Shown: piece by piece, positions 1 to 64,000 of the stretch | Layout: the number at the start of each line of letters is the position of its first letter | Numbering within the stretch: the stretch's first letter is position 1 | From: Fistulifera solaris | Lineage: Eukaryota; Bacillariophyta; Bacillariophyceae; Naviculales; Stauroneidaceae | Length of the DNA stretch: 64,000 nt | Reading direction: 5' to 3' | Assembly: GCA_030295235.1 (NCBI GenBank) | Contig: AP026133.1 | Location: 806,001-870,000 of the forward strand | Translations under genes and position numbers: made by a program | Notes under the pieces: model-generated | Told to the model about the DNA's origin: nothing | Seen by the model: the letters and a program-made list of their open reading frames with translations, nothing else | Database searches by the model: none

Positions 1-336
1 AGGGTAACTTAATATAAAGATTTATAGAAAGACACATAGAAATTCTGTTGAAGTACGAAATCGCGAAGGCTGAGAGCCGAGACTACTACTATAAAGTAGA
101 TTAGAGGAGTTCCAAGTTCCAACTTCCAATTTTCAAGAAAGAAGGGATGAAGAACGAGCACGATCGTATTCTGAGGTCTGAGAGGTCAGAGGTCTGATCT
201 GAGACTGGACCTGAGAACTGAGAATGCTCACTTCACTCTCAACTTCATATTGGTTGCAACTTGCATCAATGTCTGACGGTTAAATAGAAATAATGAAAAA
301 TACAACTGACTTAACGACGTTGGATTTGTTGAAAAA
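1..336. other. Window start, no gene seen
   Basis: No supportable gene. The stretch around 170-235 is an irregular, purine-rich run of GAGGTCTGA/GAGACTGGA-like words. Similar degenerate GAG/ACTC-rich text recurs near 30.4 kb and 36.8-37.3 kb. I see no clear terminal repeats. Confidence 0.4.
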
Positions 337-606
337 ATGAGTTCGCATTTTGACCTTCGAATTTTTGCTCATGTTGATCGAGTCGTCTCGAATATGATTT
401 TTCAATTCCGACTAACGTCTGATAACAAAAAGACCTTTCTCTGTACGTATAGTCTGGATTTTAAGAAGTGGAAGGAAGCATCCCTTTCTCCGGCTGTTGT
501 TGGCCGTTGGTCCAAATGGCACCTGGAAGAAGACTCATCGCGACAAGAGTCTTCTTTCGTCATCCAATGGGGAATGCAAGGCAGAAATAGAGTGATGGTA
601 AACTAA
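337..606 (+). CDS. Possible small hypothetical protein (89 aa)
   Basis: An open frame of 89 codons from ATG to TAA with no family I recognise. The product is rich in Lys, Trp and Ser and has no obvious signal peptide or membrane segment. Upstream DNA is A/T- and purine-rich. No splice-linked exon or homologous neighbour supports it, so it may be a chance frame. It is listed only because nothing else explains the stretch between the window start and the dioxygenase gene. Confidence 0.18.
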   Translation: MSSHFDLRIFAHVDRVVSNMIFQFRLTSDNKKTFLCTYSLDFKKWKEASLSPAVVGRWSKWHLEEDSSRQESSFVIQWGMQGRNRVMVN

Positions 607-781
607 AATAAGTTCTCCACCTTCACTAAAATGACAACTATCAGGAATTAAGTTCGAAAAGACAATTTAAGCAGTAAAGCTTCACTAGTTAGTTATCTGT
701 CGAGCATAATTTAGTAAAGATGAAAAGCTTTGAGCCACTGTGGGACATTCCTAGCAATTAGCCGACAACAAGGATACGGCA

Positions 782-1660
782 TCACTGAAACATATATCCG
801 GATATAGCAAAGTTTCCATCTCCAGCCTGTTGGTCGTATATGATTCGAGGGGATCCTCCAGCGGCTGCCGTAACCAACAATGGCAAAGATGCTCTTCTCG
901 TGGATGCGCGAAACGAGCCGATGGAGCATTTTTCCAGTCGCGTAACTTTTCCATCGGGTTCGTCATTACCGCGTCCTTCAGCCAGTTGTTGAAATCGTTG
1001 GATTTCTTATACGATGCCTCGTCTGGATTTCGCATCGCATCGAAATTGTGGAACGCAAAACCTGAGCCCAGCAGCAGTACGCCTAACATATGATGACAGG
1101 GTGAGTTTCTTGAGAACTGACGAAATTATTCACTTTTCAAATCATGACGTACCTTGGTCTTGTAGTGGAGCCAATGCATTGCCGAGTGCGAGGTGAATAT
1201 CGGGAGATAACGAGCTGTGCAAAGACACACAAACCACGGGAATATCGGCTTCCGGATACATGAGCATGAGAGGAACAAAAGCGCCATGATCAAACCCACG
1301 CTTCGCATCCAGTTGGCTTTCAATACCCTTTTCCGAAAGAAGATTTTGAATTTGTCGAGCTAGCTCTGGATTTCCGGGTGCTGGGTATTTGAATTGATAC
1401 GTTTCGGGCGGAAACCCATAATAATCAAAATACATGCTCGGCTTGGCAGAGGACGTGATCGCGATTGGGTTGGCTTCGTGGTGTGCGGAAATTACCACGA
1501 TCGCACGCGGCTTTTCGGTAATATATTCTGTAACACTTTGTTGCAAGTGATGGGCGATCATGGGCTGTCGCCCCATCAGAGGCATGGGTCCACCGCCGTG
1601 ATTCACAAATAGGGCAGGCATTCTCATCATTGGTTCATTTAATGAGCAGACTTCTGACAT
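782..1660 (-). CDS. Class III extradiol ring-cleavage dioxygenase (DODA type)
   Basis: This is a LigB-superfamily non-heme metal dioxygenase of the 4,5-DOPA/gallate-type single-domain group, which opens catecholic rings. The N-terminal part carries the metal-ligand region NHGGGPMPLMG and the SAHHEA motif. A HGAFVPL motif follows, and then GVLLLGSGFAFHN after an intron. Exon 1 ends at 1153. The intron is 1083-1152 (GTACGT donor, TTAG acceptor) and exon 2 starts at 1082 in phase. After the conserved HPREEHL the frame breaks by one base at the A-run 885-887. The next frame continues as LPLLVTAAAGG and ends with SGYMFQ at the stop 782-784. I chose the Met at 1660; in-frame Mets exist nearby upstream and downstream. 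The substrate is unknown. The break is probably a sequencing deletion, because the downstream frame is perfectly conserved for the family. Confidence 0.86.
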
Positions 1661-2075
1661 GATACAGCGGTATCGGCAATAACTGAAATAACAAGCAGCT
1701 TTTTCGTTTGATGTTTCGAACGTTTTCGCAGGTTTTTCCGGCCGCACTTCCAATCGCATCCGACGTGTTCTAGCATTCGTTATTCGATGTCATAGTATAA
1801 GTGCCGGTAAGGCATAGAATCCGTTTCGTGAATACGTAGTAGGAACAGTTTACTTCACACGCTAGTGTACAAAATCTCCTCCACAAAAGTTCACACTTGC
1901 TCGACACATTCCTATTGCCGCTGTGAAGGGTAAATAACCGATGATTCACACATCAACCAAATGAATGCTTTCACCAAACGATCTTTTGCAAGTCACTGAA
2001 CCGAATGGCTTATAAAATTATGCTGCTCGTTGCAACCACTCATCACTTGCAACACAATTGAAATATACAACGACA
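1661..2075. other. Intergenic, divergent promoters
   Basis: This lies between the minus-strand dioxygenase and the plus-strand leucine-rich copy A. No open frame is supported and no repeat is visible. It presumably holds both promoters. Confidence 0.4.
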
Positions 2076-3591
2076 ATGACCGGTCCTCTTCTCGAGCTCA
2101 TTCCCAAGGAGAACATGACGCCGCGGCAAAAGGCGCTCCTCCCGGCTATCTACAGAGGCAGACTCCCCATGTACAAGCTGTTGCGGGAACCTGCACATCT
2201 GGATGAGTTCGACTGGGAGAATAATTAAAACGTGATGCTTTGGTTCGAAAACGGATCGTTCCTTTGTTGGTTTGGGGCAGCTTTTTTCTTCGAGGAGCAC
2301 GACTACTGCTTCATGATCTCAGATATGGACGAATCTAACAAGTATTTTCTCGAGTGCGCGGTTCATGGCGAATCGGAAGCCAAGATTCTAGAAACAGTCA
2401 CGTTCCTGTGGTCACTCCAGCAACTCTGGAAGAAAGTAGGACACGGTTGGCCGTTTCGGAGTCATCGGTAGACGACACGGATTATGCTTTTGATTTTGCT
2501 TCTCTTCAACCGGAGCAGATCGCCCGTATCCTTGACGCGAATCCGTCGCGCCGAATCTTCTTCAATCAAGGACTCTGGAGTCCGGAGCAAGCCGTCGTTC
2601 TGGCGTCGCGCCCGAATACTACGGATCTGTACATTATTGACGGCTACTTTGAAACTGTCGCATTTGCATTCAAAGACGACGGGACTGCCTTTGTAAATGA
2701 GTTGGAAAAGCGAAAGTCTTCCTTCGGTACTCTTTGCATTGACGTGGACGAAGACAAGTTTCCCTTTAGCCGCGCAAGCTTTCAAACGTCTGTTTGAACT
2801 AGATGTAATCGACAAGCTCGAAATCGGTACTCGACAAGGAATTAGTGCTACTACCCTTCTCCGCAAAGGCCAAAACTCTATCCTACAAAATTCGCTCCGA
2901 CTCTATGCAGCCAACAGAGTTCGAACCTCTTGAAATTGTACCCATAGATCTTCATATCAAAATCTACGTGAATGCCGCGGACAAGGAATGGGATGCGCTT
3001 CCGGTTGCATTCCTGAATCGAGTGACTGCACTTGGTAACTTCGAGAAACTGTCCTTTCTAATCTTTCGAAGGGGTCAGAGAAGGCAGCGGTTCCATGCCA
3101 AGAATGTGGAACAAGTCGCTAAAGCATTACTTCGTGTCATTAATGCAAATCCGAACTTTACAGTATCTGAATGTGGGTGCCACCATCTATGAAGACCCAA
3201 AGAGTTGCCTTCATTGGGACGTGCAGCCTCTTTTCAATGCCGTTGCAGCACACCAGGGCATCAAGACGCTGATCGTGGGAGACTATCCGCCGGGCAATAA
3301 TCCAGCAAACTATTCCTTGCTCGAAGAATTGCTCTCGCGCAACCGAAATCTTGTTGTTCTGGATCGTAAATGCAATAGGATCTCGAATGGAACAAGCGTC
3401 GACAAGCTGTACGCACTGAACGCCTTTTACAATGGATCGGCTGCACTTGGCAAGAGACGGCAACCCTGCGTCAATCGCTGGTAGCGACGACACTGGTTGA
3501 AAGCGCATCGCGCAACTACCAGTACACTTCTTTGTTGCTGTCAAAGTATACAGATCTCCTCTATGATTTGATTCAAGGTTTAGCAGACTGA
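2076..3591 (+). pseudogene. Broken copy A of an LRR-like diatom family
   Basis: This is a paralogue of the protein at 5557-6985. The resemblance can be followed almost end to end. The N-terminus YKLLREPAHLDEF matches YKLLRKPNSLDEI, and LWFENG matches IWRDNG. The pair PFSAKAKTLSYKI and PFSAKADSLNYHI also match, as does the tail LVATTLVESAS...LLLSK with LVATALTESAS...LLLSN. Short Leu-rich segments give it a leucine-rich-repeat flavour, but no named domain is evident and the function is unknown. The reading frame is interrupted by an in-frame stop at 2226-2228. It also changes frame near 2405, 2770, 2850, 3160 and 3455. This is a much higher density than the roughly one indel per kilobase seen in the neighbouring conserved genes. 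I therefore think at least some breaks are real and this copy is a pseudogene, but sequencing errors cannot be excluded. Confidence 0.62.
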
Positions 3592-4189
3592 GATGCTTGA
3601 TGATGTCTCGCGAACCGACCGAACGCAAAACCGAAAGACGCGGACAGGAAAAGAGAGTGCATAAAACAATACCTCATATTATATAATATATTTGAGCGAT
3701 CAATCTTCAATATTTCTAAAGAGTGAAGGTTTACATTCAATATAAATCCTTGCCATTAGCCGTCGGACGTACAAATTACGACTATTTCCCGCTTGGCGAG
3801 GCAGCGGTATTGTAATACGCCCACGCGGCTTTCAAAACCTTTGAATTCCGAGCCTTGTGCCGTGAAGCGCGCGGTAGTGAGAGATGGCACCCGTTTTGTG
3901 TCAATGATTCAGCACCTTCTGAACGGTGATGTCTTCAATTTAAACTGCTTCCTCAGTAGCAACACCGAGTTTCGTGTATTGCATTAAGTTTTCCAGATAT
4001 CAGCAACGCCCTCTCAACCTGCTATAAAGGCTTTATGCGGTGGGCTGGTATGCTATCCAACGCGTACAATTATTCGCGATAGATTTTTATCTCAACGAAA
4101 TGCTTCTACGTACAACCTGCTCTCATTGCTCATTCATCAGCTTTTCTGTTCGGCTTGGTATACTGCATTTTTGAACTAGATTCAAAGAT
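3592..4189. other. Intergenic, convergent 3' ends
   Basis: About 600 bases between the broken LRR-like copy A and the end of the Mia40/GCK-type gene. It is A/T-rich near 3660-3740 (ATATTATATAATATATTT). I see no gene or RNA. Confidence 0.4.
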
Positions 4190-4951
4190 TCACAAGGCAT
4201 TACTCTCAATCCGTTCTTCGCAGACCACAAGTTCCAATTCGCCATTACTTGTCGGCACTTCATAAACAGCAGAAACGATTATTGTGCCGTCAAGTCTATC
4301 ACTAGGAATTCGGAGAGAATCGCCAATTAGATCCCCCGCGGCAGCTGCAGCAATTATATCGGTCTCTCCCTTTTGCGTTACCCTCTCAACAAACACCAAC
4401 ACCAAATCTGTTTGCGAAAAGGAAACATGCCAGCTTTCCCTACTTCTAGTAAACACAGGACGTTTGTCGACTGGAAAAGAATCGTGTCGTGCAGAGGCCA
4501 AATCCGAGTAAATGATTTGTTGCCACGCGTTTCGCAGCTGAAGAAGCTCCCCTACATGAGTATCAGGTAAGGGGTTTTCCTCATTGGAATTCGATTCATT
4601 CGGTTGACTATCTAAACATGCTCGAAACGCATCAAATGATTTCGCACAGTCTTCGGTAATCTCGTCTTCCGATCGGCCGCTATCTGCAGCTTCCTCGGTA
4701 CAGTTATACCATGCGTAGAACACCTCTTTACACGGACCTCGGCCAAATTGCTGACATAACGGACAGTCTTTTTGTTGAGATGTTGAATCATCGCTTCGCG
4801 ATCGACGCTGTTGCGTGGACTGGTGAGCGAACCAGGTTCCTGCAACAGCAAAGCGCGCCGCAAGAAGCTGATTGCGATCAAGATTCTGTGTCTTTACAGT
4901 GGCCGCAGATAGCCATCTCGTTGATTTTTCTAAACATTGCCTACTTGTCAT
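4190..4951 (-). CDS. GCK/Mia40-like twin CX9C protein
   Basis: A 253-aa protein with a basic, Arg-rich N-terminus compatible with mitochondrial targeting. Its central domain reads CPLC-x7-C-x9-C ... C-x9-C, with the segment CPLCQQFGRGPCKEVFYAW followed by DCAKSFDAFRACLD. This is the layout of the GCK domain and closely resembles the CPC-CX9C-CX9C core of Mia40/CHCHD4. Mia40 is the intermembrane-space oxidoreductase that folds small Cys proteins. Here the redox pair would be CPLC (CxxC) rather than CPC. About 110 C-terminal residues form a separate, probably beta-rich domain of unknown family. The single exon is intact from ATG to stop. Whether it is an oxidase receptor or only a structural CX9C protein is open. 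Confidence 0.72.
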   Translation of the reverse strand: MTSRQCLEKSTRWLSAATVKTQNLDRNQLLAARFAVAGTWFAHQSTQQRRSRSDDSTSQQKDCPLCQQFGRGPCKEVFYAWYNCTEEAADSGRSEDEITEDCAKSFDAFRACLDSQPNESNSNEENPLPDTHVGELLQLRNAWQQIIYSDLASARHDSFPVDKRPVFTRSRESWHVSFSQTDLVLVFVERVTQKGETDIIAAAAAGDLIGDSLRIPSDRLDGTIIVSAVYEVPTSNGELELVVCEERIESNAL

Positions 4952-5052
4952 CTTATGAAGGATTTATCGTGGTCTCGAGGGCGAACGCAACGCAAAACAA
5001 ATACTCCCAAAACACGACGACATATCCGGGTATCCCCTTTGTTTATAAATTT

Positions 5053-5086
5053 CCCTACGGGCCTACGTGAAATGCACGTAGACATT
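5053..5086 (+). repeat. Palindrome-bearing direct repeat, copy 1
   Basis: 34 bases starting CCCTACG and ending CACGTAGACATT. It contains inverted arms TACGTG/CACGTA around a 5-base loop. It closely matches a second copy 220 bases downstream, in the same orientation. The core ACGTG resembles a bZIP/bHLH half-site, but a role is only a guess. Confidence 0.6.
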
Positions 5087-5273
5087 GGGGAACATTATTA
5101 CATCTGTTGTCTTTTTCATGCTTGGTGTTCCAACTACCAGGTAATGTCAATTCTTGCAAATCGTCTCTATGTCAGGTATGATGAGGAATGTTTTAAAATC
5201 GGATTAGTCGCTTTCGGACCCGGGAGTCGGTGAGGTTGAAATTGATGATTGTCGGGTGCTAGATCGATAAAAT

Positions 5274-5306
5274 CCCTACTGCTTACGTGAATTTCACGTA
5301 GACATT
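5274..5306 (+). repeat. Palindrome-bearing direct repeat, copy 2
   Basis: 33 bases starting CCCTACT and ending CACGTAGACATT. The palindrome is longer here (TACGTGAATTTCACGTA, 8-base arms). It lies 250 bases upstream of LRR-like copy B. Confidence 0.6.
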
Positions 5307-5556
5307 CGCGACTACATTTCCGACGCGGGAAACGGCGTTAAAATAATCCTGCCTCGCCGTAGATGCTACGTAGAATCTTGTACTGGGAGGCAGAATTTTT
5401 AACGTCCTTTCCGTTTGCAGCTTGCTGCAGATCGCATCCACTACAAAGTATGATGCGATTTTCATCATTCCGTGATGCCCGTCCTTTGTCATTTTTATTA
5501 CCGCGCCAAAATAAAAGCAGCTATCGCTTACTTTCTAGTTCTTTGAATTTCTTGGT

Positions 5557-6985
5557 ATGGCAAAGAATCGCGACTTTGATTCCTTATTTGAAGAGGTGCC
5601 CTCGTCACCGACCTACAAATTATTGCGTAAACCAAACAGCCTGGACGAGATTTTCAAGCATAAGCGCCGAATGATTATTTGGAGGGATAACGGTACGCGC
5701 ACGTATGTATCAACACGAGCGTTCAATAATCTTCCTCCTGACGCTGGGCAACATTATGTGTCACTGACACTTGATGACGAAGGTGTCGATTTAACCATCG
5801 TCGGTAGCACGAACGATGTCATTTCACAAACGGCTGCATTCTTCATCAGCTTGATGCGACCACCGACAAACATTTCCCGCCTTGTAATCCGCAATAACTT
5901 CTATGACCACCACCCTTTCAACTTTAGTGCTGCTGATTCTCGGTGCTTGGTGGACTTGTTCGAGGCACTTCCATCTCTTCAATTGACGATTCAAAATCTT
6001 ACACTAAGCGCAGCACAATCAAATGTTTTAGCAACCAGATTGCATCCCATAGCGATGACCATTTGTGACGGCAACTTTGCAGATGGAGGGAATGCATTCG
6101 TCAGTGCGCTACAAAGCCGCGAATCGGCATTCGGTTCGCTAACCTTTGAGTGTGACGGACGGGATTTCATAGACATAGCTGATGATATCTTCAAGCGTTT
6201 GCTGGAAGTCGACACTATAAAGCATTTGAGTCTGCCCTACCAGTATGTCGACAAAAGTCATGAAATCATTCTTTTTCCTTTTTCGGCAAAGGCGGATTCT
6301 CTCAATTATCACATTTGGTCCGATGACTTAACCGCAGCCGATTTGAATTCCTTGGTCATTAATACTTCAAAACTTTCCCTGCGCATATGTTGCAGCGAAG
6401 AAGAAGCAAATTTTCCGACTGATCTTATTCTTGCGTTTTGGCAACGGGTCGCATCCTTGGGTCATTTTGAGGAGTTGGAAATTGAAGTGTTGAACAGAAT
6501 TGAATTACCTGATTGTGTTGTGTTGGAAATTATCAATGCTGCAGTTGCAAACAAAAGTTGAGGTTCCTTAGTTTGTGGGATTCTGACCTGGATTGGGCTC
6601 CACATTTGAGATCGCTTTTCACGGTCTGAAAGATCACCAAGAACTTCGTACCCTTCAAATACGTGTGGATGATGACGAAGCATTCGGTCACCGGTTTTCG
6701 TATTTGACTGATTTGCTGTCGCATCATAGGAACATCACAGTGGTCAACCACCGTAAAGTTCCTTATTCAGATGGCTTACTTGTGGAGAAGGTCTATTCTT
6801 TGAATCGCTTCTACAGGGGTTCGGCAAGTCTTGCCGTAAAGCCACAATTGGAGCGCCCAAAGCTAGTGGCTACAGCTTTGACGGAAAGCGCGTCGAACGA
6901 TTTACAGCGCTCTGCTCTGTTGCTCTCAAACCACCTTGATGCATTGAATGAACTAGTTCATTTTGCCCGACTAGAAGATGAGTAG
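5557..6985 (+). CDS. LRR-like diatom family protein, copy B
   Basis: A protein of about 475 residues with no domain I can name. It shares the motifs listed for the broken copy at 2076-3591. Recurrent Leu/Ile-rich segments such as HLSLPYQYVDK, FEELEIEVLNR and ELRTLQIRVDDDE are consistent with degenerate leucine-rich repeats, and there is no signal peptide or membrane helix. The first frame runs from ATG at 5557 to about 6558. A short middle segment in another frame reads LRFLSLWDSDLDWAPHLRS, and the original family similarity resumes in a third frame from about 6627 to the TAG at 6985. Both changes look like single-base indels, because copy A shows the same middle segment (HWDVQPLFNAVAAHQG aligned with WAPHLRSLFTV). 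I therefore treat it as one gene, possibly intact in the organism. Confidence 0.6.
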
Positions 6986-7145
6986 GATGACAGCATTTTT
7001 CAAAAAAAAAAGGAGAAGGATTCAGCCGCCAAAAGAATTACGAATTTTATCATCATGAGAGATGCGCAGTTCTCTAGAGGTCAAGCTGACTTTTTTCCCT
7101 TTTTGAAATCTAAAAATTATACAAGATATTCTTTGATTTATATAT

Positions 7146-8911
7146 TTAACACTGTATGCTGCACTGCTCCTTTACTTCGCTTTGATTCCACCCAAAAATT
7201 GTATCGACAAGTTCCGTCGCTAATGAGTTCACCACCGGTCGTCCTCCCTTATTCAAATAAGTACTGACAGGATCGCGACTAAAGGCTACAATCATGTTAT
7301 GCCCACGAGGCCATCGTAATATTTCTTCCCCAAATAAAGGATGTGTCGATAGTGCGGCGGCAAGGTCACTCGATGAGACCACATTTCCTTTTTGTTTTAG
7401 TAAGTTAACGGGATCGCTCCGTGTCTCACCGCCCACATTTACGTCATCCTTGTCTTCCTGCTTTACAGTTTCCAACGTATCAGATTCATCTGTACTGACT
7501 GTTCTATTTTTTCGGATCAAAACGGTTGGTAGCGATATCTTCGGGACGGAAGGCAGGGGAATGCTTGGAATCATATTCCGCACATCGATGAACACTTTCT
7601 TCCACCCAAGAGAATCCAAAGATCGCGACATTTCAACGAGTTCGTCGTTTTCGTCGTCACCCACCGAGTTATTCGAGTCTTTATCGACCACGTGTTGAGC
7701 AAGAGTATGTAAAGTTGCAATGACAAGCCCATTGTCATCGACTACTAGTTTGTCGGCATCATCGCCGTCTTGTACGAAATGATGCGGGTAAGAGGAGGAT
7801 TCTGATAGAAAAGCAGCCGTTCTTACTGGCACTGGAAAATCGGTGGCGTATGCATTCGCGTAAGCAATTCGTTTGCGAAATGCTCGGAGTGGTCGCAAGA
7901 ATTCGTCCGTTGTGGCCATGCGCTTCAGCAAATCGTTCACCCGGAATAGATCTCTGCCTGTTTCACCCAAAGCATGAGCAACGCCAATTTCTGCCGTGCG
8001 AGGAATGGGAAAAAATGTATGACCGGCAATACCGAGATGAGGCGTTGCGGTGGTGCAGAACACGTTTAAATGCAAAGCATATTTGCCGTCCAGAATGAGT
8101 ACGGAGGACGTACTATCCTGTGGGTCACACCATGCGCTTAACTTGGCGATAGCATAACGAGAGTAGATTCCTCCAAGACTGTTACCTATTATTGATATTG
8201 TAACGTTCTGTAGATTGTCGGGCGAAGCGAAAGGACGTCTCTTGCTCATTTCTTCGCGTATTGTTGTAATCATCTCTTCGACCAGTCGCTCTCCACCGTT
8301 CGCCACACCGTCATCTGTTTTCCGCTCATTGCAGACTACCGCATGAACTACGAGTTCGTGTACGGCACACTCGAGTTCCGCGGCCCGTTCCTCTGCCGTC
8401 AAATTACTCAATCGTTTGATCCTTTCTCTTTTTCGTTTCCTGTTGACTTCTTTGGCCACACGTTCCATTTTATGCTGCAAATAACTCAAATCGCGCGAAT
8501 ATCCGCGATGTCCGTGTACGAGAAAGCAAAATGTGTGACCGTCGGTCTTTGTTCGGGAGAAGAAAACTCACTGCTTTCAGAGAAATCACTTTCATCTTCG
8601 TCATCCTCGCCCATGGAAGCATATACATCATCCTCGTCGTTCTCGTCAACTTCGTCCGCCAACGAAAATGGCGGAGCCAGATCCTTCCACCAATCCTCAC
8701 TACTCAATGTAGAACTCCGTAATATCGAAACACGTTGTTGTGATTTCGTCAGAACGAATTGCGAAAACCAGGTCATGCCGTTGACACTGTGACTGGGTAA
8801 AAACCCCATATACAATCCCAACAGCAATAGAAACACCATGATGACGATATTGTTGGCACACAAGGCGTTGATAGAGTCGGTTTGGTACCAACTCAACAGG
8901 AAAGTGTCCAT
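7146..8911 (-). CDS. DUF676-type lipase with N-terminal membrane anchor
   Basis: A serine esterase of the ROG1/DUF676 alpha-beta hydrolase group. From the N-terminus it has one hydrophobic helix (IVIMVFLLLLGLYMGFL), a Ser/Asp/Glu-rich linker, and the oxyanion-region motif FLVHGHRGYSRDLSYLQ. Next come the CNERKTDDGV block, the nucleophile elbow GNSLGG (Ser) and FCTTATPHLG. A C-terminal RWPRGHNMIVAFSRD carries the likely catalytic His. The linker frame and the lipase frame join if one base is restored in the A-run 8523-8525 (+ strand). The HG motif is only read that way, so the break is almost certainly a sequencing deletion. I start at the Met at 8911, just before the membrane helix; an earlier in-frame start at 9016 exists. 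The lipid substrate is unknown. Confidence 0.8.
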
Positions 8912-9434
8912 AAATATGTAGATCGAAGGAGAGGAGACCGTATGCTCAAAGTCGTTATTTTCTGTTATTGTCTTTTCTTTCGTAACAATAATAATACCTT
9001 CAACGATTTGCTGCAATTACGGGGCGAAGACGATAGATGGAAATACTAGGAAATGATGTAAAGCAAACGTAAGTTAAGAAGAATGACAATTTAAAAACGA
9101 TTGCAGAGTTTGCTTTCCGGCTTACTCGTTTGGGACCGTTGAGGTTTGATGAGATGTACCAGGTATTCTGACGAGAAAAAAAAATCGACAGAAATCGAAC
9201 TCGGCGATAATTTTCGACTGTATGAAACGAACAGCATTTTCAGACGCGTTCCGACAAAATTCTGACACGTTCCACATAAGTGAGTCATGTCACGTTACGG
9301 AACCAACGACAGACCGCACGCACATCATTTTGGCGTTGCCACCAATCGGCTCTTTATTGTTATCGCTTCTTTAAATTCACAATAACCCTTTTATCAACGA
9401 AATAAATCAACTGATAACACAGAACTTCACCAAC
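8912..9434. other. Intergenic, divergent promoters
   Basis: Spacer between the lipase (-) and heme lyase (+) genes. I see no gene. The last 80 bases before the heme lyase ATG are A/T-rich, as expected of a short 5' leader. Confidence 0.4.
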
Positions 9435-10920
9435 ATGGGATCCGGATTGTCGAAACACGAAGACGAAATGAAATCGCCCTCGGCAAAGAATGTAACGGCG
9501 GAAGATGCCAATCGTATCACCACAAATCTAGCGGACGATGACGAGGAAAGCAAATGCCCCATGAAATTAAGTGATGGATCTTATCGTTATGATTGGGGAG
9601 CTTTGTTTCGAAAAGATTTTCCTCATGGTCCGAATGGGAGTCGTCCGATTACACCATCCGAACCAGTCACACAAACGACGACGACGACGACGACGACGAC
9701 TCAAGAGAATGCGACATCGGGCTGTCCTGTCAAACATCAAGAATACAATGTGTATTCACAACCTCTTGATCCTACCAACAACATGCCTAAAGTTGCGAAT
9801 CAATTACCCGCCCCGAATCAGACGAGACCGATCTCTACCAAGCGTGTGGCTAGTTCAATTCTCAAGGTACGTGAGGACATGACAGAGCTCTCTGTGTTTA
9901 CTGCTGTGACGAGAATGACTCACAGCTATCTTACTACTGGATTCAGGGAGGAGCCAAAGAAGGAACAACTTGGACGTATCCGTCTCCACAGATGTTCTAC
10001 AATGCTTTAGCACGAAAAGGAAAGCTAAGTGAAGAGAACGAAGAGGAGGAAATGATGGAAACGGTGGTGGCTTTGCACAATGACATGAACGAAAAGTCGT
10101 GGAAGAAAGTGTTGCAATGGGAAGCTGTAGTTTTCGACAAAGACGAAGATGCGATCGCCAAAGAAACCAAATTACTCAAATTTCAAGGGAGACCTACCGA
10201 TTTGAGTCCTAAAGCATGGTTCAAACATTATGTCTTGGGACATCCTCTGCCTTTTGATCGACACGATTGGGTTGTATTGCGTCCCGATGGTAGCACCGTG
10301 CGATACATTTTGGACTATTACTACAACGAACCAGACGAGTCAAATAGCAACCCGTCAAGCTGCGGCCCTTCTTCGCAGACGTTGTTGGTCGACGTCCGCC
10401 CCGCTCTGGATGGTATTGCTCCATTATGGCATCGCTGTGCCTTCATGCCATGGGCTCGGCATATCTCGCAATCTACTTCATTTACTCCGTTACCCATGTT
10501 ACCGACAAGTGGTCTGAAATCACAAGTCAGTGAATCTGTACAGGTTTGGCAAAGCATTCAGGCTTCGGTGGCGCAATCCAAATCGGGCCAGCCTGTTGGG
10601 AATACGATTGCGCCCATTGGCGAACAAGAAGCACGAAAGCTGATCGAAGATTTTTCCACAGCCACGCAAAATGCCAGAAACAACGCGCTGCACTGAATCA
10701 GTGTGCTTCCGAAGGAGATTGCACTCGCGCTACGATGGATTTAACAATTGGGATGGGGCAGATTCTTTGTCCGCTGCAGCATCAAACATTACTTCAGGTT
10801 TTGCAGCAGAATGACGACAGCACCATTGAAGCAGCTCTAGAACGCGTCAGTGAATGCGTCACTTTGAAGAGCCAACAGCATGCCGTGGCCAAACAACAAC
10901 ATCCCAAGCTATTTTCGTAG
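9435..10920 (+). CDS. HCCS: Cytochrome c heme lyase with C-terminal Cys extension
   Basis: Holocytochrome c synthase attaches heme to the CXXCH of apocytochromes c and c1 in the mitochondrial intermembrane space. Exon 1 is 9435-9866 and encodes two Cys-Pro heme-regulatory motifs (KCPMK and GCPVKH) and a nine-Thr run. The intron is 9867-9946 (GTACGT...TTCAG). Exon 2 opens with GGAKEGTTWTYPSPQMFYNAL, a family hallmark (AKEGTTW, PSPQMFYNAL), and continues through the conserved RHDWVVLR and LLVDVRPALD. Animal and yeast enzymes end soon after this point. Here another ~145 residues follow, including a C-x9-C-x5-C-x15-C stretch (QKQRAALNQ between the first two Cys). The last part is in another frame, recovered by one extra A in the run 10668-10671. 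Without it the frame stops at 10696. Confidence 0.9.
9675..9700 (+). repeat. (ACG)n microsatellite in HCCS
   Basis: Eight to nine ACG units inside exon 1 encode a run of nine Thr between the two Cys-Pro motifs. It is likely length-polymorphic. Confidence 0.85.
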
Positions 10921-11340
10921 GGTTTGGGAGTAATAGTGTCCCAGACGCCTGCTGAAGGTGCTGAAGCAGATATTGATATCAGTTCCACTGTTGTGTCCCG
11001 TTACTACGTTTCTTCATAATTCATTCACTCCAAAGCATCGGAAATATTCCCGTATATTCATTTTTCACCCCTTTTTATTACTCTGGGGGTAGTTTCGACT
11101 CTGTCTAGTATCTTACCGGTATCGAATCAAGCAGAAGACTTAAGCAAGGAAATCGCGGGCTGCACTACAGTGTACCGAACAGCACCACAATTCCAAGATG
11201 TTCCAGGAACTCGTCTTGGATGTTCCTGGTTCCTGGCTCGGAAGCGAAAATATCCATCGGTACCACCTTTTACACCACAACAATCGTTCCTCCATCCTCA
11301 AAAATAGATAAGCCAGTCAAGCGAAACAGGAACAAAACAG
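10921..11340. other. Intergenic, HCCS to ABC transporter
   Basis: 420 bases with no supported gene. A short near-duplication (CCAAGATGTTCCAGGA / TTGGATGTTCCTGG) occurs around 11191-11230. Confidence 0.35.
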
Positions 11341-12784
11341 ATGACATTAACTGTCGTGGTAGGCTCTTCCGGATCCGGAAAGACAACCTTCTTGAACGAC
11401 GTGCACAAGTCGCACAAGTGCATCTACATTCGTCAATATCACAACATCCGTCCCTACGTAACGGTTAGCAAGATCCCAAACTTTGATCCGACGCGTCTAC
11501 CGTTTTGGGATATCTATGAACGCGAAGAAACTGCTGCGACGATCAAGGCTGGTGGAACAATGGCGGGAGAATTTACGGCCGGTCTTTCTGGAGGTCAACG
11601 AAAACTCCTGCTCTTTGAATTGGTGGTCCAGCGCGTTGCTTCTCAGAGCAATCTTTTGATTGCACTAGACGAACCATTTGCAGGTGTCACTGACGATTAT
11701 GTGCCTTTCATTGTTAAGCGCTTGAATGAGTTGCGACAGAATCACGAAATTCTCTTGGTCACAAACGATCACGTCGACACACTCAAAGAAATGGCCGACA
11801 ACACCATCACCGTCAGTGCGATCGATCGCACTAAAGTCCAAGTAAACAAAATCGAGGGCGTTAGTCGAGAAAAAACCATTCTTGCCCTAGCGATTGGAGA
11901 CGCTTATGAGTACAAGGGCTCTTGGGACGATCTCCGATTCTTCCTGGACGTTGAAGTTCTTAACAACGGTGCATTACTCGGTGTGGCGATGTTCACACTT
12001 TTGTCTTCGGTCTCTTCCTTGCTACCTTCTGGGACTCCAGGGAGGAAAATGCTGCGCTTGTTCTGGTGGCAGGTGGTATTGTTGCATACTTTTGTTTGAA
12101 TCCTTACTTGTTATCGCTTGCTGACTGGCGCAACTTTATGGGCGAAGAAGCTGAAGCTCTTTTGCACGCCTCAAAAGACATGAACAATTTCCTAAAGTCT
12201 TCGTTGACCATGTTTTTGATCTTAATTGTCTCAGTTGTGCAGTTTGGAATCACGAATGCAGTGATCAATGGCCTTGAGAGTTCTTCCTTCTGGGTGGCCA
12301 TGCTGATGGATAGTGCTAGCATGACATTTCCATTCATTTGCTTCGGTCTTTATACGAAGCTTCCATTCCAGGCTGTTGAGATCATTGCTAGCATGCCCTT
12401 CTTGTTCATGATCTTCTTTTCTACAACGTTCTCACCTGGGTCTGGTGTTGCCGTGTTGAAGGAGTTGCGATACTTATTTGCACGATTCTACTTTTGGTGC
12501 ATGATCCCAGGAATTCGTGATGACATGGAAAACTGTCCCAGCACCGACGAGAAGAATCTGCTGTACATGATTTTATCGGCTTTGATCGGTGTTGTGCTCT
12601 TTTGACTGTCATGGGAGTAAGCTCATTGCTGCGTTCCAAGAAAGTCAAGAAAATGAGCTCGAAGAAAAATGCTTTGAAGGATGACGAGTTCCGTGATTTG
12701 CAGATTGAACTCTATGGTGAGAAAGCCATGGATATTCAGAGCACGAACCATTCCACAAGCTCGAAAAAGACCGAGGGTGTCTAG
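11341..12784 (+). CDS. Compact ABCG-like half transporter
   Basis: An ATP-driven membrane exporter of the ABCG/White layout (nucleotide-binding domain first, then membrane domain). Walker A (GSSGSGKTT) sits at residues ~8-16, directly after the start. The usual ~50-residue lead-in of ABCG proteins is therefore missing or on an unseen exon. The signature LSGGQRK and Walker B LLIALDEPFAG follow, then about five membrane segments (e.g. ENAALVLVAGGIVAYF, SLTMFLILIVSVVQF, IIASMPFLFMIFF). A charged C-terminal tail ends in KTEGV. The frame breaks twice: near 11990, where GALLGVAM must continue in a frame reading HTFVFGLFLATFWDS, and at the T4 run 12600-12603, after which LTVMGVSSLL continues. Both are single-base losses and are likely errors. 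The substrate is unknown. Confidence 0.78.
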
Positions 12785-13340
12785 ACGACGAAGACGGACT
12801 GTATTATATAAAAGACCACGTTGGGGGTTTATTTTACGTGGTCAGACAGATAATTACAAAGTTCAACACTCCTAGTAATTTATGGAATTTAACGAAAAAC
12901 TGATCTCTTTTGGGGTAAAGAATGTACTTGTACCTCGGGTTGCTTGTTTTGGCGTATGAATCATCCTCTTTAGCAATGACGACTCACAACTCGCTCGCTC
13001 GGGACACCGTGACCCACATGTCCGTCAACCGTTGTGGATGGCCACGTCTTGCTATAGTAAATTTGTACGTTGCTAGCACGAGGCGTTGGATCTTCGTGGA
13101 GTTCCGATTCTGGAGAACACAAAGATCGTCCGCAACGGCACCAAATTCGAACTATCGGATCGCAATCGTATTGGCTGCGGCGTCAGTTTCTCATTGAGGC
13201 TTGTTTTGCGTTCATTTGCAAAAAAAGTGTCCTCCGTTCGTAAAAAAAGCAAGGACACACACTAGCGACGGAACGGCGGCAAATTACAAATTCTTTGTGA
13301 AACGAGCGCGCAATTGAACGAGAAAAAACACTGATGCACA
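12785..13340. other. Intergenic
   Basis: About 555 bases between the ABC transporter and the plastid-targeted gene. A weak open frame at 12922-13197 shows no family resemblance and I do not support it. The last 130 bases contain two A-runs (AAAAAAAGTG and AAAAAAAGC). Confidence 0.35.
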
Positions 13341-14248
13341 ATGAAGCGCTTGACATGCTTACTTTTGTCGTTAATTGGGACTATTGAAGGGTTTATAATT
13401 TTACCTGACCGATCTTCTTCGTCGAGCCTTTTCGGTATATCGCGACAATTTCGTTCTAGCAATCCTCGCCGGACAAATATCGCCATGGCAGAAGCAGACT
13501 TCGATGCACCTGAACCTCGCAACAACGACCGTCTCGACAACATTAATGAGATCGAAATGGCACGTGGACTGCCCGATCAAAAACCGAAAAATGGAGGAGG
13601 AGGACTCGGTGGCTACGATCCTTACGAAGATCTGCGCGGCAGCGAAATTGACGTCGGAGATCCGCAAATTAAGTTGAAAGAGAAAGAACGTAGCGTGACA
13701 TCGATTTTGGCCGAACTAGCCGCGATTCAGCAGCAAGGACCTCAGAAATACTGTATTTTGGGGACTCGTCATTGCAGCTATCTGCACCAACAAATTATCG
13801 AATTGCTGTAAGTGACTGCGGAGTGATCGACGTGCATTCACTGTGTTGCTATTGTTTTGATGCCTCACATCTTCTCGCTAGGGCGTATGCTTTGGTCTTA
13901 TCTGGAAACCACGTTTATACATCAGGTGCGGGAGGAACAAATGCTGCTACGATCAAGGGTGCGTTACGCGCGGAGCGACCGGATTTGTTGACGGTAGTTA
14001 TTCCGCAATCTATGAGTCGGCAGACGAAAGAATCACAGGAATTGCTGAAAGAAGTAGAAGATGTGATCGCCATGCCGCAAAACGATGATTTGTCACTAGA
14101 TGTGGCCAGTAAAATTTGCAACTCGTATTTGTTGAGTTTGACAGACCAGTTAATCAGCTTTGCGTTTCATGAAAGTAACACGGTCATTGAAGCGACGAAA
14201 GAGGCCAAGAAGCTCAACAAGTTAGTCACGGTACTGTTCCTTGACTGA
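13341..14248 (+). CDS. Plastid-targeted cyanobacterial-type recombination-mediator-like protein
   Basis: A 277-aa protein with a Rossmann-like DprA/lysine-decarboxylase-like fold. It resembles the cyanobacterial proteins annotated as DNA recombination-mediator protein A. The N-terminus is a signal peptide (KRLTCLLLSLIGTIEG) ending before a Phe, then a Ser/Arg-rich transit region: the bipartite leader diatoms use for plastid import. The core reads YCILGTRHCSYLHQQIIELL, then YALVLSGNHVYTSGAGGTNA, which is a nucleotide-binding-like GAGGTN loop. VVIPQSMSRQ and FAFHESNTV follow. Exon 1 is 13341-13807, the intron 13808-13881 (GTAAGT...CTAG) and exon 2 13882-14248; the phases close exactly. The frame is intact. 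Despite the name, a role in DNA uptake or recombination is unproven; it could bind a nucleotide or a small metabolite. Confidence 0.8.
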
Positions 14249-14939
14249 CTTGATCACCTACTCGCTCACGCTCTCGCTTAATTGGAAGGCCCCTCATCAC
14301 TTTTGTCAACCCCGTGACATCCTCTAGAAACCTCTGACCAATTTACAGGAAAGGTACATCCATCAATAAAAACTTTTGGCTAGATTTGATTAGTAGTCGT
14401 CTCGGTCACTCTTATTTGTCGTCATTACGATTGTAGCCTAAAAATTGAAGAAGAATCCAAGATGCGATAGAAAGGTACGCTCGCTAAAAACGGCAGGAGA
14501 TCAAGAAGTTAGGGGCAGGTATTTCTTTGCGAGCTTGATATTATAACTTCGTTTCGTCCTTTAAAGACTACTCGGAGTATTTTTTTTCTAATCAAACCTT
14601 GAACCTTGTTTCCTTTCGTACTTTCGGTTAGCCGTTAGCCAGATTGACTTGGAGAGGAGTCAAAGTCGTATCGGTATACGGATGCCGGCTAGAATAAATA
14701 GTGAAGATTTCGTTTTATGATTTTTATTTATTTCTTTTGTTTTTCTAATTAAAGCACACTTACAAGTTTTGTAGTTTCTCACGCCGGCAGAGTTTCACCT
14801 CTATTTTGTGGCGATCAATCGATGCGATCTGCTATTTTGACAGAGCATTGCAATTGTTCTTGTGTTGCTGTTCTTTGGAACGTTCCTCCACTCCTTTTCC
14901 TTTCGCAACTATTTTAATACTTATTTTTGAAAGGGTTCT
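14249..14939. other. Intergenic
   Basis: About 690 bases between co-oriented genes. There is a pyrimidine-rich patch around 14700-14760 and no open frame of note. Confidence 0.4.
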
Positions 14940-15874
14940 TTGATTTCTGACGTCGTACACGAGAGGCAACGAATCAAAGAAGCCATGTTTTCCAGTCGTC
15001 CCATAACAATGCTGCACACCAGCCACATCGTCAACGATGAAAACGTGACAGAGCTCAACAAGACAACTTCTGCTATTACTAAAGATTCATCGTTGACAGT
15101 GCATAAGACTCCTGCAGGAACGAAATCGCGACGCGCTTTTGGTGATATCTCCAATAAACGTCCCCAGAAACATCTTGAAAGAGAAGGTGATGACATCGCC
15201 TGGAAATCAGCAGCAGCTCCACGAACCCCTGCAGCAGCAATGACGAAGAAATCCAGCAAGAAATCCTCGAAAAAGACATCGGTGCGTTTATTTCCCAATC
15301 CAGACACGAAGCGAGGTGTGACTTTTGCAGAGGAGAAAGTTGAGAGTTCCAAGATTCCTTCTACCCTACACACTGCCGTTTCCGAGAAGAATGAAACACT
15401 AGAGACGAGTGCTTGTGAAGACGACGATAATTATGATGAGCCGGAGAAGCCTTTGGGGCGCACTTACCAGCAGCAGTGGGAGAATGGCGACCATGATGAC
15501 GACGAAACCGTGTTGTCATTGGAAGGCGTCTACGACATCGCGAAGAGATGGAAAGAATTCGACGAGAAAATCAACTCGCTACAGCCATCGTACGAAGAAC
15601 AGTTTCAGCAGCATATAGCTGATTTCGATCGAGAACTAGAAGAGTTCACAAAACAAGAAGGTGGGTTGGATTTCTGTTATCTAAACTTGCAATTAACCGG
15701 ATATCATTATATCTCACTTCATCGTCTATCACGACAGCATCTTGCGTCGATACATTCCCATCACCAGATGAGTCCGCCCTCTTGTCGTTTCTTAATGAAT
15801 TGGAGGATGACTTAGATATCTTCGCAGCTGACGATTCCTCAGCCCCAACGAATCTAGAGATTTCATTTGGCTAA
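14940..15874 (+). CDS. Unknown acidic protein with RRAFGDISNK motif
   Basis: A 285-aa protein encoded by two exons, 14940-15660 and 15738-15874. The intron is 15661-15737 (GTGGGT...CGACAG) and the phases close, with a new C-terminus ending in NLEISFG. The N-terminal third is Lys/Ser/Thr-rich and basic, and holds KSRRAFGDISNK. That motif resembles the R-A-(L/F)-G-(D)-I-x-N motif near the start of mitotic cyclins and some securin-like proteins. The middle is acidic, followed by a probable coiled coil (WKEFDEKINSLQPSYEEQF) and an acidic amphipathic tail (LLSFLNELEDDLDIF). I know of no named domain. A cell-cycle substrate or securin-like role is only an inference from the motif and the basic-then-acidic layout. 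Confidence 0.68.
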
Positions 15875-17530
15875 ACATGAGCGAGGAGGGCGGAGTTGGC
15901 TAATGTGCACATTATTCGCTTCCCGGTTCCTTTTGTTGTTACTAGAAACCTTTTTAGATCTTCTCTAGCCTCTTGAAGACTTTGAGTTGTAAAGTTGGTC
16001 TTCTTTCAACATAGCATAGTTTTCGTAATGAGTTAGATCGGAAACGACTACAAACTTCCGTCGTAACTCCACGGCAGAAGCGGTAAAATATAAAATCAGT
16101 TTCAATTTCATAAACGAGATACTATTACACTCGCCCCGAAACAGGTGCAATAAAGTTGCGTGGGTTTGGGCGGTACTTTGCACATAATGTAGCACGTGCA
16201 ATGATGACGATGAAGAGCAATTTAGCCGATGCTTATTCAACCTGATGGATGAGGACTCGTTGGGAGAAATATGTCATTGCCAGAGAATGCACCTGGGGCA
16301 GATTCGTCTTCCATATCGCTACCTAATCGCTCGGCATCGAAACAGTCTTCGATTCTCTGCTTATAAATCGCAAGAAAAAGTAGCCTACTGCTTAGTTTGA
16401 GGACAGGGCAACCAGCTTAGGGAGTTTGTCTCTGCGAGCTATCGCAATCGTAGGACTAGCCTCTGACTTTCTCATAGCTCGCAAGTCGCCAGTCATTTTC
16501 GACACAGCAAATCACGGGAGGAAATGTCTGCATGGTACTCTGAATGTTCAACAATTCGCTCATCTGTAGAAATTTGTTTATGTTGCTGACTAACCTGTAA
16601 GACAAAGCATTGTTTTCTAGAACCAGGGGTCTAGACATTCAGCTTTTGTGATGTATTTAGAACAATTGTAGCATTCGTAGTAACGACGAGATTGAAAGAA
16701 ACAAAGATGGGCAATAACTTCCCAGATATTGATGATCGATAAAAAATGGGTCATCTCGAGAACCTGCGTTACCAAACGCGTAGGTCAAGCCCTCTTGTGG
16801 GCTATCAAGTCGTTAATCAAAAGTAGGAATTGATCGAAGCTTGGTGAGTTTCTGAGCGTTGAGGAGGCAGGTGACGAGGTGCTCGTCAACACGCAGCATG
16901 ACAACCAACACTACCGACATGCAGTTATATGACCCAACCCCGAAGATATAAAACCAGCAAGCAGAAAATCGCCGATCAACATCGTCACGGTGATCATCGA
17001 CCACCGAACCGATCCTTAATCAATATACCTGGTAATTTAGTCTACTCCGTATTTTTCGGAAGACCCTGTCTGGGAGATTTCTCTGCAGAAGTGTCATCCG
17101 TCCTAAGGAAGGCGTTCTTCCAAATTTTTGCGTGTTGGATAACCTTAATCAATCGAGCAAAACCGGTGACCCGTGAAGGTTTTCGGCCTACACAGTTGAT
17201 AATAGTCCAAAAATGGTTTTCGATCTTTATATTACTACGTATACAATTCACCATGTGTCCAGGTGTAATCCGTGACATTTTTCAAGGGGGATTGTAAAGG
17301 CAAAAATTTGGACGAAAGGTTTCAGTAATTTTTGCTTCGTCGCGCAGCTTTGCATCAGCCTTGTACTTGTACTCCATCTTTTATTTCTGGAGAAGGCAAT
17401 GGTCTGGCTCCACGCCTTCAATTCAAAAAAAGCTTGAAGGAGCCCTGAGCCTCGAGCCTCTATCGCAGCAATCATTGTTTCGCAACTGATCGAGGCTGCT
17501 ATTTACATTGACTTCATAAATCAGTCGCAT
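15875..17530. other. Long intergenic stretch without a supported gene
   Basis: About 1.65 kb. Several chance frames of 60-120 codons occur on both strands, but none shows family motifs or splice-linked continuation. One minus-strand frame, 17042-17278, has a somewhat protein-like composition (KPSRVTGFARLIKVIQ), but I cannot name it. No repeat ends are visible. Confidence 0.35.
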
Positions 17531-18649
17531 ATGCATGATCCTAATATGACGAGTTCATTTAAAAATAACATACTCTACGGACAAGTCGTGGTGGGTCCTC
17601 CCGGCGCGGGAAAAACCACTTATTGCAATGGTATGCAACAATATCTACGTCTGCTGCAACGCAATGCGTGGGTGATGAATATGGATCCGGCGAATGATCC
17701 GGGCGATCTGTACGAAACAATATTCGATGTGCGAAACGACATGGTAGATTTGTCGGTTGTGATGGACGAAACGGAACTAGGACCGAATGGTGGGCTGATG
17801 TATTGCATGGAATATATGGAGCAACATGTCATGGACATTGTCAAATGTGTGCGGAATCGACAGCAGCAACAACAGGAGAGCGACTCATCATCTTCGAAAA
17901 CGAAGAACGATCCTCTGTATTTGCTATTGGATTTTCCAGGACAAGTTGAATTGTATACACACTCGATGTTTGTCCAGAATTTGTTATCGCAATTGCAAAA
18001 ACAGTTGAATTTGCGATTGACGTTGGTGCAATTAATCGATTCGCAATATTGTTATCAGGCGTCGTCCTTCCTATCAGCGGCATTACTCGGGACAACGACA
18101 TTGTTGCGGATGGAGTTGCCTACAGTGAGTGTATGGACAAAAATGGATTTGTTGCGGGGGAATGATTTGCCCATGCCTTGGGAGTTTTTCACGGAATGTT
18201 TCGATTTGGAACGATTAATTCCGTTTCTCGATCAAACGAACATGAACAGTCACGCAAATAAGGATAACGATGAAGAAGATTATAAGAATATCGAAGACGA
18301 CGAAAGATATAACGCCGTCTGGGAAGATCCCGATTATCAAGCAGCACGTCAACGTCGTAAGCAATCCAAACTGAATCGCAAATACACGAAATTGCACGAA
18401 GTCATGGCAGAAGTGGTCGAGGATTTCGGATTATTGAATTTCATACCGTTGGACATACAGGATGCTACACTTGTAGGGCAGGTCCTGGCCAAAGTAGATC
18501 AGTGCAATGGTTACGTATATACACAACAATCGATTCCGGAAGATATGTTCCAGTGCGCGGCGGCGTCATCCGACTACACAGGGGAATCACAATTGCAAAT
18601 ACGGGAACGGATCCATTCGTCGCCGCCATCTTTGAAACAGCAACCTTGA
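17531..18649 (+). CDS. GPN2: GPN-loop GTPase 2
   Basis: A GPN-loop GTPase of the GPN2/ATPBD1B group. These proteins act as homo- or heterodimers in cytoplasmic assembly and nuclear import of RNA polymerase II and III. The P-loop is GPPGAGKTTYC (residues ~19-29). The mixed N-terminal motif VMNMDPANDP comes next, the GPN triad is in ELGPNGGLMYCMEY, and the G3 region is LLLDFPGQVELYTH. A WTKMDLL G4 motif follows. The central Gln/Ser-rich insert and the acidic stretch before EDPDYQAARQRRKQ are lineage-style additions. The single exon of 372 codons is intact, a normal length for the family. An Iwr1 homologue, which also serves RNA polymerase II import, lies at 32.2 kb, although the two are not adjacent. 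Confidence 0.93.
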   Translation: MHDPNMTSSFKNNILYGQVVVGPPGAGKTTYCNGMQQYLRLLQRNAWVMNMDPANDPGDLYETIFDVRNDMVDLSVVMDETELGPNGGLMYCMEYMEQHVMDIVKCVRNRQQQQQESDSSSSKTKNDPLYLLLDFPGQVELYTHSMFVQNLLSQLQKQLNLRLTLVQLIDSQYCYQASSFLSAALLGTTTLLRMELPTVSVWTKMDLLRGNDLPMPWEFFTECFDLERLIPFLDQTNMNSHANKDNDEEDYKNIEDDERYNAVWEDPDYQAARQRRKQSKLNRKYTKLHEVMAEVVEDFGLLNFIPLDIQDATLVGQVLAKVDQCNGYVYTQQSIPEDMFQCAAASSDYTGESQLQIRERIHSSPPSLKQQP

Positions 18650-18732
18650 CGCACACACACGCTTAGCAAGAACATTATTTAAATAGAAGTTATAAGTACA
18701 TAGGTTTAGTCATTTGATCTTGTTCCACAGTA

Positions 18733-20454
18733 TTAATCTTTCTTGGGAGAGGTCTCCTTTTGAGTCATGGTAGCTGGGGCCGGTGCTGCTGCTAATGGTG
18801 CTTTGGGTGCAGCACTTTTTGACACAGAGGAGGTCTCCTTTGTAGTACTTGGTTTTGCTTTCTTTTTGGGTTTAGTGCTTATGGAGAAAGCAGCCTCATC
18901 TGATGATGGAGCCGTGTTAGGAAAAGCAGGCGGTGCATCTTCTGACTTTCGTTTCCGTTTCACTGCAGGTTTCTTTGTCTTGGTGTCGGCACTTGATGTT
19001 GTCGTTGCTGTTGGTGCGCCGGCAGACGCTGCTGTCGTACTGGAGGAGGATGCTGTCGCAGCTGGCTTTTTCCCCGCCAGCTTGGATCCGGTAGCAGTTT
19101 TGCTGGCAGACGCTTTAGCCTTGCCCGGTGCTGCGGCGGCTGCAGTGGCAGCTGGACCTTTCGTCACTGGCTTGGGTCGTGGCGCCGGAGGCGGGCAATG
19201 CCCAGAAGAGTCTCTTCGTCCACCACGCGAATATTACCACCCATTTTTGCCAGTTTGAGACGTCGAGCACGCAGCACACCTTCTTTCTGAATCACTTGTT
19301 TCTGCAACAACAGCCACGTCAATGCGTCTCGACGGACAGTATCCATCAAATCACACGCCCGTTTTGTAGCAATCACAGTAGATGGCACATTCATTCCCGC
19401 CAAGAGAGCCTCCATACGAGCCACCAATGCTTTGGAAATACCCGTTTCACCACCAGTAGCGGGAAGTACCAATCGAGCTGATTGCAAATAAGGGACACCG
19501 GGCACTGGTGTCGGAGCCGTGGTCGTCATAGCTTGATCAACCTGTTGCATGGCCACTTCGGGAGCCGGAATAGGCGTTGCTGCCCGTGAAGCTGTCGTCC
19601 CACTCGCCGCCACGACATGCGCTCCGCGCTTCTTCAATTTGCGCAATTGTGTCTCCACCTGCTTGAGTTCGTTCCGTAACGCCAATTCTTCCGCTTCTTC
19701 TTCCTTTGTTCGATTCCACAATGCCTCCCAATGAGCGCGTCGCTCCTTTTCGTACGCTAGATCAAAGACTTTATTACTCGTTCCAGTCCCTAAATGCTGC
19801 ATGAGCGGCTGGTGTTGCGGATCGGAAGACGCCAAAGAACGAGCCGCCGCTGTTTCCAGCAACAATTTCGGATCCTCAGCATTATTGGTGGCGGCAGCTT
19901 CCAAGGCTTTTGTTTCAACAGCCGCTTCATGGGAAACACGCCGCTGCAACAGTTTTGCCGCAACGGTGTAAAATCGATGTTTCAAGTCTTCGACGGGCCG
20001 CGGGGGACACGCGGCACACCAACGATCATGAATAACGGGCCATCGCAATTCAAAAATGCGTGCGTAATCCATCAAGGTGTCAGTTTCACTTTGCGACCAG
20101 TTTTCTGATGTCAACCACGCTTTGTATTCCTCTATTGTGTATTGTACTGGATCTAAATGAATATCAAAACGAGCGTATGGATAATCGGGGTATTCGACAT
20201 TCGCACGGACCCAGTGGTTTAAAAAGAAGCCCGTCAGGGCGGCTCGACGATGAAAACGGAGCCCAGGTCCATTTTCGCGCTGGTTTGTGTGAATTGATTT
20301 GTTTATTTCCTATTTTGATGAATGTTGGGACTGTTGTTGGGAGTTCCGTGGCAGATCCGGTGAGTTCCGAGTAAGGCTTTGGTAGAAGACTTTTGTTGCT
20401 GCCGACTGGTTTAGGGGCGCTTTTCACGCCCAGTATTTCAGCAACGTCGGTCAT
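18733..20454 (-). CDS. DMAP1: DMAP1/SWC4 (NuA4/SWR1 subunit)
   Basis: A SANT-domain subunit shared by NuA4 acetyltransferase and SWR1-type remodellers. The N-terminus MTDVAEILGVK leads to the conserved KWTWAPFSSSSRPDGLL. The next segment, NHWVRANVEYPDYPYARFD, is in another frame and rejoins by restoring one A in the run 20221-20225. Then come QYTIEEYKAWL and the SANT region WSQSETDTLMDYARIFELRW followed by VIHDRW. A Glu-rich coiled coil and a DMAP1 C-terminal block (ALTWLLLQKQVIQKEG) follow. After LLGIAR the frame changes again near 19186-19194, into a low-complexity tail rich in Ala, Lys, Ser and Thr that ends at 18733. Both breaks are single-base losses. With them repaired the protein would be about 570 aa, in the normal range for this family plus the tail. 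Confidence 0.85.
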
Positions 20455-21181
20455 GGCGGAATCAGTCTTGCTCAGAAGTCTCTCCGTCGAGAAAGAAAAG
20501 AAGATTATAGATTATAGAGTGTTACCGTTGCTTTTGTTTGATCTGTTATGCGCGCACACCGACACACCGTCGTTGATCGCGTCGATGGCGACCTCGCACA
20601 GTCGCACCTCGAGCCGCGTATTTTTCGTCCTCCGTCCGTCGACTGATTCGAGTCACCCGACATCCGACATGACATCATCAATCTAAATCCTTTTGGATCC
20701 AGCATCCAGCCATTTTGACATCAATGTGGATGCTGCAAAAAAGCAGCTGCATTGCAATGAAACTTTTACTAAAGAACAAATGAAGCTTAGATAGCAGTTT
20801 GACTCGGCAAAGACATGCGGAGTATGAATCAGGGTTCATGACTAAATTGCAGTCTTGGTGAAGCTGACCTACATGTTCACTCTACTTTGTATAGTAATTA
20901 TGGAAGCTCACGATCGTCTTCAAGGCTTGTTCGACATCATGGTGTTCGATTCATTCTGCATTGCACAATGCTGCTGAAGACTTTTTCATTGAAACATAGA
21001 CATTGAGAATTACAGTCGAACAAAGGCATATGTCGTACCGAGCTTGCAGAACATCTGGCTGAGAAGAGTTTTATACAAAGCGTGGATCCATTTTGACAAA
21101 AACGCAACAAAAGAGCACTTGAAATATATGTTTTCGGTCACTTCTTTCTTTAGCTTCGCTAGCACTACTTATCAATTGTTC
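20455..21181. other. Intergenic
   Basis: About 725 bases between DMAP1 (5' end) and YggT (3' end), both on the minus strand. I see no gene or RNA. Confidence 0.4.
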
Positions 21182-21664
21182 TTATATGCCATACTTCAAT
21201 TTCATAGTCAACAAACCTTGTTGACCCAGCAATATTTCATTAACAAACGTAAAGAAACCCAACCACACAATCGGCGTAATATCCACTCCAAAGGCCGGAG
21301 GTACCACCCCTTTAATAGCCCGCAACAAGGGCTCGGTCGGTACTGCCACGATTATCCAGGGAAAGTCACTCACTTTGGTATTCGGATACCACGATAAGAC
21401 CACGCGAGCCAACATGGCAAACGACAAGAAATTCAGAAAGGGACCAAGAAAATCTGCAGTGGGTTGTACCCAGGCTTCGGTAGCTGCCGTCAAGAGCGAC
21501 GACGACGAAGAAGAAGTAAACAAAAAATCGGTCGTAGCAGAATCTGTCAGTGCGTGTCGGGCCGTCGTTGTAACGAAGGAGCGCGGTGGCAAAGTAAAAG
21601 CCGAAACACACGAAAGCCATGTAAGCATGCAGAAGCAGATTTTCATAATTGATTGTGAGTTCAT
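21182..21664 (-). CDS. Plastid YggT/YlmG family membrane protein
   Basis: A small membrane protein of the YggT family, whose plastid members (YlmG/CCB3) are linked to cytochrome b6 heme attachment and to nucleoid or division phenotypes. The leader KICFCMLTWLSCVSAFTLPP carries the diatom-type cleavage motif V-S-A-F, followed by a Ser/Thr-rich transit region. The mature part has the two YggT helices: FLGPFLNFLSFAMLARVVLSW, continuing to YPNTKVSDFPW, and VDITPIVWLGFFTFVNEIL. VPTEPLLRAIKGVVPP lies between them, with the conserved T-EP-L-R pattern. It is a single intact exon of 160 codons. A Met at 21646 would start closer to the signal peptide core than the one at 21664. Confidence 0.85.
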   Translation of the reverse strand: MNSQSIMKICFCMLTWLSCVSAFTLPPRSFVTTTARHALTDSATTDFLFTSSSSSSLLTAATEAWVQPTADFLGPFLNFLSFAMLARVVLSWYPNTKVSDFPWIIVAVPTEPLLRAIKGVVPPAFGVDITPIVWLGFFTFVNEILLGQQGLLTMKLKYGI

Positions 21665-22118
21665 GATCTTGAGGAATTAGTGATGGTTGAAATAATGCCG
21701 TTTTTCATTATATCTTGACAAGTTTGATGATCATTTACAAGGCGACGTTTGTTATTGCGTTGATGCTTCTGCATCGTCGGCCGTCGGCCGACGTTTTGCA
21801 ACCGTGGAAGATTCCGGATTCCGTTTCGATTCACTGACACTCCGACCAGGCAATTCTACTTCGCATTGTATAGTCACACGGTTTCACTTCAAACTTCGAA
21901 CTTCAGAAGCGGGATTCCAACTTTATACGGTACACATATACGCAATCGAATCCGTGTTCTACGTGGTGTGTGGCGGAGAACATTCGCTACTGTCACAGGC
22001 AGAGCTCGCTCCTTCGCAAAAGAGGCACAATTGCTGTTTCGGTTTTTAGCTCCTCCGCATTCTGGTTCCTTCAAACGCCAAGTTGTTAACCTTTACGAGT
22101 ATTTCTACTTGCAGCACA
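21665..22118. other. Intergenic, divergent promoters of YggT and GPCR
   Basis: 450 bases. A GGCCGTCGGCCG-type palindromic patch lies at about 21779-21792 (CGGCCGTCGGCCGACG). No gene is supported. Confidence 0.4.
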
Positions 22119-24180
22119 ATGAACTCGTTTCTTTATTGCAACCGATTCAAGTTGATTTGGCTGATAATGGCTACAGCAATCAAGCGGAGCTATGGTCAAC
22201 AAACGACGGACTCGGATGTCACTGCATCAGCACAGCAATCATCAAAACCCCTCAAGTTCGGAATGATCAGTGGAGGATCCTCTTTCTTTATACCCATCGG
22301 AGAAGGATGGATGACTGCTTGTGAGAAATTGGGAGTTGAATGCTATTATGAGGCTCACAACGCTACACTGTGGCCGGAACAAGAAGGCGAGTGCGCTTTC
22401 CGTAGCTATCTCGCCGACCAATGGATCGCCGAAAAAGTTGACGGTATCGCGTTCAAAGGATGCGGCAATTGGTCGATCATGACCGATGTCGTAAACAAAA
22501 TCATTGATAATGGCATCCCCGTCGTTACATTTGATCATGACGTCGAAAACACTACCCGCACTGCTTATATCGGCACCGATCAAGTATTCCTGGGCCAAAC
22601 GCAAGCGCGCTTGTTGCGTCAACTGCGTCCCGAGGGGGGAAAATACGCCATTATCTGTCGCAAAGATGGTCGTTACGAAGGATTCATACAAGAGATATCT
22701 CGGTATAATAACAACAAAGACAAGGCAAGCTGGTACGAAGCATTCGAATTTGACCGGGACGATCAAAACTATACGCTCGAGTACGAGATTGGCCTGGAAT
22801 ATGGAGCGGATGTTTTTATTTTTCAGTGTCAAACTCCCATGAAGGACGAAAATTGGACTTACTTTGCTGCCGACATGCGTGCCAGGAATGTCACCCTAAT
22901 TGGAGTCGATGGAAGTGATTGGCAAATTGATTACTTGAACAAGAGAAGTGTGGATGGTTTGATTGGTCAACTTCCGTTCGAAATTGGATCGAAATCTATT
23001 CAAGTGCTCTATGATACTGCAATGAAACGAAAAGCGCAACAAGGAATCATGTCTACAAATCTTGTTTCGTACAATCTTATTCCAGCGGACTTGCCCCCAT
23101 TAAATGTCGATGACAATTTGATCGGAAATCTCGTGTACATTGGCTACACGTGTTTTGTTGTGATTGCCTTCATGGTCCTGGTCTGTGTGGTCTGGACGAT
23201 TCAACACCGTAAAGATCTTGTTGTTCGAGCGGCTCAGCCGTTCTTTCTCTTCATGGTGGCTGGAGGTGTACTCATCTTGGCGTGTGCCTTGATTCCTTTG
23301 ACATTCGACGATAATGGCGAACCGGACTCGTTAACTTCAAGACAAGCAGTCACCATTTGCATGAGTGTACCGTGGCTGGTCTTTACCGGTTTTACGGTTG
23401 CCTTTTCCGCGCTCTTTTCCAAGACGTGGCGCATCAACCGTCTATTCTTTTCCAAAGTACGAATGGCACGCATGCAAGTTACAGAGAAGGATGTTCTGGC
23501 TCCATTTGTAGTTCTGCTTACGAGTAACATGATTGTCCTAATCTGCTGGACGGCCATTGATCCTCTCACTTATACACGACATGAAAACGAAGGATTGGAC
23601 TATTGGAATCGTGTTATCTCCACGTATGGCGTTTGCAAGTCCGACTCTGCCTTGGCCTTCTTGTCTCCACTGGCAGTGATCAACCTGGGAGTTGTGGCGA
23701 TTGCCTGTTGGCAAGCTTATCAAGCCAGAGCCATCAAGTCTGAGTTTGCCGAGGCCAAGTATATCGCTCTTGCGGTATTTTTCTCTCTTTCAGGCTTTCT
23801 TCACCGGTGTACCTGTTTTGATTGTTGTAAGGAACATGCCGGAAGCATACTACATTCTTCTGACTATGATGATCTTCATTCTCTGCATGGCTTTATTGCT
23901 CTTGATCTTTTTACCCAAAATATTTATCCAGAAAAAATACGCAGGCTTGAGTGAAGAAGAACAGAGAAAGATGTTGCACGATACCATCCGAAAACATGGC
24001 AGTTCTGACTTTGGCTATCATCCACAGCGGAGGCATGCTCAACAACCGAGTTCCGTCCGAAACGCCCAACCCTCCGACGAAACAAAAGAGACAATCGCGG
24101 GTGAAATGGGGTCGGATCGATATGATGAGAAGGACAAGTTTGTTCATAACTCTCCTATCGAACGCCGCAACTCAATATAA
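22119..24180 (+). CDS. Class C GPCR with periplasmic sugar-binding-like ectodomain
   Basis: A receptor with a signal peptide, then a ~330-residue periplasmic-binding-protein type I domain of the sugar-binding (Peripla_BP_4) style. Typical motifs are GEGWMTACEKLGVECYYE, DGIAFKGCGNW and IPVVTFDHDV. Others are YIGTDQVFLGQTQARLL and TLIGVDGSDWQI. Seven hydrophobic helices follow (YTCFVVIAFMVLVCVVW, FFLFMVAGGVLILACALI and so on). The last ends in LLIFLPKIFIQKKY, matching the F-x-P-K signature of metabotropic glutamate/GABA-B receptors. A ~70-residue cytoplasmic tail ends at 24180. Between helices 5 and 7 the frame shifts by one at the T5 run 23777-23781: LAVFFSLS goes to SLFQAFFTGVPVLIVV. It is likely one extra T. 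I use the first ATG, 22119. The ligand is unknown; a sugar or amino-acid-like metabolite is plausible. Confidence 0.85.
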
Positions 24181-24717
24181 AGTTGGTTTCTAGAGGTGTT
24201 ATTTGATCGAGGACCGCCAAGAAGAACACTCAGCTGAGGCACAACCTAAACAGTGGGCGTCGTTCACTGCCCGCTGTTACGGCGACACAGAACTGCCTAT
24301 CTGCTGCGTGTCGTTGTTGCGCCTCGGTCGCATGTTGTGAACTTGAGAACGGAACTCAAGTGTACCGCGCTCCCTGGCGAAGCTTTCCTAATTGCATCTA
24401 CAAGTTCTGGATCAACAGCAGAAATAGTTCTACCAAAGAAACTTCTTGCAACGTTTAAAAATGAAGTATTCACATTATAAACAAGATTGTTTAACAAAAG
24501 TTCTTGCAAAGTCATGCAATTCCATGTAAATATACAAAAGGGATGCACCAAGGAAACGCAGACCATTCAGCAGCACCGCGCCATATTAACAGGTGATACA
24601 ATGGGTGCAAAGGGTGGCTGATATCTGGAGTGTGACGGAGCCTTGTGTTCCGCGAGAAGAGACAATTTGTTCAAAGGGAGAGTGATGATGGTGGCAGAAG
24701 AGTCGAGGGTTGACAAA
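24181..24717. other. Intergenic, convergent
   Basis: About 535 bases between the GPCR and the small minus-strand gene. Short frames occur at 24253-24566 on both strands, without family resemblance. Confidence 0.35.
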
Positions 24718-25016
24718 TCACCAGAAAAAAGCTTTCGATCGCTTGAGACCGGAATGAGGGTCCGATCGGATTCGTTTTCGTGGCATCATTTCAGGAGAAA
24801 GAATGGAAATGTCGTCCTCATCATCCAACGGCCACGCGAGCGAAGGGAAGGATTCGCTAGTCTCACCATTGATGGAGTCGAACACGCTCCCAAAATCAAA
24901 AACAGCGTCCAAAGCGAGATCAGAAAAGCGATCTGGTGTTCGACGTCTTTTAAAACTGCCTTCCAACGCCTCTGTAGCAGGACCGAGGCATTCAAAAAGT
25001 TGCTAGAAGGATCCAT
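24718..25016 (-). CDS. Small basic/acidic protein, function unknown
   Basis: A putative ~99-aa protein. It starts MDPSSNFLNAS, then changes frame by one base at the CC pair 24983-24984 (+ strand). It continues as GPATEALEGSFKRRRTPDRF, then FDFGSVFDSINGE and WPLDDEDDISILSPEMMPRK, and ends GLKRSKAFFW. The bipartite basic clusters (KRRR; PRKRIR; LKRSK) would suit a nuclear protein. The composition is much more protein-like than the surrounding frames, and the join restores one uninterrupted frame. It has no family I know. The end could instead be a splice junction. Confidence 0.4.
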
Positions 25017-26288
25017 CGTGTTGCAACGCGTAGGAAATGTCTATCCGATTTGTATTATGAATCTTGTTAGCTTTCGTTTCGGTATCCAAAAAAGGCAAGG
25101 CAAATGTGGCCCCTTCGACCAGATCAGTCGTCGTTCGCTGCCACGCCACCTCCTATTCATTCAAAGAACAGAACGATTGTCCGCATCCGGTACTCACGTT
25201 CGCGATGACGATCATTCGAGTAACTTCGAAATGTACTGCTGAACCTGATCTCATTCATTCGTCAAGGAAGCGGTTCAGAACAGGGAATGCAAAGAAGCAT
25301 TCATTGGCAGCAACGTGGCAACATTTTACGAAAGCGAACAGCGAACGTTTCGTAGCAAGGATAGACTGAGTACAAAGTAGGTTGCCAATTGCCACATGTC
25401 CGGTGCGCACGAGTTTTGTTTCCTTTGTATACCACGTCGTCGGTCGTCGTCGTTGTTCCACACGCCCTTCAACAATGAAGTTGAAATTCATTGCGGAGAC
25501 GACGCCAACTACTAACTACTAGCCCCTTGGTCAAAACCAAAACGCGGCTCGCTGCTCTCAAGGTTGGGAGTGAGAAAACAGAAAACGCACGCTCCGGATG
25601 GAGAAAAGGCGCCGACCAAAGCCGGAAGCCGGAACCAGAAGGCAAAGGAACAAAGGTTTTTCTCTAGGAAAGCGCATAGAGAAAGTACGAAGTCATTAGA
25701 TAGAGGATAAAGACAGAGTATTTTTCCGCAATCTTCAAGTCGGTGCCATAGCTTTGTTGATGGACAAACTGCGACCTTGAATGGAAGGAGGAGCTGCGAA
25801 ACTAATTATCTTTGCAAGGAGGATAAATGTGGCAAATGCAAATGCTAGTTATTGTCAAGCAGAAAGCAATCGCTTCAAAACAGCAATTCTGACTCATGAC
25901 TGATTTTTAGTCGTGGTGAAGAACCACCTATATTATTTGGAACTATAGCTAATCTTGAGGCGCAACAATAAGGAGGATTTTCTCTTCAAAACGAATGATT
26001 GATGTGTGCGTAGTGTGTAGTGTAACTTCGCTTTGAAACACAAACCAATACCAGGTAACGATTTTGGCATTCAATGATAAACCGGTTCATGACAGAAAGG
26101 TTTCAGTCGTGGCTACGTTCATACTTTGAACACTGTGGGATTATTACCTGGTACTTGTTAACCTTCTCGACGTCATCATGACGACTTTTTAGAGATCGCA
26201 AGAAAACAAGGGGGCGAAAAGATGCGATGCGGAAACCAAGAATAGAAAATAATTCGTAATAACAATGGATCTCTACTTTTAAAAATGC
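25017..26288. other. Long intergenic stretch
   Basis: About 1.27 kb between divergent genes. Short frames on both strands (for example 25064-25369 + and 25255-25491 -) carry no motifs. The purine-rich strand around 25560-25700 (GAAAAGGCG, GGAAGCCGGAACCAGAAGG) is notable but unexplained. Confidence 0.35.
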
Positions 26289-28095
26289 ATGGGAAGCATG
26301 GAAACGCCAAATCTGACAAGCGAACCTACGCAAGTCAATGAGACTCGAACGACAGCGCTTGATATCGCGGAAGAGGAACACGAATACGACGCCGTAACAG
26401 CTGTTTTGATCAATGTGACCTTGATTGGTTGCTTGTTGCTAGCGTATTATGTGAAGCGATTCCGAATATACTCGCTTCCTGAATCAGCGGGAGCACTTTT
26501 GATAGGCGTGCTGGTTGGTGGAGTAGCGAGGCTTTGTACCAACAGGCTTGTTCTTTTGAATTTGTAAGTATCAATCACATAAAATATTGCCGGTATTGAA
26601 TGCATGTCTCAGCTTTCTTCGCCTTCAGTCCTCAGAGGTATTTTTCTTCGTTCTTTTACCCCCAATTATTTTCGAAGCTGGTTACTCGTTAAAGCGCAAA
26701 GATTTTTTCGAAAATATTGGTGCAATTACCTTGTACGCCATGCTCGGGACTATGATATCTACGTTCGTCGTCGGCGGACTTTGTTATTATTCAGCTATCC
26801 TGGGGATCATACCAGATATCGATAAAGAAAACCCAATGGAAGCTTTGTTGTTCGGAGCGCTCATTAGCGCGGTCGATCCCGTTGCAACTCTCTCGATTAT
26901 GGGAAATACCCATTTGAACTGTGATCCGCTGCTTTATAGTTTGGTATTCGGCGAGTCTGTCCTCAATGACGCTGTCGCCATCTCACTGTTCAAGGTCTTT
27001 GCGAAATACTACAAACCTACAGGTCCGGACCTGTCACAAACCGAAATCCCTGCGGCTTTGGGCTCGTTCCTCTTCGTCTCTCTCTTCTCCGTTTTTGTGG
27101 GTGTCGGGCTTGGGCTTGTTGCGAGCCATCTTTACAAACACACCGATTTGTCGGAGTTTCCTCACTTGGAGACCTCGTTGCTATTTTGTTTTTGCTACCT
27201 GTGCTATGCGACGTCGGAGGCTGTAGGGTTGTCGGGAATCATGAGCTTATTTTTTCAGGGAATGGTTTTGTCTCATTACAACTCTTACAATCTATCCCCG
27301 ACTGCACACGTTGCATCCGAGCACATTTTTTCGACCTTGGCGACTGTTGCTGAAACTGTCGTTTTTCTTTACATGGGGATGTCACTTTTCACTGCACGTT
27401 TCAGCAAGTACAACGTGCTCTTCTCGCTAGTAGCGCTGGTCTTTTGTCTCATCGGCCGCGCTTTGAACATATTTCCACTTTCTTGGCTGGCCAATCTATG
27501 CCGTCAAAACCCCTCAAATTCTGCTGAAAGTAGTGGCGGTCGTCTTATCTCATTTTCAATGCAATGTGTGCTTTGCTTCGCGGGGTTGAGAGGTGCCATT
27601 GCTTTCGCGCTAGCTTCAGGTATGCCTGGCCCGAATAGAGAAGTTTACGCCACAGCCACTCTATTCATTTGCATTTTTACGACGGTCGTTTGCGGAGGTC
27701 TAACGGACACCGTTCTAACCTATTTTGACATGAAGCAGTCTAGGTCTATGGCCATTAATGATGATGACAATGACAGCCACGACGCTATAAGCACAAACCG
27801 TTTGACTTACAGTCCCCACAATGGCAACTCTACAAACAAACTCGTCCATCACCTACCTCTGGTGCGCCGAACTAGCACCAAAGTGTACAATGGCGCAAAG
27901 AAGGCATGGAAGCAATTCGAAAACGATGTTCTGAAACCCAACTTTGGAGGACGCTCGAATGTAGAATCTGGGACTGGGACGCATCCTTTTCTAGAAGGCG
28001 GGGCCAACGGCCGTGGGAATTATGAGCTGGGCTTCTTCAATTCCAGTGACGGTGACGAGGGAGAATTTGAGCGAAGTTATGATGAGTCTGAGTGA
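26289..28095 (+). CDS. Na+/H+ exchanger, NHE/CPA1 family
   Basis: A cation-proton antiporter with about 12 membrane helices. Exon 1 (26289-26563) encodes the first two helices, including LPESAGALLIGVLVGG. The intron is about 26564-26628 (GTAAGT...TTCAG). Exon 2 starts SSEVFFFVLLPPIIFEAGYS, the amiloride-region motif. Also present are the ion-binding region DPVATLSIMGNT, the segment GESVLNDAVAISLF (conserved ND) and CFAGLRGAIAFALA. A ~120-residue hydrophilic tail follows. Exon 1 ends in phase 2 and the conserved frame of exon 2 begins in phase 0. One base is therefore missing at the junction, most simply a T from the AATTT before the donor. The N-terminus is short and has no signal peptide. 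NHE-type proteins in algae act in pH or salt balance at the plasma membrane or in endosomes; the location cannot be told here. Confidence 0.9.
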
Positions 28096-28168
28096 AGGAG
28101 AAAGCCGGAGCAGGTAGGGGGTCTACAATACACTCTTTTATAATTATTCGGAGTTTGTTTGAGCTTTG

Positions 28169-30098
28169 TCATCGCTCAGTTTGAATAGCGTTTCGCCAAG
28201 CTTGTGGAAACATCTCATTGGGTATTCGAATATCGTGGCGAAAGGCATTCGTGAGAAAGATATCAGAAGTATAAGGCTTGTCTACAAACCGAATCGCTTG
28301 TCGTGGTAAATGTTCCTCGAGGTGATTGATAAGGAGGCTGTCGTCATCAGGGTCTGGTTCTTTCATGACAACGGTATACCGTAGTTGCCCGTCAATTCGT
28401 TCAACGCGCATGATTTCACAAGGAAGCAATTCGTCTCTATGTGACCGAAGATAGTCATCGATTGTGTTATTTGCCGCGAACTCTTCCCAATCGTCGTTAT
28501 CGAGAAACAATTTTTCACATTTAATTTCCACGTTCGCAGGGTATCTGGGAGACTCGATCTGATCAAACTCGGTGTAAAGCCGGCTTCGCTTGTCTGCATT
28601 AAGTTGTCTAGCCGATGTATAATTGCCAAGATCATCACGATGATCCTTAACTTGTTGTTGCCATTTCACCAAATGTCCATGCCATGCTTGCTCCCATTCT
28701 TCTCCATAATCAAGATAAATCTCTTCACCCGCTTGAATGTCTCGCAACGCCACTAGCTCGAAAGCCAGCTTGGCTGTCGCATTCGTGTCGAGCTCTTCAA
28801 GGGAACGTTCCAATAGTTCCGGCATGTGGTTGCCGCGTTGTGGATCCGCCCATCGCAATCTGACATTAGCTTTCGTTGCATTGTGATTGATATAGTTGAC
28901 CATGGGACCGTACGGACAAAGTAAAAGTGTGCTTTCGCCGTGCCCATAACAATAGTTCAATAGTATCTGTTGACCCAAAAGACCTTTCGATCGGCTAGGC
29001 CTAAGCTGCTTTGATCGCGTTTCTAGTTGGTACATGTTGAGCCGACCGCGGTCCGATATGTGAATAAGGGGCACGTGTGCTACAACAGTGTCCACGGGAA
29101 GAAAGCGAGAGGCAAAGGCCCCGCGACCCGCTTGGGCCAATTCAGATGGACCTGCCTTCAGATGGTCACCGCATGTTCCATGTTCTTCAATCCATTCCAA
29201 TGATCGGGTACTTTGCAGCTTTCGTAAGCTCTGCAAGCTCATCTTTTCAATATTTCCAGCTCGTTGGGGTCATCGTGGTGGAACGCACCCAGAATCCTTG
29301 AACCGTCGAATTTATTGTTCCGAATAAAGACATCCCAGAGCTCCTTTGCCATTTCTTCAGGTATACCTTGTTCTTTGTCAACTTGAATTAGTTTTCGGAA
29401 GCTTCGAAACAGTTGATTCGCTCTTTTAAGGTCTTTGAAGAGAGGAACAGTTTTCATTTGAGGCCGAGTTTCAAACCAGTTTTCTCCGTAACTAACAAAG
29501 AATTCTTGACCAGCCGAAATGTCCCGTTTTGCCACAGAAAGACGATTCCCATACATTGAAAAGCCCCCTAAGCCGGGATCTTTCGAGCGATGCAGAGAAG
29601 CTGTTTCGTCGTAGGGCATTGGCGAATATTCTTCGACATTAAAAATGCCCAAAAGGAGTTGGCGGCAGCTCCGAAGCCCGGAGACGCCACATTGACGTGC
29701 CCGAAACCCTCATGATCCATTTGCAGTGATTCTGCATCCCAGGTGTATTCATCCCATAGGAAATTCCATTTCTCTGGACTGTATTCTCGCGCGTGACTTT
29801 CAATGTCGATGATGGGGATGACGACATCACCATATTCTTGCAACAGGTCACCCTTCCGGAAATCTCTACCAGCGTACATACCCAAACCAGCGCCAGGGAT
29901 TGTCGACGGAGCTAACCAGATGCCACACTCGGTGCTTGGGTTCGAAGGCAGAGACACTATTTCTTCCGAGATGCCTTCTTCGATTAGTGCATCTTGAGCC
30001 AGAGATCGAGTCAATACGGTGTATTCAATCGATGAGGCGTGAATGATCGCGAACGCTCCAGCAACTAGAGTAATCCACATTTTGAAGCTTGGCATCAT
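28169..30098 (-). CDS. Secreted/ER-type protein with two SET domains
   Basis: A ~670-aa protein with a signal-peptide-like start (WITLVAGAFAIIHASS) followed by two SET-like domains in tandem. The first spans IPGAGLGMYAGRDFRKGDLL, the block GFGHVNVASPGFGAAANSF, then GGFSMYGNRLSVAKRDISAG and QEFFVSYGENWFETR. The second has AGRGAFASRFLPVDTVVA, the cofactor/active-site block MVNYINHNATKANVRLRW and GEEIYLDYGEEWE, then a ~150-residue C-terminal region. The frame breaks at the A4 run 29651-29654 (NSFLGIFNVEEYSP across it) and the T4 run 29244-29247 (LEILKKMSLQSLRKLQ across it). Both are single-base losses. SET enzymes methylate lysines, and a secretory location would be unusual. It lies tail-to-tail with the exchanger, 73 bases apart. 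Confidence 0.78.
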
Positions 30099-31027
30099 TC
30101 ACAGCTAAAACGAGAGGAAATGAATACAGTGCAACAGTTGTATTCTTTAATTTTGATCATCGTTCTATGAGTGTTTTCCAAAATATTATTCGGTGGCAAG
30201 TGGCAACTTCCGAGCAACAATTTTGAAACGGATCGATCGTTTACACAAATGTATCGAGACTGCACATTTTCAACGGTTACTACCGGTACCCAGCTTGTTG
30301 TTTTAAATTCAACTGCATCTTGTATCTTGTCTCAGTGACGACACTTTCTATGGAGTCAAGAGTAGGGGTGACTTGCTCCAACGACGTCACCCGTCCTTAT
30401 CTGGACTCCAGTCCCGAGTCCCGAGACGAGGAGTCTGACTGAAATGCGGTCGTGGTTATTACGTACGTAAATTCTACACCTTAAAAGGTCGACTTATCGT
30501 TCAATTCCACAAAAACACGCCTTGCAAAAACAGACCTCATTTATGGTATCGTGATAAGAAATGGTGGTGTTGCTGCTGTTTTCTAGCGGTAGAGAAAGAC
30601 TATTTTCCGACGCAAACTGATCCCAGTCCCGGGAATAGTAATCTAAACCCATGATAACAATTAGAAGGAAGGAGATCAAAAGCTAAAGAAATACTTAATT
30701 CTTTGAATAGCCCGACGCGTCGAACGCACCACGTAGAACTTGCTCCGCACATGCAAGAAGGTGTCGGTGATGCTTTTATTTCTTTTGCGGCTTCATTGAC
30801 TTTCTTGCTTTATAAAGAAAAAGTTTATTCGTGCTGGAAACAAGTCTGCTCTCCTTTCCGAGTGTCGGCTTTATTCTTTGATGCAGATAGAAATACTAGT
30901 AAGTATGAGTAAACTGGATTCTTAGGCTTTTTCTATTCACAAACAATTTCATGAGGAGCATCTAAAACGAATATGAGTAGCAGTAAAAGGCACATAGTGC
31001 CAGATTTCCAAAACAGGATTGGTGTGC
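30099..31027. other. Intergenic
   Basis: About 930 bases. It contains a GGACTCCAGTCCCGAGTCCCGAGAC-like patch near 30400-30430. A 51-61-codon minus-strand frame at 30494-30679 (MGLDYYSRDWDQFA) is too short to support. Confidence 0.35.
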
Positions 31028-31639
31028 CTATGAGGAGGCAAGTGGTGAAACAACAGCGGCTCTCTCTTCGGAAGAATGCGACCACGATCGAAACAGTGAT
31101 GATTCCACTTCGGCTTCATTGGACTTTGCAGGTATATCCAGCAAACCCATGTTTATCATATTCGCTTGTTCAACCTCCACCAAGACCTCATTCACTTCTG
31201 AAGCTCGTGCTTCCCACGACCGCAAAAGTGCGTTAGTTTTTGGTTCAGTAGCCGCATCATCCACGAGTTCTACCACCGAGGATGCTATTGTAGTGGATGG
31301 AGATGATTGAGGCCGAAAGGATTTCGCCTCTGCTGGCAAGTGCATGTCCCCAGATTTGTCATTGATCCGCGCAGCGTTCGCTTTCCACGAACGCAGCAGT
31401 GCATGTTGACGCGATGCAGGCGTCTCCACCTCTGATATTTCCGGTACTGAAGATGCGGGGGAGGATTCGGAGGAAACTGATGGCAAAGATTCAACCGCTG
31501 CATAAGTAGCTACATCCGAGTTCGTTTCTCGTGATGCCTCGGATAGTTGCTTCGACCGCTCTTCTTCCTGTTCCTCTCGTCGTCGTTTCTCCCAAACCTT
31601 ATATCCGACAACAGCAACAGGTATCAGAAACAAGACCAT
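31028..31639 (-). CDS. Small anchored protein with three RSW repeats
   Basis: A 203-aa single-exon protein, intact. It begins with a short hydrophobic anchor (MVLFLIPVAVVGYKVW), then a highly charged Arg/Glu stretch likely to be helical (EKRRREEQEEERSKQL). A Ser/Glu/Ala-rich disordered region contains a repeated short motif: ALLRSWKANAARIN, ALLRSWEARASEVN and SLFRSWSHSSEER, spaced about 60 residues apart. The repeat looks like a linear binding motif or amphipathic helix. There is no named family and the function is unknown. The layout suits a tail facing the cytosol or matrix from a membrane. Confidence 0.62.
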   Translation of the reverse strand: MVLFLIPVAVVGYKVWEKRRREEQEEERSKQLSEASRETNSDVATYAAVESLPSVSSESSPASSVPEISEVETPASRQHALLRSWKANAARINDKSGDMHLPAEAKSFRPQSSPSTTIASSVVELVDDAATEPKTNALLRSWEARASEVNEVLVEVEQANMINMGLLDIPAKSNEAEVESSLFRSWSHSSEERAAVVSPLASS

Positions 31640-32161
31640 ATTGTTATATTCTGTGTTTAATCAAGACTTTGCAAGAAAGAACATAAGGAAGGCGGACACA
31701 TTCGTCGACGAGACGAAAAAAAACCGTGTCCTTCGCTGAAGGCGCGCGGAACGCGGAACTATTATTATTTTTTCTGAAGACTTTTCGAACTTCGAAGATG
31801 TCGACCTAGTTTTAGAATAAGGAGCTGGTAACAATACATAGGAAACATGGTACCCACTACCACTGTCCGAATCCTAATAGCCAAAACTGCTCCTCTAGTT
31901 AAGCTATTTAGCGTACTGCCTATTCAGATACTACGTACTAGTAACGAGGATGTAAGTACTTTTTGCCATACAGAATACCGCTCAGATTTGCATAGTGAAC
32001 ACATTTTACTTGAGAGACCAATCCGTGTCCGACACAAGACACAGCCGCGAAAACCCACTTCATGTTGCATCTCCATCGTCATGTTAAGTTGTCCGGGTAT
32101 TAACTTGAAATATCAGGATTGTAAGAAAGATTACAATTAACGAAAGAAACGAATACATCTA
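31640..32161. other. Intergenic, divergent promoters
   Basis: 520 bases between the RSW-repeat protein (-) and Iwr1 (+). An open frame at 31847-32140 has no support. Confidence 0.35.
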
Positions 32162-33256
32162 ATGCCTCAATATCTGCGAGTACGTCGTCGACGAAACGCG
32201 TCTACAGCTGCTATGCTTCGTCTCGAAGGACTCATGGACCCAGACGCTGTAAATAACAAGAGGAACAGGGATATTTCGCAAGAAGAAGAAGCCTTTTCGG
32301 GAATGAACTTGTCGTCGGAGGATAGCCATTCTGAGAGTTGCGTTGATTCGTCTGAAATATCTCTTCCCCAACGAAAAAAGATGAAACGTAGCGCCATTTG
32401 GCGTCACGTAGAATCGACGACGACAGGGCCATCTCCAACGAATGTGCAATTCATTGATGCCGTACTGGAAGATGATGAAATCGTTTCTTCCAAGCGACGA
32501 CGGACAAGTCAAAAGCTCACTTTGATCGACACTAGTACTACCGGCAGTTTCATCCCCGTGGAAACAACCAAAAAATCATCGTATAGAGTACTCAATCCAC
32601 TGGAACGTATGGTCGATGACTCGTTGAAAGAGGTATTTGTTGGCTCGAAATCGGCATATGTACACTGGAACTGGTGTCGAAATGATAGCAACTTCCTGCA
32701 CGATCGCGCGAAGTACATACAGTGGTGTGGGCAAGGAAATTTATTGCATGCATGTGCACTTTGGAATGATACGGAGACTGCTGGTGAATTGCTGATGTGG
32801 GTTTCTGCACAAGGTTCGGTAGAAATGTTAACCCAGGCTGTTGATGCAGAGGGGAATATTCCGTACAGAACAGCTCAATTAGTGGGACACAACGCCGTTG
32901 CCGACGTGATCGCATCATTTGGTGGGGATGACGATTATGTGTACGATGTTTACTGTTTAGACGAAAGCCCCCCCGATGATGATGACAGTAATCTCTCATT
33001 TTCAGCAGAAAATCCTGAGCAAGTAAAACTCTGTCATTTGGAAAACGGAGTGGGGTACTGGGATGAAAAGGGTGAGTTAGTGGTAGAAATTCCTGCGCCC
33101 CAAACCGGTTTTCGTCCCATTGACCAGGATGATGGAGACCAAGACTCGAACAGTGAAAACTGGGATGGCAACGACTACCCTGATGACGAAGATTCAGAGG
33201 ATAGCGACAAAGAAGACGATGGGACCTTTCGAAACGCAGCTTCGAATTGGTCTTGA
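32162..33256 (+). CDS. Iwr1/SLC7A6OS-like RNA polymerase II import factor with ankyrin-like insert
   Basis: Iwr1 binds RNA polymerase II and carries it into the nucleus. The N-terminus PQYLRVRRRRNASTAAMLRL matches the Iwr1 start pattern (L-R-(I/V)-K/R-R-K/R-R...L-E). The C-terminal part has YVYDVYCLDE, and the tail NSENWDGNDYPDDEDSED matches the Iwr1 signature (N-x-x-x-NDYPDEEDS). Between them, residues ~190-260 read GNLLHACALWNDTETAGELL, later DAEGNIPYRTAQLVGHNAVA, and look like one to two ankyrin repeats. The basic N-terminus would supply nuclear localisation. The single exon is intact at 364 codons. The Iwr1 call rests on the two end motifs, and the ankyrin call on spacing and the G-N-x-P-x-x-x-A-x-x-x-G-H pattern. 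Confidence 0.75.
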   Translation: MPQYLRVRRRRNASTAAMLRLEGLMDPDAVNNKRNRDISQEEEAFSGMNLSSEDSHSESCVDSSEISLPQRKKMKRSAIWRHVESTTTGPSPTNVQFIDAVLEDDEIVSSKRRRTSQKLTLIDTSTTGSFIPVETTKKSSYRVLNPLERMVDDSLKEVFVGSKSAYVHWNWCRNDSNFLHDRAKYIQWCGQGNLLHACALWNDTETAGELLMWVSAQGSVEMLTQAVDAEGNIPYRTAQLVGHNAVADVIASFGGDDDYVYDVYCLDESPPDDDDSNLSFSAENPEQVKLCHLENGVGYWDEKGELVVEIPAPQTGFRPIDQDDGDQDSNSENWDGNDYPDDEDSEDSDKEDDGTFRNAASNWS

Positions 33257-33341
33257 AATGCACTTGAGTTTGAATGCATGCATTATATTTGTATCTGTCG
33301 GTTAGAATAGTAGCGTGGTTTACTTTAGCAATGTTTTCTCT

Positions 33342-34798
33342 TTACCAATTCTCCATGACTGCAACACAGTCACCGACCGTCGCAGCCCCTCCTGTGAGTC
33401 GTTGTGCCATTTCTGTTACTTGTGGACGATTAGTACGCAGCAATACATCCGCTTCGGCGTAGGCCCATTGAAGTAAGTCTTCTCGTTCTTGTGGATTGTT
33501 TCTCCACCAGAGATCGGGACTTTTGGCTAATTCAGGTAGCTCTTCCAAACGATCTAAGAAACCAGCTGCCTCCCGGGGATCTGACATGATCAATTGAGGG
33601 TAAAAGCACGTTCCATCGCCACGGGCGCCATGAGCCATACCAACATACGTAAAATTCCCGAACTAGTGAGGAGTGAGTCGACGGGACTTTCTTTTTGAAT
33701 GGATTCGACGACGAGCACAGAGCTTTCGTACGCGTTCGGTCGAAACGCAAAACAGGGTAATCCGAGAACATAAGCTGCATACAAGGCGGCCGCTTCGCAT
33801 TTAGATTCACGTTCAGCGTCTACGGTCAGCAGCCGTGTTAAGCCCCGTACAACGTTTCCCGTCCATTTCCCTGAACCCAGTCCCAAGGGAAGCGTGTCTT
33901 TCGCAGGCAGTTTCCAGTCATCCTTATTCATTTCTTTGGCCGCCCATTGCGTTGCTTGGGTGAGAATATCATAGAAGTTATCAACAACGCCGACCGATAT
34001 CGCTCCACACAACAAAACATTCGTCAGTGGCGTAATATCGCTCATACCCAACACGTTGGCGGTCGTGCAAACCGCAAGAAACGTCCCAAACGCCAACGCT
34101 GCTGTTGTTTCTTCGACGCGATTGTCGGATGGTACGGCATCGACACTCTGCAATCGTTCTCGTCGAGTTTTGACGGTTCCGTCGGGGCATTTGACCGTTG
34201 TAGTAGGCGTGGCGGGGAGTAGCAATAGATCCGCCTGTTGTGCACCGTACTGAGCAATACCTTGGCGATTACGTCGACACAAGGAGAGGACTGCCGCCAT
34301 AGTGGGAGCGTCTTGTGTTTTGACCGTAGACTTTAGGTTCGAATGGGAAAGCGATGTTGAATGTGAGCGTCCATAAAGCGTCTTTATTTTTAACAACAAA
34401 AAATAACTTACATCAACAAGCGCCATTAAAGATCGCGGACTAGCTGGAATATTCTTCTCGTTCATTTCTTGCACCAACTGCATCGGATCTTGCAAGGCAT
34501 GTTTATCGAGATTGTTGCTTTTGTTGTCATCGAGTAATTTTGCGCACAGCCCCGTCAAGACAGCATCGTATTGATCCGGTAAAGAGAGCGCAGCGAAAGC
34601 AGAAAACAGTTGCGTCTTTTCCTCGGAGATAGCTAACGAATTATTGGCAGAGGAATCATCGCCATTCACCGACAATCTTGTGCGCGTCACGAAAGATGAA
34701 GTTGTTTGCGTCAAATGAGGCGAAAAGGCGAAGCAATTCTGATTTAGCAATAATAAGTACGTCACGCAGCAGTTTCGAAACAGGATGGACAAAGTCAT
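33342..34798 (-). CDS. Plastid-targeted membrane protein of unknown function
   Basis: The N-terminus has a hydrophobic signal (CCVTYLLLLNQN) followed by CFAFSP, a diatom plastid-import motif, and a Ser/Thr/Arg-rich transit segment. The body has weak hydrophobic stretches (AALAFGTFLAVCTTANVLG; PLTNVLLCGAISVGVVDNFY) and the motifs RRNRQGIAQYGAQQADLLLL and DVLLRTNRP. Near the C-terminus the frame changes by one base around 33596-33600. AMERAFTL runs into QLIMSDPREAAGFLDRLEEL and ends at 33342. I recognise no enzyme motif. It seems to be a conserved photosynthetic-eukaryote type protein, but I cannot name the family. Confidence 0.66.
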
Positions 34799-35104
34799 TG
34801 CAATAAAATCATGAATCGCTTACAAATGATTCAACGAGTAATTTGAAACAAAAGCCAGGAAAAAGAATGACGGTCCATTTTTGTGGTCAAGTTGAACGTT
34901 GACGTTTTTTGCGAGCATCGCACCTAGTTGTGCACAGATGTCACAGTGGCTACGCATGTCTGCCATCCGTACGAATCCAGCGCAGCGAGACGCTTTTTCT
35001 TTTTGGGACGCACAAAACCGCAATAATAAATTATTTTGTTCAACTGTAGTTGTTATTACAGTTGTACTTCTTTTAGTTTTCTTATTTTATTAACACTAGG
35101 CACC
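34799..35104. other. Intergenic, divergent promoters
   Basis: About 305 bases, no gene seen. It has T-rich runs just before the small two-exon gene. Confidence 0.4.
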
Positions 35105-35491
35105 ATGGGAGGCGGCGGATGGTATTATGTTCCGAAGGTAAGGGGTGTGCGATGTGCGTCTAACGAGGAAACACATTTTTGAATTATCGCTTTTTGTTTA
35201 TGAATTGGATCATTTTTCTTCTGACATGACTCTCGTCTTTACATTTTCTTTCCTTTGTGCTTGTATGTTATTCATCATCAGGTTTGGTCCCCTGCTGGAG
35301 GATGGTGGAACAACCCAGCGAACTGGAAACGAAATACAGGCATTGCTGGTGCCGTAGTGGGCATATTGGCAGTGGGTCTCTTTCAAGTATCGAGCAGTCG
35401 TGAACGTCGTCCCATTCCACCGCCATGGCATATTCCCAGTCAGTACTGGTGTAAACATGCTGTAGAAGATGATCCACGCTTGGCGAAATAA
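35105..35491 (+). CDS. 80-aa probable mitochondrial inner-membrane protein
   Basis: Two exons: 35105-35137 (11 codons, MGGGGWYYVPK) and 35282-35491. The intron is 35138-35281 (GTAAGG...CATCAG) and the phases close. The product reads VWSPAGGWWNNPANWKRN, then a single helix TGIAGAVVGILAVGLF, and ends with PPWHIPSQYWCKHA and a short charged tail. The layout (Trp-rich head, one helix, P-x-(W/Y)-H-I-P-S-x-x-W-C tail) resembles small accessory subunits of respiratory complexes, perhaps complex I. I cannot assign it firmly. The first exon is too short to be found by frame length alone. Confidence 0.7.
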
Positions 35492-35809
35492 AGAATAGAA
35501 ACGGGAAAGGCTAAGATTCGCGATGCTTTTTACAAGTAAATAACAACTTTTATACTACAAAATAAGCCAGATTTGTTGCAGTTAATATCACTTTTCCAAT
35601 GTCCTTTCAAGGAAGTCGTGCACGAAGGGTTTTCATCGTTGTGGATGATCGGAAACGATAGTATAATATTAGAGTAGATGTAGAGAATCTCCAAATACAA
35701 AGGCATACATCTTTTAGTGAAACTATTGCTGAATGTGTCCTAGTTATATCGACTGTAATCGCCCTTTTCCTCTCTCGTCTTCCCTTTTCTTACTCAATCA
35801 CACGTCGCT
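35492..35809. other. Intergenic, convergent 3' ends
   Basis: About 318 A/T-rich bases with no supported feature. It presumably holds the two polyadenylation regions. Confidence 0.4.
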
Positions 35810-36233
35810 TTACCAGATCTTCCACCACGGCTTTTTTCGAGTTGCAGGGTTGTCGTCTTCCTCTTCATACCTGTCTGGATCGTAGTCACCGGCCTTAAAC
35901 TTTTCCAGCATATCCTGCGACTCTTGTGCTTGCTTCTCTTCCTTTTCGTGTCTTTCTTGTGCAACCATAGCTTCTTGTCGCAAAGCCGCGATCGGGTCGT
36001 CCCCGGCAGCGGCTTGTCCGACGGCGCGCATACTGTAATAGGCTACACCCCCACAGAAACCCAAAAGAACCACGGCTAGGCTAGTATTTTTTTACATGTG
36101 TACCAGTCGACACCAAAGAAGTATCTTGTTCGATTGGGGAGGGAGCCGCGCTGCTGTCCCTGAACCGCCGGTTTGTCAAATGTCGTACGGCGGTTCGTGT
36201 CAATGGAGTCAAACGAGCTGCGGAAATTGACAT
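35810..36233 (-). CDS. Small mitochondrial-type membrane protein with coiled coil
   Basis: About 140 aa. The N-terminus SISAARLTPLTRTAVRHLTN is Arg/Ser/Thr-rich and lacks acidic residues, a typical matrix-targeting sequence. It is followed by one membrane helix (LAVVLLGFCGGVAYYSM), then a Gln/Glu/Lys-rich coiled coil and an acidic segment, ending KPWWKIW. The two halves are in different frames. They join by restoring one A/T in the seven-base run 36087-36093, giving HVKKNTSLAVVLLGF across it. There is no known family. It could be a single-pass inner-membrane assembly factor. An in-frame upstream Met exists at 36344, but the sequence before 36233 is not targeting-like. Confidence 0.6.
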
Positions 36234-37871
36234 AGGCCTCGTTAATGTGGTCGCTACTATGGTTGCGAATACAAATTTGGCAAAAGTAGAGTAATGTGAA
36301 ATATTGAGGATTACAAACAAGCGAAACGACGAAAAGTGATGCATTTGTTGCTGACTTTGGCTTGCGAAAAGAAGACGTACGACTTGCAGACCAAAGGCGT
36401 AACGTCACAATTCACAATGTCGCTATGATGATGTCACAACACCGGACTCGAGTTCAGTCCCGTTAGTCGTTAATTTCGTCTCGAGCTGTTGCCATAATAC
36501 TTTTCATTCAAACCTCAATATACACACTCCTTACCTGCTACTTCGCACTTCCTTGCCGCTATTCAGGGTTAGGGTTCGTAGATTTTGTTTTCTCGTGCTC
36601 TTCGTAAAGTTGAAAGCATAGAGCGATTACTATGGAATGGACAAGCATTTCCTTTTTAAAAGAGCTAAGAGTATCCCTGCTGCTTTCGTCGTTTTTGACT
36701 TTAACGACAATCAAATTGAGGTTGAGACCCGAATTAATACGGATAATCAAGTATGTTTGAAAAGACTATCTTTTAAACAACAATATATACTCTTAAGTAT
36801 TACTTGCTCTCTAATCTTATCCCGAGACTCAAGACTCAAGGACTCAAGTCTGTTTGGACAAGAACCAAAACCAAGAGTCTCTAACGGAGGTCTACCTGGT
36901 ACTTTTACGTTAACGGTACGGTACCGGAACTTGTCTCTTGTCCTTGTCGCTTGTCTCCACTCTCCACTCTTGAATCCCCTCTGGTCTCCGGTCTGCGGTC
37001 TCTCACTGGTTACTCGTTGCTGTCGTGATTACTTTCATATTTATTAGGTTTCAGCTTCAGCTACTGTGACTGACCTGTGACAAAGGTATACTTATTTCTC
37101 CACTTTTAGCTTTTAGCTTCATCGATCAAAAAAAATCTATCGAGAAAATAGAACTAGTAAGCCGAGAGCCGAGAGCCATTTTAAAAGTTAAGGACTTAGG
37201 ACGTAGGACCACAAGTTTAAGACCCAAGAGCCAAGAGTAAAGACAGTAATGTGCAGTATATGCGATGTAAAGGGTAAAGACAATTACTGACAAGGACCAG
37301 CGGCAAATTTGCGAGCATCATTCATCATTCTCAATTCTCAATTCTTAAATCCTACTCCATATCCTAGATTCTTGAACGAAGAGAGTCTTTACTTTTTACC
37401 CGGTAGTCTATAGTTTCGGCGAAGGGGAATTTGTGAGTTGTGAGTAGTAAGTTTAAACTTTAAAATGCGAATAGAAAATTGCTAAGACTCAATGCGGTTA
37501 CTTACCGGAAATCGGGACTACAGTGCTAGAGTCTGCGTGGGCCTTTATGTGAAAGTACTAAGTTTTTCTGTACCATATGCCAGATAGACCATTTCACGCA
37601 AGCGTACTGTTACGAGGTACGGTAGGAAGTTGCCCTGTCTACCCTGGTACTAAATTTCAGGCGATGCTTTCGTATATTTTACTACGAATCTTCATATTAA
37701 AGATATGGCCTCCCGTTTTGTGTTCGCAATTATTGGACAAGCACTAAGTTTTTTTTGGTTGGGTCTTCGATCTTGCAAACCTCGCATCTTCGCTAGACGC
37801 TCAAGCCTTTTCATAAAAGATCGTTGATCCGTTTTCTATTTTACTAAATTTATTCTCCCCACAAACACATC
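36234..37871. other. 1.6-kb gene-poor stretch with GA/CT-rich degenerate repeats
   Basis: No gene supported. Short words repeat loosely: ACTCAAGACTCAAGGACTCAAG at 36829-36850, GTCTCC/GGTCTC words at 36950-37010, and CCGAGAGCCGAGAGCC at 37162-37177. These resemble purine-rich text at 170-235 and 30400-30430. It may be decayed repetitive DNA, with no clear ends. Confidence 0.4.
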
Positions 37872-38624
37872 ATGCCAGCCTCGGATATCCTAAAGTTAAA
37901 CAACCACGGAGTGGAAATGCTCCGAGTCGGCAAGTTTGGCATTGCCGAGCAACTATTTCGCCAATGCTTGTTGGGAAGCCTAACAGAGTTCAATCCTTGC
38001 AATCGAATCTCCCATCATCCTTTCTCCTCGGCGGCTGGTATGCAGGCTTCTTTCATTCCACTCGAGCAGCAGCTTGGTCATGAAGAAAACCATTTCGGAA
38101 GCAACACTATTCCCCACACACAAGGACTTTGTTTGGATGAGACTGTTTTAACGATCTACGATGACATTGTTGCCACGCAATCGATTATCTCCGCGATATT
38201 CATTTATAACCTTGGCGTAGTCGATTTGTGCTTCGCTTTCGGACAATCAACTTCTTCGGGGGCACCAAAGATCACGGCGTCAAGAAGAGAGCAACTACTC
38301 TGTCGCGCCCTGTGTTTATTTGAAAAAGCCATTTTCATTCTAGAACGAACGGGGATTGCGGGTGTTACTAACGTGGCCATTGCGGATTTCTTTATGGTGG
38401 CTCTGTACAATAACGTAGGCTGCATTTTAGTTGAAACCGGGCAGTTTTCTGCAGCCAAGGTGGCGTTCAGGAAAGTTACTAGAATGGCGATCGCGCTTCA
38501 ACGCTTTCTGTTAGCGGAAGCTCAAAAGAATCATGGAATAATGGATTGTATGAAAGGCCATCTCGAAAGCTTCACTCTTAACGCGCTGCTGTATCAAGAG
38601 CCCAGTTCAGCATCCGCTGCATAG
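37872..38624 (+). CDS. TPR-like protein, function unknown
   Basis: A 250-aa single-exon protein, intact. Two helix pairs have a tetratricopeptide look: LNNHGVEMLRVGKFGIAEQL with FRQCL near the N-terminus, and ALYNNVGCILVETGQFSAAK with VAFRKV near residues 180-210. A ~60-residue insertion of low similarity and a helical stretch (LCRALCLFEKAIFILERTG) lie between. There is no signal peptide or membrane helix. Such short TPR-like proteins are abundant and poorly known in diatoms. It is probably a protein-interaction scaffold. Confidence 0.66.
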   Translation: MPASDILKLNNHGVEMLRVGKFGIAEQLFRQCLLGSLTEFNPCNRISHHPFSSAAGMQASFIPLEQQLGHEENHFGSNTIPHTQGLCLDETVLTIYDDIVATQSIISAIFIYNLGVVDLCFAFGQSTSSGAPKITASRREQLLCRALCLFEKAIFILERTGIAGVTNVAIADFFMVALYNNVGCILVETGQFSAAKVAFRKVTRMAIALQRFLLAEAQKNHGIMDCMKGHLESFTLNALLYQEPSSASAA

Positions 38625-39066
38625 TATTCAGTGCGCCTTCATCCAGCATCTTAAAAAGCTATAGTTTCATTTTTGTTTCGTTTACCATACAACTGTTTCA
38701 AATGACAGAGCAGATGCGGGCTGTATTTGATCGATTGAGGACGGAGCTAGGACCGCGAATCGTTTATACTCAGCTATGATTAGGTCTTCAGCGCGAAGGA
38801 ATTTCCGGCAAGATTCCTGGCAATTTTCAACTTTATTCGGTATGATTGACTAGCGCAAAGCCTGAGACAGAACGAGCCGCAATGCAGACTGCATTCATAA
38901 CATCTTGGATTTAACTGGCGGGCCCGTAATCATGACAATTGGTTGTAGCATGACCACAAAACAATACCCATATTGGCGTTTCGAGATCTTTTTTTAACGA
39001 CTGCTTGGAAGTAACGTGTGAGAGGGCGCTTGCTTTTCTGCAAGTTTTCTAGTGCGCGCTTTTGTT
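38625..39066. other. Intergenic, convergent 3' ends
   Basis: About 440 bases between the TPR-like gene and the glucanase. No feature seen. Confidence 0.4.
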
Positions 39067-40053
39067 TTACTTGCAGAGATAAGATGTACGGAGCTGATAT
39101 ACTCGGATATAGTCGACCGTCATTTCCATTGGGAAAACCATGGAGGGATCCACAGTGCCGCCCCAACCACCGACGGCGACATTTAAAATGATGAAGAAAG
39201 GATGATTGAAAACCCAAGGATCCGGTGTAAGGGTCGCAAAAGAACGACCATCTAGAAAGAAACGTAGCTCAGTGTCGGTCCATTCCAGAGCATAGACATG
39301 AAAGCCATCCGTGATGCCGTAAACATCAGCATGTTCCGATTGTCCACCGCTATATCCAGGTCCGTGCGCGGAACTTCGTGTCGCGTTGCCGCGCGTTTGG
39401 GGAAAACCATTGCCGTTGAGATTGTAGACCCATTCCATGATGTCAATCTCTCCGCAACCTGGCCATCCGACTGATTCGAAATTCACACCGAGCATCCAAA
39501 ACGCCGGCCACAAACCCGAAGATTGACGCGGAATACGAATTCGAGCTTCAAAACGTCCATATTGAAATTCTCGTTTTCCTTTGGTCAGGAGACGAGCCGA
39601 AGTATAGGCGTTCGTTTCATACTGTTCGTTTCGCACCACAATATGAAGAAAGCCATCTTTAACGAAGCTATTTTCTCGACGATCGGTATGATATTGAAGC
39701 TCGTTGTTGCCCCATCCCCATCCTCCGATATCGTATCCCCAAGATTCCGGATCAGGGGCACCATCTACATCAAATTCATCGCTCCATACTAATTCTATTG
39801 CGTCCTTGCTAAAGCGCGGAAAGTTGCTCCATTGAGACGAGACTTGGGATGCCGTCGTCAACTCGCTTCGATTGATTGCTTCGATTGCAACACAACAGCA
39901 CGATATATGAAGCCACTGCTTAGCTCGAATAATCATAACCGAAGGCACATGAGTTGCAAAGAAAAGTAGAACAATTTCGTGGACACTTGGTACAATTATG
40001 CAAGAGGATGACGACGGATGCACAGCACTGCAACAGAAGTTAAGATCGTCCAC
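39067..40053 (-). CDS. GH16 beta-glucanase (laminarinase-like)
   Basis: A glycoside hydrolase of family 16. The start of the domain reads LVWSDEFDVDGAPDPESW, then GWGNNELQYHTDRRENSFV, YGRFEARIRIP and GLWPAFWMLG. The catalytic motif GEIDIMEWV (E-x-D-x-x-E, nucleophile and acid/base Glu) is complete. HVYALEWT, FFLDG and FIILNVAVGGWGG complete the jelly-roll. It would hydrolyse beta-1,3 (or mixed) glucan; in a diatom the obvious substrate is chrysolaminarin. It could also act in cell-wall or callose remodelling or on external glucan. The N-terminus is hydrophobic (EIVLLFFATHVPSVMII), so it is probably secreted or vacuolar. A Met at 39936 is an alternative start. The single exon is intact. Confidence 0.9.
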   Translation of the reverse strand: MDDLNFCCSAVHPSSSSCIIVPSVHEIVLLFFATHVPSVMIIRAKQWLHISCCCVAIEAINRSELTTASQVSSQWSNFPRFSKDAIELVWSDEFDVDGAPDPESWGYDIGGWGWGNNELQYHTDRRENSFVKDGFLHIVVRNEQYETNAYTSARLLTKGKREFQYGRFEARIRIPRQSSGLWPAFWMLGVNFESVGWPGCGEIDIMEWVYNLNGNGFPQTRGNATRSSAHGPGYSGGQSEHADVYGITDGFHVYALEWTDTELRFFLDGRSFATLTPDPWVFNHPFFIILNVAVGGWGGTVDPSMVFPMEMTVDYIRVYQLRTSYLCK

Positions 40054-40513
40054 AAGTTCGTGAAACGTGAAACATCCAATCTGGTGTCCGTTGCACTGTA
40101 ACGGAGAGACTCAGGGCCATTTCTAACCGGAAGTTTCGTATTCGTATTTTCGCATTTTGCGTTTGTATCCAAGGTTTTACGGAGAAAGTGACAGACGATA
40201 ACTTCTCTATTTTTCATTTCTCTCCCGTTTGGGCAAATTGGGCAAGTGTGGGAGCACGCGAAATACGAAAATACGAAATACGAAACTTCCGGTTAGAAAT
40301 GGCCCTCACCGCCAAATCTCTCGATGGAACTACGCCACGACTGGATTTTATTCCGGAATGAATATAGTGATCTTTCATCTCGTCGCTGCGGCGCGTTGTT
40401 TTCTTGGGAAAAAAAAGACAGAAATCAAATACCTGGTACAATGATGAAACGCTATATTTTTTGAATTGCTTCGCTAACAAACTTATAAATCACATAAATT
40501 GAAAAATGAAACA
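40054..40513. other. Intergenic between glucanase and cyclase-PDE, holding a MITE
   Basis: About 460 bases, of which 192 are the MITE listed separately. The rest shows no supported gene. Confidence 0.5.
40114..40305. mobile_element. MITE with ~45-bp terminal inverted repeats
   Basis: A 192-bp element. Its left end GGGCCATTTCTAACCGGAAG is the exact reverse complement of its right end, and the similarity continues for about 45-50 bases (TTTCGTATTCGTATTTTCGC versus TTTCGTATTTCGTATTTTCG). The element is flanked by TCA on both sides (40111-40113 and 40306-40308), a 3-bp target duplication. There is no coding capacity. The 3-bp duplication and GGGCC terminus fit a PIF/Harbinger-like origin, but that is an inference. 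It lies upstream of the 5' side of the glucanase and 3' of the cyclase-PDE gene. Confidence 0.85.
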
Positions 40514-43500
40514 TTACAATTTCTCTTTCGAAGCCCCACGCGTCAAGCGACTGGAAGCACGAGCTACAAGATCTTCCTGACTTTTCTCGCTCAACTCGCC
40601 GTCCTCGTCATCGATCTGCTTTTCGACTTCCGCAAGAAAGCCCTCATCATCCGACAAGGTATCGCTACGGAACATTCGTGAACGTAATGGGACATGGTCG
40701 GCATCTTGAATGTCGTCCAGGCGAACCTGGTGATTGGCGTACTCCGCTGTGTACTTTTCAACCAGCTTTTCGACAACTTGGTGACCTTGAGCTTCCCACT
40801 CGGCGCGGTTCTTCTGGGCATAGTTCAAGTACTCGTCACTGGATACACCAAAGACACCGCATTCCTTCAACTTCTTGGCCAACGGGATGATGTAGAAGTC
40901 AAAGAAACCGATCTCGCCATTGTACCAGAACTCAGACGGATCCTTTTCAGAACGGCCGTTGCGCCACGCATCGTACATTTCGTGAAAAAGACGTTCGTTC
41001 CACTTACGGTAGATATGCCAATGCTGCATAGTATGCGCAATATCGGAAGCTTGAATCAAGTGCTCGATGACGATCGTTGCCTTACGATTGTTGTTTTCGC
41101 GAGAATCAACCTGATTTTCTTCGGCAAAGGCTTTCTCCCAGCGTGCATTACGAAGCGCCTTGAGCTCCTTATCCACAATATCTGTTGCCATCACGGAATT
41201 GACAACGAGCTCACGGAAGTGGCGCATCTCTTCATCGGTCTCGCAGATCAAGTTGCGGAGGTCTTTGTAATTCTTGTGCATCAGCAAGTCCCATGCAATG
41301 TCAACGGAGTTCTGCTCGGCGACTGACTTTCCATCATAAATCTTGGCGACTTCCGCGCCCTCCTTCACCAGCTGAGCATTGGGAACACCAGAATGGTCCG
41401 TGTCGTGGATAAGCGCGGCAAACACACACGCAAACTGGGTCAACGGGTCCGACGTAATGCCATAGGTGTGATCGTGCAGAGTAGCCGCATGGTCCTGGCT
41501 GTTCGCATTCTTCGAATTCACATCAGGGGCGATGATTCGGCTGAGGAGTTTTACAACAGACATGGTTACGTGAGATGCATGCTCAAAATTGTGGAATGGG
41601 TTGTCGCGATAAAGGTTGCAACCAGCATCACATAATCACGAAGTTGCTTTTGTGCCGCTTCTCCAAGATCGATACTTTGAGGATCTTCCTGATATTGCGC
41701 TGCCAAAGGGTCGTACTCGGGGAGTTCGATGATCTCTTTCACTTCGTCAATGACAGTGCCACCAGACTTTATTTCGAGTTTAGCAGGTGTACTACTCGAC
41801 ACGGTTCCTCTCAGCTTCTTGATGGCATTGCGATGTGCAACAATCTGGCGGAGGAGACGAGCGAGCACGTCCGAGTTCCAGTCCACCAAGCGTCGCAGCT
41901 TGTCCTCGTCCATATCAGCTTTACTTTTGGCTTTCTCTTCTTTCTTGGCCGCCTTCTCCTGCTCCATTTTCTTGGCTTCTGTCGGACTCATGCTTTCTTC
42001 GCTTTGGCCATCCGATGCACTTGAACCTGTAGGGGCAATGGATGGAGCCTTGACTTCGAGCCAATAGGTTTGCATATCGCCCTTGACCTTTGTTCTGATA
42101 ACATCTTCTCTTTTCCTGAGCCAGTGTCCCTTCCCAGCAGCGTCAAGAAGACTGGCGGTTTCGGTAGATAGGTGAATTCGGTTTCTTGAACCAGAACTTT
42201 CGATCTTCGAAGCTGTATTGACAGTGTCACCAAATAGTTGGAACCGAGACTTGTCACCACGCAAAACACCTGCGGTGACAGGTCCACTATGCAGTCCGAT
42301 TCGCATGGAAAGATCACCGGTATCTGGTCCAAGTGTCAGCTCCAGTTTCTTGGTCAGATCATTCATCCTGTGAAGACAGTCACGAGCAAAGCGAGCCATG
42401 ACCACAGCATGGTCTTTGCGAGCCTCGGGCAGACCAGCAACTGCGACGTAACAATCACCAACTGTCTCGACCTTGAACACCCGTCGGCTGCGCGCAATCT
42501 CGTCGAATGCGTGGTACACAGTCTCAAGGAGTGAGAATACTTGCGTAGGCTCTCGCACACTTGACCATGCAGTGAAGCCTGTAATATTGAAATATCAAAG
42601 TGAGTCAATGGTCAGGTATTATGCGGATATTCTGGTCCAAAGTTCAGCCGTGTACGTACCAACAATATCTGCAAACTGCGAAAGCGATAGATACGTAATA
42701 GTTGTTGAAGGGTGAGTCGACTGAAATGTAAATGATGACTTTGCTTTGAAGGTTCAACAATCAACGTACCATGACTGTCGCGTCGGGGAAGAGGTCTGCA
42801 ATGGGCTTGCTATCAAACGCAGAGTTACCGTTTTCGAGGACGTTGTCATCTTGAACAAAGTCCTTGAGCTGGGCCTTTGCGCCAAAACCAAAGCTTTTCT
42901 TATTCATTTGAACTTGAATTTGCTCATCGGCTTCTTTTAATATTCGATCACGGACGTTTGAAGGGAAGAGAGCTGTAACAATCTTGTTGGTTCGGCGGGC
43001 TGCCTCCACTACCTTTCTTTGCCGAAGTAGCACAAGATAATCGTATAGAAGGAAGACAAAGGCTGTGCACACGAAGACGGACACAACGACGATTGTGTAC
43101 ACAACGGGCTTGCTTGAAAGGTATTCCTCTTCGAAGATCGAAGTCGGGTAGACATGAATTGTGTAGTCGCAACTTTCTTCAGTATGCGCAAATCTCGAGT
43201 GGTCGCCGAATTCAACAGCAAGTCCCATGTAATCATAGTCGGGATCATGGTGGTCTCCGTACCCAAGGAATGAAGCGGCTGGTCCATTGATACTGTAGGT
43301 GAAATGCTGACCACATGTGTTGTCCATCACAACATCAATGCCATTTACTCCCTCTGGGATCATATTTAGAAGTAGCTCATCAAATGGCAAGACGATGATC
43401 AATGATGCAACTACGTCATGGTATGTATGACTTTGACCGTCTTTTGTGAACGAGCCGAACACTGGGTAAATCACATACGTGTGAGGGTGCTCGAAATTAT

Positions 43501-44405
43501 CTTCAATGGCGCCTTTAGTTATGAAAGAGAGGTCAACTGCTTCAGAAAAGACCGGTTGACCAGTTGTCTGCATGGCATGGAACAAGCGCTGAAGAACAGG
43601 GTGCGACAGAATGTCGTAATTCACAATTTGTGTGTCATGAGGGGCAGGACTCTGTTGCCACAGAGGAGCAAAGTATTTGACACCATCCAAACTAAAACCT
43701 TCACCGTTTTGAACCACGCTCGTCCCAGAGTCGCCATCAGCGAAGCGCCACACAAAATCTTCGATGGGTTCATCCTTTTCCTGGGTGTTTTCGGTGAGCT
43801 GGCGTTCTTTCGCGACAGCTAACCCCTCGTCGATCCACTCCTCATTCTGTTGAGCGTATATCTCCCATTCTTCCTTTTCATCCGCACGTACCAAAGGGAC
43901 AAGCGATACTTGCAGTGCTTTTGATAAGATATTGTTATGGTAGCCTCGTAGTTCAAAGTCAGGTACGGTTACTTGAGGCCACGCAGCGAAAGAGGCAAGG
44001 GCAAAAGATGTTATTGAAACAGAGAGACTATTTCCAGCTGCTAGAGCACTATTTGCCTCTTGAAGGATGATATTGACAATTTCAACAGCGTATTCGCTGA
44101 ACTGTAGAATCAGAGACTGTAAGCAACGTAGTCAACTTCTGCTCGATATGGTTTCGCAGCAACAAACTTGCCTGATTTTCAAAGTCATCCTCCTCTCCAT
44201 TTCTAGCGAAAACAAATGTCAAACTTCCCACAAGAATAGCCGCAACAAAGATAACAGCGGCCACAATGTATTTGGATCGGGTCACACGGCGCGTGTCGGA
44301 TCGGCCGAACGAACTCGAGCCCGTTGTGCTCGCATGGGACACAGACGGCTCACCAGTTTCCAGGCTTTTAGTATTCAAATCGTCGTCTTCATCGTGATAA
44401 GTCAT
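40514..44405 (-). CDS. Receptor-type nucleotide cyclase fused to 3',5'-phosphodiesterase
   Basis: A ~1,170-residue membrane protein. The N-terminal cytoplasmic tail (MTYHDEDDDLNTKSLETGE) leads to a first helix (YIVAAVIFVAAILVGSLTFVF). A ~300-residue extracytoplasmic sensor-like domain follows, then a second helix (VVYTIVVVSVFVCTAFVFLL). A class III cyclase domain comes next (FADIVGFTAWSS, GDCYVAVAGLPE, GLHSGPVTAGVL, FGDTVNTASKIES) and a Lys/Glu-rich linker. The C-terminal class I PDE domain has NPFHNFEHASHV and HDTDHSGVPN metal-binding His/Asp. Exons: 44172-44405; 42770-44101; 42660-42675; and 40514-42578. The first intron is GC-AG and the third exon is only 16 nt. One base is missing near 41616 (VANLYRDNPFHNFEHA spans it). 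The protein would both make and destroy cAMP/cGMP; specificity is not decided. Confidence 0.88.
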
Positions 44406-45384
44406 GATTTGCAAAACAGAAGTTTTTTCACTTTTCGCTTTCAATGTGTTGATAAAAATGAAAGCCATCAACAGCCGAAAACTATCAGTTAGTATCTTGA
44501 AGAGGCAAGAGGCCCGCATCAGAAAGAAGCCAAAAACGCAAGAAAGAAGCCCAAGAGAACACCAAAGAACACTAGAATTTTCAATGCTCAATAGTTTCAT
44601 TGAGGAAAAAGGAGAAGTGTTTCGTAAACAGACCCAAGAATCCTCTCTCCTCTTTCCTCTTGAGGTCATCTTCACGTTTCGCGGTCATTTGTCAATTGTA
44701 CATATCATCGCGTACGGTTGTAACGCTTGAATGGACAGCTGCATGAGTGGCCATACCTGGTAGCGTATTCAAATTGAAACATCTTTGCTTCGGAATGACG
44801 AAAAACCACGTCAACGGTCAAATACAGCTGCAGTAAGGTTTAAGGATTGAATAACTTGCATCATCTCGGGCGGCTGACTTGAGACCAAGCCGACGGTTTC
44901 TCATGTCGAGTTTTCGCATTCGTATTCGGGATTAAAATGTAGACAATGAATGACGAAAGCTTTTGTACCATTGTTCTGAGCTTCTGTTGTTTCGAGCAAA
45001 CACAATACCCCCGGAGTAATTTTTTAAGTTTTAAAGGAAGCTATAGACCCAAAGTGTATGCGCCCTTTTTCACGACTGAATTTCAGTCCTGAATGCAATT
45101 TTCCGCCGTTTTACCTCTGTTCATTCTCCTACATGACAAGCTAAACTTGTTTTCTACATGAAATGAATACCATCCGTAGCAATTTAAATGAGACATTAAT
45201 TTATGTATCGAATTTCGTTGCGCATCATTGTCTTTTAGTATGTTTCCTGTACCTGGTATTGTCCAAAGTGTTGATTCTACCTAACCACGACTGCGTTGCA
45301 GTCATGAACTGAAAGTTTCCGATGCAAAATTTGCGGCCTCGTTGTCGCGTCTTGTATTTATTTTCAAGCTAAACGAGGAGACAA
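44406..45384. other. Intergenic, divergent promoters
   Basis: About 980 bases between the cyclase-PDE (-) and MYND (+) genes. The minus-strand frame extends upstream of the cyclase start to 44675, but that part looks non-coding. No other feature. Confidence 0.4.
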
Positions 45385-47237
45385 ATGAGTTATTATAGTG
45401 CCGTATGCATCTCTCCTTTGCTTTCTTGTCCCTTAGAAGACATTTTCATCCATTACGAGAGGGAACATGATGATCAACAGTTTCTAAGCTCGCTGCAACG
45501 CAAGATCTTGTCGCTAGACAAACACGACGACGAGGATCCAGAAAATGTGATTCCGACACTGCTGATCCGCCCCAGCGACGGCTCTTCAGGCTTGTTTGCT
45601 TACCACAATCCTACAATTAATCGAACCAATCCACCCAATATTCGAGCGACTCGTTTGGCGATGGCTTGTGGCTTGTTTGCGATGCGGTTTCATGGTACCG
45701 TCCTCATCTTTCAACGACCACAGAAAAAAGAAGCTTTCACTGCGGCACAATTGGAAATGGCGTGTTGTGGTAGCCCTGACTTACGGTCCAGCATTTTGTC
45801 TTCGTTAGGAATGAAGAATAGTAATGCTCCTAGATGGCTACTCCAGGCTGCACAGAGCAACTATCACGATCAGGCAGTGGTGCAAAAACTAGCGTCTGTC
45901 ATGCAAAATCGCAACGGAAGTAGTGAAGAAGAGGAAGAAAGTGATGATGAAGTACAAGTTACTAGAGCGAAGCAACAGCCTTGCGGTGACAGAGAACGCA
46001 GGGAGTTTGTTAGTAGCGTACCTTTGTGTTTGCATTGTCGACGACCCGCGAAGGAGCTTTGCCCTGGTTGTCACGGCGTTTACTTTTGCAACGATATGTG
46101 TCGACAAGAAGGGTAAGGCTATTGCTGATCCTTGTTTTCACGCTTTTCCAAAATGATGTTTTCTAACCAAGTGGTGTGCGCGCCTCGAAGGTGGCCGCAT
46201 GAGTGTTTTTGTGCAACGTTCCGTTTGTACACGGGGCGGCGTATCGAGCTGTCCACATTTGATCACATTAATGAATGGGCCAGAAGGCTTGTTGATCGGG
46301 AATTCCAGTTGTCGGTAAATCCTTATGAGCAGTTTCTAGCCGAACATGGCATTACGCGAGAAACTTGTTCCTCCTGGTGGAGGACGGAAATGGACGGCTG
46401 GGCCGGTGGATCCAGTGAAAGTGCCCAAGCAGTCGATGTAACCAAACGAAAGACATACGAAGAAGGCTTCTACCCAGTTACATTTGAGCTTCCAAGAGAA
46501 GAGTCTTTGAACGATAGTATCTACACCACATGGAGAAACAAGAATGAGCTTGGCTTTTGCGACTGCAGTCTTGGCAAGATTACTACCTCCTGAGGGGAAT
46601 CCCCGAATCTAGTATTGTGGCTTTGCTGATGACCTTTCCTCTGACGTTGTACAATCTCATTGTAGAATATGGCCAAGTACCATGTATGGTTGCTCAAATG
46701 CTTGATCGACCATTGCGAATTCACATTGTTGGTGCGGAAAAGGAACTTAATTTTCTGGACATTTTCCGAGAAGTTGTATTTCTGCTTCCCCACGATGTCT
46801 CGCTTCAGCTGGTTTTTGTGGTGCGACAAGATATGATTCCAGAAAAATTGAAATCGAACATGGCGAACGAGCTTGAAATACCCTTCCACGAGCGTCTCGT
46901 AGTTACTTTGGTTGCCGGAACCTATGGCGATTCACTGGATCCTGATTTCGACTGTCATGGTTCACCAGACATCGTAGTCGCCTTCAATGCCGGCTTGTTC
47001 GCATATCCCAGTTGGAGAAATGTTGTGGAATATCTCCATCGGAAGCCATCCGTAATCGGGATGTTTACCGATTATAACGAAATGAGCGGCGCCCAGTGTG
47101 CCAGCCTTGGAGATAGTCGAGAATCCGTTCAGATCAACCCGTTCCGTCAACCTCGTGCAATGCCTGTTTACAGTATGAACTTGCCTCAATTCTCCAATGG
47201 TTTCATTTATGTCTTCAATCCTCAAACATTGGACTAA
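45385..47237 (+). CDS. MYND zinc-finger protein (MSS51/ZMYND-like)
   Basis: A ~590-aa protein. Exon 1 is 45385-46112, the intron about 46113-46190 (GTAAGG...CGAAG) and exon 2 starts 46191. The splice rebuilds the MYND finger CLHCRRPAKELCPGCHGVYF followed by CNDMCRQEGWPHECFC, giving the C-x2-C, C-x2-C, C-x3-C and H-x-C zinc ligands. The C-terminal half is of the MSS51/ZMYND15-17 type: LRIHIVGAEKELNFL, LVAGTYGDSLDPDF, PDIVVAFNAGLFAYPSW. One base is lost at the T4 run 46555-46558 (ELGFLRLQSWQDYYLLRG across it). The N-terminal 200 residues are unassigned. MYND fingers bind proline-rich partners, and the specific role is unknown. It ends 80 bases from the convergent Top6B gene. Confidence 0.8.
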
Positions 47238-47317
47238 TCATTGATTTTGACGCTTAGAGCTAGCACACACTAGGTCTCGGTTAAGTTATACAATTGTTGA
47301 CACTAGAGCAATAACCA

Positions 47318-49358
47318 CTAATGTGTTGTTTCCGGAGAAGATGTTGACGACACCACGTTGAGAATAGCTTGGATTGGCCGAAAAGTGAAGAGGACGTCGA
47401 GCACATCATACTGGGGGTCGTCAAGATTGTACAGTGGCACTAAAAATAATGGTGTAGCTTTCTCAGCAACGATGATTTGTTCGTCTTGTTGCGGTTGATG
47501 ATCTCGGATAGCTTGATTGAGAGCCCTTGTTATCAACGCCTCATTCATTTCACCGCTCTTTAACTTGTGAATCATTTGGTTGGAACGTTGTGGGTCGAGT
47601 CGAAGTCGCTTGGAGGGCGAGGCCGTCGATGTGTACTCGTCGCCATGTATGTCGCCTTCTTCTCGACGCTTACGCATTCCTTCAAGTATCCCGTAAAGCG
47701 ATCGACTTACATCTGGTATGTACTTACGGAGTCGATTGGACCGCTCTTTCGCATCCTTAAGAGCGGTCCGTTTCACCAAACGAACTTTGAGTTGCTGACA
47801 ACAAGACTGTATCGCGCGTTTTACGGATTGCTGGATTTCGGTAGCATCATCTCCGATGTATTCCTTCGATGTCCCTTTGAACGGTATTTTGGTACTGACG
47901 ATGCTCACATAGACGCCAATTTTGTCCCGCTTGAAATCAATCTTGTAAGAAGACCATTTGATTTTGCTATTGGCGACGCGCGTTGATACATCCGCGCCGC
48001 TCTCAAACAATAAGGGAATCCGATTGGCGAATCGTACAACTGTAATGCCTTCTTTCATTGTTTTGCCTCCCAGACTGACAGCGGCTTCCACCAAAAAGGA
48101 TGCCCTTCGAAAGCCGCTGGCTTGTCACGAGCCGTGGCAATCAAATCCGGTTTTTGTACGAACTGAATACCCAGATTGAGATTGTATTCTCCCAACGGAC
48201 TCAAGCAACTTCCATCGGGCGCTTTGAAAATTTCCACGCGTTTCAGTAGCTGCACCAACCGAGTAATGTGTGCATCGGTCAATTCTCGCGGATCCATCTC
48301 TTCGTCCACTTCGTTCAACTCTCCGATCAGACGCTTGGCCATCGCCGGACTCACCGAAGCCAGCTCCGTGGACAAGAATTTAACCAGATTCTTGGCGCGT
48401 GTCATTTGAATCAATTGCTGCACAATGATATTGTTGACCGAGGAGGGATGATGCTTGACGGTAGCCGCCGGTGGAGGCATCTGTTCGGAACGACGCTGGT
48501 ATTGCAGTTGTAGATTTCGTTGCGGTTCGGAAATATTCTCGTAATCAAGTTGCAAATACGCGTACGGCGTGATGATCGCTAGTTGCTGAATGTACTGGAC
48601 GATTCTGGATCGATAGGTCGTCCAATTTCCCGCAATCAACAGTTCCATCCGCGTTCCAATGAAGTTTTCCTTATTGGCGTATTTCCTGTGTTCCATGATG
48701 ATGGGTTCATTCTTGGAAATATCAATATCGAGTACGCAAACACTGCAGTGCGTGGGAATGTCCGTCCCCGAGCGTCGATGTGCCGTCTGAATCCGAACCG
48801 GCTGTCCACTCGACTTTTTACTCCAAATCAGAGCCATCTTGGCCCCCAATCCGAATTTTCCGCGCGTCTGCCGCACACCGTATTTGCTCCCCGACAATAC
48901 TTTTCCGAGCAAATGGGGGATCGCGTTGTGTTCCATGCCGCAGCCATTGTCTTGCACGACAATACGAAAATAAGCATCCTGTGAGGCCGTTTTGCGTTTC
49001 TTTGTGGACGATTCGTTCGTTTCTTGCGTGAGTTGTGGTTCGGTGGGTGGCTTTTTGGGAGTCTTGGTTTTCTTTTGAAAGAGTTCTTGATCATTCGCGT
49101 TCTTCCGCGGCGATTCGGCAAGTCCGGCGACTTTATTGAATTCTTTTGCGTGTATTCTGTGACATGAACGGATATTTCCGGCAGAATATTGGCTGATTCG
49201 CAAGCATCGAGTGAGTTTTCCACCAGTTCACGGATGCTCGTATACAAGGATTTGCCGAGATTGTCAAAGCCCGCAATCGCTTGATGTTCAGCGAAGAATT
49301 CGGCGGGGCTTTTTTGTATCTGGACTTCACTTGGTGAAGAATCTTTCGATTTCGGCAT
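47318..49358 (-). CDS. TOP6B: DNA topoisomerase VI subunit B
   Basis: The ATPase subunit of type IIB topoisomerase, which with a Spo11-like A subunit relaxes and decatenates DNA. In plants it serves endoreduplication. The GHKL ATPase starts AEFFAEHQAIAGFDNLGKSL, with the N-box ELVENSLDACE, DNGCGMEHN (the G1 box) and TRGKFGLGAKMALIWSKK. An H2TH-like region follows, then a transducer with IKWSSYKIDFKR. A ~45-residue Lys/Thr-rich insert sits between the N-box strand and DNGCGM. The frame is broken at the T4 run 49144-49147 (YTQKEFNKVAGLAES across it) and the A5 run 48093-48097 (HPFLVEAAVSLGGK across it), both single-base losses. I chose Met 49358 (MPKSKDSS); the Met at 49412 is less likely. The A subunit is not in this window. 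Confidence 0.9.
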
Positions 49359-49854
49359 GTTTTTTTTTGGTTTTAATCTAGTTGTTTTCGTTCGTAAAGG
49401 GTGGACAAACAATCGAAAATGCGGATGAATGAATGCGCGCGTCTAAATTATTTTTGTCTGTCATTGCGGTCGCGATCGAGGCCAGTCAATTGACGGGACT
49501 GCAAGCAAGTTGAGTCGAGGTTTGTTCAAGAATACTCTAATCCTGATAGTGTTCATGCATTGTTTCTTTGTCGGCTCGACTGGCGCTGTCCAACGTTTTC
49601 GCGCGCTGGAAAAGTGTACATCTTTGCGGCTATTTTTTCAAACAGAAAATCTCCACCTCCATTCTCCCCAAGGCGCGCTCGAGGCTCGAGCAAGCCAAAG
49701 ATGTGGCGCCCATCCATCGCAAAAAAGCATACCAGGTACTAGGTAACAATGCGCATAAGTTGTTGACTAACACATCTCTGAATAGAAAGAAGAAACAGCA
49801 AGAGACCGGAAACAGCAAGTCAATAGAGCAGCGTTGCCATTCAAGCTTCACAGG
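49359..49854. other. Divergent promoter region, TOP6B/POLE
   Basis: 496 bases separate the starts of two DNA-maintenance genes pointing away from each other. I see no supported gene. An in-frame open stretch runs into the POLE start from upstream but lacks conserved motifs. Confidence 0.4.
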
Positions 49855-52800
49855 ATGCCAGGCTTTCAGCAGCAGCGCAAAGTCTTCGGGCAGTCGATGC
49901 AAAAGAAAACTTCGTATCAACGTCAGTTTGGTGGTAGCACCTCGTATCGATCAGGAGATACCGATGATGCCGCTGCCAAGGCTGCGTTAGCGGCGGAACG
50001 AAGAAAGAGGAAGCAAATTGCTGCCGAAAATGTGGAGAAAGCCTTTGGGATTGATCAGTTTGTCATTGATAAGGAAAAATCGCAACCGAGGCGTGGTTGG
50101 CTTTACAATGTTCTTCCGACGACGGTACGTACGCGATGGACGCTGACAGAGATTTATCTCTTTTGTTTAAAAACGCAGCAACTGGTTCCATTTCTCATCT
50201 GTTTCGCTCGCCTTTTTAACAACACAGGTGCCCGCGACCGACGGATCGATCGGTGAACGCTCGGGTCTTGATTTATATTTTCTATCGGAATCAGGCAAAG
50301 ACAACTTCAAAGCAACCGTTCTTTATCGTCCTTTCTTTTACATTCTGCCTGATCTAGAGGAAATAACACAGGCCGATATTGCCTTGGAGTTGCTCACGTC
50401 GACGTTGATGCGTCAGTTCGAATTGCACAGCGTCAACGTCGTTCATCGCATCGATTTAGACCAGCCCAATCATTTGGCCCCCAAAAACAGACACGGACGA
50501 CCGTTGTTGCAACTCGTTTTCGACACGGTGAGTCAGCTCACTCAAGTTCGCGATCAACTACGCTCGATCGTGGAAAAGAATGCCCAGAGATCCAAGGCGG
50601 TTGTTTCTTTCCAAATGAACGACGCGTCGCTGCACGACGAAGTCCTCAAAGATCCGCTTTCTCTCTTGGGTGATTTGAGAGAATACGATGTACCGTATGT
50701 GGTGCGCGTTTGCATCGATCGCTCGATTCGTGCCGGAACCTGGTACACTGTGCAAGCCGATGAAGAGTATGGTGTCGAGTTGGTCGATGCCGACAAGGAG
50801 CATAAAGCTGACCCGGTCTTTCTGGCCTTTGACATCGAATGTACGAAAGACCCTCTGAAGTTTCCCAATGCGGAAAGAGATACTATCTTTATGATTTCGT
50901 ACATGGTCCGTACCTCCAGGGGCAGTCAAGGCTACCTGATTGTCAGTCGAGATATTGTCGGTCAAGACATTGTAGATTTCGAATACACACCGGATAAGCA
51001 GTATCCTGGACCCTTTCAGATCTTTAATGAGCCCGATGAGAGAGCATTGCTACAGCGTTTCTTTCCGAATACCGAAAGCACGCGCCCCAGATTGTCGTCA
51101 CCTATAACGGTGACTTTTTCGATTGGCCGTTCGTGGAGACTCGCGCAGCCTACCATGGTTTCAATATCTTTCAAGAAATTGGAGTCGAGCGCATTCAGGA
51201 CGAATTTCGCGGTTTAAGTTGTGTTCATTTGGATGCGTTCCATTGGGTACAGAGAGATTCGTACCTGCCTCAAGGTGCGCAAGGCTTGAAGGCAGTGACC
51301 CGTTATAAGCTGGGATATGACCCCGTGGAAGTGGACCCAGAGGACATGGTCGAGTTCGCGAGACGTAAGCCGGTTCACATGGCTACGTATTCGGTCTCCG
51401 ATGCGGTGGCTACCTACTACTTGTACGAAAAGTATGTCCATTTGTTCATTTTCTCCTTGTGCACGATCATTCCCATGGGACCGGAGGACGTCCTGCGCAA
51501 AGGCAGCGGCACTTTGTGCGAAACTCTCTTAATGACTCAAGCTACGTCGAAGAATATCTTGTGCCCCAATAAGCAAACGGATCCCCTGGCCAAGTTCCAT
51601 CAGGGGCATTTATTGGAAAGTGAAACGTACATTGGTGGCAAAGTAGAGTGTTTGGAAACGGGTGTATATCGGAGTGATATTGAGTATGATTTTGATCTGA
51701 AGCCTAGCGCTTTCCAGCAACTGATTGACAATATTGACCGTGACTTGGTGTTTGCAATTGAAGTCGAGGGAGGAAAGAAAAAAAGAAGATTTTGTCAACT
51801 ATGATGAGGTATGTCATTCACGGTGGTTGGCAAGAGCACTTCACGGGTTCTTCATCTAACGCACTCTTTTACAGATCCGGGGCAAGATCGTTAAGGAGCT
51901 GGAGAAACTTCGCGATCGACCTAAACGCAAAGAAACGCCGTATATTTACCACTTGGACGTCGGCGCCATGTACCCGAATATCATTTTGAGTAATCGTCTA
52001 CAGCCAGGTGCTATCGTTGACGACGCTACGTGTGCAGCTTGTGATTTCAATCAATCCAAGAACAATTGTAAACGCCGCATGCCATGGATTTGGCGCGGTG
52101 ACTACAACCCCGCAACGAAAATGGAGTATGATCGTACGAAAGATCAACTGTCCAGGGAACTCTTTCAAGACGGCGTGCCTTTCTCCCAGTTACCGGACAG
52201 CGAGCAAGCAGCCTTAGTTGCAAGTCGCCTGAAGACTTACGCGAATAAGGCTTACAAAAAAACCAAAATCACCGAAGAGAAACTGCGCGAAGACGTCGTC
52301 TGTATGAGGGAGAACGATTTCTACGTCGACACAGTTCGTCAGTTCCGAGACCGACGATACGAGTATAAAGCTTTGAAGAAGACGTGGAGCAAAAAATCGG
52401 AAAACGCGACAGACCCTGCAACGAAGAAAGAATGCGAGGATCGTTTGCTAGTCTATGACTCGCTCCAGGTGGCGCACAAGTGCATTTTGAACAGTTTTTA
52501 CGGGTATGTGATGCGAAAAGGAGCGCGCTGGAGATCTATGGAAATGGCTGGGATAGTTACAAAGAATGGAGCAGATATTATCACACAGGCGCGTCGACTT
52601 GTGGAGCAGATCGGGCGGCCTCTTGAGTTGGACACCGACGGTATCTGGTGCATCTTGCCTGGCTCATTCCCTGATGTCTATTCTTTCCTCGCGGAGGATG
52701 GATCAAAGTTGAAACTTGAATATCCATGTGTTATGTTGAACGCGGCATGCCAAGATGAGTTTACCAATCATCAGTACCAAGTCTTGGTTGATCCAGAGAG

Positions 52801-55800
52801 AGGACTTTATGAGACGCGGAGTGAATGTTCAATTTTCTTCGAAGTCGACGGACCGTACCGATGCATGGTACTGCCAGCAAGCACTGAAGAAGGCAAGTTG
52901 CTGAAAAAGCGCTATGCCGTCTTCAACTTCGACGGGTCTTTAGCAGAACTCAAGGGATTTGAATTGAAGCGACGTGGTGAGCTGGAGCTTATCAAAACGT
53001 TTCAATCACAAGTGTTTGAGCGCTTCCTTGACGGCGGATCATTAAAAGAGTGTTACGACAGCGTAGCCGACGTTGCCAACCATTGGATCGACGTTATTGA
53101 GACTAGAGGTGAAAATTTAGATGACGATGAGCTTGTCGACCTTATCAGCGAAAACCGCAACATGAGTCGTCAATTGGAGGACTATGGTGCTCAAAAGGAA
53201 CATCACAAACAACTGCTCGTCGTCTTGCTGAGTTCTTGGGTGCCGAGCTGATCCGGGACAAGGGACTCAATTGTAAGTTCATCGTTTCTGAGCAGCCATA
53301 TGGAGCTCCTGTCACCGAGCGAGCTGTGCCGACAGCGATTTGGAAAGCGCCACCCAACGTAGCGCAAAGATACCTCAGGAAGTGGCTGAAATCACCAGGG
53401 CTTGAAGGCGACGCTCTCGATATTCGAAATGTTCTTGACTGGGATTATTACTTGGATAGACTCGGCAAGACAATCCAAAAATTATAACCATTCCAGCAGC
53501 ACTACAAAATATTCCCAATCCTGTCCCGCGTCTCGAGCACCCTGCCTGGCTTGGCTCCAAAGTTAATCAAATGAACGACAAGCACAAACAGCAAAGCATC
53601 ACAGGAATGCTGGTGAAGCGGTCTGAACGTAGCCCACTAGTCGACATCGAAGACATAGGCACCAGAGGAGGGAATCCAAAGCTTCCAATTGTCCACAAAC
53701 GGGTTCGAAATAGATTTTCACGAGAAAACGATAATGATGCGACGCTGGAAAAAGAGTCGAGCTGTCTAAAGAAAACTTTGAAGTCTGGCTAAGACAGAAG
53801 AAAGCATCGTGGCGAAAGGGTCGAAAGGAACGTCGCTCACAACGTACCTTGTCGAGTGATCGCGACATGGAAAAACGAGCCAAGACAGCAACCAGTATTG
53901 AAGGATACATCCGCGAAGCCGCGCTTTCGAAGGCACGACGGGAGTGGCAGATCGTAGAAGTGCGAGAAATGACATCTTATGAATCCTTGTCGTCTGGCTC
54001 TGGTGAATTCGTCGTATGGGCTATGGTCGGCACTGACTCTCTCCAGAAAATTATTGTTTCAGTTCCACGAACTGTTTACATATCTTCAAGAACTGAGTTA
54101 ACTCATTCTTCCACCGATATCACACGCTTTCGTCGAGTTGAGCGCCATCTTCCCCATTGCAAAGCAGCTCAATTCCTCTACGAAGCCTCTATGCCCGAGC
54201 ATGTTTACAAAAAAAAAAGACGTGGGTGGATTCTCTCTATCCAATCGACCCCAGCGTCGAAAAAAGGCCACGCCATTGAAAGTGTATACCAGTCAAAGAA
54301 TCCGTCCATGTTACGCTTACTCTCCGAGCTAGGCCACGTAGTTCGACTGGAGAGCTCACAAGACGCGATCAACAAAAAGTCGTACACAATTGAAGACTTC
54401 AAACGAGTGGACAAGCTTTCAGGTGGCGACTATCTGAATGCCCAACTCTCCTACCGACGTTTGTTTCTTTACGTGCGAATCAATGCGAGTCTAAAAACTG
54501 GACTCATTGCTTTGTTTGACCTCAAAGGAGGAAGCGGTTCACTTGGGAAGGAGACCAAGAATGGTGACATCACACGACCAACCGATGCCGGGCAAGGCAA
54601 TTTCGACATCAGCTCGTTTTGCAACTTGTGGATAGTGAAACCAGGATCTGGTCGAAAAGCGCAGCGCAACGTTTCATTGAAGGAATGCAAGAACATGTTC
54701 AAGGAGCTCGTTGAGTCTATTCAAAACTCCGCTGGACTCGACTCGGACTATAGTTGCATTTTCCCCGAAAGCCATATCGAAGTTAGCAACTTGTATTTCG
54801 TGGACAACGAAGAACAAGCTCTCGCCGGTGCCAATGAAGTAATTTCCTCTGCTGTCAAAAGCAGTACAGGGCCTGCGTTTGTATTGCTCAATTGTAGCAA
54901 GGAGCATAGGCAACTCCGTCGAATAATGACTTCTTTCAATTCGTGTCCCGTGCTGAACATGCCTTTCCCTCCCGGCCCAGCGCACAACCCAGCTATTGCA
55001 TCACTTCCAGCTCTAAACTGGGAGCAGCCACTCATTCAGCTGTCTTTGGAAGCGTACTTGTTCATGGTTGTAATCTCGTTCCCGAAAAGGGTTTCGTACG
55101 CGCGCTATGGGCAAGTCCCTTTGGGAAACCTTGGCACAGATGAGAACATAACTTTGTTCGACGCAGGTATGACGCGCCTTTTACAGAAAAATTCCGCTCT
55201 TTCATGGGCTAGCTCAATTCCTGGAAAACCTGATCTCGGGGAAAATTTTCTTCCATCATTTAACGGCGGCACATTTGCCCAAAACGAGACCGGCACTGTC
55301 CTCTATAGCTTAGATGATGCATGGGGAGATGAAGATGATCTTATTAGCCCTACCATCCGCCGCGCCGGAGTGTATAGATCGGTTTGCGTGGACATCGATG
55401 TGCAGGATTTGGCAATCGCCGCTTTATCCGACATGTCTGTTGCTATCGCTTCGATTGGCCCAGGAGTTGTTCAGCAAGACTCGATTCTGGGACAGAAGCC
55501 TGAGTCACCGACGTCCGTCACTGCTTTACAGGAAAGTTTTCAAACCACAAAAGCCACGGGTCCTCTAGGTGATGAAATGTCCACTTCGATTTCGCTGTCA
55601 ATGATTCGTTCCATGGTCAGCAACTGGCTTCGAGACGCATTTCACGACGGTAGTCTCGTTGCAGATGAACTCTTGCACCATATTTATCGACTCATATCAG
55701 ATCCTAATACGCTTCTTCACGATCCTGCTCTTCACAGAGTAGTGCATGCTCTCATGAAATCAACGTTTTTGAGGGTTTTGGGTGAGCTTCAACGACTAGG

Positions 55801-56949
55801 TTGTGCCATCATATACGCCTCTTTCAATCGCATCACTGTCGCAACCAACAAGATTGATCTCGCGGATGCCGAGGAGTATGTCGACTTCGTGATAAACACA
55901 GCCAAGAACAAGTCGGAAGAAGGCAGTGTACTCTCCAAAGTCTCGCTTCGTCCCAAGCAATTTCATACTCATTACATCTTTCTGAACGAGTTCAATTTCG
56001 GAACTATACATTTGGAGAGAGTACCCGCAGACGAAATGGAACCTGACGCCGAACTGGTGTTTATTGAAGACGGGGGTCGCATGCTATCATTACTTCTGTG
56101 GTAACTGGCTGGAGCCTGACAAATTACTTGGGCAGCCATCTGGCCCAGGAATACTTCAAAGCCATCATTGCTCGATTTTCTCGCGACGTTTTGAAGAAGC
56201 AGATGGAGCTACATACCCACGGAAACTCTGGTTCGTCTTCCTTGCTTACCGGAGAACGTAACGAACTTTCCGCCTTCCAAAAGACGTTGATCGAGAGGCA
56301 CTTTTCATCTTACTTGACGCGTGCAGTCGATGAGATCATGAAAGAAGGACCAGACGACAAGGTCTTGCCACCGCTAGTAAACGACGACACTGCGCGCTCC
56401 AGTATGCCCGCGCTTGAGTTTGTGAAGAACCTCATTGCTGTTTTGGAACTCGATCCCGAGACAACGAAAGAAGTGCACTCTTTGAAACGAAGTCTGCTGG
56501 CTCAAGTGGATGTACCCGAGTATGCCCGAGTCGCGCAATGGAAGGATCCATGTCCCACTCTCATTCTCCCGGATGTGTTTTGCAGCGAATGCCAAGACAG
56601 TCGAGATGTAAATCTCTGTTATGTTCCACCCCGTGATGAAGAGGAAAACACCTGGAATCATGAATGGGCCTGTGAAGATTGTGGGACACCGTACGATGTG
56701 GTCGCAATGGAACACCGTCTCGTGCAGATGCTGCAAAAGAAAGTAATGCGCTATCAACTCCAAGACTTGCGTTTGCGCAAGACGCGCCGTGTCTCCACTT
56801 GGGCTTTGCGTTCGGATGACTGCGAGACCGACATACATTCCGATCAAACAATGAACGAACTGAAGCTCGTGCGAAATCTCGCCGAGTTGCATCAACTCGA
56901 AACGCTCAATGAAATTACCACCTTTTTGCTTGAGAGTTTCGAAGTTTAG
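49855..56949 (+). CDS. POLE: DNA polymerase epsilon catalytic subunit
   Basis: The leading-strand replicase. Exons are 49855-50124, 50228-51808 and from 51875 on, with introns GTACGT...CACAG and GTATGT...TTACAG. Exonuclease motifs are [28 protein letters not shown] and [15 protein letters not shown]. Polymerase motifs are [35 protein letters not shown] and [13 protein letters not shown]. The CysX-type [17 protein letters not shown] fits the Fe-S motif of this enzyme. The inactive C-terminal half ends with the CysA zinc motif (CSECQ...CEDCG). The CysB motif looks incomplete, with RLRK where a Cys is expected. The frame is interrupted six times: 51085-51088, 53197-53198, 53477-53481, 53772-53775 and 56072-56076 (each one base lost), and 51778-51784 (one gained). 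Conserved sequence continues directly across each. I start at the Met of MPGFQQQRK. Confidence 0.95.
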
Positions 56950-57101
56950 TTATGATTGCCGTTTTCCAGTAAATAGAGACGATAACAACTAATACAAGTA
57001 GCGATGATTAAGGATAAAAGCAATCCGACGTTAGCCAGGAATTCCTGACGAAGAACACGAACAACTATATGCTGTGGTCAATTATTTCGCGCACAATCTA
57101 T

Positions 57102-57478
57102 CTATGCGGAACTGTATTTCGCCAGTAAAGCATCACGATGTGCCTTTGCTTCTTCTGCGTACGCCTGAGCGGCGCTATACGAACCCCGAACGCCGGCCGC
57201 CGAAGCTTTAACATCCGCATGCGCCATGCCGTACATGGGCAACTCGGTGGCATTTGATTGACGCAACAGCGAGGGTGTCACTGGAGTACCTGCCGCTATT
57301 TTTTCAGCATAAATAGCCGTACTAAGGCAAAAGAGAGACGAAGTTTAATAATAAGAAACATAACAAGAAAATACAAAATAAATAAGCTCATTCTCGACAC
57401 TCACACTGCAACGCGCTCTCGCAATCCGGCGTCTCTTTCTTGCTGCGGTTCCATTCCGCTTTTCCAAAACGACGACAT
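57102..57478 (-). CDS. 97-aa two-exon protein, function unknown
   Basis: Read from splice signals rather than from frame length. Exon 1 (57405-57478) encodes MSSFWKSGMEPQQERDAGL followed by RERVAV. The intron is 57322-57404 (GTGAGT...CCTTAG). Exon 2 (57102-57321) continues TAIYAEKIAAGTPVTPSLLR, then QSNATELPMYGMAHADVKAS, and ends YAEEAKAHRDALLAKYSSA before TAG. The phases close exactly: 294 nt with the stop. The product is Ala-rich and probably mostly helical, without a signal peptide or membrane helix. I recognise no family. The codon usage and clean splice make a real gene likely. The spacing from POLE's end is 150 bases, tail-to-tail. Confidence 0.66.
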
Positions 57479-57884
57479 CTTAGCCCAAGATTCTCTTTAA
57501 AGTGATGTATCAAAGTGAAGAGTGCTCTGCAATTATAACAATGAATAAGAGAGCAGGCAATGGAAACGCAATACCTGGTACCACTGCGTTTATTGCGTTG
57601 CGTTTTCGTTTTGCTGCGCTCTACAGAATTTGGCGTACCGGTAACAATGGGTATATTCAAGAAGTACCGGTGTGCATTCCAAACAACTGACAATCGCTAA
57701 CAAGCTTGTCTGACATTCAACCGAAGTTGATTCAGACCCGAACCCCATTCTCTCTAGAGGCTATTCCGAACTCCGAACTCCAAAGAGTTTTTACGATCGT
57801 GCATTTGCTCGCTACTTTGTACACATGATGATCATCGTGAGTTGATTGACATCATAAAAGCAACTTTAGCATCTACCTGCCACG
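57479..57884. other. Intergenic, divergent promoters
   Basis: About 405 bases. It contains CCTGGTACC and two ACCGGT-type words at 57570-57670. No gene is supported. Confidence 0.35.
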
Positions 57885-60379
57885 ATGTTAGAAACAATCA
57901 AACACTTGATCGAAGAGCGGCTTCCAGAGTTGGACGCCGACATTACAGACTACGTGCTTGGCATACTAGAAGACGGCTTGCCAGAAGATGTGGAGAGTTT
58001 TCTTTCTCCGTTGTGTGGTGATGACGATGAGACCAAGGAAATTCTTTTGCAGGAAATTCATCAGTTGAGTCAGCCAGAATCTGACAGTGCTACTTTAGAA
58101 ATATCAAACAGAAGACCGGTCAAGCTCAAAGATTGTTTCCAAGATGAAGAAGCAGCTCTCGCACAATCGTTTGAAAAGGCCAGTGTTACCGACAAAGAAA
58201 TAAATGCAACAACGACACCCGAACGTCACAATCGAAAAAGCAAAGCAAACAAACAGACACATCACTCTGAAAATCAGGAATCAACATCATCGTTTGTGGA
58301 AGATAATGCCAGCGCATGGGAGCAAACTGTACAAGAAGAAGGAACATGGGGCGGACGAGGCAAAGGAGGTAGAGGAGAATACGCCGGAGCCGTAAATTCG
58401 GTCAAGAGTAATATCCATCTCTCCGACGTATCGATTTCTTTAGACAACGGAATGGATCTACTGCGTAATTCCACCATGGATATTATGCGCGGTCATCGAT
58501 ACGGGTACGTTGCAACAGGTATAGTTTCCGTTGCGTTGCCAAGCTATGGGTTGCTCTTTATCATCAATCGCCCCTCTAACACTCTTTACTAATTGACACG
58601 CTGCTAGATTACTGGGAAGGAACGGTGTTGGCAAGTCAACGCTACTGCGTAGGCTGGTGCAAAAGTCTATTCCAGGCATGCCGCATGATATGCGAATCAT
58701 TCTGGTACAGCAACAAATTGAGGGATCAGAGCTGTCGGCTTTACAGACATTAGTGGATGCAGATATAGATCGCTTACAATTACTGGAAGAGCAGGAGGAA
58801 ATGGAGACTAAACTTGAGTCGGAGGAGTGCACTTCAGACGAGTTGGCTCACGTAGCAGAGCGTCTCGGGGAAATTGCGGATGAACTCGACGCCATTCGAG
58901 CCGATCAAGCAGAAGAGCGCGCGGAACAAATACTGAAAGGTTTACAATTCACAGATGACATGATCCATGGGAAAACTAGTCAATTGTCTGGTGGATGGAG
59001 AATGAGACTCGCATTAGCGCGATCCCTCTTTGTGCCGTGTCACTTGCTTCTTTTGGATGAATGCACCAATCACCTTGATTTGCACGGAATGAGCTGGTTG
59101 ATTGAATATTTGCAAAAGAAGTCGGATCGGACGTTGATTGTGGTATCACACGATTCGAGCTTCCTAGACGCCGTCTGTACAGATATCGTTGTTTTACAGC
59201 ACCAACGACTTACCTATCATGTGGGGAACTATTCCGAATATATTCGTCAGCAGAGTGAAAGAGCGACACGAGAAAGTCAAATTCTTGACGCCGCAGCGCG
59301 TCAGCGCATAAAGCCGAGGCTTTTGTTCAAAAGCAGCAGGCGAACCGCAAATCGACCGACCCCAACAAACAAAGGCAGGCCAAGATGATCAAAGAGAAAA
59401 AGATGGATCGAATAGGAAACTACCGCGAAGATGGAAAGCGCTACAAGCTACGGTCGCTAAAAACCCTCGACGAGTCAAGTGTGCGACTTGCTCAAAAGGT
59501 CACTGTCGAAGTGGATGACCCTCTTATTGAAATAAAATTCCCTAATCCAGTGTGGCCTCCAGGCGTCGCTCCTGGTGATGACATTGTACGAATAGAAGAT
59601 CTTTCCTTTGGTTTCACCGACGAGAAACTGCTTCTGGATAGCGTGACTTTAAGCTTGACGCGTGGTAGCAAGGTGGCGTTGGTCGGCAATAATGGATCGG
59701 GCAAGTCCTCTTTAGTAAAACTCATAACAGGAGACATCGACAGTGCTTCGGCAAAGGGACGCTTTGGAAATACCCAACTCTCACCATGGGACATGTTTGC
59801 CAGTACTCTGTCGAGGAGCTCGAAAGATATGCGAGTATGACAGTCGTTGAATATGCGGAAGAGATCCTTAGTAAGTCAAAAGCCGCAATCAAAGTCATGA
59901 AGAAAGGTTCGGGAAATATTCGTCAGTATTTGGGTGCTTTTGGTCTCGGTGGAAGTCACGCGCTCCAAGCTATTGGCAAACTTTCGGGAGGGGGAGCGAA
60001 TGCGCCTTTGTTTTGCCACTGTATTGGCAGATGAACCACAACTTCTGTTGCTCGACGAGTCTACGAATCACGTGGATATTGAAACACTCGAGTCTCTTTC
60101 CCATGCGTTGAACACGTTTGAAGGTAGCGTCCTTATGGTCTCGCACAACCAAGCTTTCCTTAGTGGCTTCTGCAAAGAGCTTTGGGTGTTGGCTGATGGC
60201 AAGATCGATGTGATGCACAGTGACACATCATCGTTTGACGAAATTTTTCCGAGTACAGGCATCGGATATCATCGTCTGCAAATGGAACTTCGAGTGGCAG
60301 ACGCAAAGAAAAGGCAAAGATGGCGAAACAGGCGAAGCAACAACAAATGGGAACCAAGCAAAATACCGCGCTTTTGTAG
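57885..60379 (+). CDS. ABCF (GCN20-type) soluble ABC ATPase
   Basis: A twin-ATPase without membrane segments, of the family acting on ribosomes. Exon 1 is 57885-58504, the intron 58505-58607 (GTACGT...TGCTAG) and exon 2 from 58608. The N-terminal ~200 residues have a GCN20-like helical region and a Gly-rich loop (WGGRGKGGRGEY). Domain 1 has LLGRNGVGKSTLL, LSGGWRMRLALARSLF and LLLLDECTNHLDL; domain 2 has LVGNNGSGKSSLV, LSGGERMRLCF and LLLLDESTNHVDI. The frame is interrupted near 59305-59308, 59768-59770 and 60244-60248 (one base lost each), and at the G5 run 59990-59994 (one gained). The last repair gives a Lys/Gln-rich C-terminus ending TALL at 60377-60379; otherwise the frame runs on to 60515. 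It resembles the GCN20/ABCF3 type in which translation-control partners bind the N-terminus. Confidence 0.88.
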
Positions 60380-61040
60380 TCCATTTTCTCATCGATCTGT
60401 CAGAATAGCCAAGCTCATCACTTCTCAATTTTCTTTCATCAACATGTACCTTGTTGCAACAGTTGTAGACGCTGCGTGCTCCTTATTGAGTCCCTCACCC
60501 GTGCTAATGCGCTAATGCTACTTTGCGCGCGAACCGTAACTTAACAAAGGAAGTTATAGGACCAAGTTGAACAATGACTCTTTCAGTTTTTATTACGTAG
60601 TATTCTATCAGCCCACAGCCATGTCAGCCGACCCGTGTCGTTCAGAAGGCAAGGGGCAATATTGCTCCTTGTGAGAAGGAAGTTGGAAGTTGGTGTCGCA
60701 ATGAGCACATTTCTTCCACATAGCACGTTTCTTCCACATGGCGTTTCTGAAGCACAGACGCACAGGATTTTTTCGCTTTAATTATAGAAACACCGCGCCG
60801 CATCATCATTCGGCCGCCGACAATCAACTACAAACAATTCCAATCAACGATCCCAGCCAATGAAGGGCACCCCGCAGAAGCTGCTTTCCATTCAACTCAT
60901 ATGGGTGGCTTCGTTGTCCTCGCCTTGGCAATGCCAACCAGATTTTATCATATCCTCAGTTCATTGGAGCAATGACAATCGACCTATACTCTTACAGCAG
61001 AGCATTTGTGAAAAGTTTCGATTTGTAGGCAAAGAGAGCC
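60380..61040. other. Intergenic
   Basis: About 660 bases after the ABCF gene. The frame from 60860 on the plus strand may be part of the decayed region that follows, but nothing is certain. A short direct duplication of GCACATTTCTTCCACAT/GCACGTTTCTTCCACAT lies at about 60704-60739. Confidence 0.4.
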
Positions 61041-61963
61041 TACAGATGATGCCGAATCGGAAATGCGGCTCTGGGTTGTTCGGCTTGTTTACCTATTTAT
61101 TCATTATCATCAGCACCGATCCGCTTTTACCGTGGACGCAAAATACAAAGTCTAGCGTCAAGAAGCCGGTATCGGGTCCTTTGATTTTAAATGTGCTACC
61201 GCGAAGTTCCTCGTCAAGGGATCATTTTACGATAGCGGCATTGTAGGCAACATGAGGTATGGGGCTGTCCCGGCCTCGATGGCGAGCCTCGCAACGGACC
61301 GAGTGGAACTATTCGTCAATCACGCTCCATTTTTGCAGTAACCGTGGTCTTAAGTAAAATGTGAACGTCGCGACACACAGTGCTTCTTGCTGCCGTCGGG
61401 TCCGTGTGTTTTGAGGCATCATGAGGTAGAAGAGGCGCATTCAATACAAAAGAGAGAAAGGCATCCTCTATTATTTGGTCGGAAACTCTTCCAGAAGATC
61501 GACAGGAAGCTCGCGTGCTATTCTTGCAGCTCCCGTTCCGAGTGCAGCGCATTCCTCATGAACGGTTTAATTATACTGACGCTGTCGTTCTCTCGACTCG
61601 ACAATATACCCAGATGGCAATCTGGGCCGTCATAAAAAATAGTCTGGCTCGGTGGAAGACGAAATCAAATGCCACCCGTGTTGGAACTAGCTGGCAATGT
61701 CAACTCAAGGTCGCGGTGTCCTCCTCAATGACATAGCAGAAGAAATCGCTCTTTATGGCCCTACAGATTTCGGCATTTATAGTTCCTCCATTGGACAATT
61801 ACTTGGCGTTTATAGGAGCTTCAGAACTAATACGGCAAAGCTGACCACTCTTGCCTTCAAAGATATGATCGGCATGTATTTCCGTGCGAAGAAACGTGCG
61901 GCCTTCTATCCATTTGTCCTTCACTTGCTGAATGAGGAGTCACGACGACACCGCTCAGGGTAG
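61041..61963 (+). pseudogene. Multi-frame coding remnant, unknown diatom protein
   Basis: Protein-like segments appear on the plus strand in changing frames. At about 61045-61150 is SEMRLWVVRLVYLFIHYHQH. At about 61205-61340 are FLVKGSFYDSGIVGNMRYGA and ASMASLATDRVELFVNHAPF. At about 61460-61680 are LFLQLPFRVQRIPHERFNYT and MAIWAVIKNSLARW. At 61697-61963 are IAEEIALYGPTDFGIYSSS and KDMIGMYFRAKKRAAFY. The second and last look well conserved, as if from one larger protein, perhaps an enzyme of the glycosyltransferase/sulfotransferase sort. I cannot name a family. The in-frame stops and frame changes are denser than the sequencing-error rate of the window, so I call it a probable pseudogene. The limits are approximate. 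Confidence 0.35.
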
Positions 61964-63555
61964 CCCGTGTTTTCCCCAAGACGTTTAGGCTTTCGGTTCT
62001 ACTCCAATTGGACGCTGCCCTGGCCGAGTGCTTGTTTATCGGTTCGAGAGAGGCATCGAAACACGATTCGAAAGAAAAGCGGAAGTGACAATCTCCATTC
62101 AAACCATTAAGCCCAAAGAAACCGAATGAATAGAGCTTCTGAGTTGCTCACAATGGGCCTGATGGACTCACAATGGGCCTGATGGACACTTTACCAAGAC
62201 GTTGGGTGATTTTCTATGTATTGACGCTTTGGTGATTCGATATCGGCGCTTTTTTCTCTGCTCTTTGTTGGTGATAGGACGGTAGCACTTCCTTCCGTGC
62301 ATTGGGAAAGAAATCAATATGCAACGTTGAAACGCAATAAAAAGTCTAAGCGAAGTCGGGAAAACATGGTCTTGCCGAAGCGGTCGAATGGTCAGGACGT
62401 TTCGAACGAAGATCCTAGTTTGATTTTGATGGGTGCACCAGCAATTAATGGGTCCCTTCCGAAGCGGGTACGATCTGCCGCACACACTTTGTGAGAAAGA
62501 ACTATTGAGTCCATGTAGAATTGATTTATTCATATATCTAAGCTTTTCTACTGTATAACGTAGTGTGTCCTTTGTCGAGTTGCTACAGTTTGACTTGCCA
62601 TTTTTGTGTCTCCTCACTCCAACAGGTAACCATCAATCGTTTGAAGTGCATGTAAGGATCCCTCGCGGACACCGCGTCTTCCTACAATGTTCGATGGTCA
62701 CTTTAACAAAACTATGGCCAATAAAAGATGGATGAGTAGATTAGCACGAGTATCGTTCCAACCTTGTTGAGCAAGAACCTTCCATGTAGGAAAAGTGAAA
62801 GAATGGGTATGCAAGCTTCGGACCTGCATCAGTTCGCGCTTCTCCTTATAATCACACGTCTAATCAGCTTTGTTTGTTCTGACTTTCAGCGCCCACATTC
62901 AATACGCATAACTGGAAAGTTAATTTGGTTGTCAATTTGAAATCTACACGGCTTTCTATACAAACCCGATAACTAGGAAGTGCCTTCCTTACCCCAGTGT
63001 GGTTTTTATCATGCTCCAGGAGTACAGCACGATGGAGCGGCGTCTTGCTACAGTACATCGAGTCGAAGCCAAGGGTGTACTGATTTAAAAGATTACGATG
63101 ACAAGCTTTCATATAAACCATAGTTTGGAACTTGAGCGTACCGTACGTTCGAAACCTATGCGACGTCCAAACAAAGGATATCTTTTACAACGTACCAGGT
63201 ACCCCGTATTATTTTGCGTTCGCACAAACTTGATTTTTTTTTGAAACTTGTCCTTTTATAGTATTACTTTCTCTACTTGTTAATGACGGAGAAACAGTTG
63301 AGTTGTATCTGGTACACTCAGACGGAAAACGGAAGATTGCGAAGGAGCCGCATTAAGAACACGGTCAGTAGATAGAAAGACCCGCACCATCGAACCAAAG
63401 CGGATGAGAGCTAAGGGGCAACGCGCTAGGGCATGCAAAATAAATGATCACGTACAAGAAACGCATCGTCGAGCATTAAGGAACACATCAAGCCAGGTAG
63501 AACAGTCAACATCCTTCGTAAAAGAAGTCATTCGCTCGTAAAAACAATAGCAAGA
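61964..63555. other. Gene-poor stretch
   Basis: About 1.6 kb with short frames on both strands. A minus-strand frame at 62864-63121 contains SKTPLHRAVLLEHDKNH, which recalls one ankyrin repeat, but no start or neighbours support a gene. A 20-bp tandem duplication is listed separately. Confidence 0.35.
62147..62186 (+). repeat. Perfect 2 x 20-bp tandem duplication
   Basis: The unit CTCACAATGGGCCTGATGGA occurs twice head-to-tail without mismatch. It is recent, or an assembly artefact, and no function is suggested. Confidence 0.9.
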
Positions 63556-64000
63556 ATGGCCGGTGATTCCACCTCGTCATTCATCGAGGACCTCGTTCAC
63601 TCACTCGCACATCACTTTATTGTGGAAAAGATCCGCCCTACGAAGGGATAGATACATGCTTGCAAGAAGATCCTTGGTGTGCAACCTGTCACAAGAGACC
63701 AGAAAGCGGTCTCTTGTGCTGCTCGCGTTGTCATACGGCTTGGTATTGTAATAGTAGTTGTCAGAAAGCTCACTACAAATCCGGACATCGCGAGATATGC
63801 TTGTCCGTTGCCAGAGATATAAAGAGCTTAGAAGAGGAGATTATTCCATTACTCAACACTCCCTTTGGCGACGACCCAGCACCACACAATATATTTGAAA
63901 CAGAAATCGGAATGTTTAGCGAGGGACCTGAAGCACATCGCTACATGGTGGCGCGCCGTGAGTTGGTCGAATCCTATTTTCAGGCAGCATTTGACGTCGA
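63556..64000 (+). CDS. MYND zinc-finger protein, 3' end beyond the window
   Basis: Starts MAGDSTSSFIEDLVHSLAHH and runs off the right edge. After PTKG the frame must shift by one base at the G3 run 63645-63647. The next frame then reads IDTCLQEDPWCATCHKRPES and LLCCSRCHTAWYCNSSCQKA, ending HYKSGHREICL. These give a complete MYND finger: C-x2-C, C-x2-C, C-x3-C, H-x3-C. A helical region (SLEEEIIPLLNTPFGDDPAP) and HRYMVARRELVESYFQAAFD follow to the end. MYND fingers mediate protein binding, and the partner is unknown. Without the repair the first frame stops after 31 codons. The MYND core is open from 63651 to the window end in one frame, which strongly supports the gene. Confidence 0.72.

Follow-up and report, generated by a model that had tools for sequence, protein, structure and literature searches.

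The 64-kb window (the whole stretch of DNA analysed) carries 22 single-base frame jumps, 18 losses and 4 gains, in 12 genes. The jumps do not look like a real genomic feature; they look like uncorrected sequencing errors. Sequencing or assembly error, which we infer to stem from incompletely polished long reads, is very probably their best explanation, because losses predominate, the jumps sit at short runs, they are spread evenly over unrelated genes (POLE included) and slippery heptamers stay at background. The preliminary description had already named sequencing error as the simplest cause, and the same observations support it. The frame jumps it reported are largely real, but its figure of at least 29 indels (26 losses and 3 gains) falls to 22 and its gain/loss split also had to be corrected, because some introns had been read as indels.

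The window contains eukaryotic genes with introns on both strands and may come from a diatom or another stramenopile. Genes were identified by Pfam scans of the gene regions in each frame with stops masked (at 2081-7000, two of the three frames were scanned). The families found were DNA polymerase epsilon, topoisomerase VI B, ABC-F protein, cytochrome heme lyase, LigB/DODA, DUF676 lipase, DMAP1, 7TM receptor, Na/H exchanger, SET, cyclase-PDE, GH16 and MSS51; a tRNA scan of the window found none. Frame changes were located with a codon-usage model trained on the long ORFs of the window. Over the whole window it called 34 same-strand changes: 20 are kept jumps, 4 fit introns (9907, 13760, 26564 and 50239) and 10 are others. 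The latter comprise two in the first MYND gene at an in-frame stop, one with a competing intron (33596), one tentative call (44095), four in an LRR gene at 2-3.5 kb and two in its neighbour. The two kept jumps beyond these 20, in DODA and DMAP1, were added by eye and homology. As a control, the same codon method was run on 50 kb of E. coli K-12, where it called 19 frame changes: one is intergenic, and the other 18 lie at most 48 nt inside annotated CDS and represent gene borders. The kept jumps, together with one tentative and uncounted jump, are as follows.

785..1006, minus strand: DODA/LigB dioxygenase, one-base loss (LigB in two frames, intron between)
8489..8567, minus strand: DUF676 lipase, one-base loss (codon model, frames, DUF676 downstream; an intron reading of 179 nt is also possible)
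10534..10696, plus strand: HCCS tail past the lyase domain, one-base loss (codon model, frames, no intron fits; no homology at the jump)
11964..12099, plus strand: ABCG-like transporter, one-base loss (codon model, frames, no intron fits)
12524..12605, plus strand: ABCG-like transporter, one-base loss near the end (codon model, frames, no intron fits)
20221..20249, minus strand: DMAP1, one-base gain in a run of five, 20221-20225 (human DMAP1 in both frames; no intron fits)
23680..23954, plus strand: 7TM receptor (Peripla_BP_4 and 7tm_3), one-base gain (old-frame 7tm_3 ends at about 23790; codon-model jump at 23783)
29571..29709, minus strand: SET protein, one-base loss (weak SET pieces in two frames; codon model)
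29242..29269, minus strand: SET protein, second one-base loss (codon model; ORF overlap of 28 bases; an intron reading of 137 nt is also possible)
41569..41635, minus strand: cyclase-PDE, one-base loss before the PDE domain (new-frame PDEase_I from about 41596; codon model; intron candidates cut into the PDEase_I match)
44085..44131, minus strand: cyclase N-terminal region, tentative +1 jump, uncounted (codon model alone; no intron fits; interval without a run longer than 2)
46548..46593, plus strand: first MYND/MSS51 gene, one-base loss (codon model, MSS51_C downstream, no intron fits)
48058..48124, minus strand: TOP6B transducer, one-base loss (Topo-VIb_trans in two frames, same register; no intron fits)
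48831..49227, minus strand: TOP6B linker, one-base loss (codon model, HATPase downstream, no intron fits)
51055..51088, plus strand: POLE exonuclease domain, one-base loss (DNA_pol_B_exo1 continues in register across the two frames)
51740..51804, plus strand: POLE, one-base gain in a run of seven, 51778-51784 (codon model, frames, no intron fits)
53191..53200, plus strand: POLE thumb, one-base loss (Pfam thumb and human POLE both continue in register across the two frames)
53478..53484, plus strand: POLE thumb end, one-base loss in a run of five, 53477-53481 (human POLE aligned in two frames, offset by one base)
53738..53792, plus strand: POLE, one-base loss (codon model, frames, no intron fits)
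56068..56104, plus strand: POLE, one-base loss (DUF1744 ahead of the jump and zf_DPOE_2 behind it lie in different frames; codon model)
59289..59388, plus strand: ABCF, one-base loss (ABC-F matched on both sides, not flush; codon model; no intron fits)
59693..59840, plus strand: ABCF, second one-base loss (codon model; ABC_tran 1-51 upstream)
59901..60031, plus strand: ABCF, one-base gain in a run of five, 59990-59994 (ABC_tran 107-137 and ABCF1 in the new frame; codon model)

The one-base register is exact on both sides by tools for 4 of the 22 jumps, and these four (POLE exonuclease, thumb and thumb end, and the TOP6B transducer) are exact one-base losses: past each jump the match carries on in register in a frame one base earlier. 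At the POLE thumb, the interval defined by codon usage begins just 3' of 53191..53200. The register of DMAP1 is weaker, its 5' piece matching with E=0.21 and one gap, and the remaining kept jumps have one-sided homology or codon usage alone. In the second ABCF domain, ABC_tran 1-51 and 107-137 fall in pieces that flank a middle piece in another frame; the middle piece gave no match in the searches run, a PDB search among them. The old-frame match of DODA stops at 886, at the run 885-887, the new-frame piece had no database match of its own (none in a PDB search), and the codon-only interval, 769-781, disagrees with the location by homology, which counts against error. The piece of the 7TM receptor downstream of its jump gave no 7tm_3 match.

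Gene by gene, the counts given in the preliminary description are upheld for SET (2), TOP6B (2) and POLE (6), and the jumps in DODA, the lipase, the 7TM receptor and PDE (one each) and in ABCG (two) were likewise kept. ABCF retains three of four. Of two jumps claimed for DMAP1 the first stands, while the second, seen by eye and uncalled by the codon model, is without support. The first MYND gene keeps one jump; the second, also said to be broken, was dropped, since a single frame holds its complete finger and the codon model made no call there. The three named gains (23777-23781, 51778-51784 and 59990-59994) stay gains in the 7TM receptor, POLE and ABCF, whereas the run at 20221-20225 in DMAP1, taken earlier for a loss, is a gain according to the human DMAP1 match in both frames. 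All eight of the coordinates named carry the run described, 23777 being one base off.

The ratio of losses to gains, 18:4 (binomial P 0.004), shows the loss excess expected of long-read homopolymer errors. In the six best-bounded intervals, which were picked after the sequence had been viewed and in which the run counted for the POLE exonuclease consists of C and sits at the edge, a run of at least 4 is present in 6 of 6, where 1.7 would be expected (none of 5000 draws). Among 27 codon-only intervals, including five jumps later dropped or tentative, 20 have a run of at least 4 (14.7 expected, P 0.027) and 10 a run of at least 5 (4.6 expected, P 0.011). Runs of at least 3 occur in 25 of the 27 against 25.1 by chance, a point against error. 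Accordingly, of the earlier placement of the indels in homopolymers of 3-7, the concentration holds for runs of at least 4 and not for runs of 3. Two further observations speak against error: all four gains sit in runs, and the window is short of A/T runs of 6 and 7 bases (35 versus 54 and 7 versus 17.5) but not of 8-10, a pattern that shows no clear truncation of runs in general. The rate, based on hand estimates of gene length, is about 0.55 jumps per coding kb, or about Q32.6, and the unevenness of the 22 jumps over 23 genes (LRR genes left out) is within chance (P 0.90).

If the assembly consensus had retained errors of one base in the length of short single-letter runs, most of them losses, these would shift the reading frame inside genes. 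The Kastor report (PMC12007338) describes long-read indel errors as chiefly false deletions that follow runs of four to five, about twice as frequent for A/T as for G/C, with insertions not tied to particular homopolymers. The Polypolish report (PMC8812927) describes leftover errors that are mostly homopolymer indels causing frameshifts, and places simulated assemblies without polishing at Q23.7 to Q32.3. The jumps resemble long-read-only assembly errors as described in the two reports in being single-base, mostly losses, placed at short runs and disruptive to genes whatever their function. They differ in that the gains here are all in runs; moreover, the cited studies are mostly bacterial, and the errors here are deduced from a consensus sequence.

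It is unlikely that ordinary introns misread as indels account for some of the jumps. All seven suspected introns fit the frame, including two that probably explain jumps claimed earlier, namely the exchanger jump and the main HCCS jump, which is separate from the HCCS tail jump that was kept.

9867..9946, plus strand: probable HCCS intron (GTACGT..CAG restores the frame; two further acceptors are compatible as well)
26564..26612, plus strand: probable exchanger intron (GTAAGT..CAG restores the frame)

A jump in the gene at 33 kb was dropped as well, a 68-nt intron fitting there, and so was one at 14.9 kb that had been seen by eye and was uncalled by the codon model. The intron test was a search for frame-fitting candidates and covered only donors of the pattern searched. 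Against introns, 12 of the 22 kept jumps have no such candidate, and in six more (three in POLE, PDE, the third ABCF and the first SET) the only candidates would excise sequence that matches the family. A candidate remains for four: the lipase (179 nt), the second SET (137 nt), the 7TM receptor (118 nt) and the second ABCF (92 nt). Codon usage and known motifs were the grounds for keeping these four.

That the jumps stem from real pseudogenes, or from a duplicated segment in decay, is very unlikely. Pseudogenes also have broken frames, and one LRR-type gene fits them.

2046..3600, plus strand: LRR-type gene, five frame changes and an in-frame TAA, uncounted (tblastn against its neighbour; rate test)

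This gene, at 2.1-3.6 kb, may be a true pseudogene because it has five frame changes, a number above that expected at the background rate (P 0.0016), and an in-frame stop. It forms a tandem with a paralogue (2046-3600 and 5539-6982), the second copy having two model-called frame changes near 6550-6593. An in-frame stop near 46113 in the first MYND gene may also point to decay; a GTAAGG donor accompanies it in 46104-46170, and no short frame-fitting intron was found for the frame pair tested. The remaining genes, unlike pseudogenes, are without clear nonsense codons. At a ratio of 8-10 substitutions to each indel, some 8-10 nonsense codons should have appeared, yet the pieces of the other 11 genes, selected as open frames to begin with, stay open from one jump to the next. 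The sequence of POLE, TOP6B and ABCF is also conserved. Apart from the LRR-type gene, the split genes are no evidence of dead genes or unusual biology.

Genome-wide programmed ribosomal frameshifting or RNA editing is extremely improbable: 18 of the 22 jumps go in one direction, at short runs, but both directions occur, no shared motif was seen, and in-phase slippery heptamers number 2 against 1.95 expected in 22 loss intervals, four of them later dropped (one heptamer in the first SET loss interval, one in the TOP6B linker interval). Euplotes-type programmed frameshifting is +1 and occurs at stop codons; there, as here, many nuclear genes need a frame change, whereas the direction here is mostly opposite and no motif is present. 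It is hardly conceivable that nuclear genes are truly one base short or long at short runs and rely on widespread slippage of the ribosome or on RNA-level correction, acting in either direction with no slippery heptamer involved.

Gene calls made on this record will be broken at roughly one place for every 1.8 coding kb. Calls of 'pseudogene', 'short protein' or 'lost gene' made from the record need accurate reads first, and frame breaks should be checked against introns before they are counted as indels.

Between the GH16 and cyclase-PDE genes lies an inverted repeat (40113-40306) with 51-base arms that are 94% alike. It folds far better than its shuffles (z -9.8) and is possibly a small foldback element.
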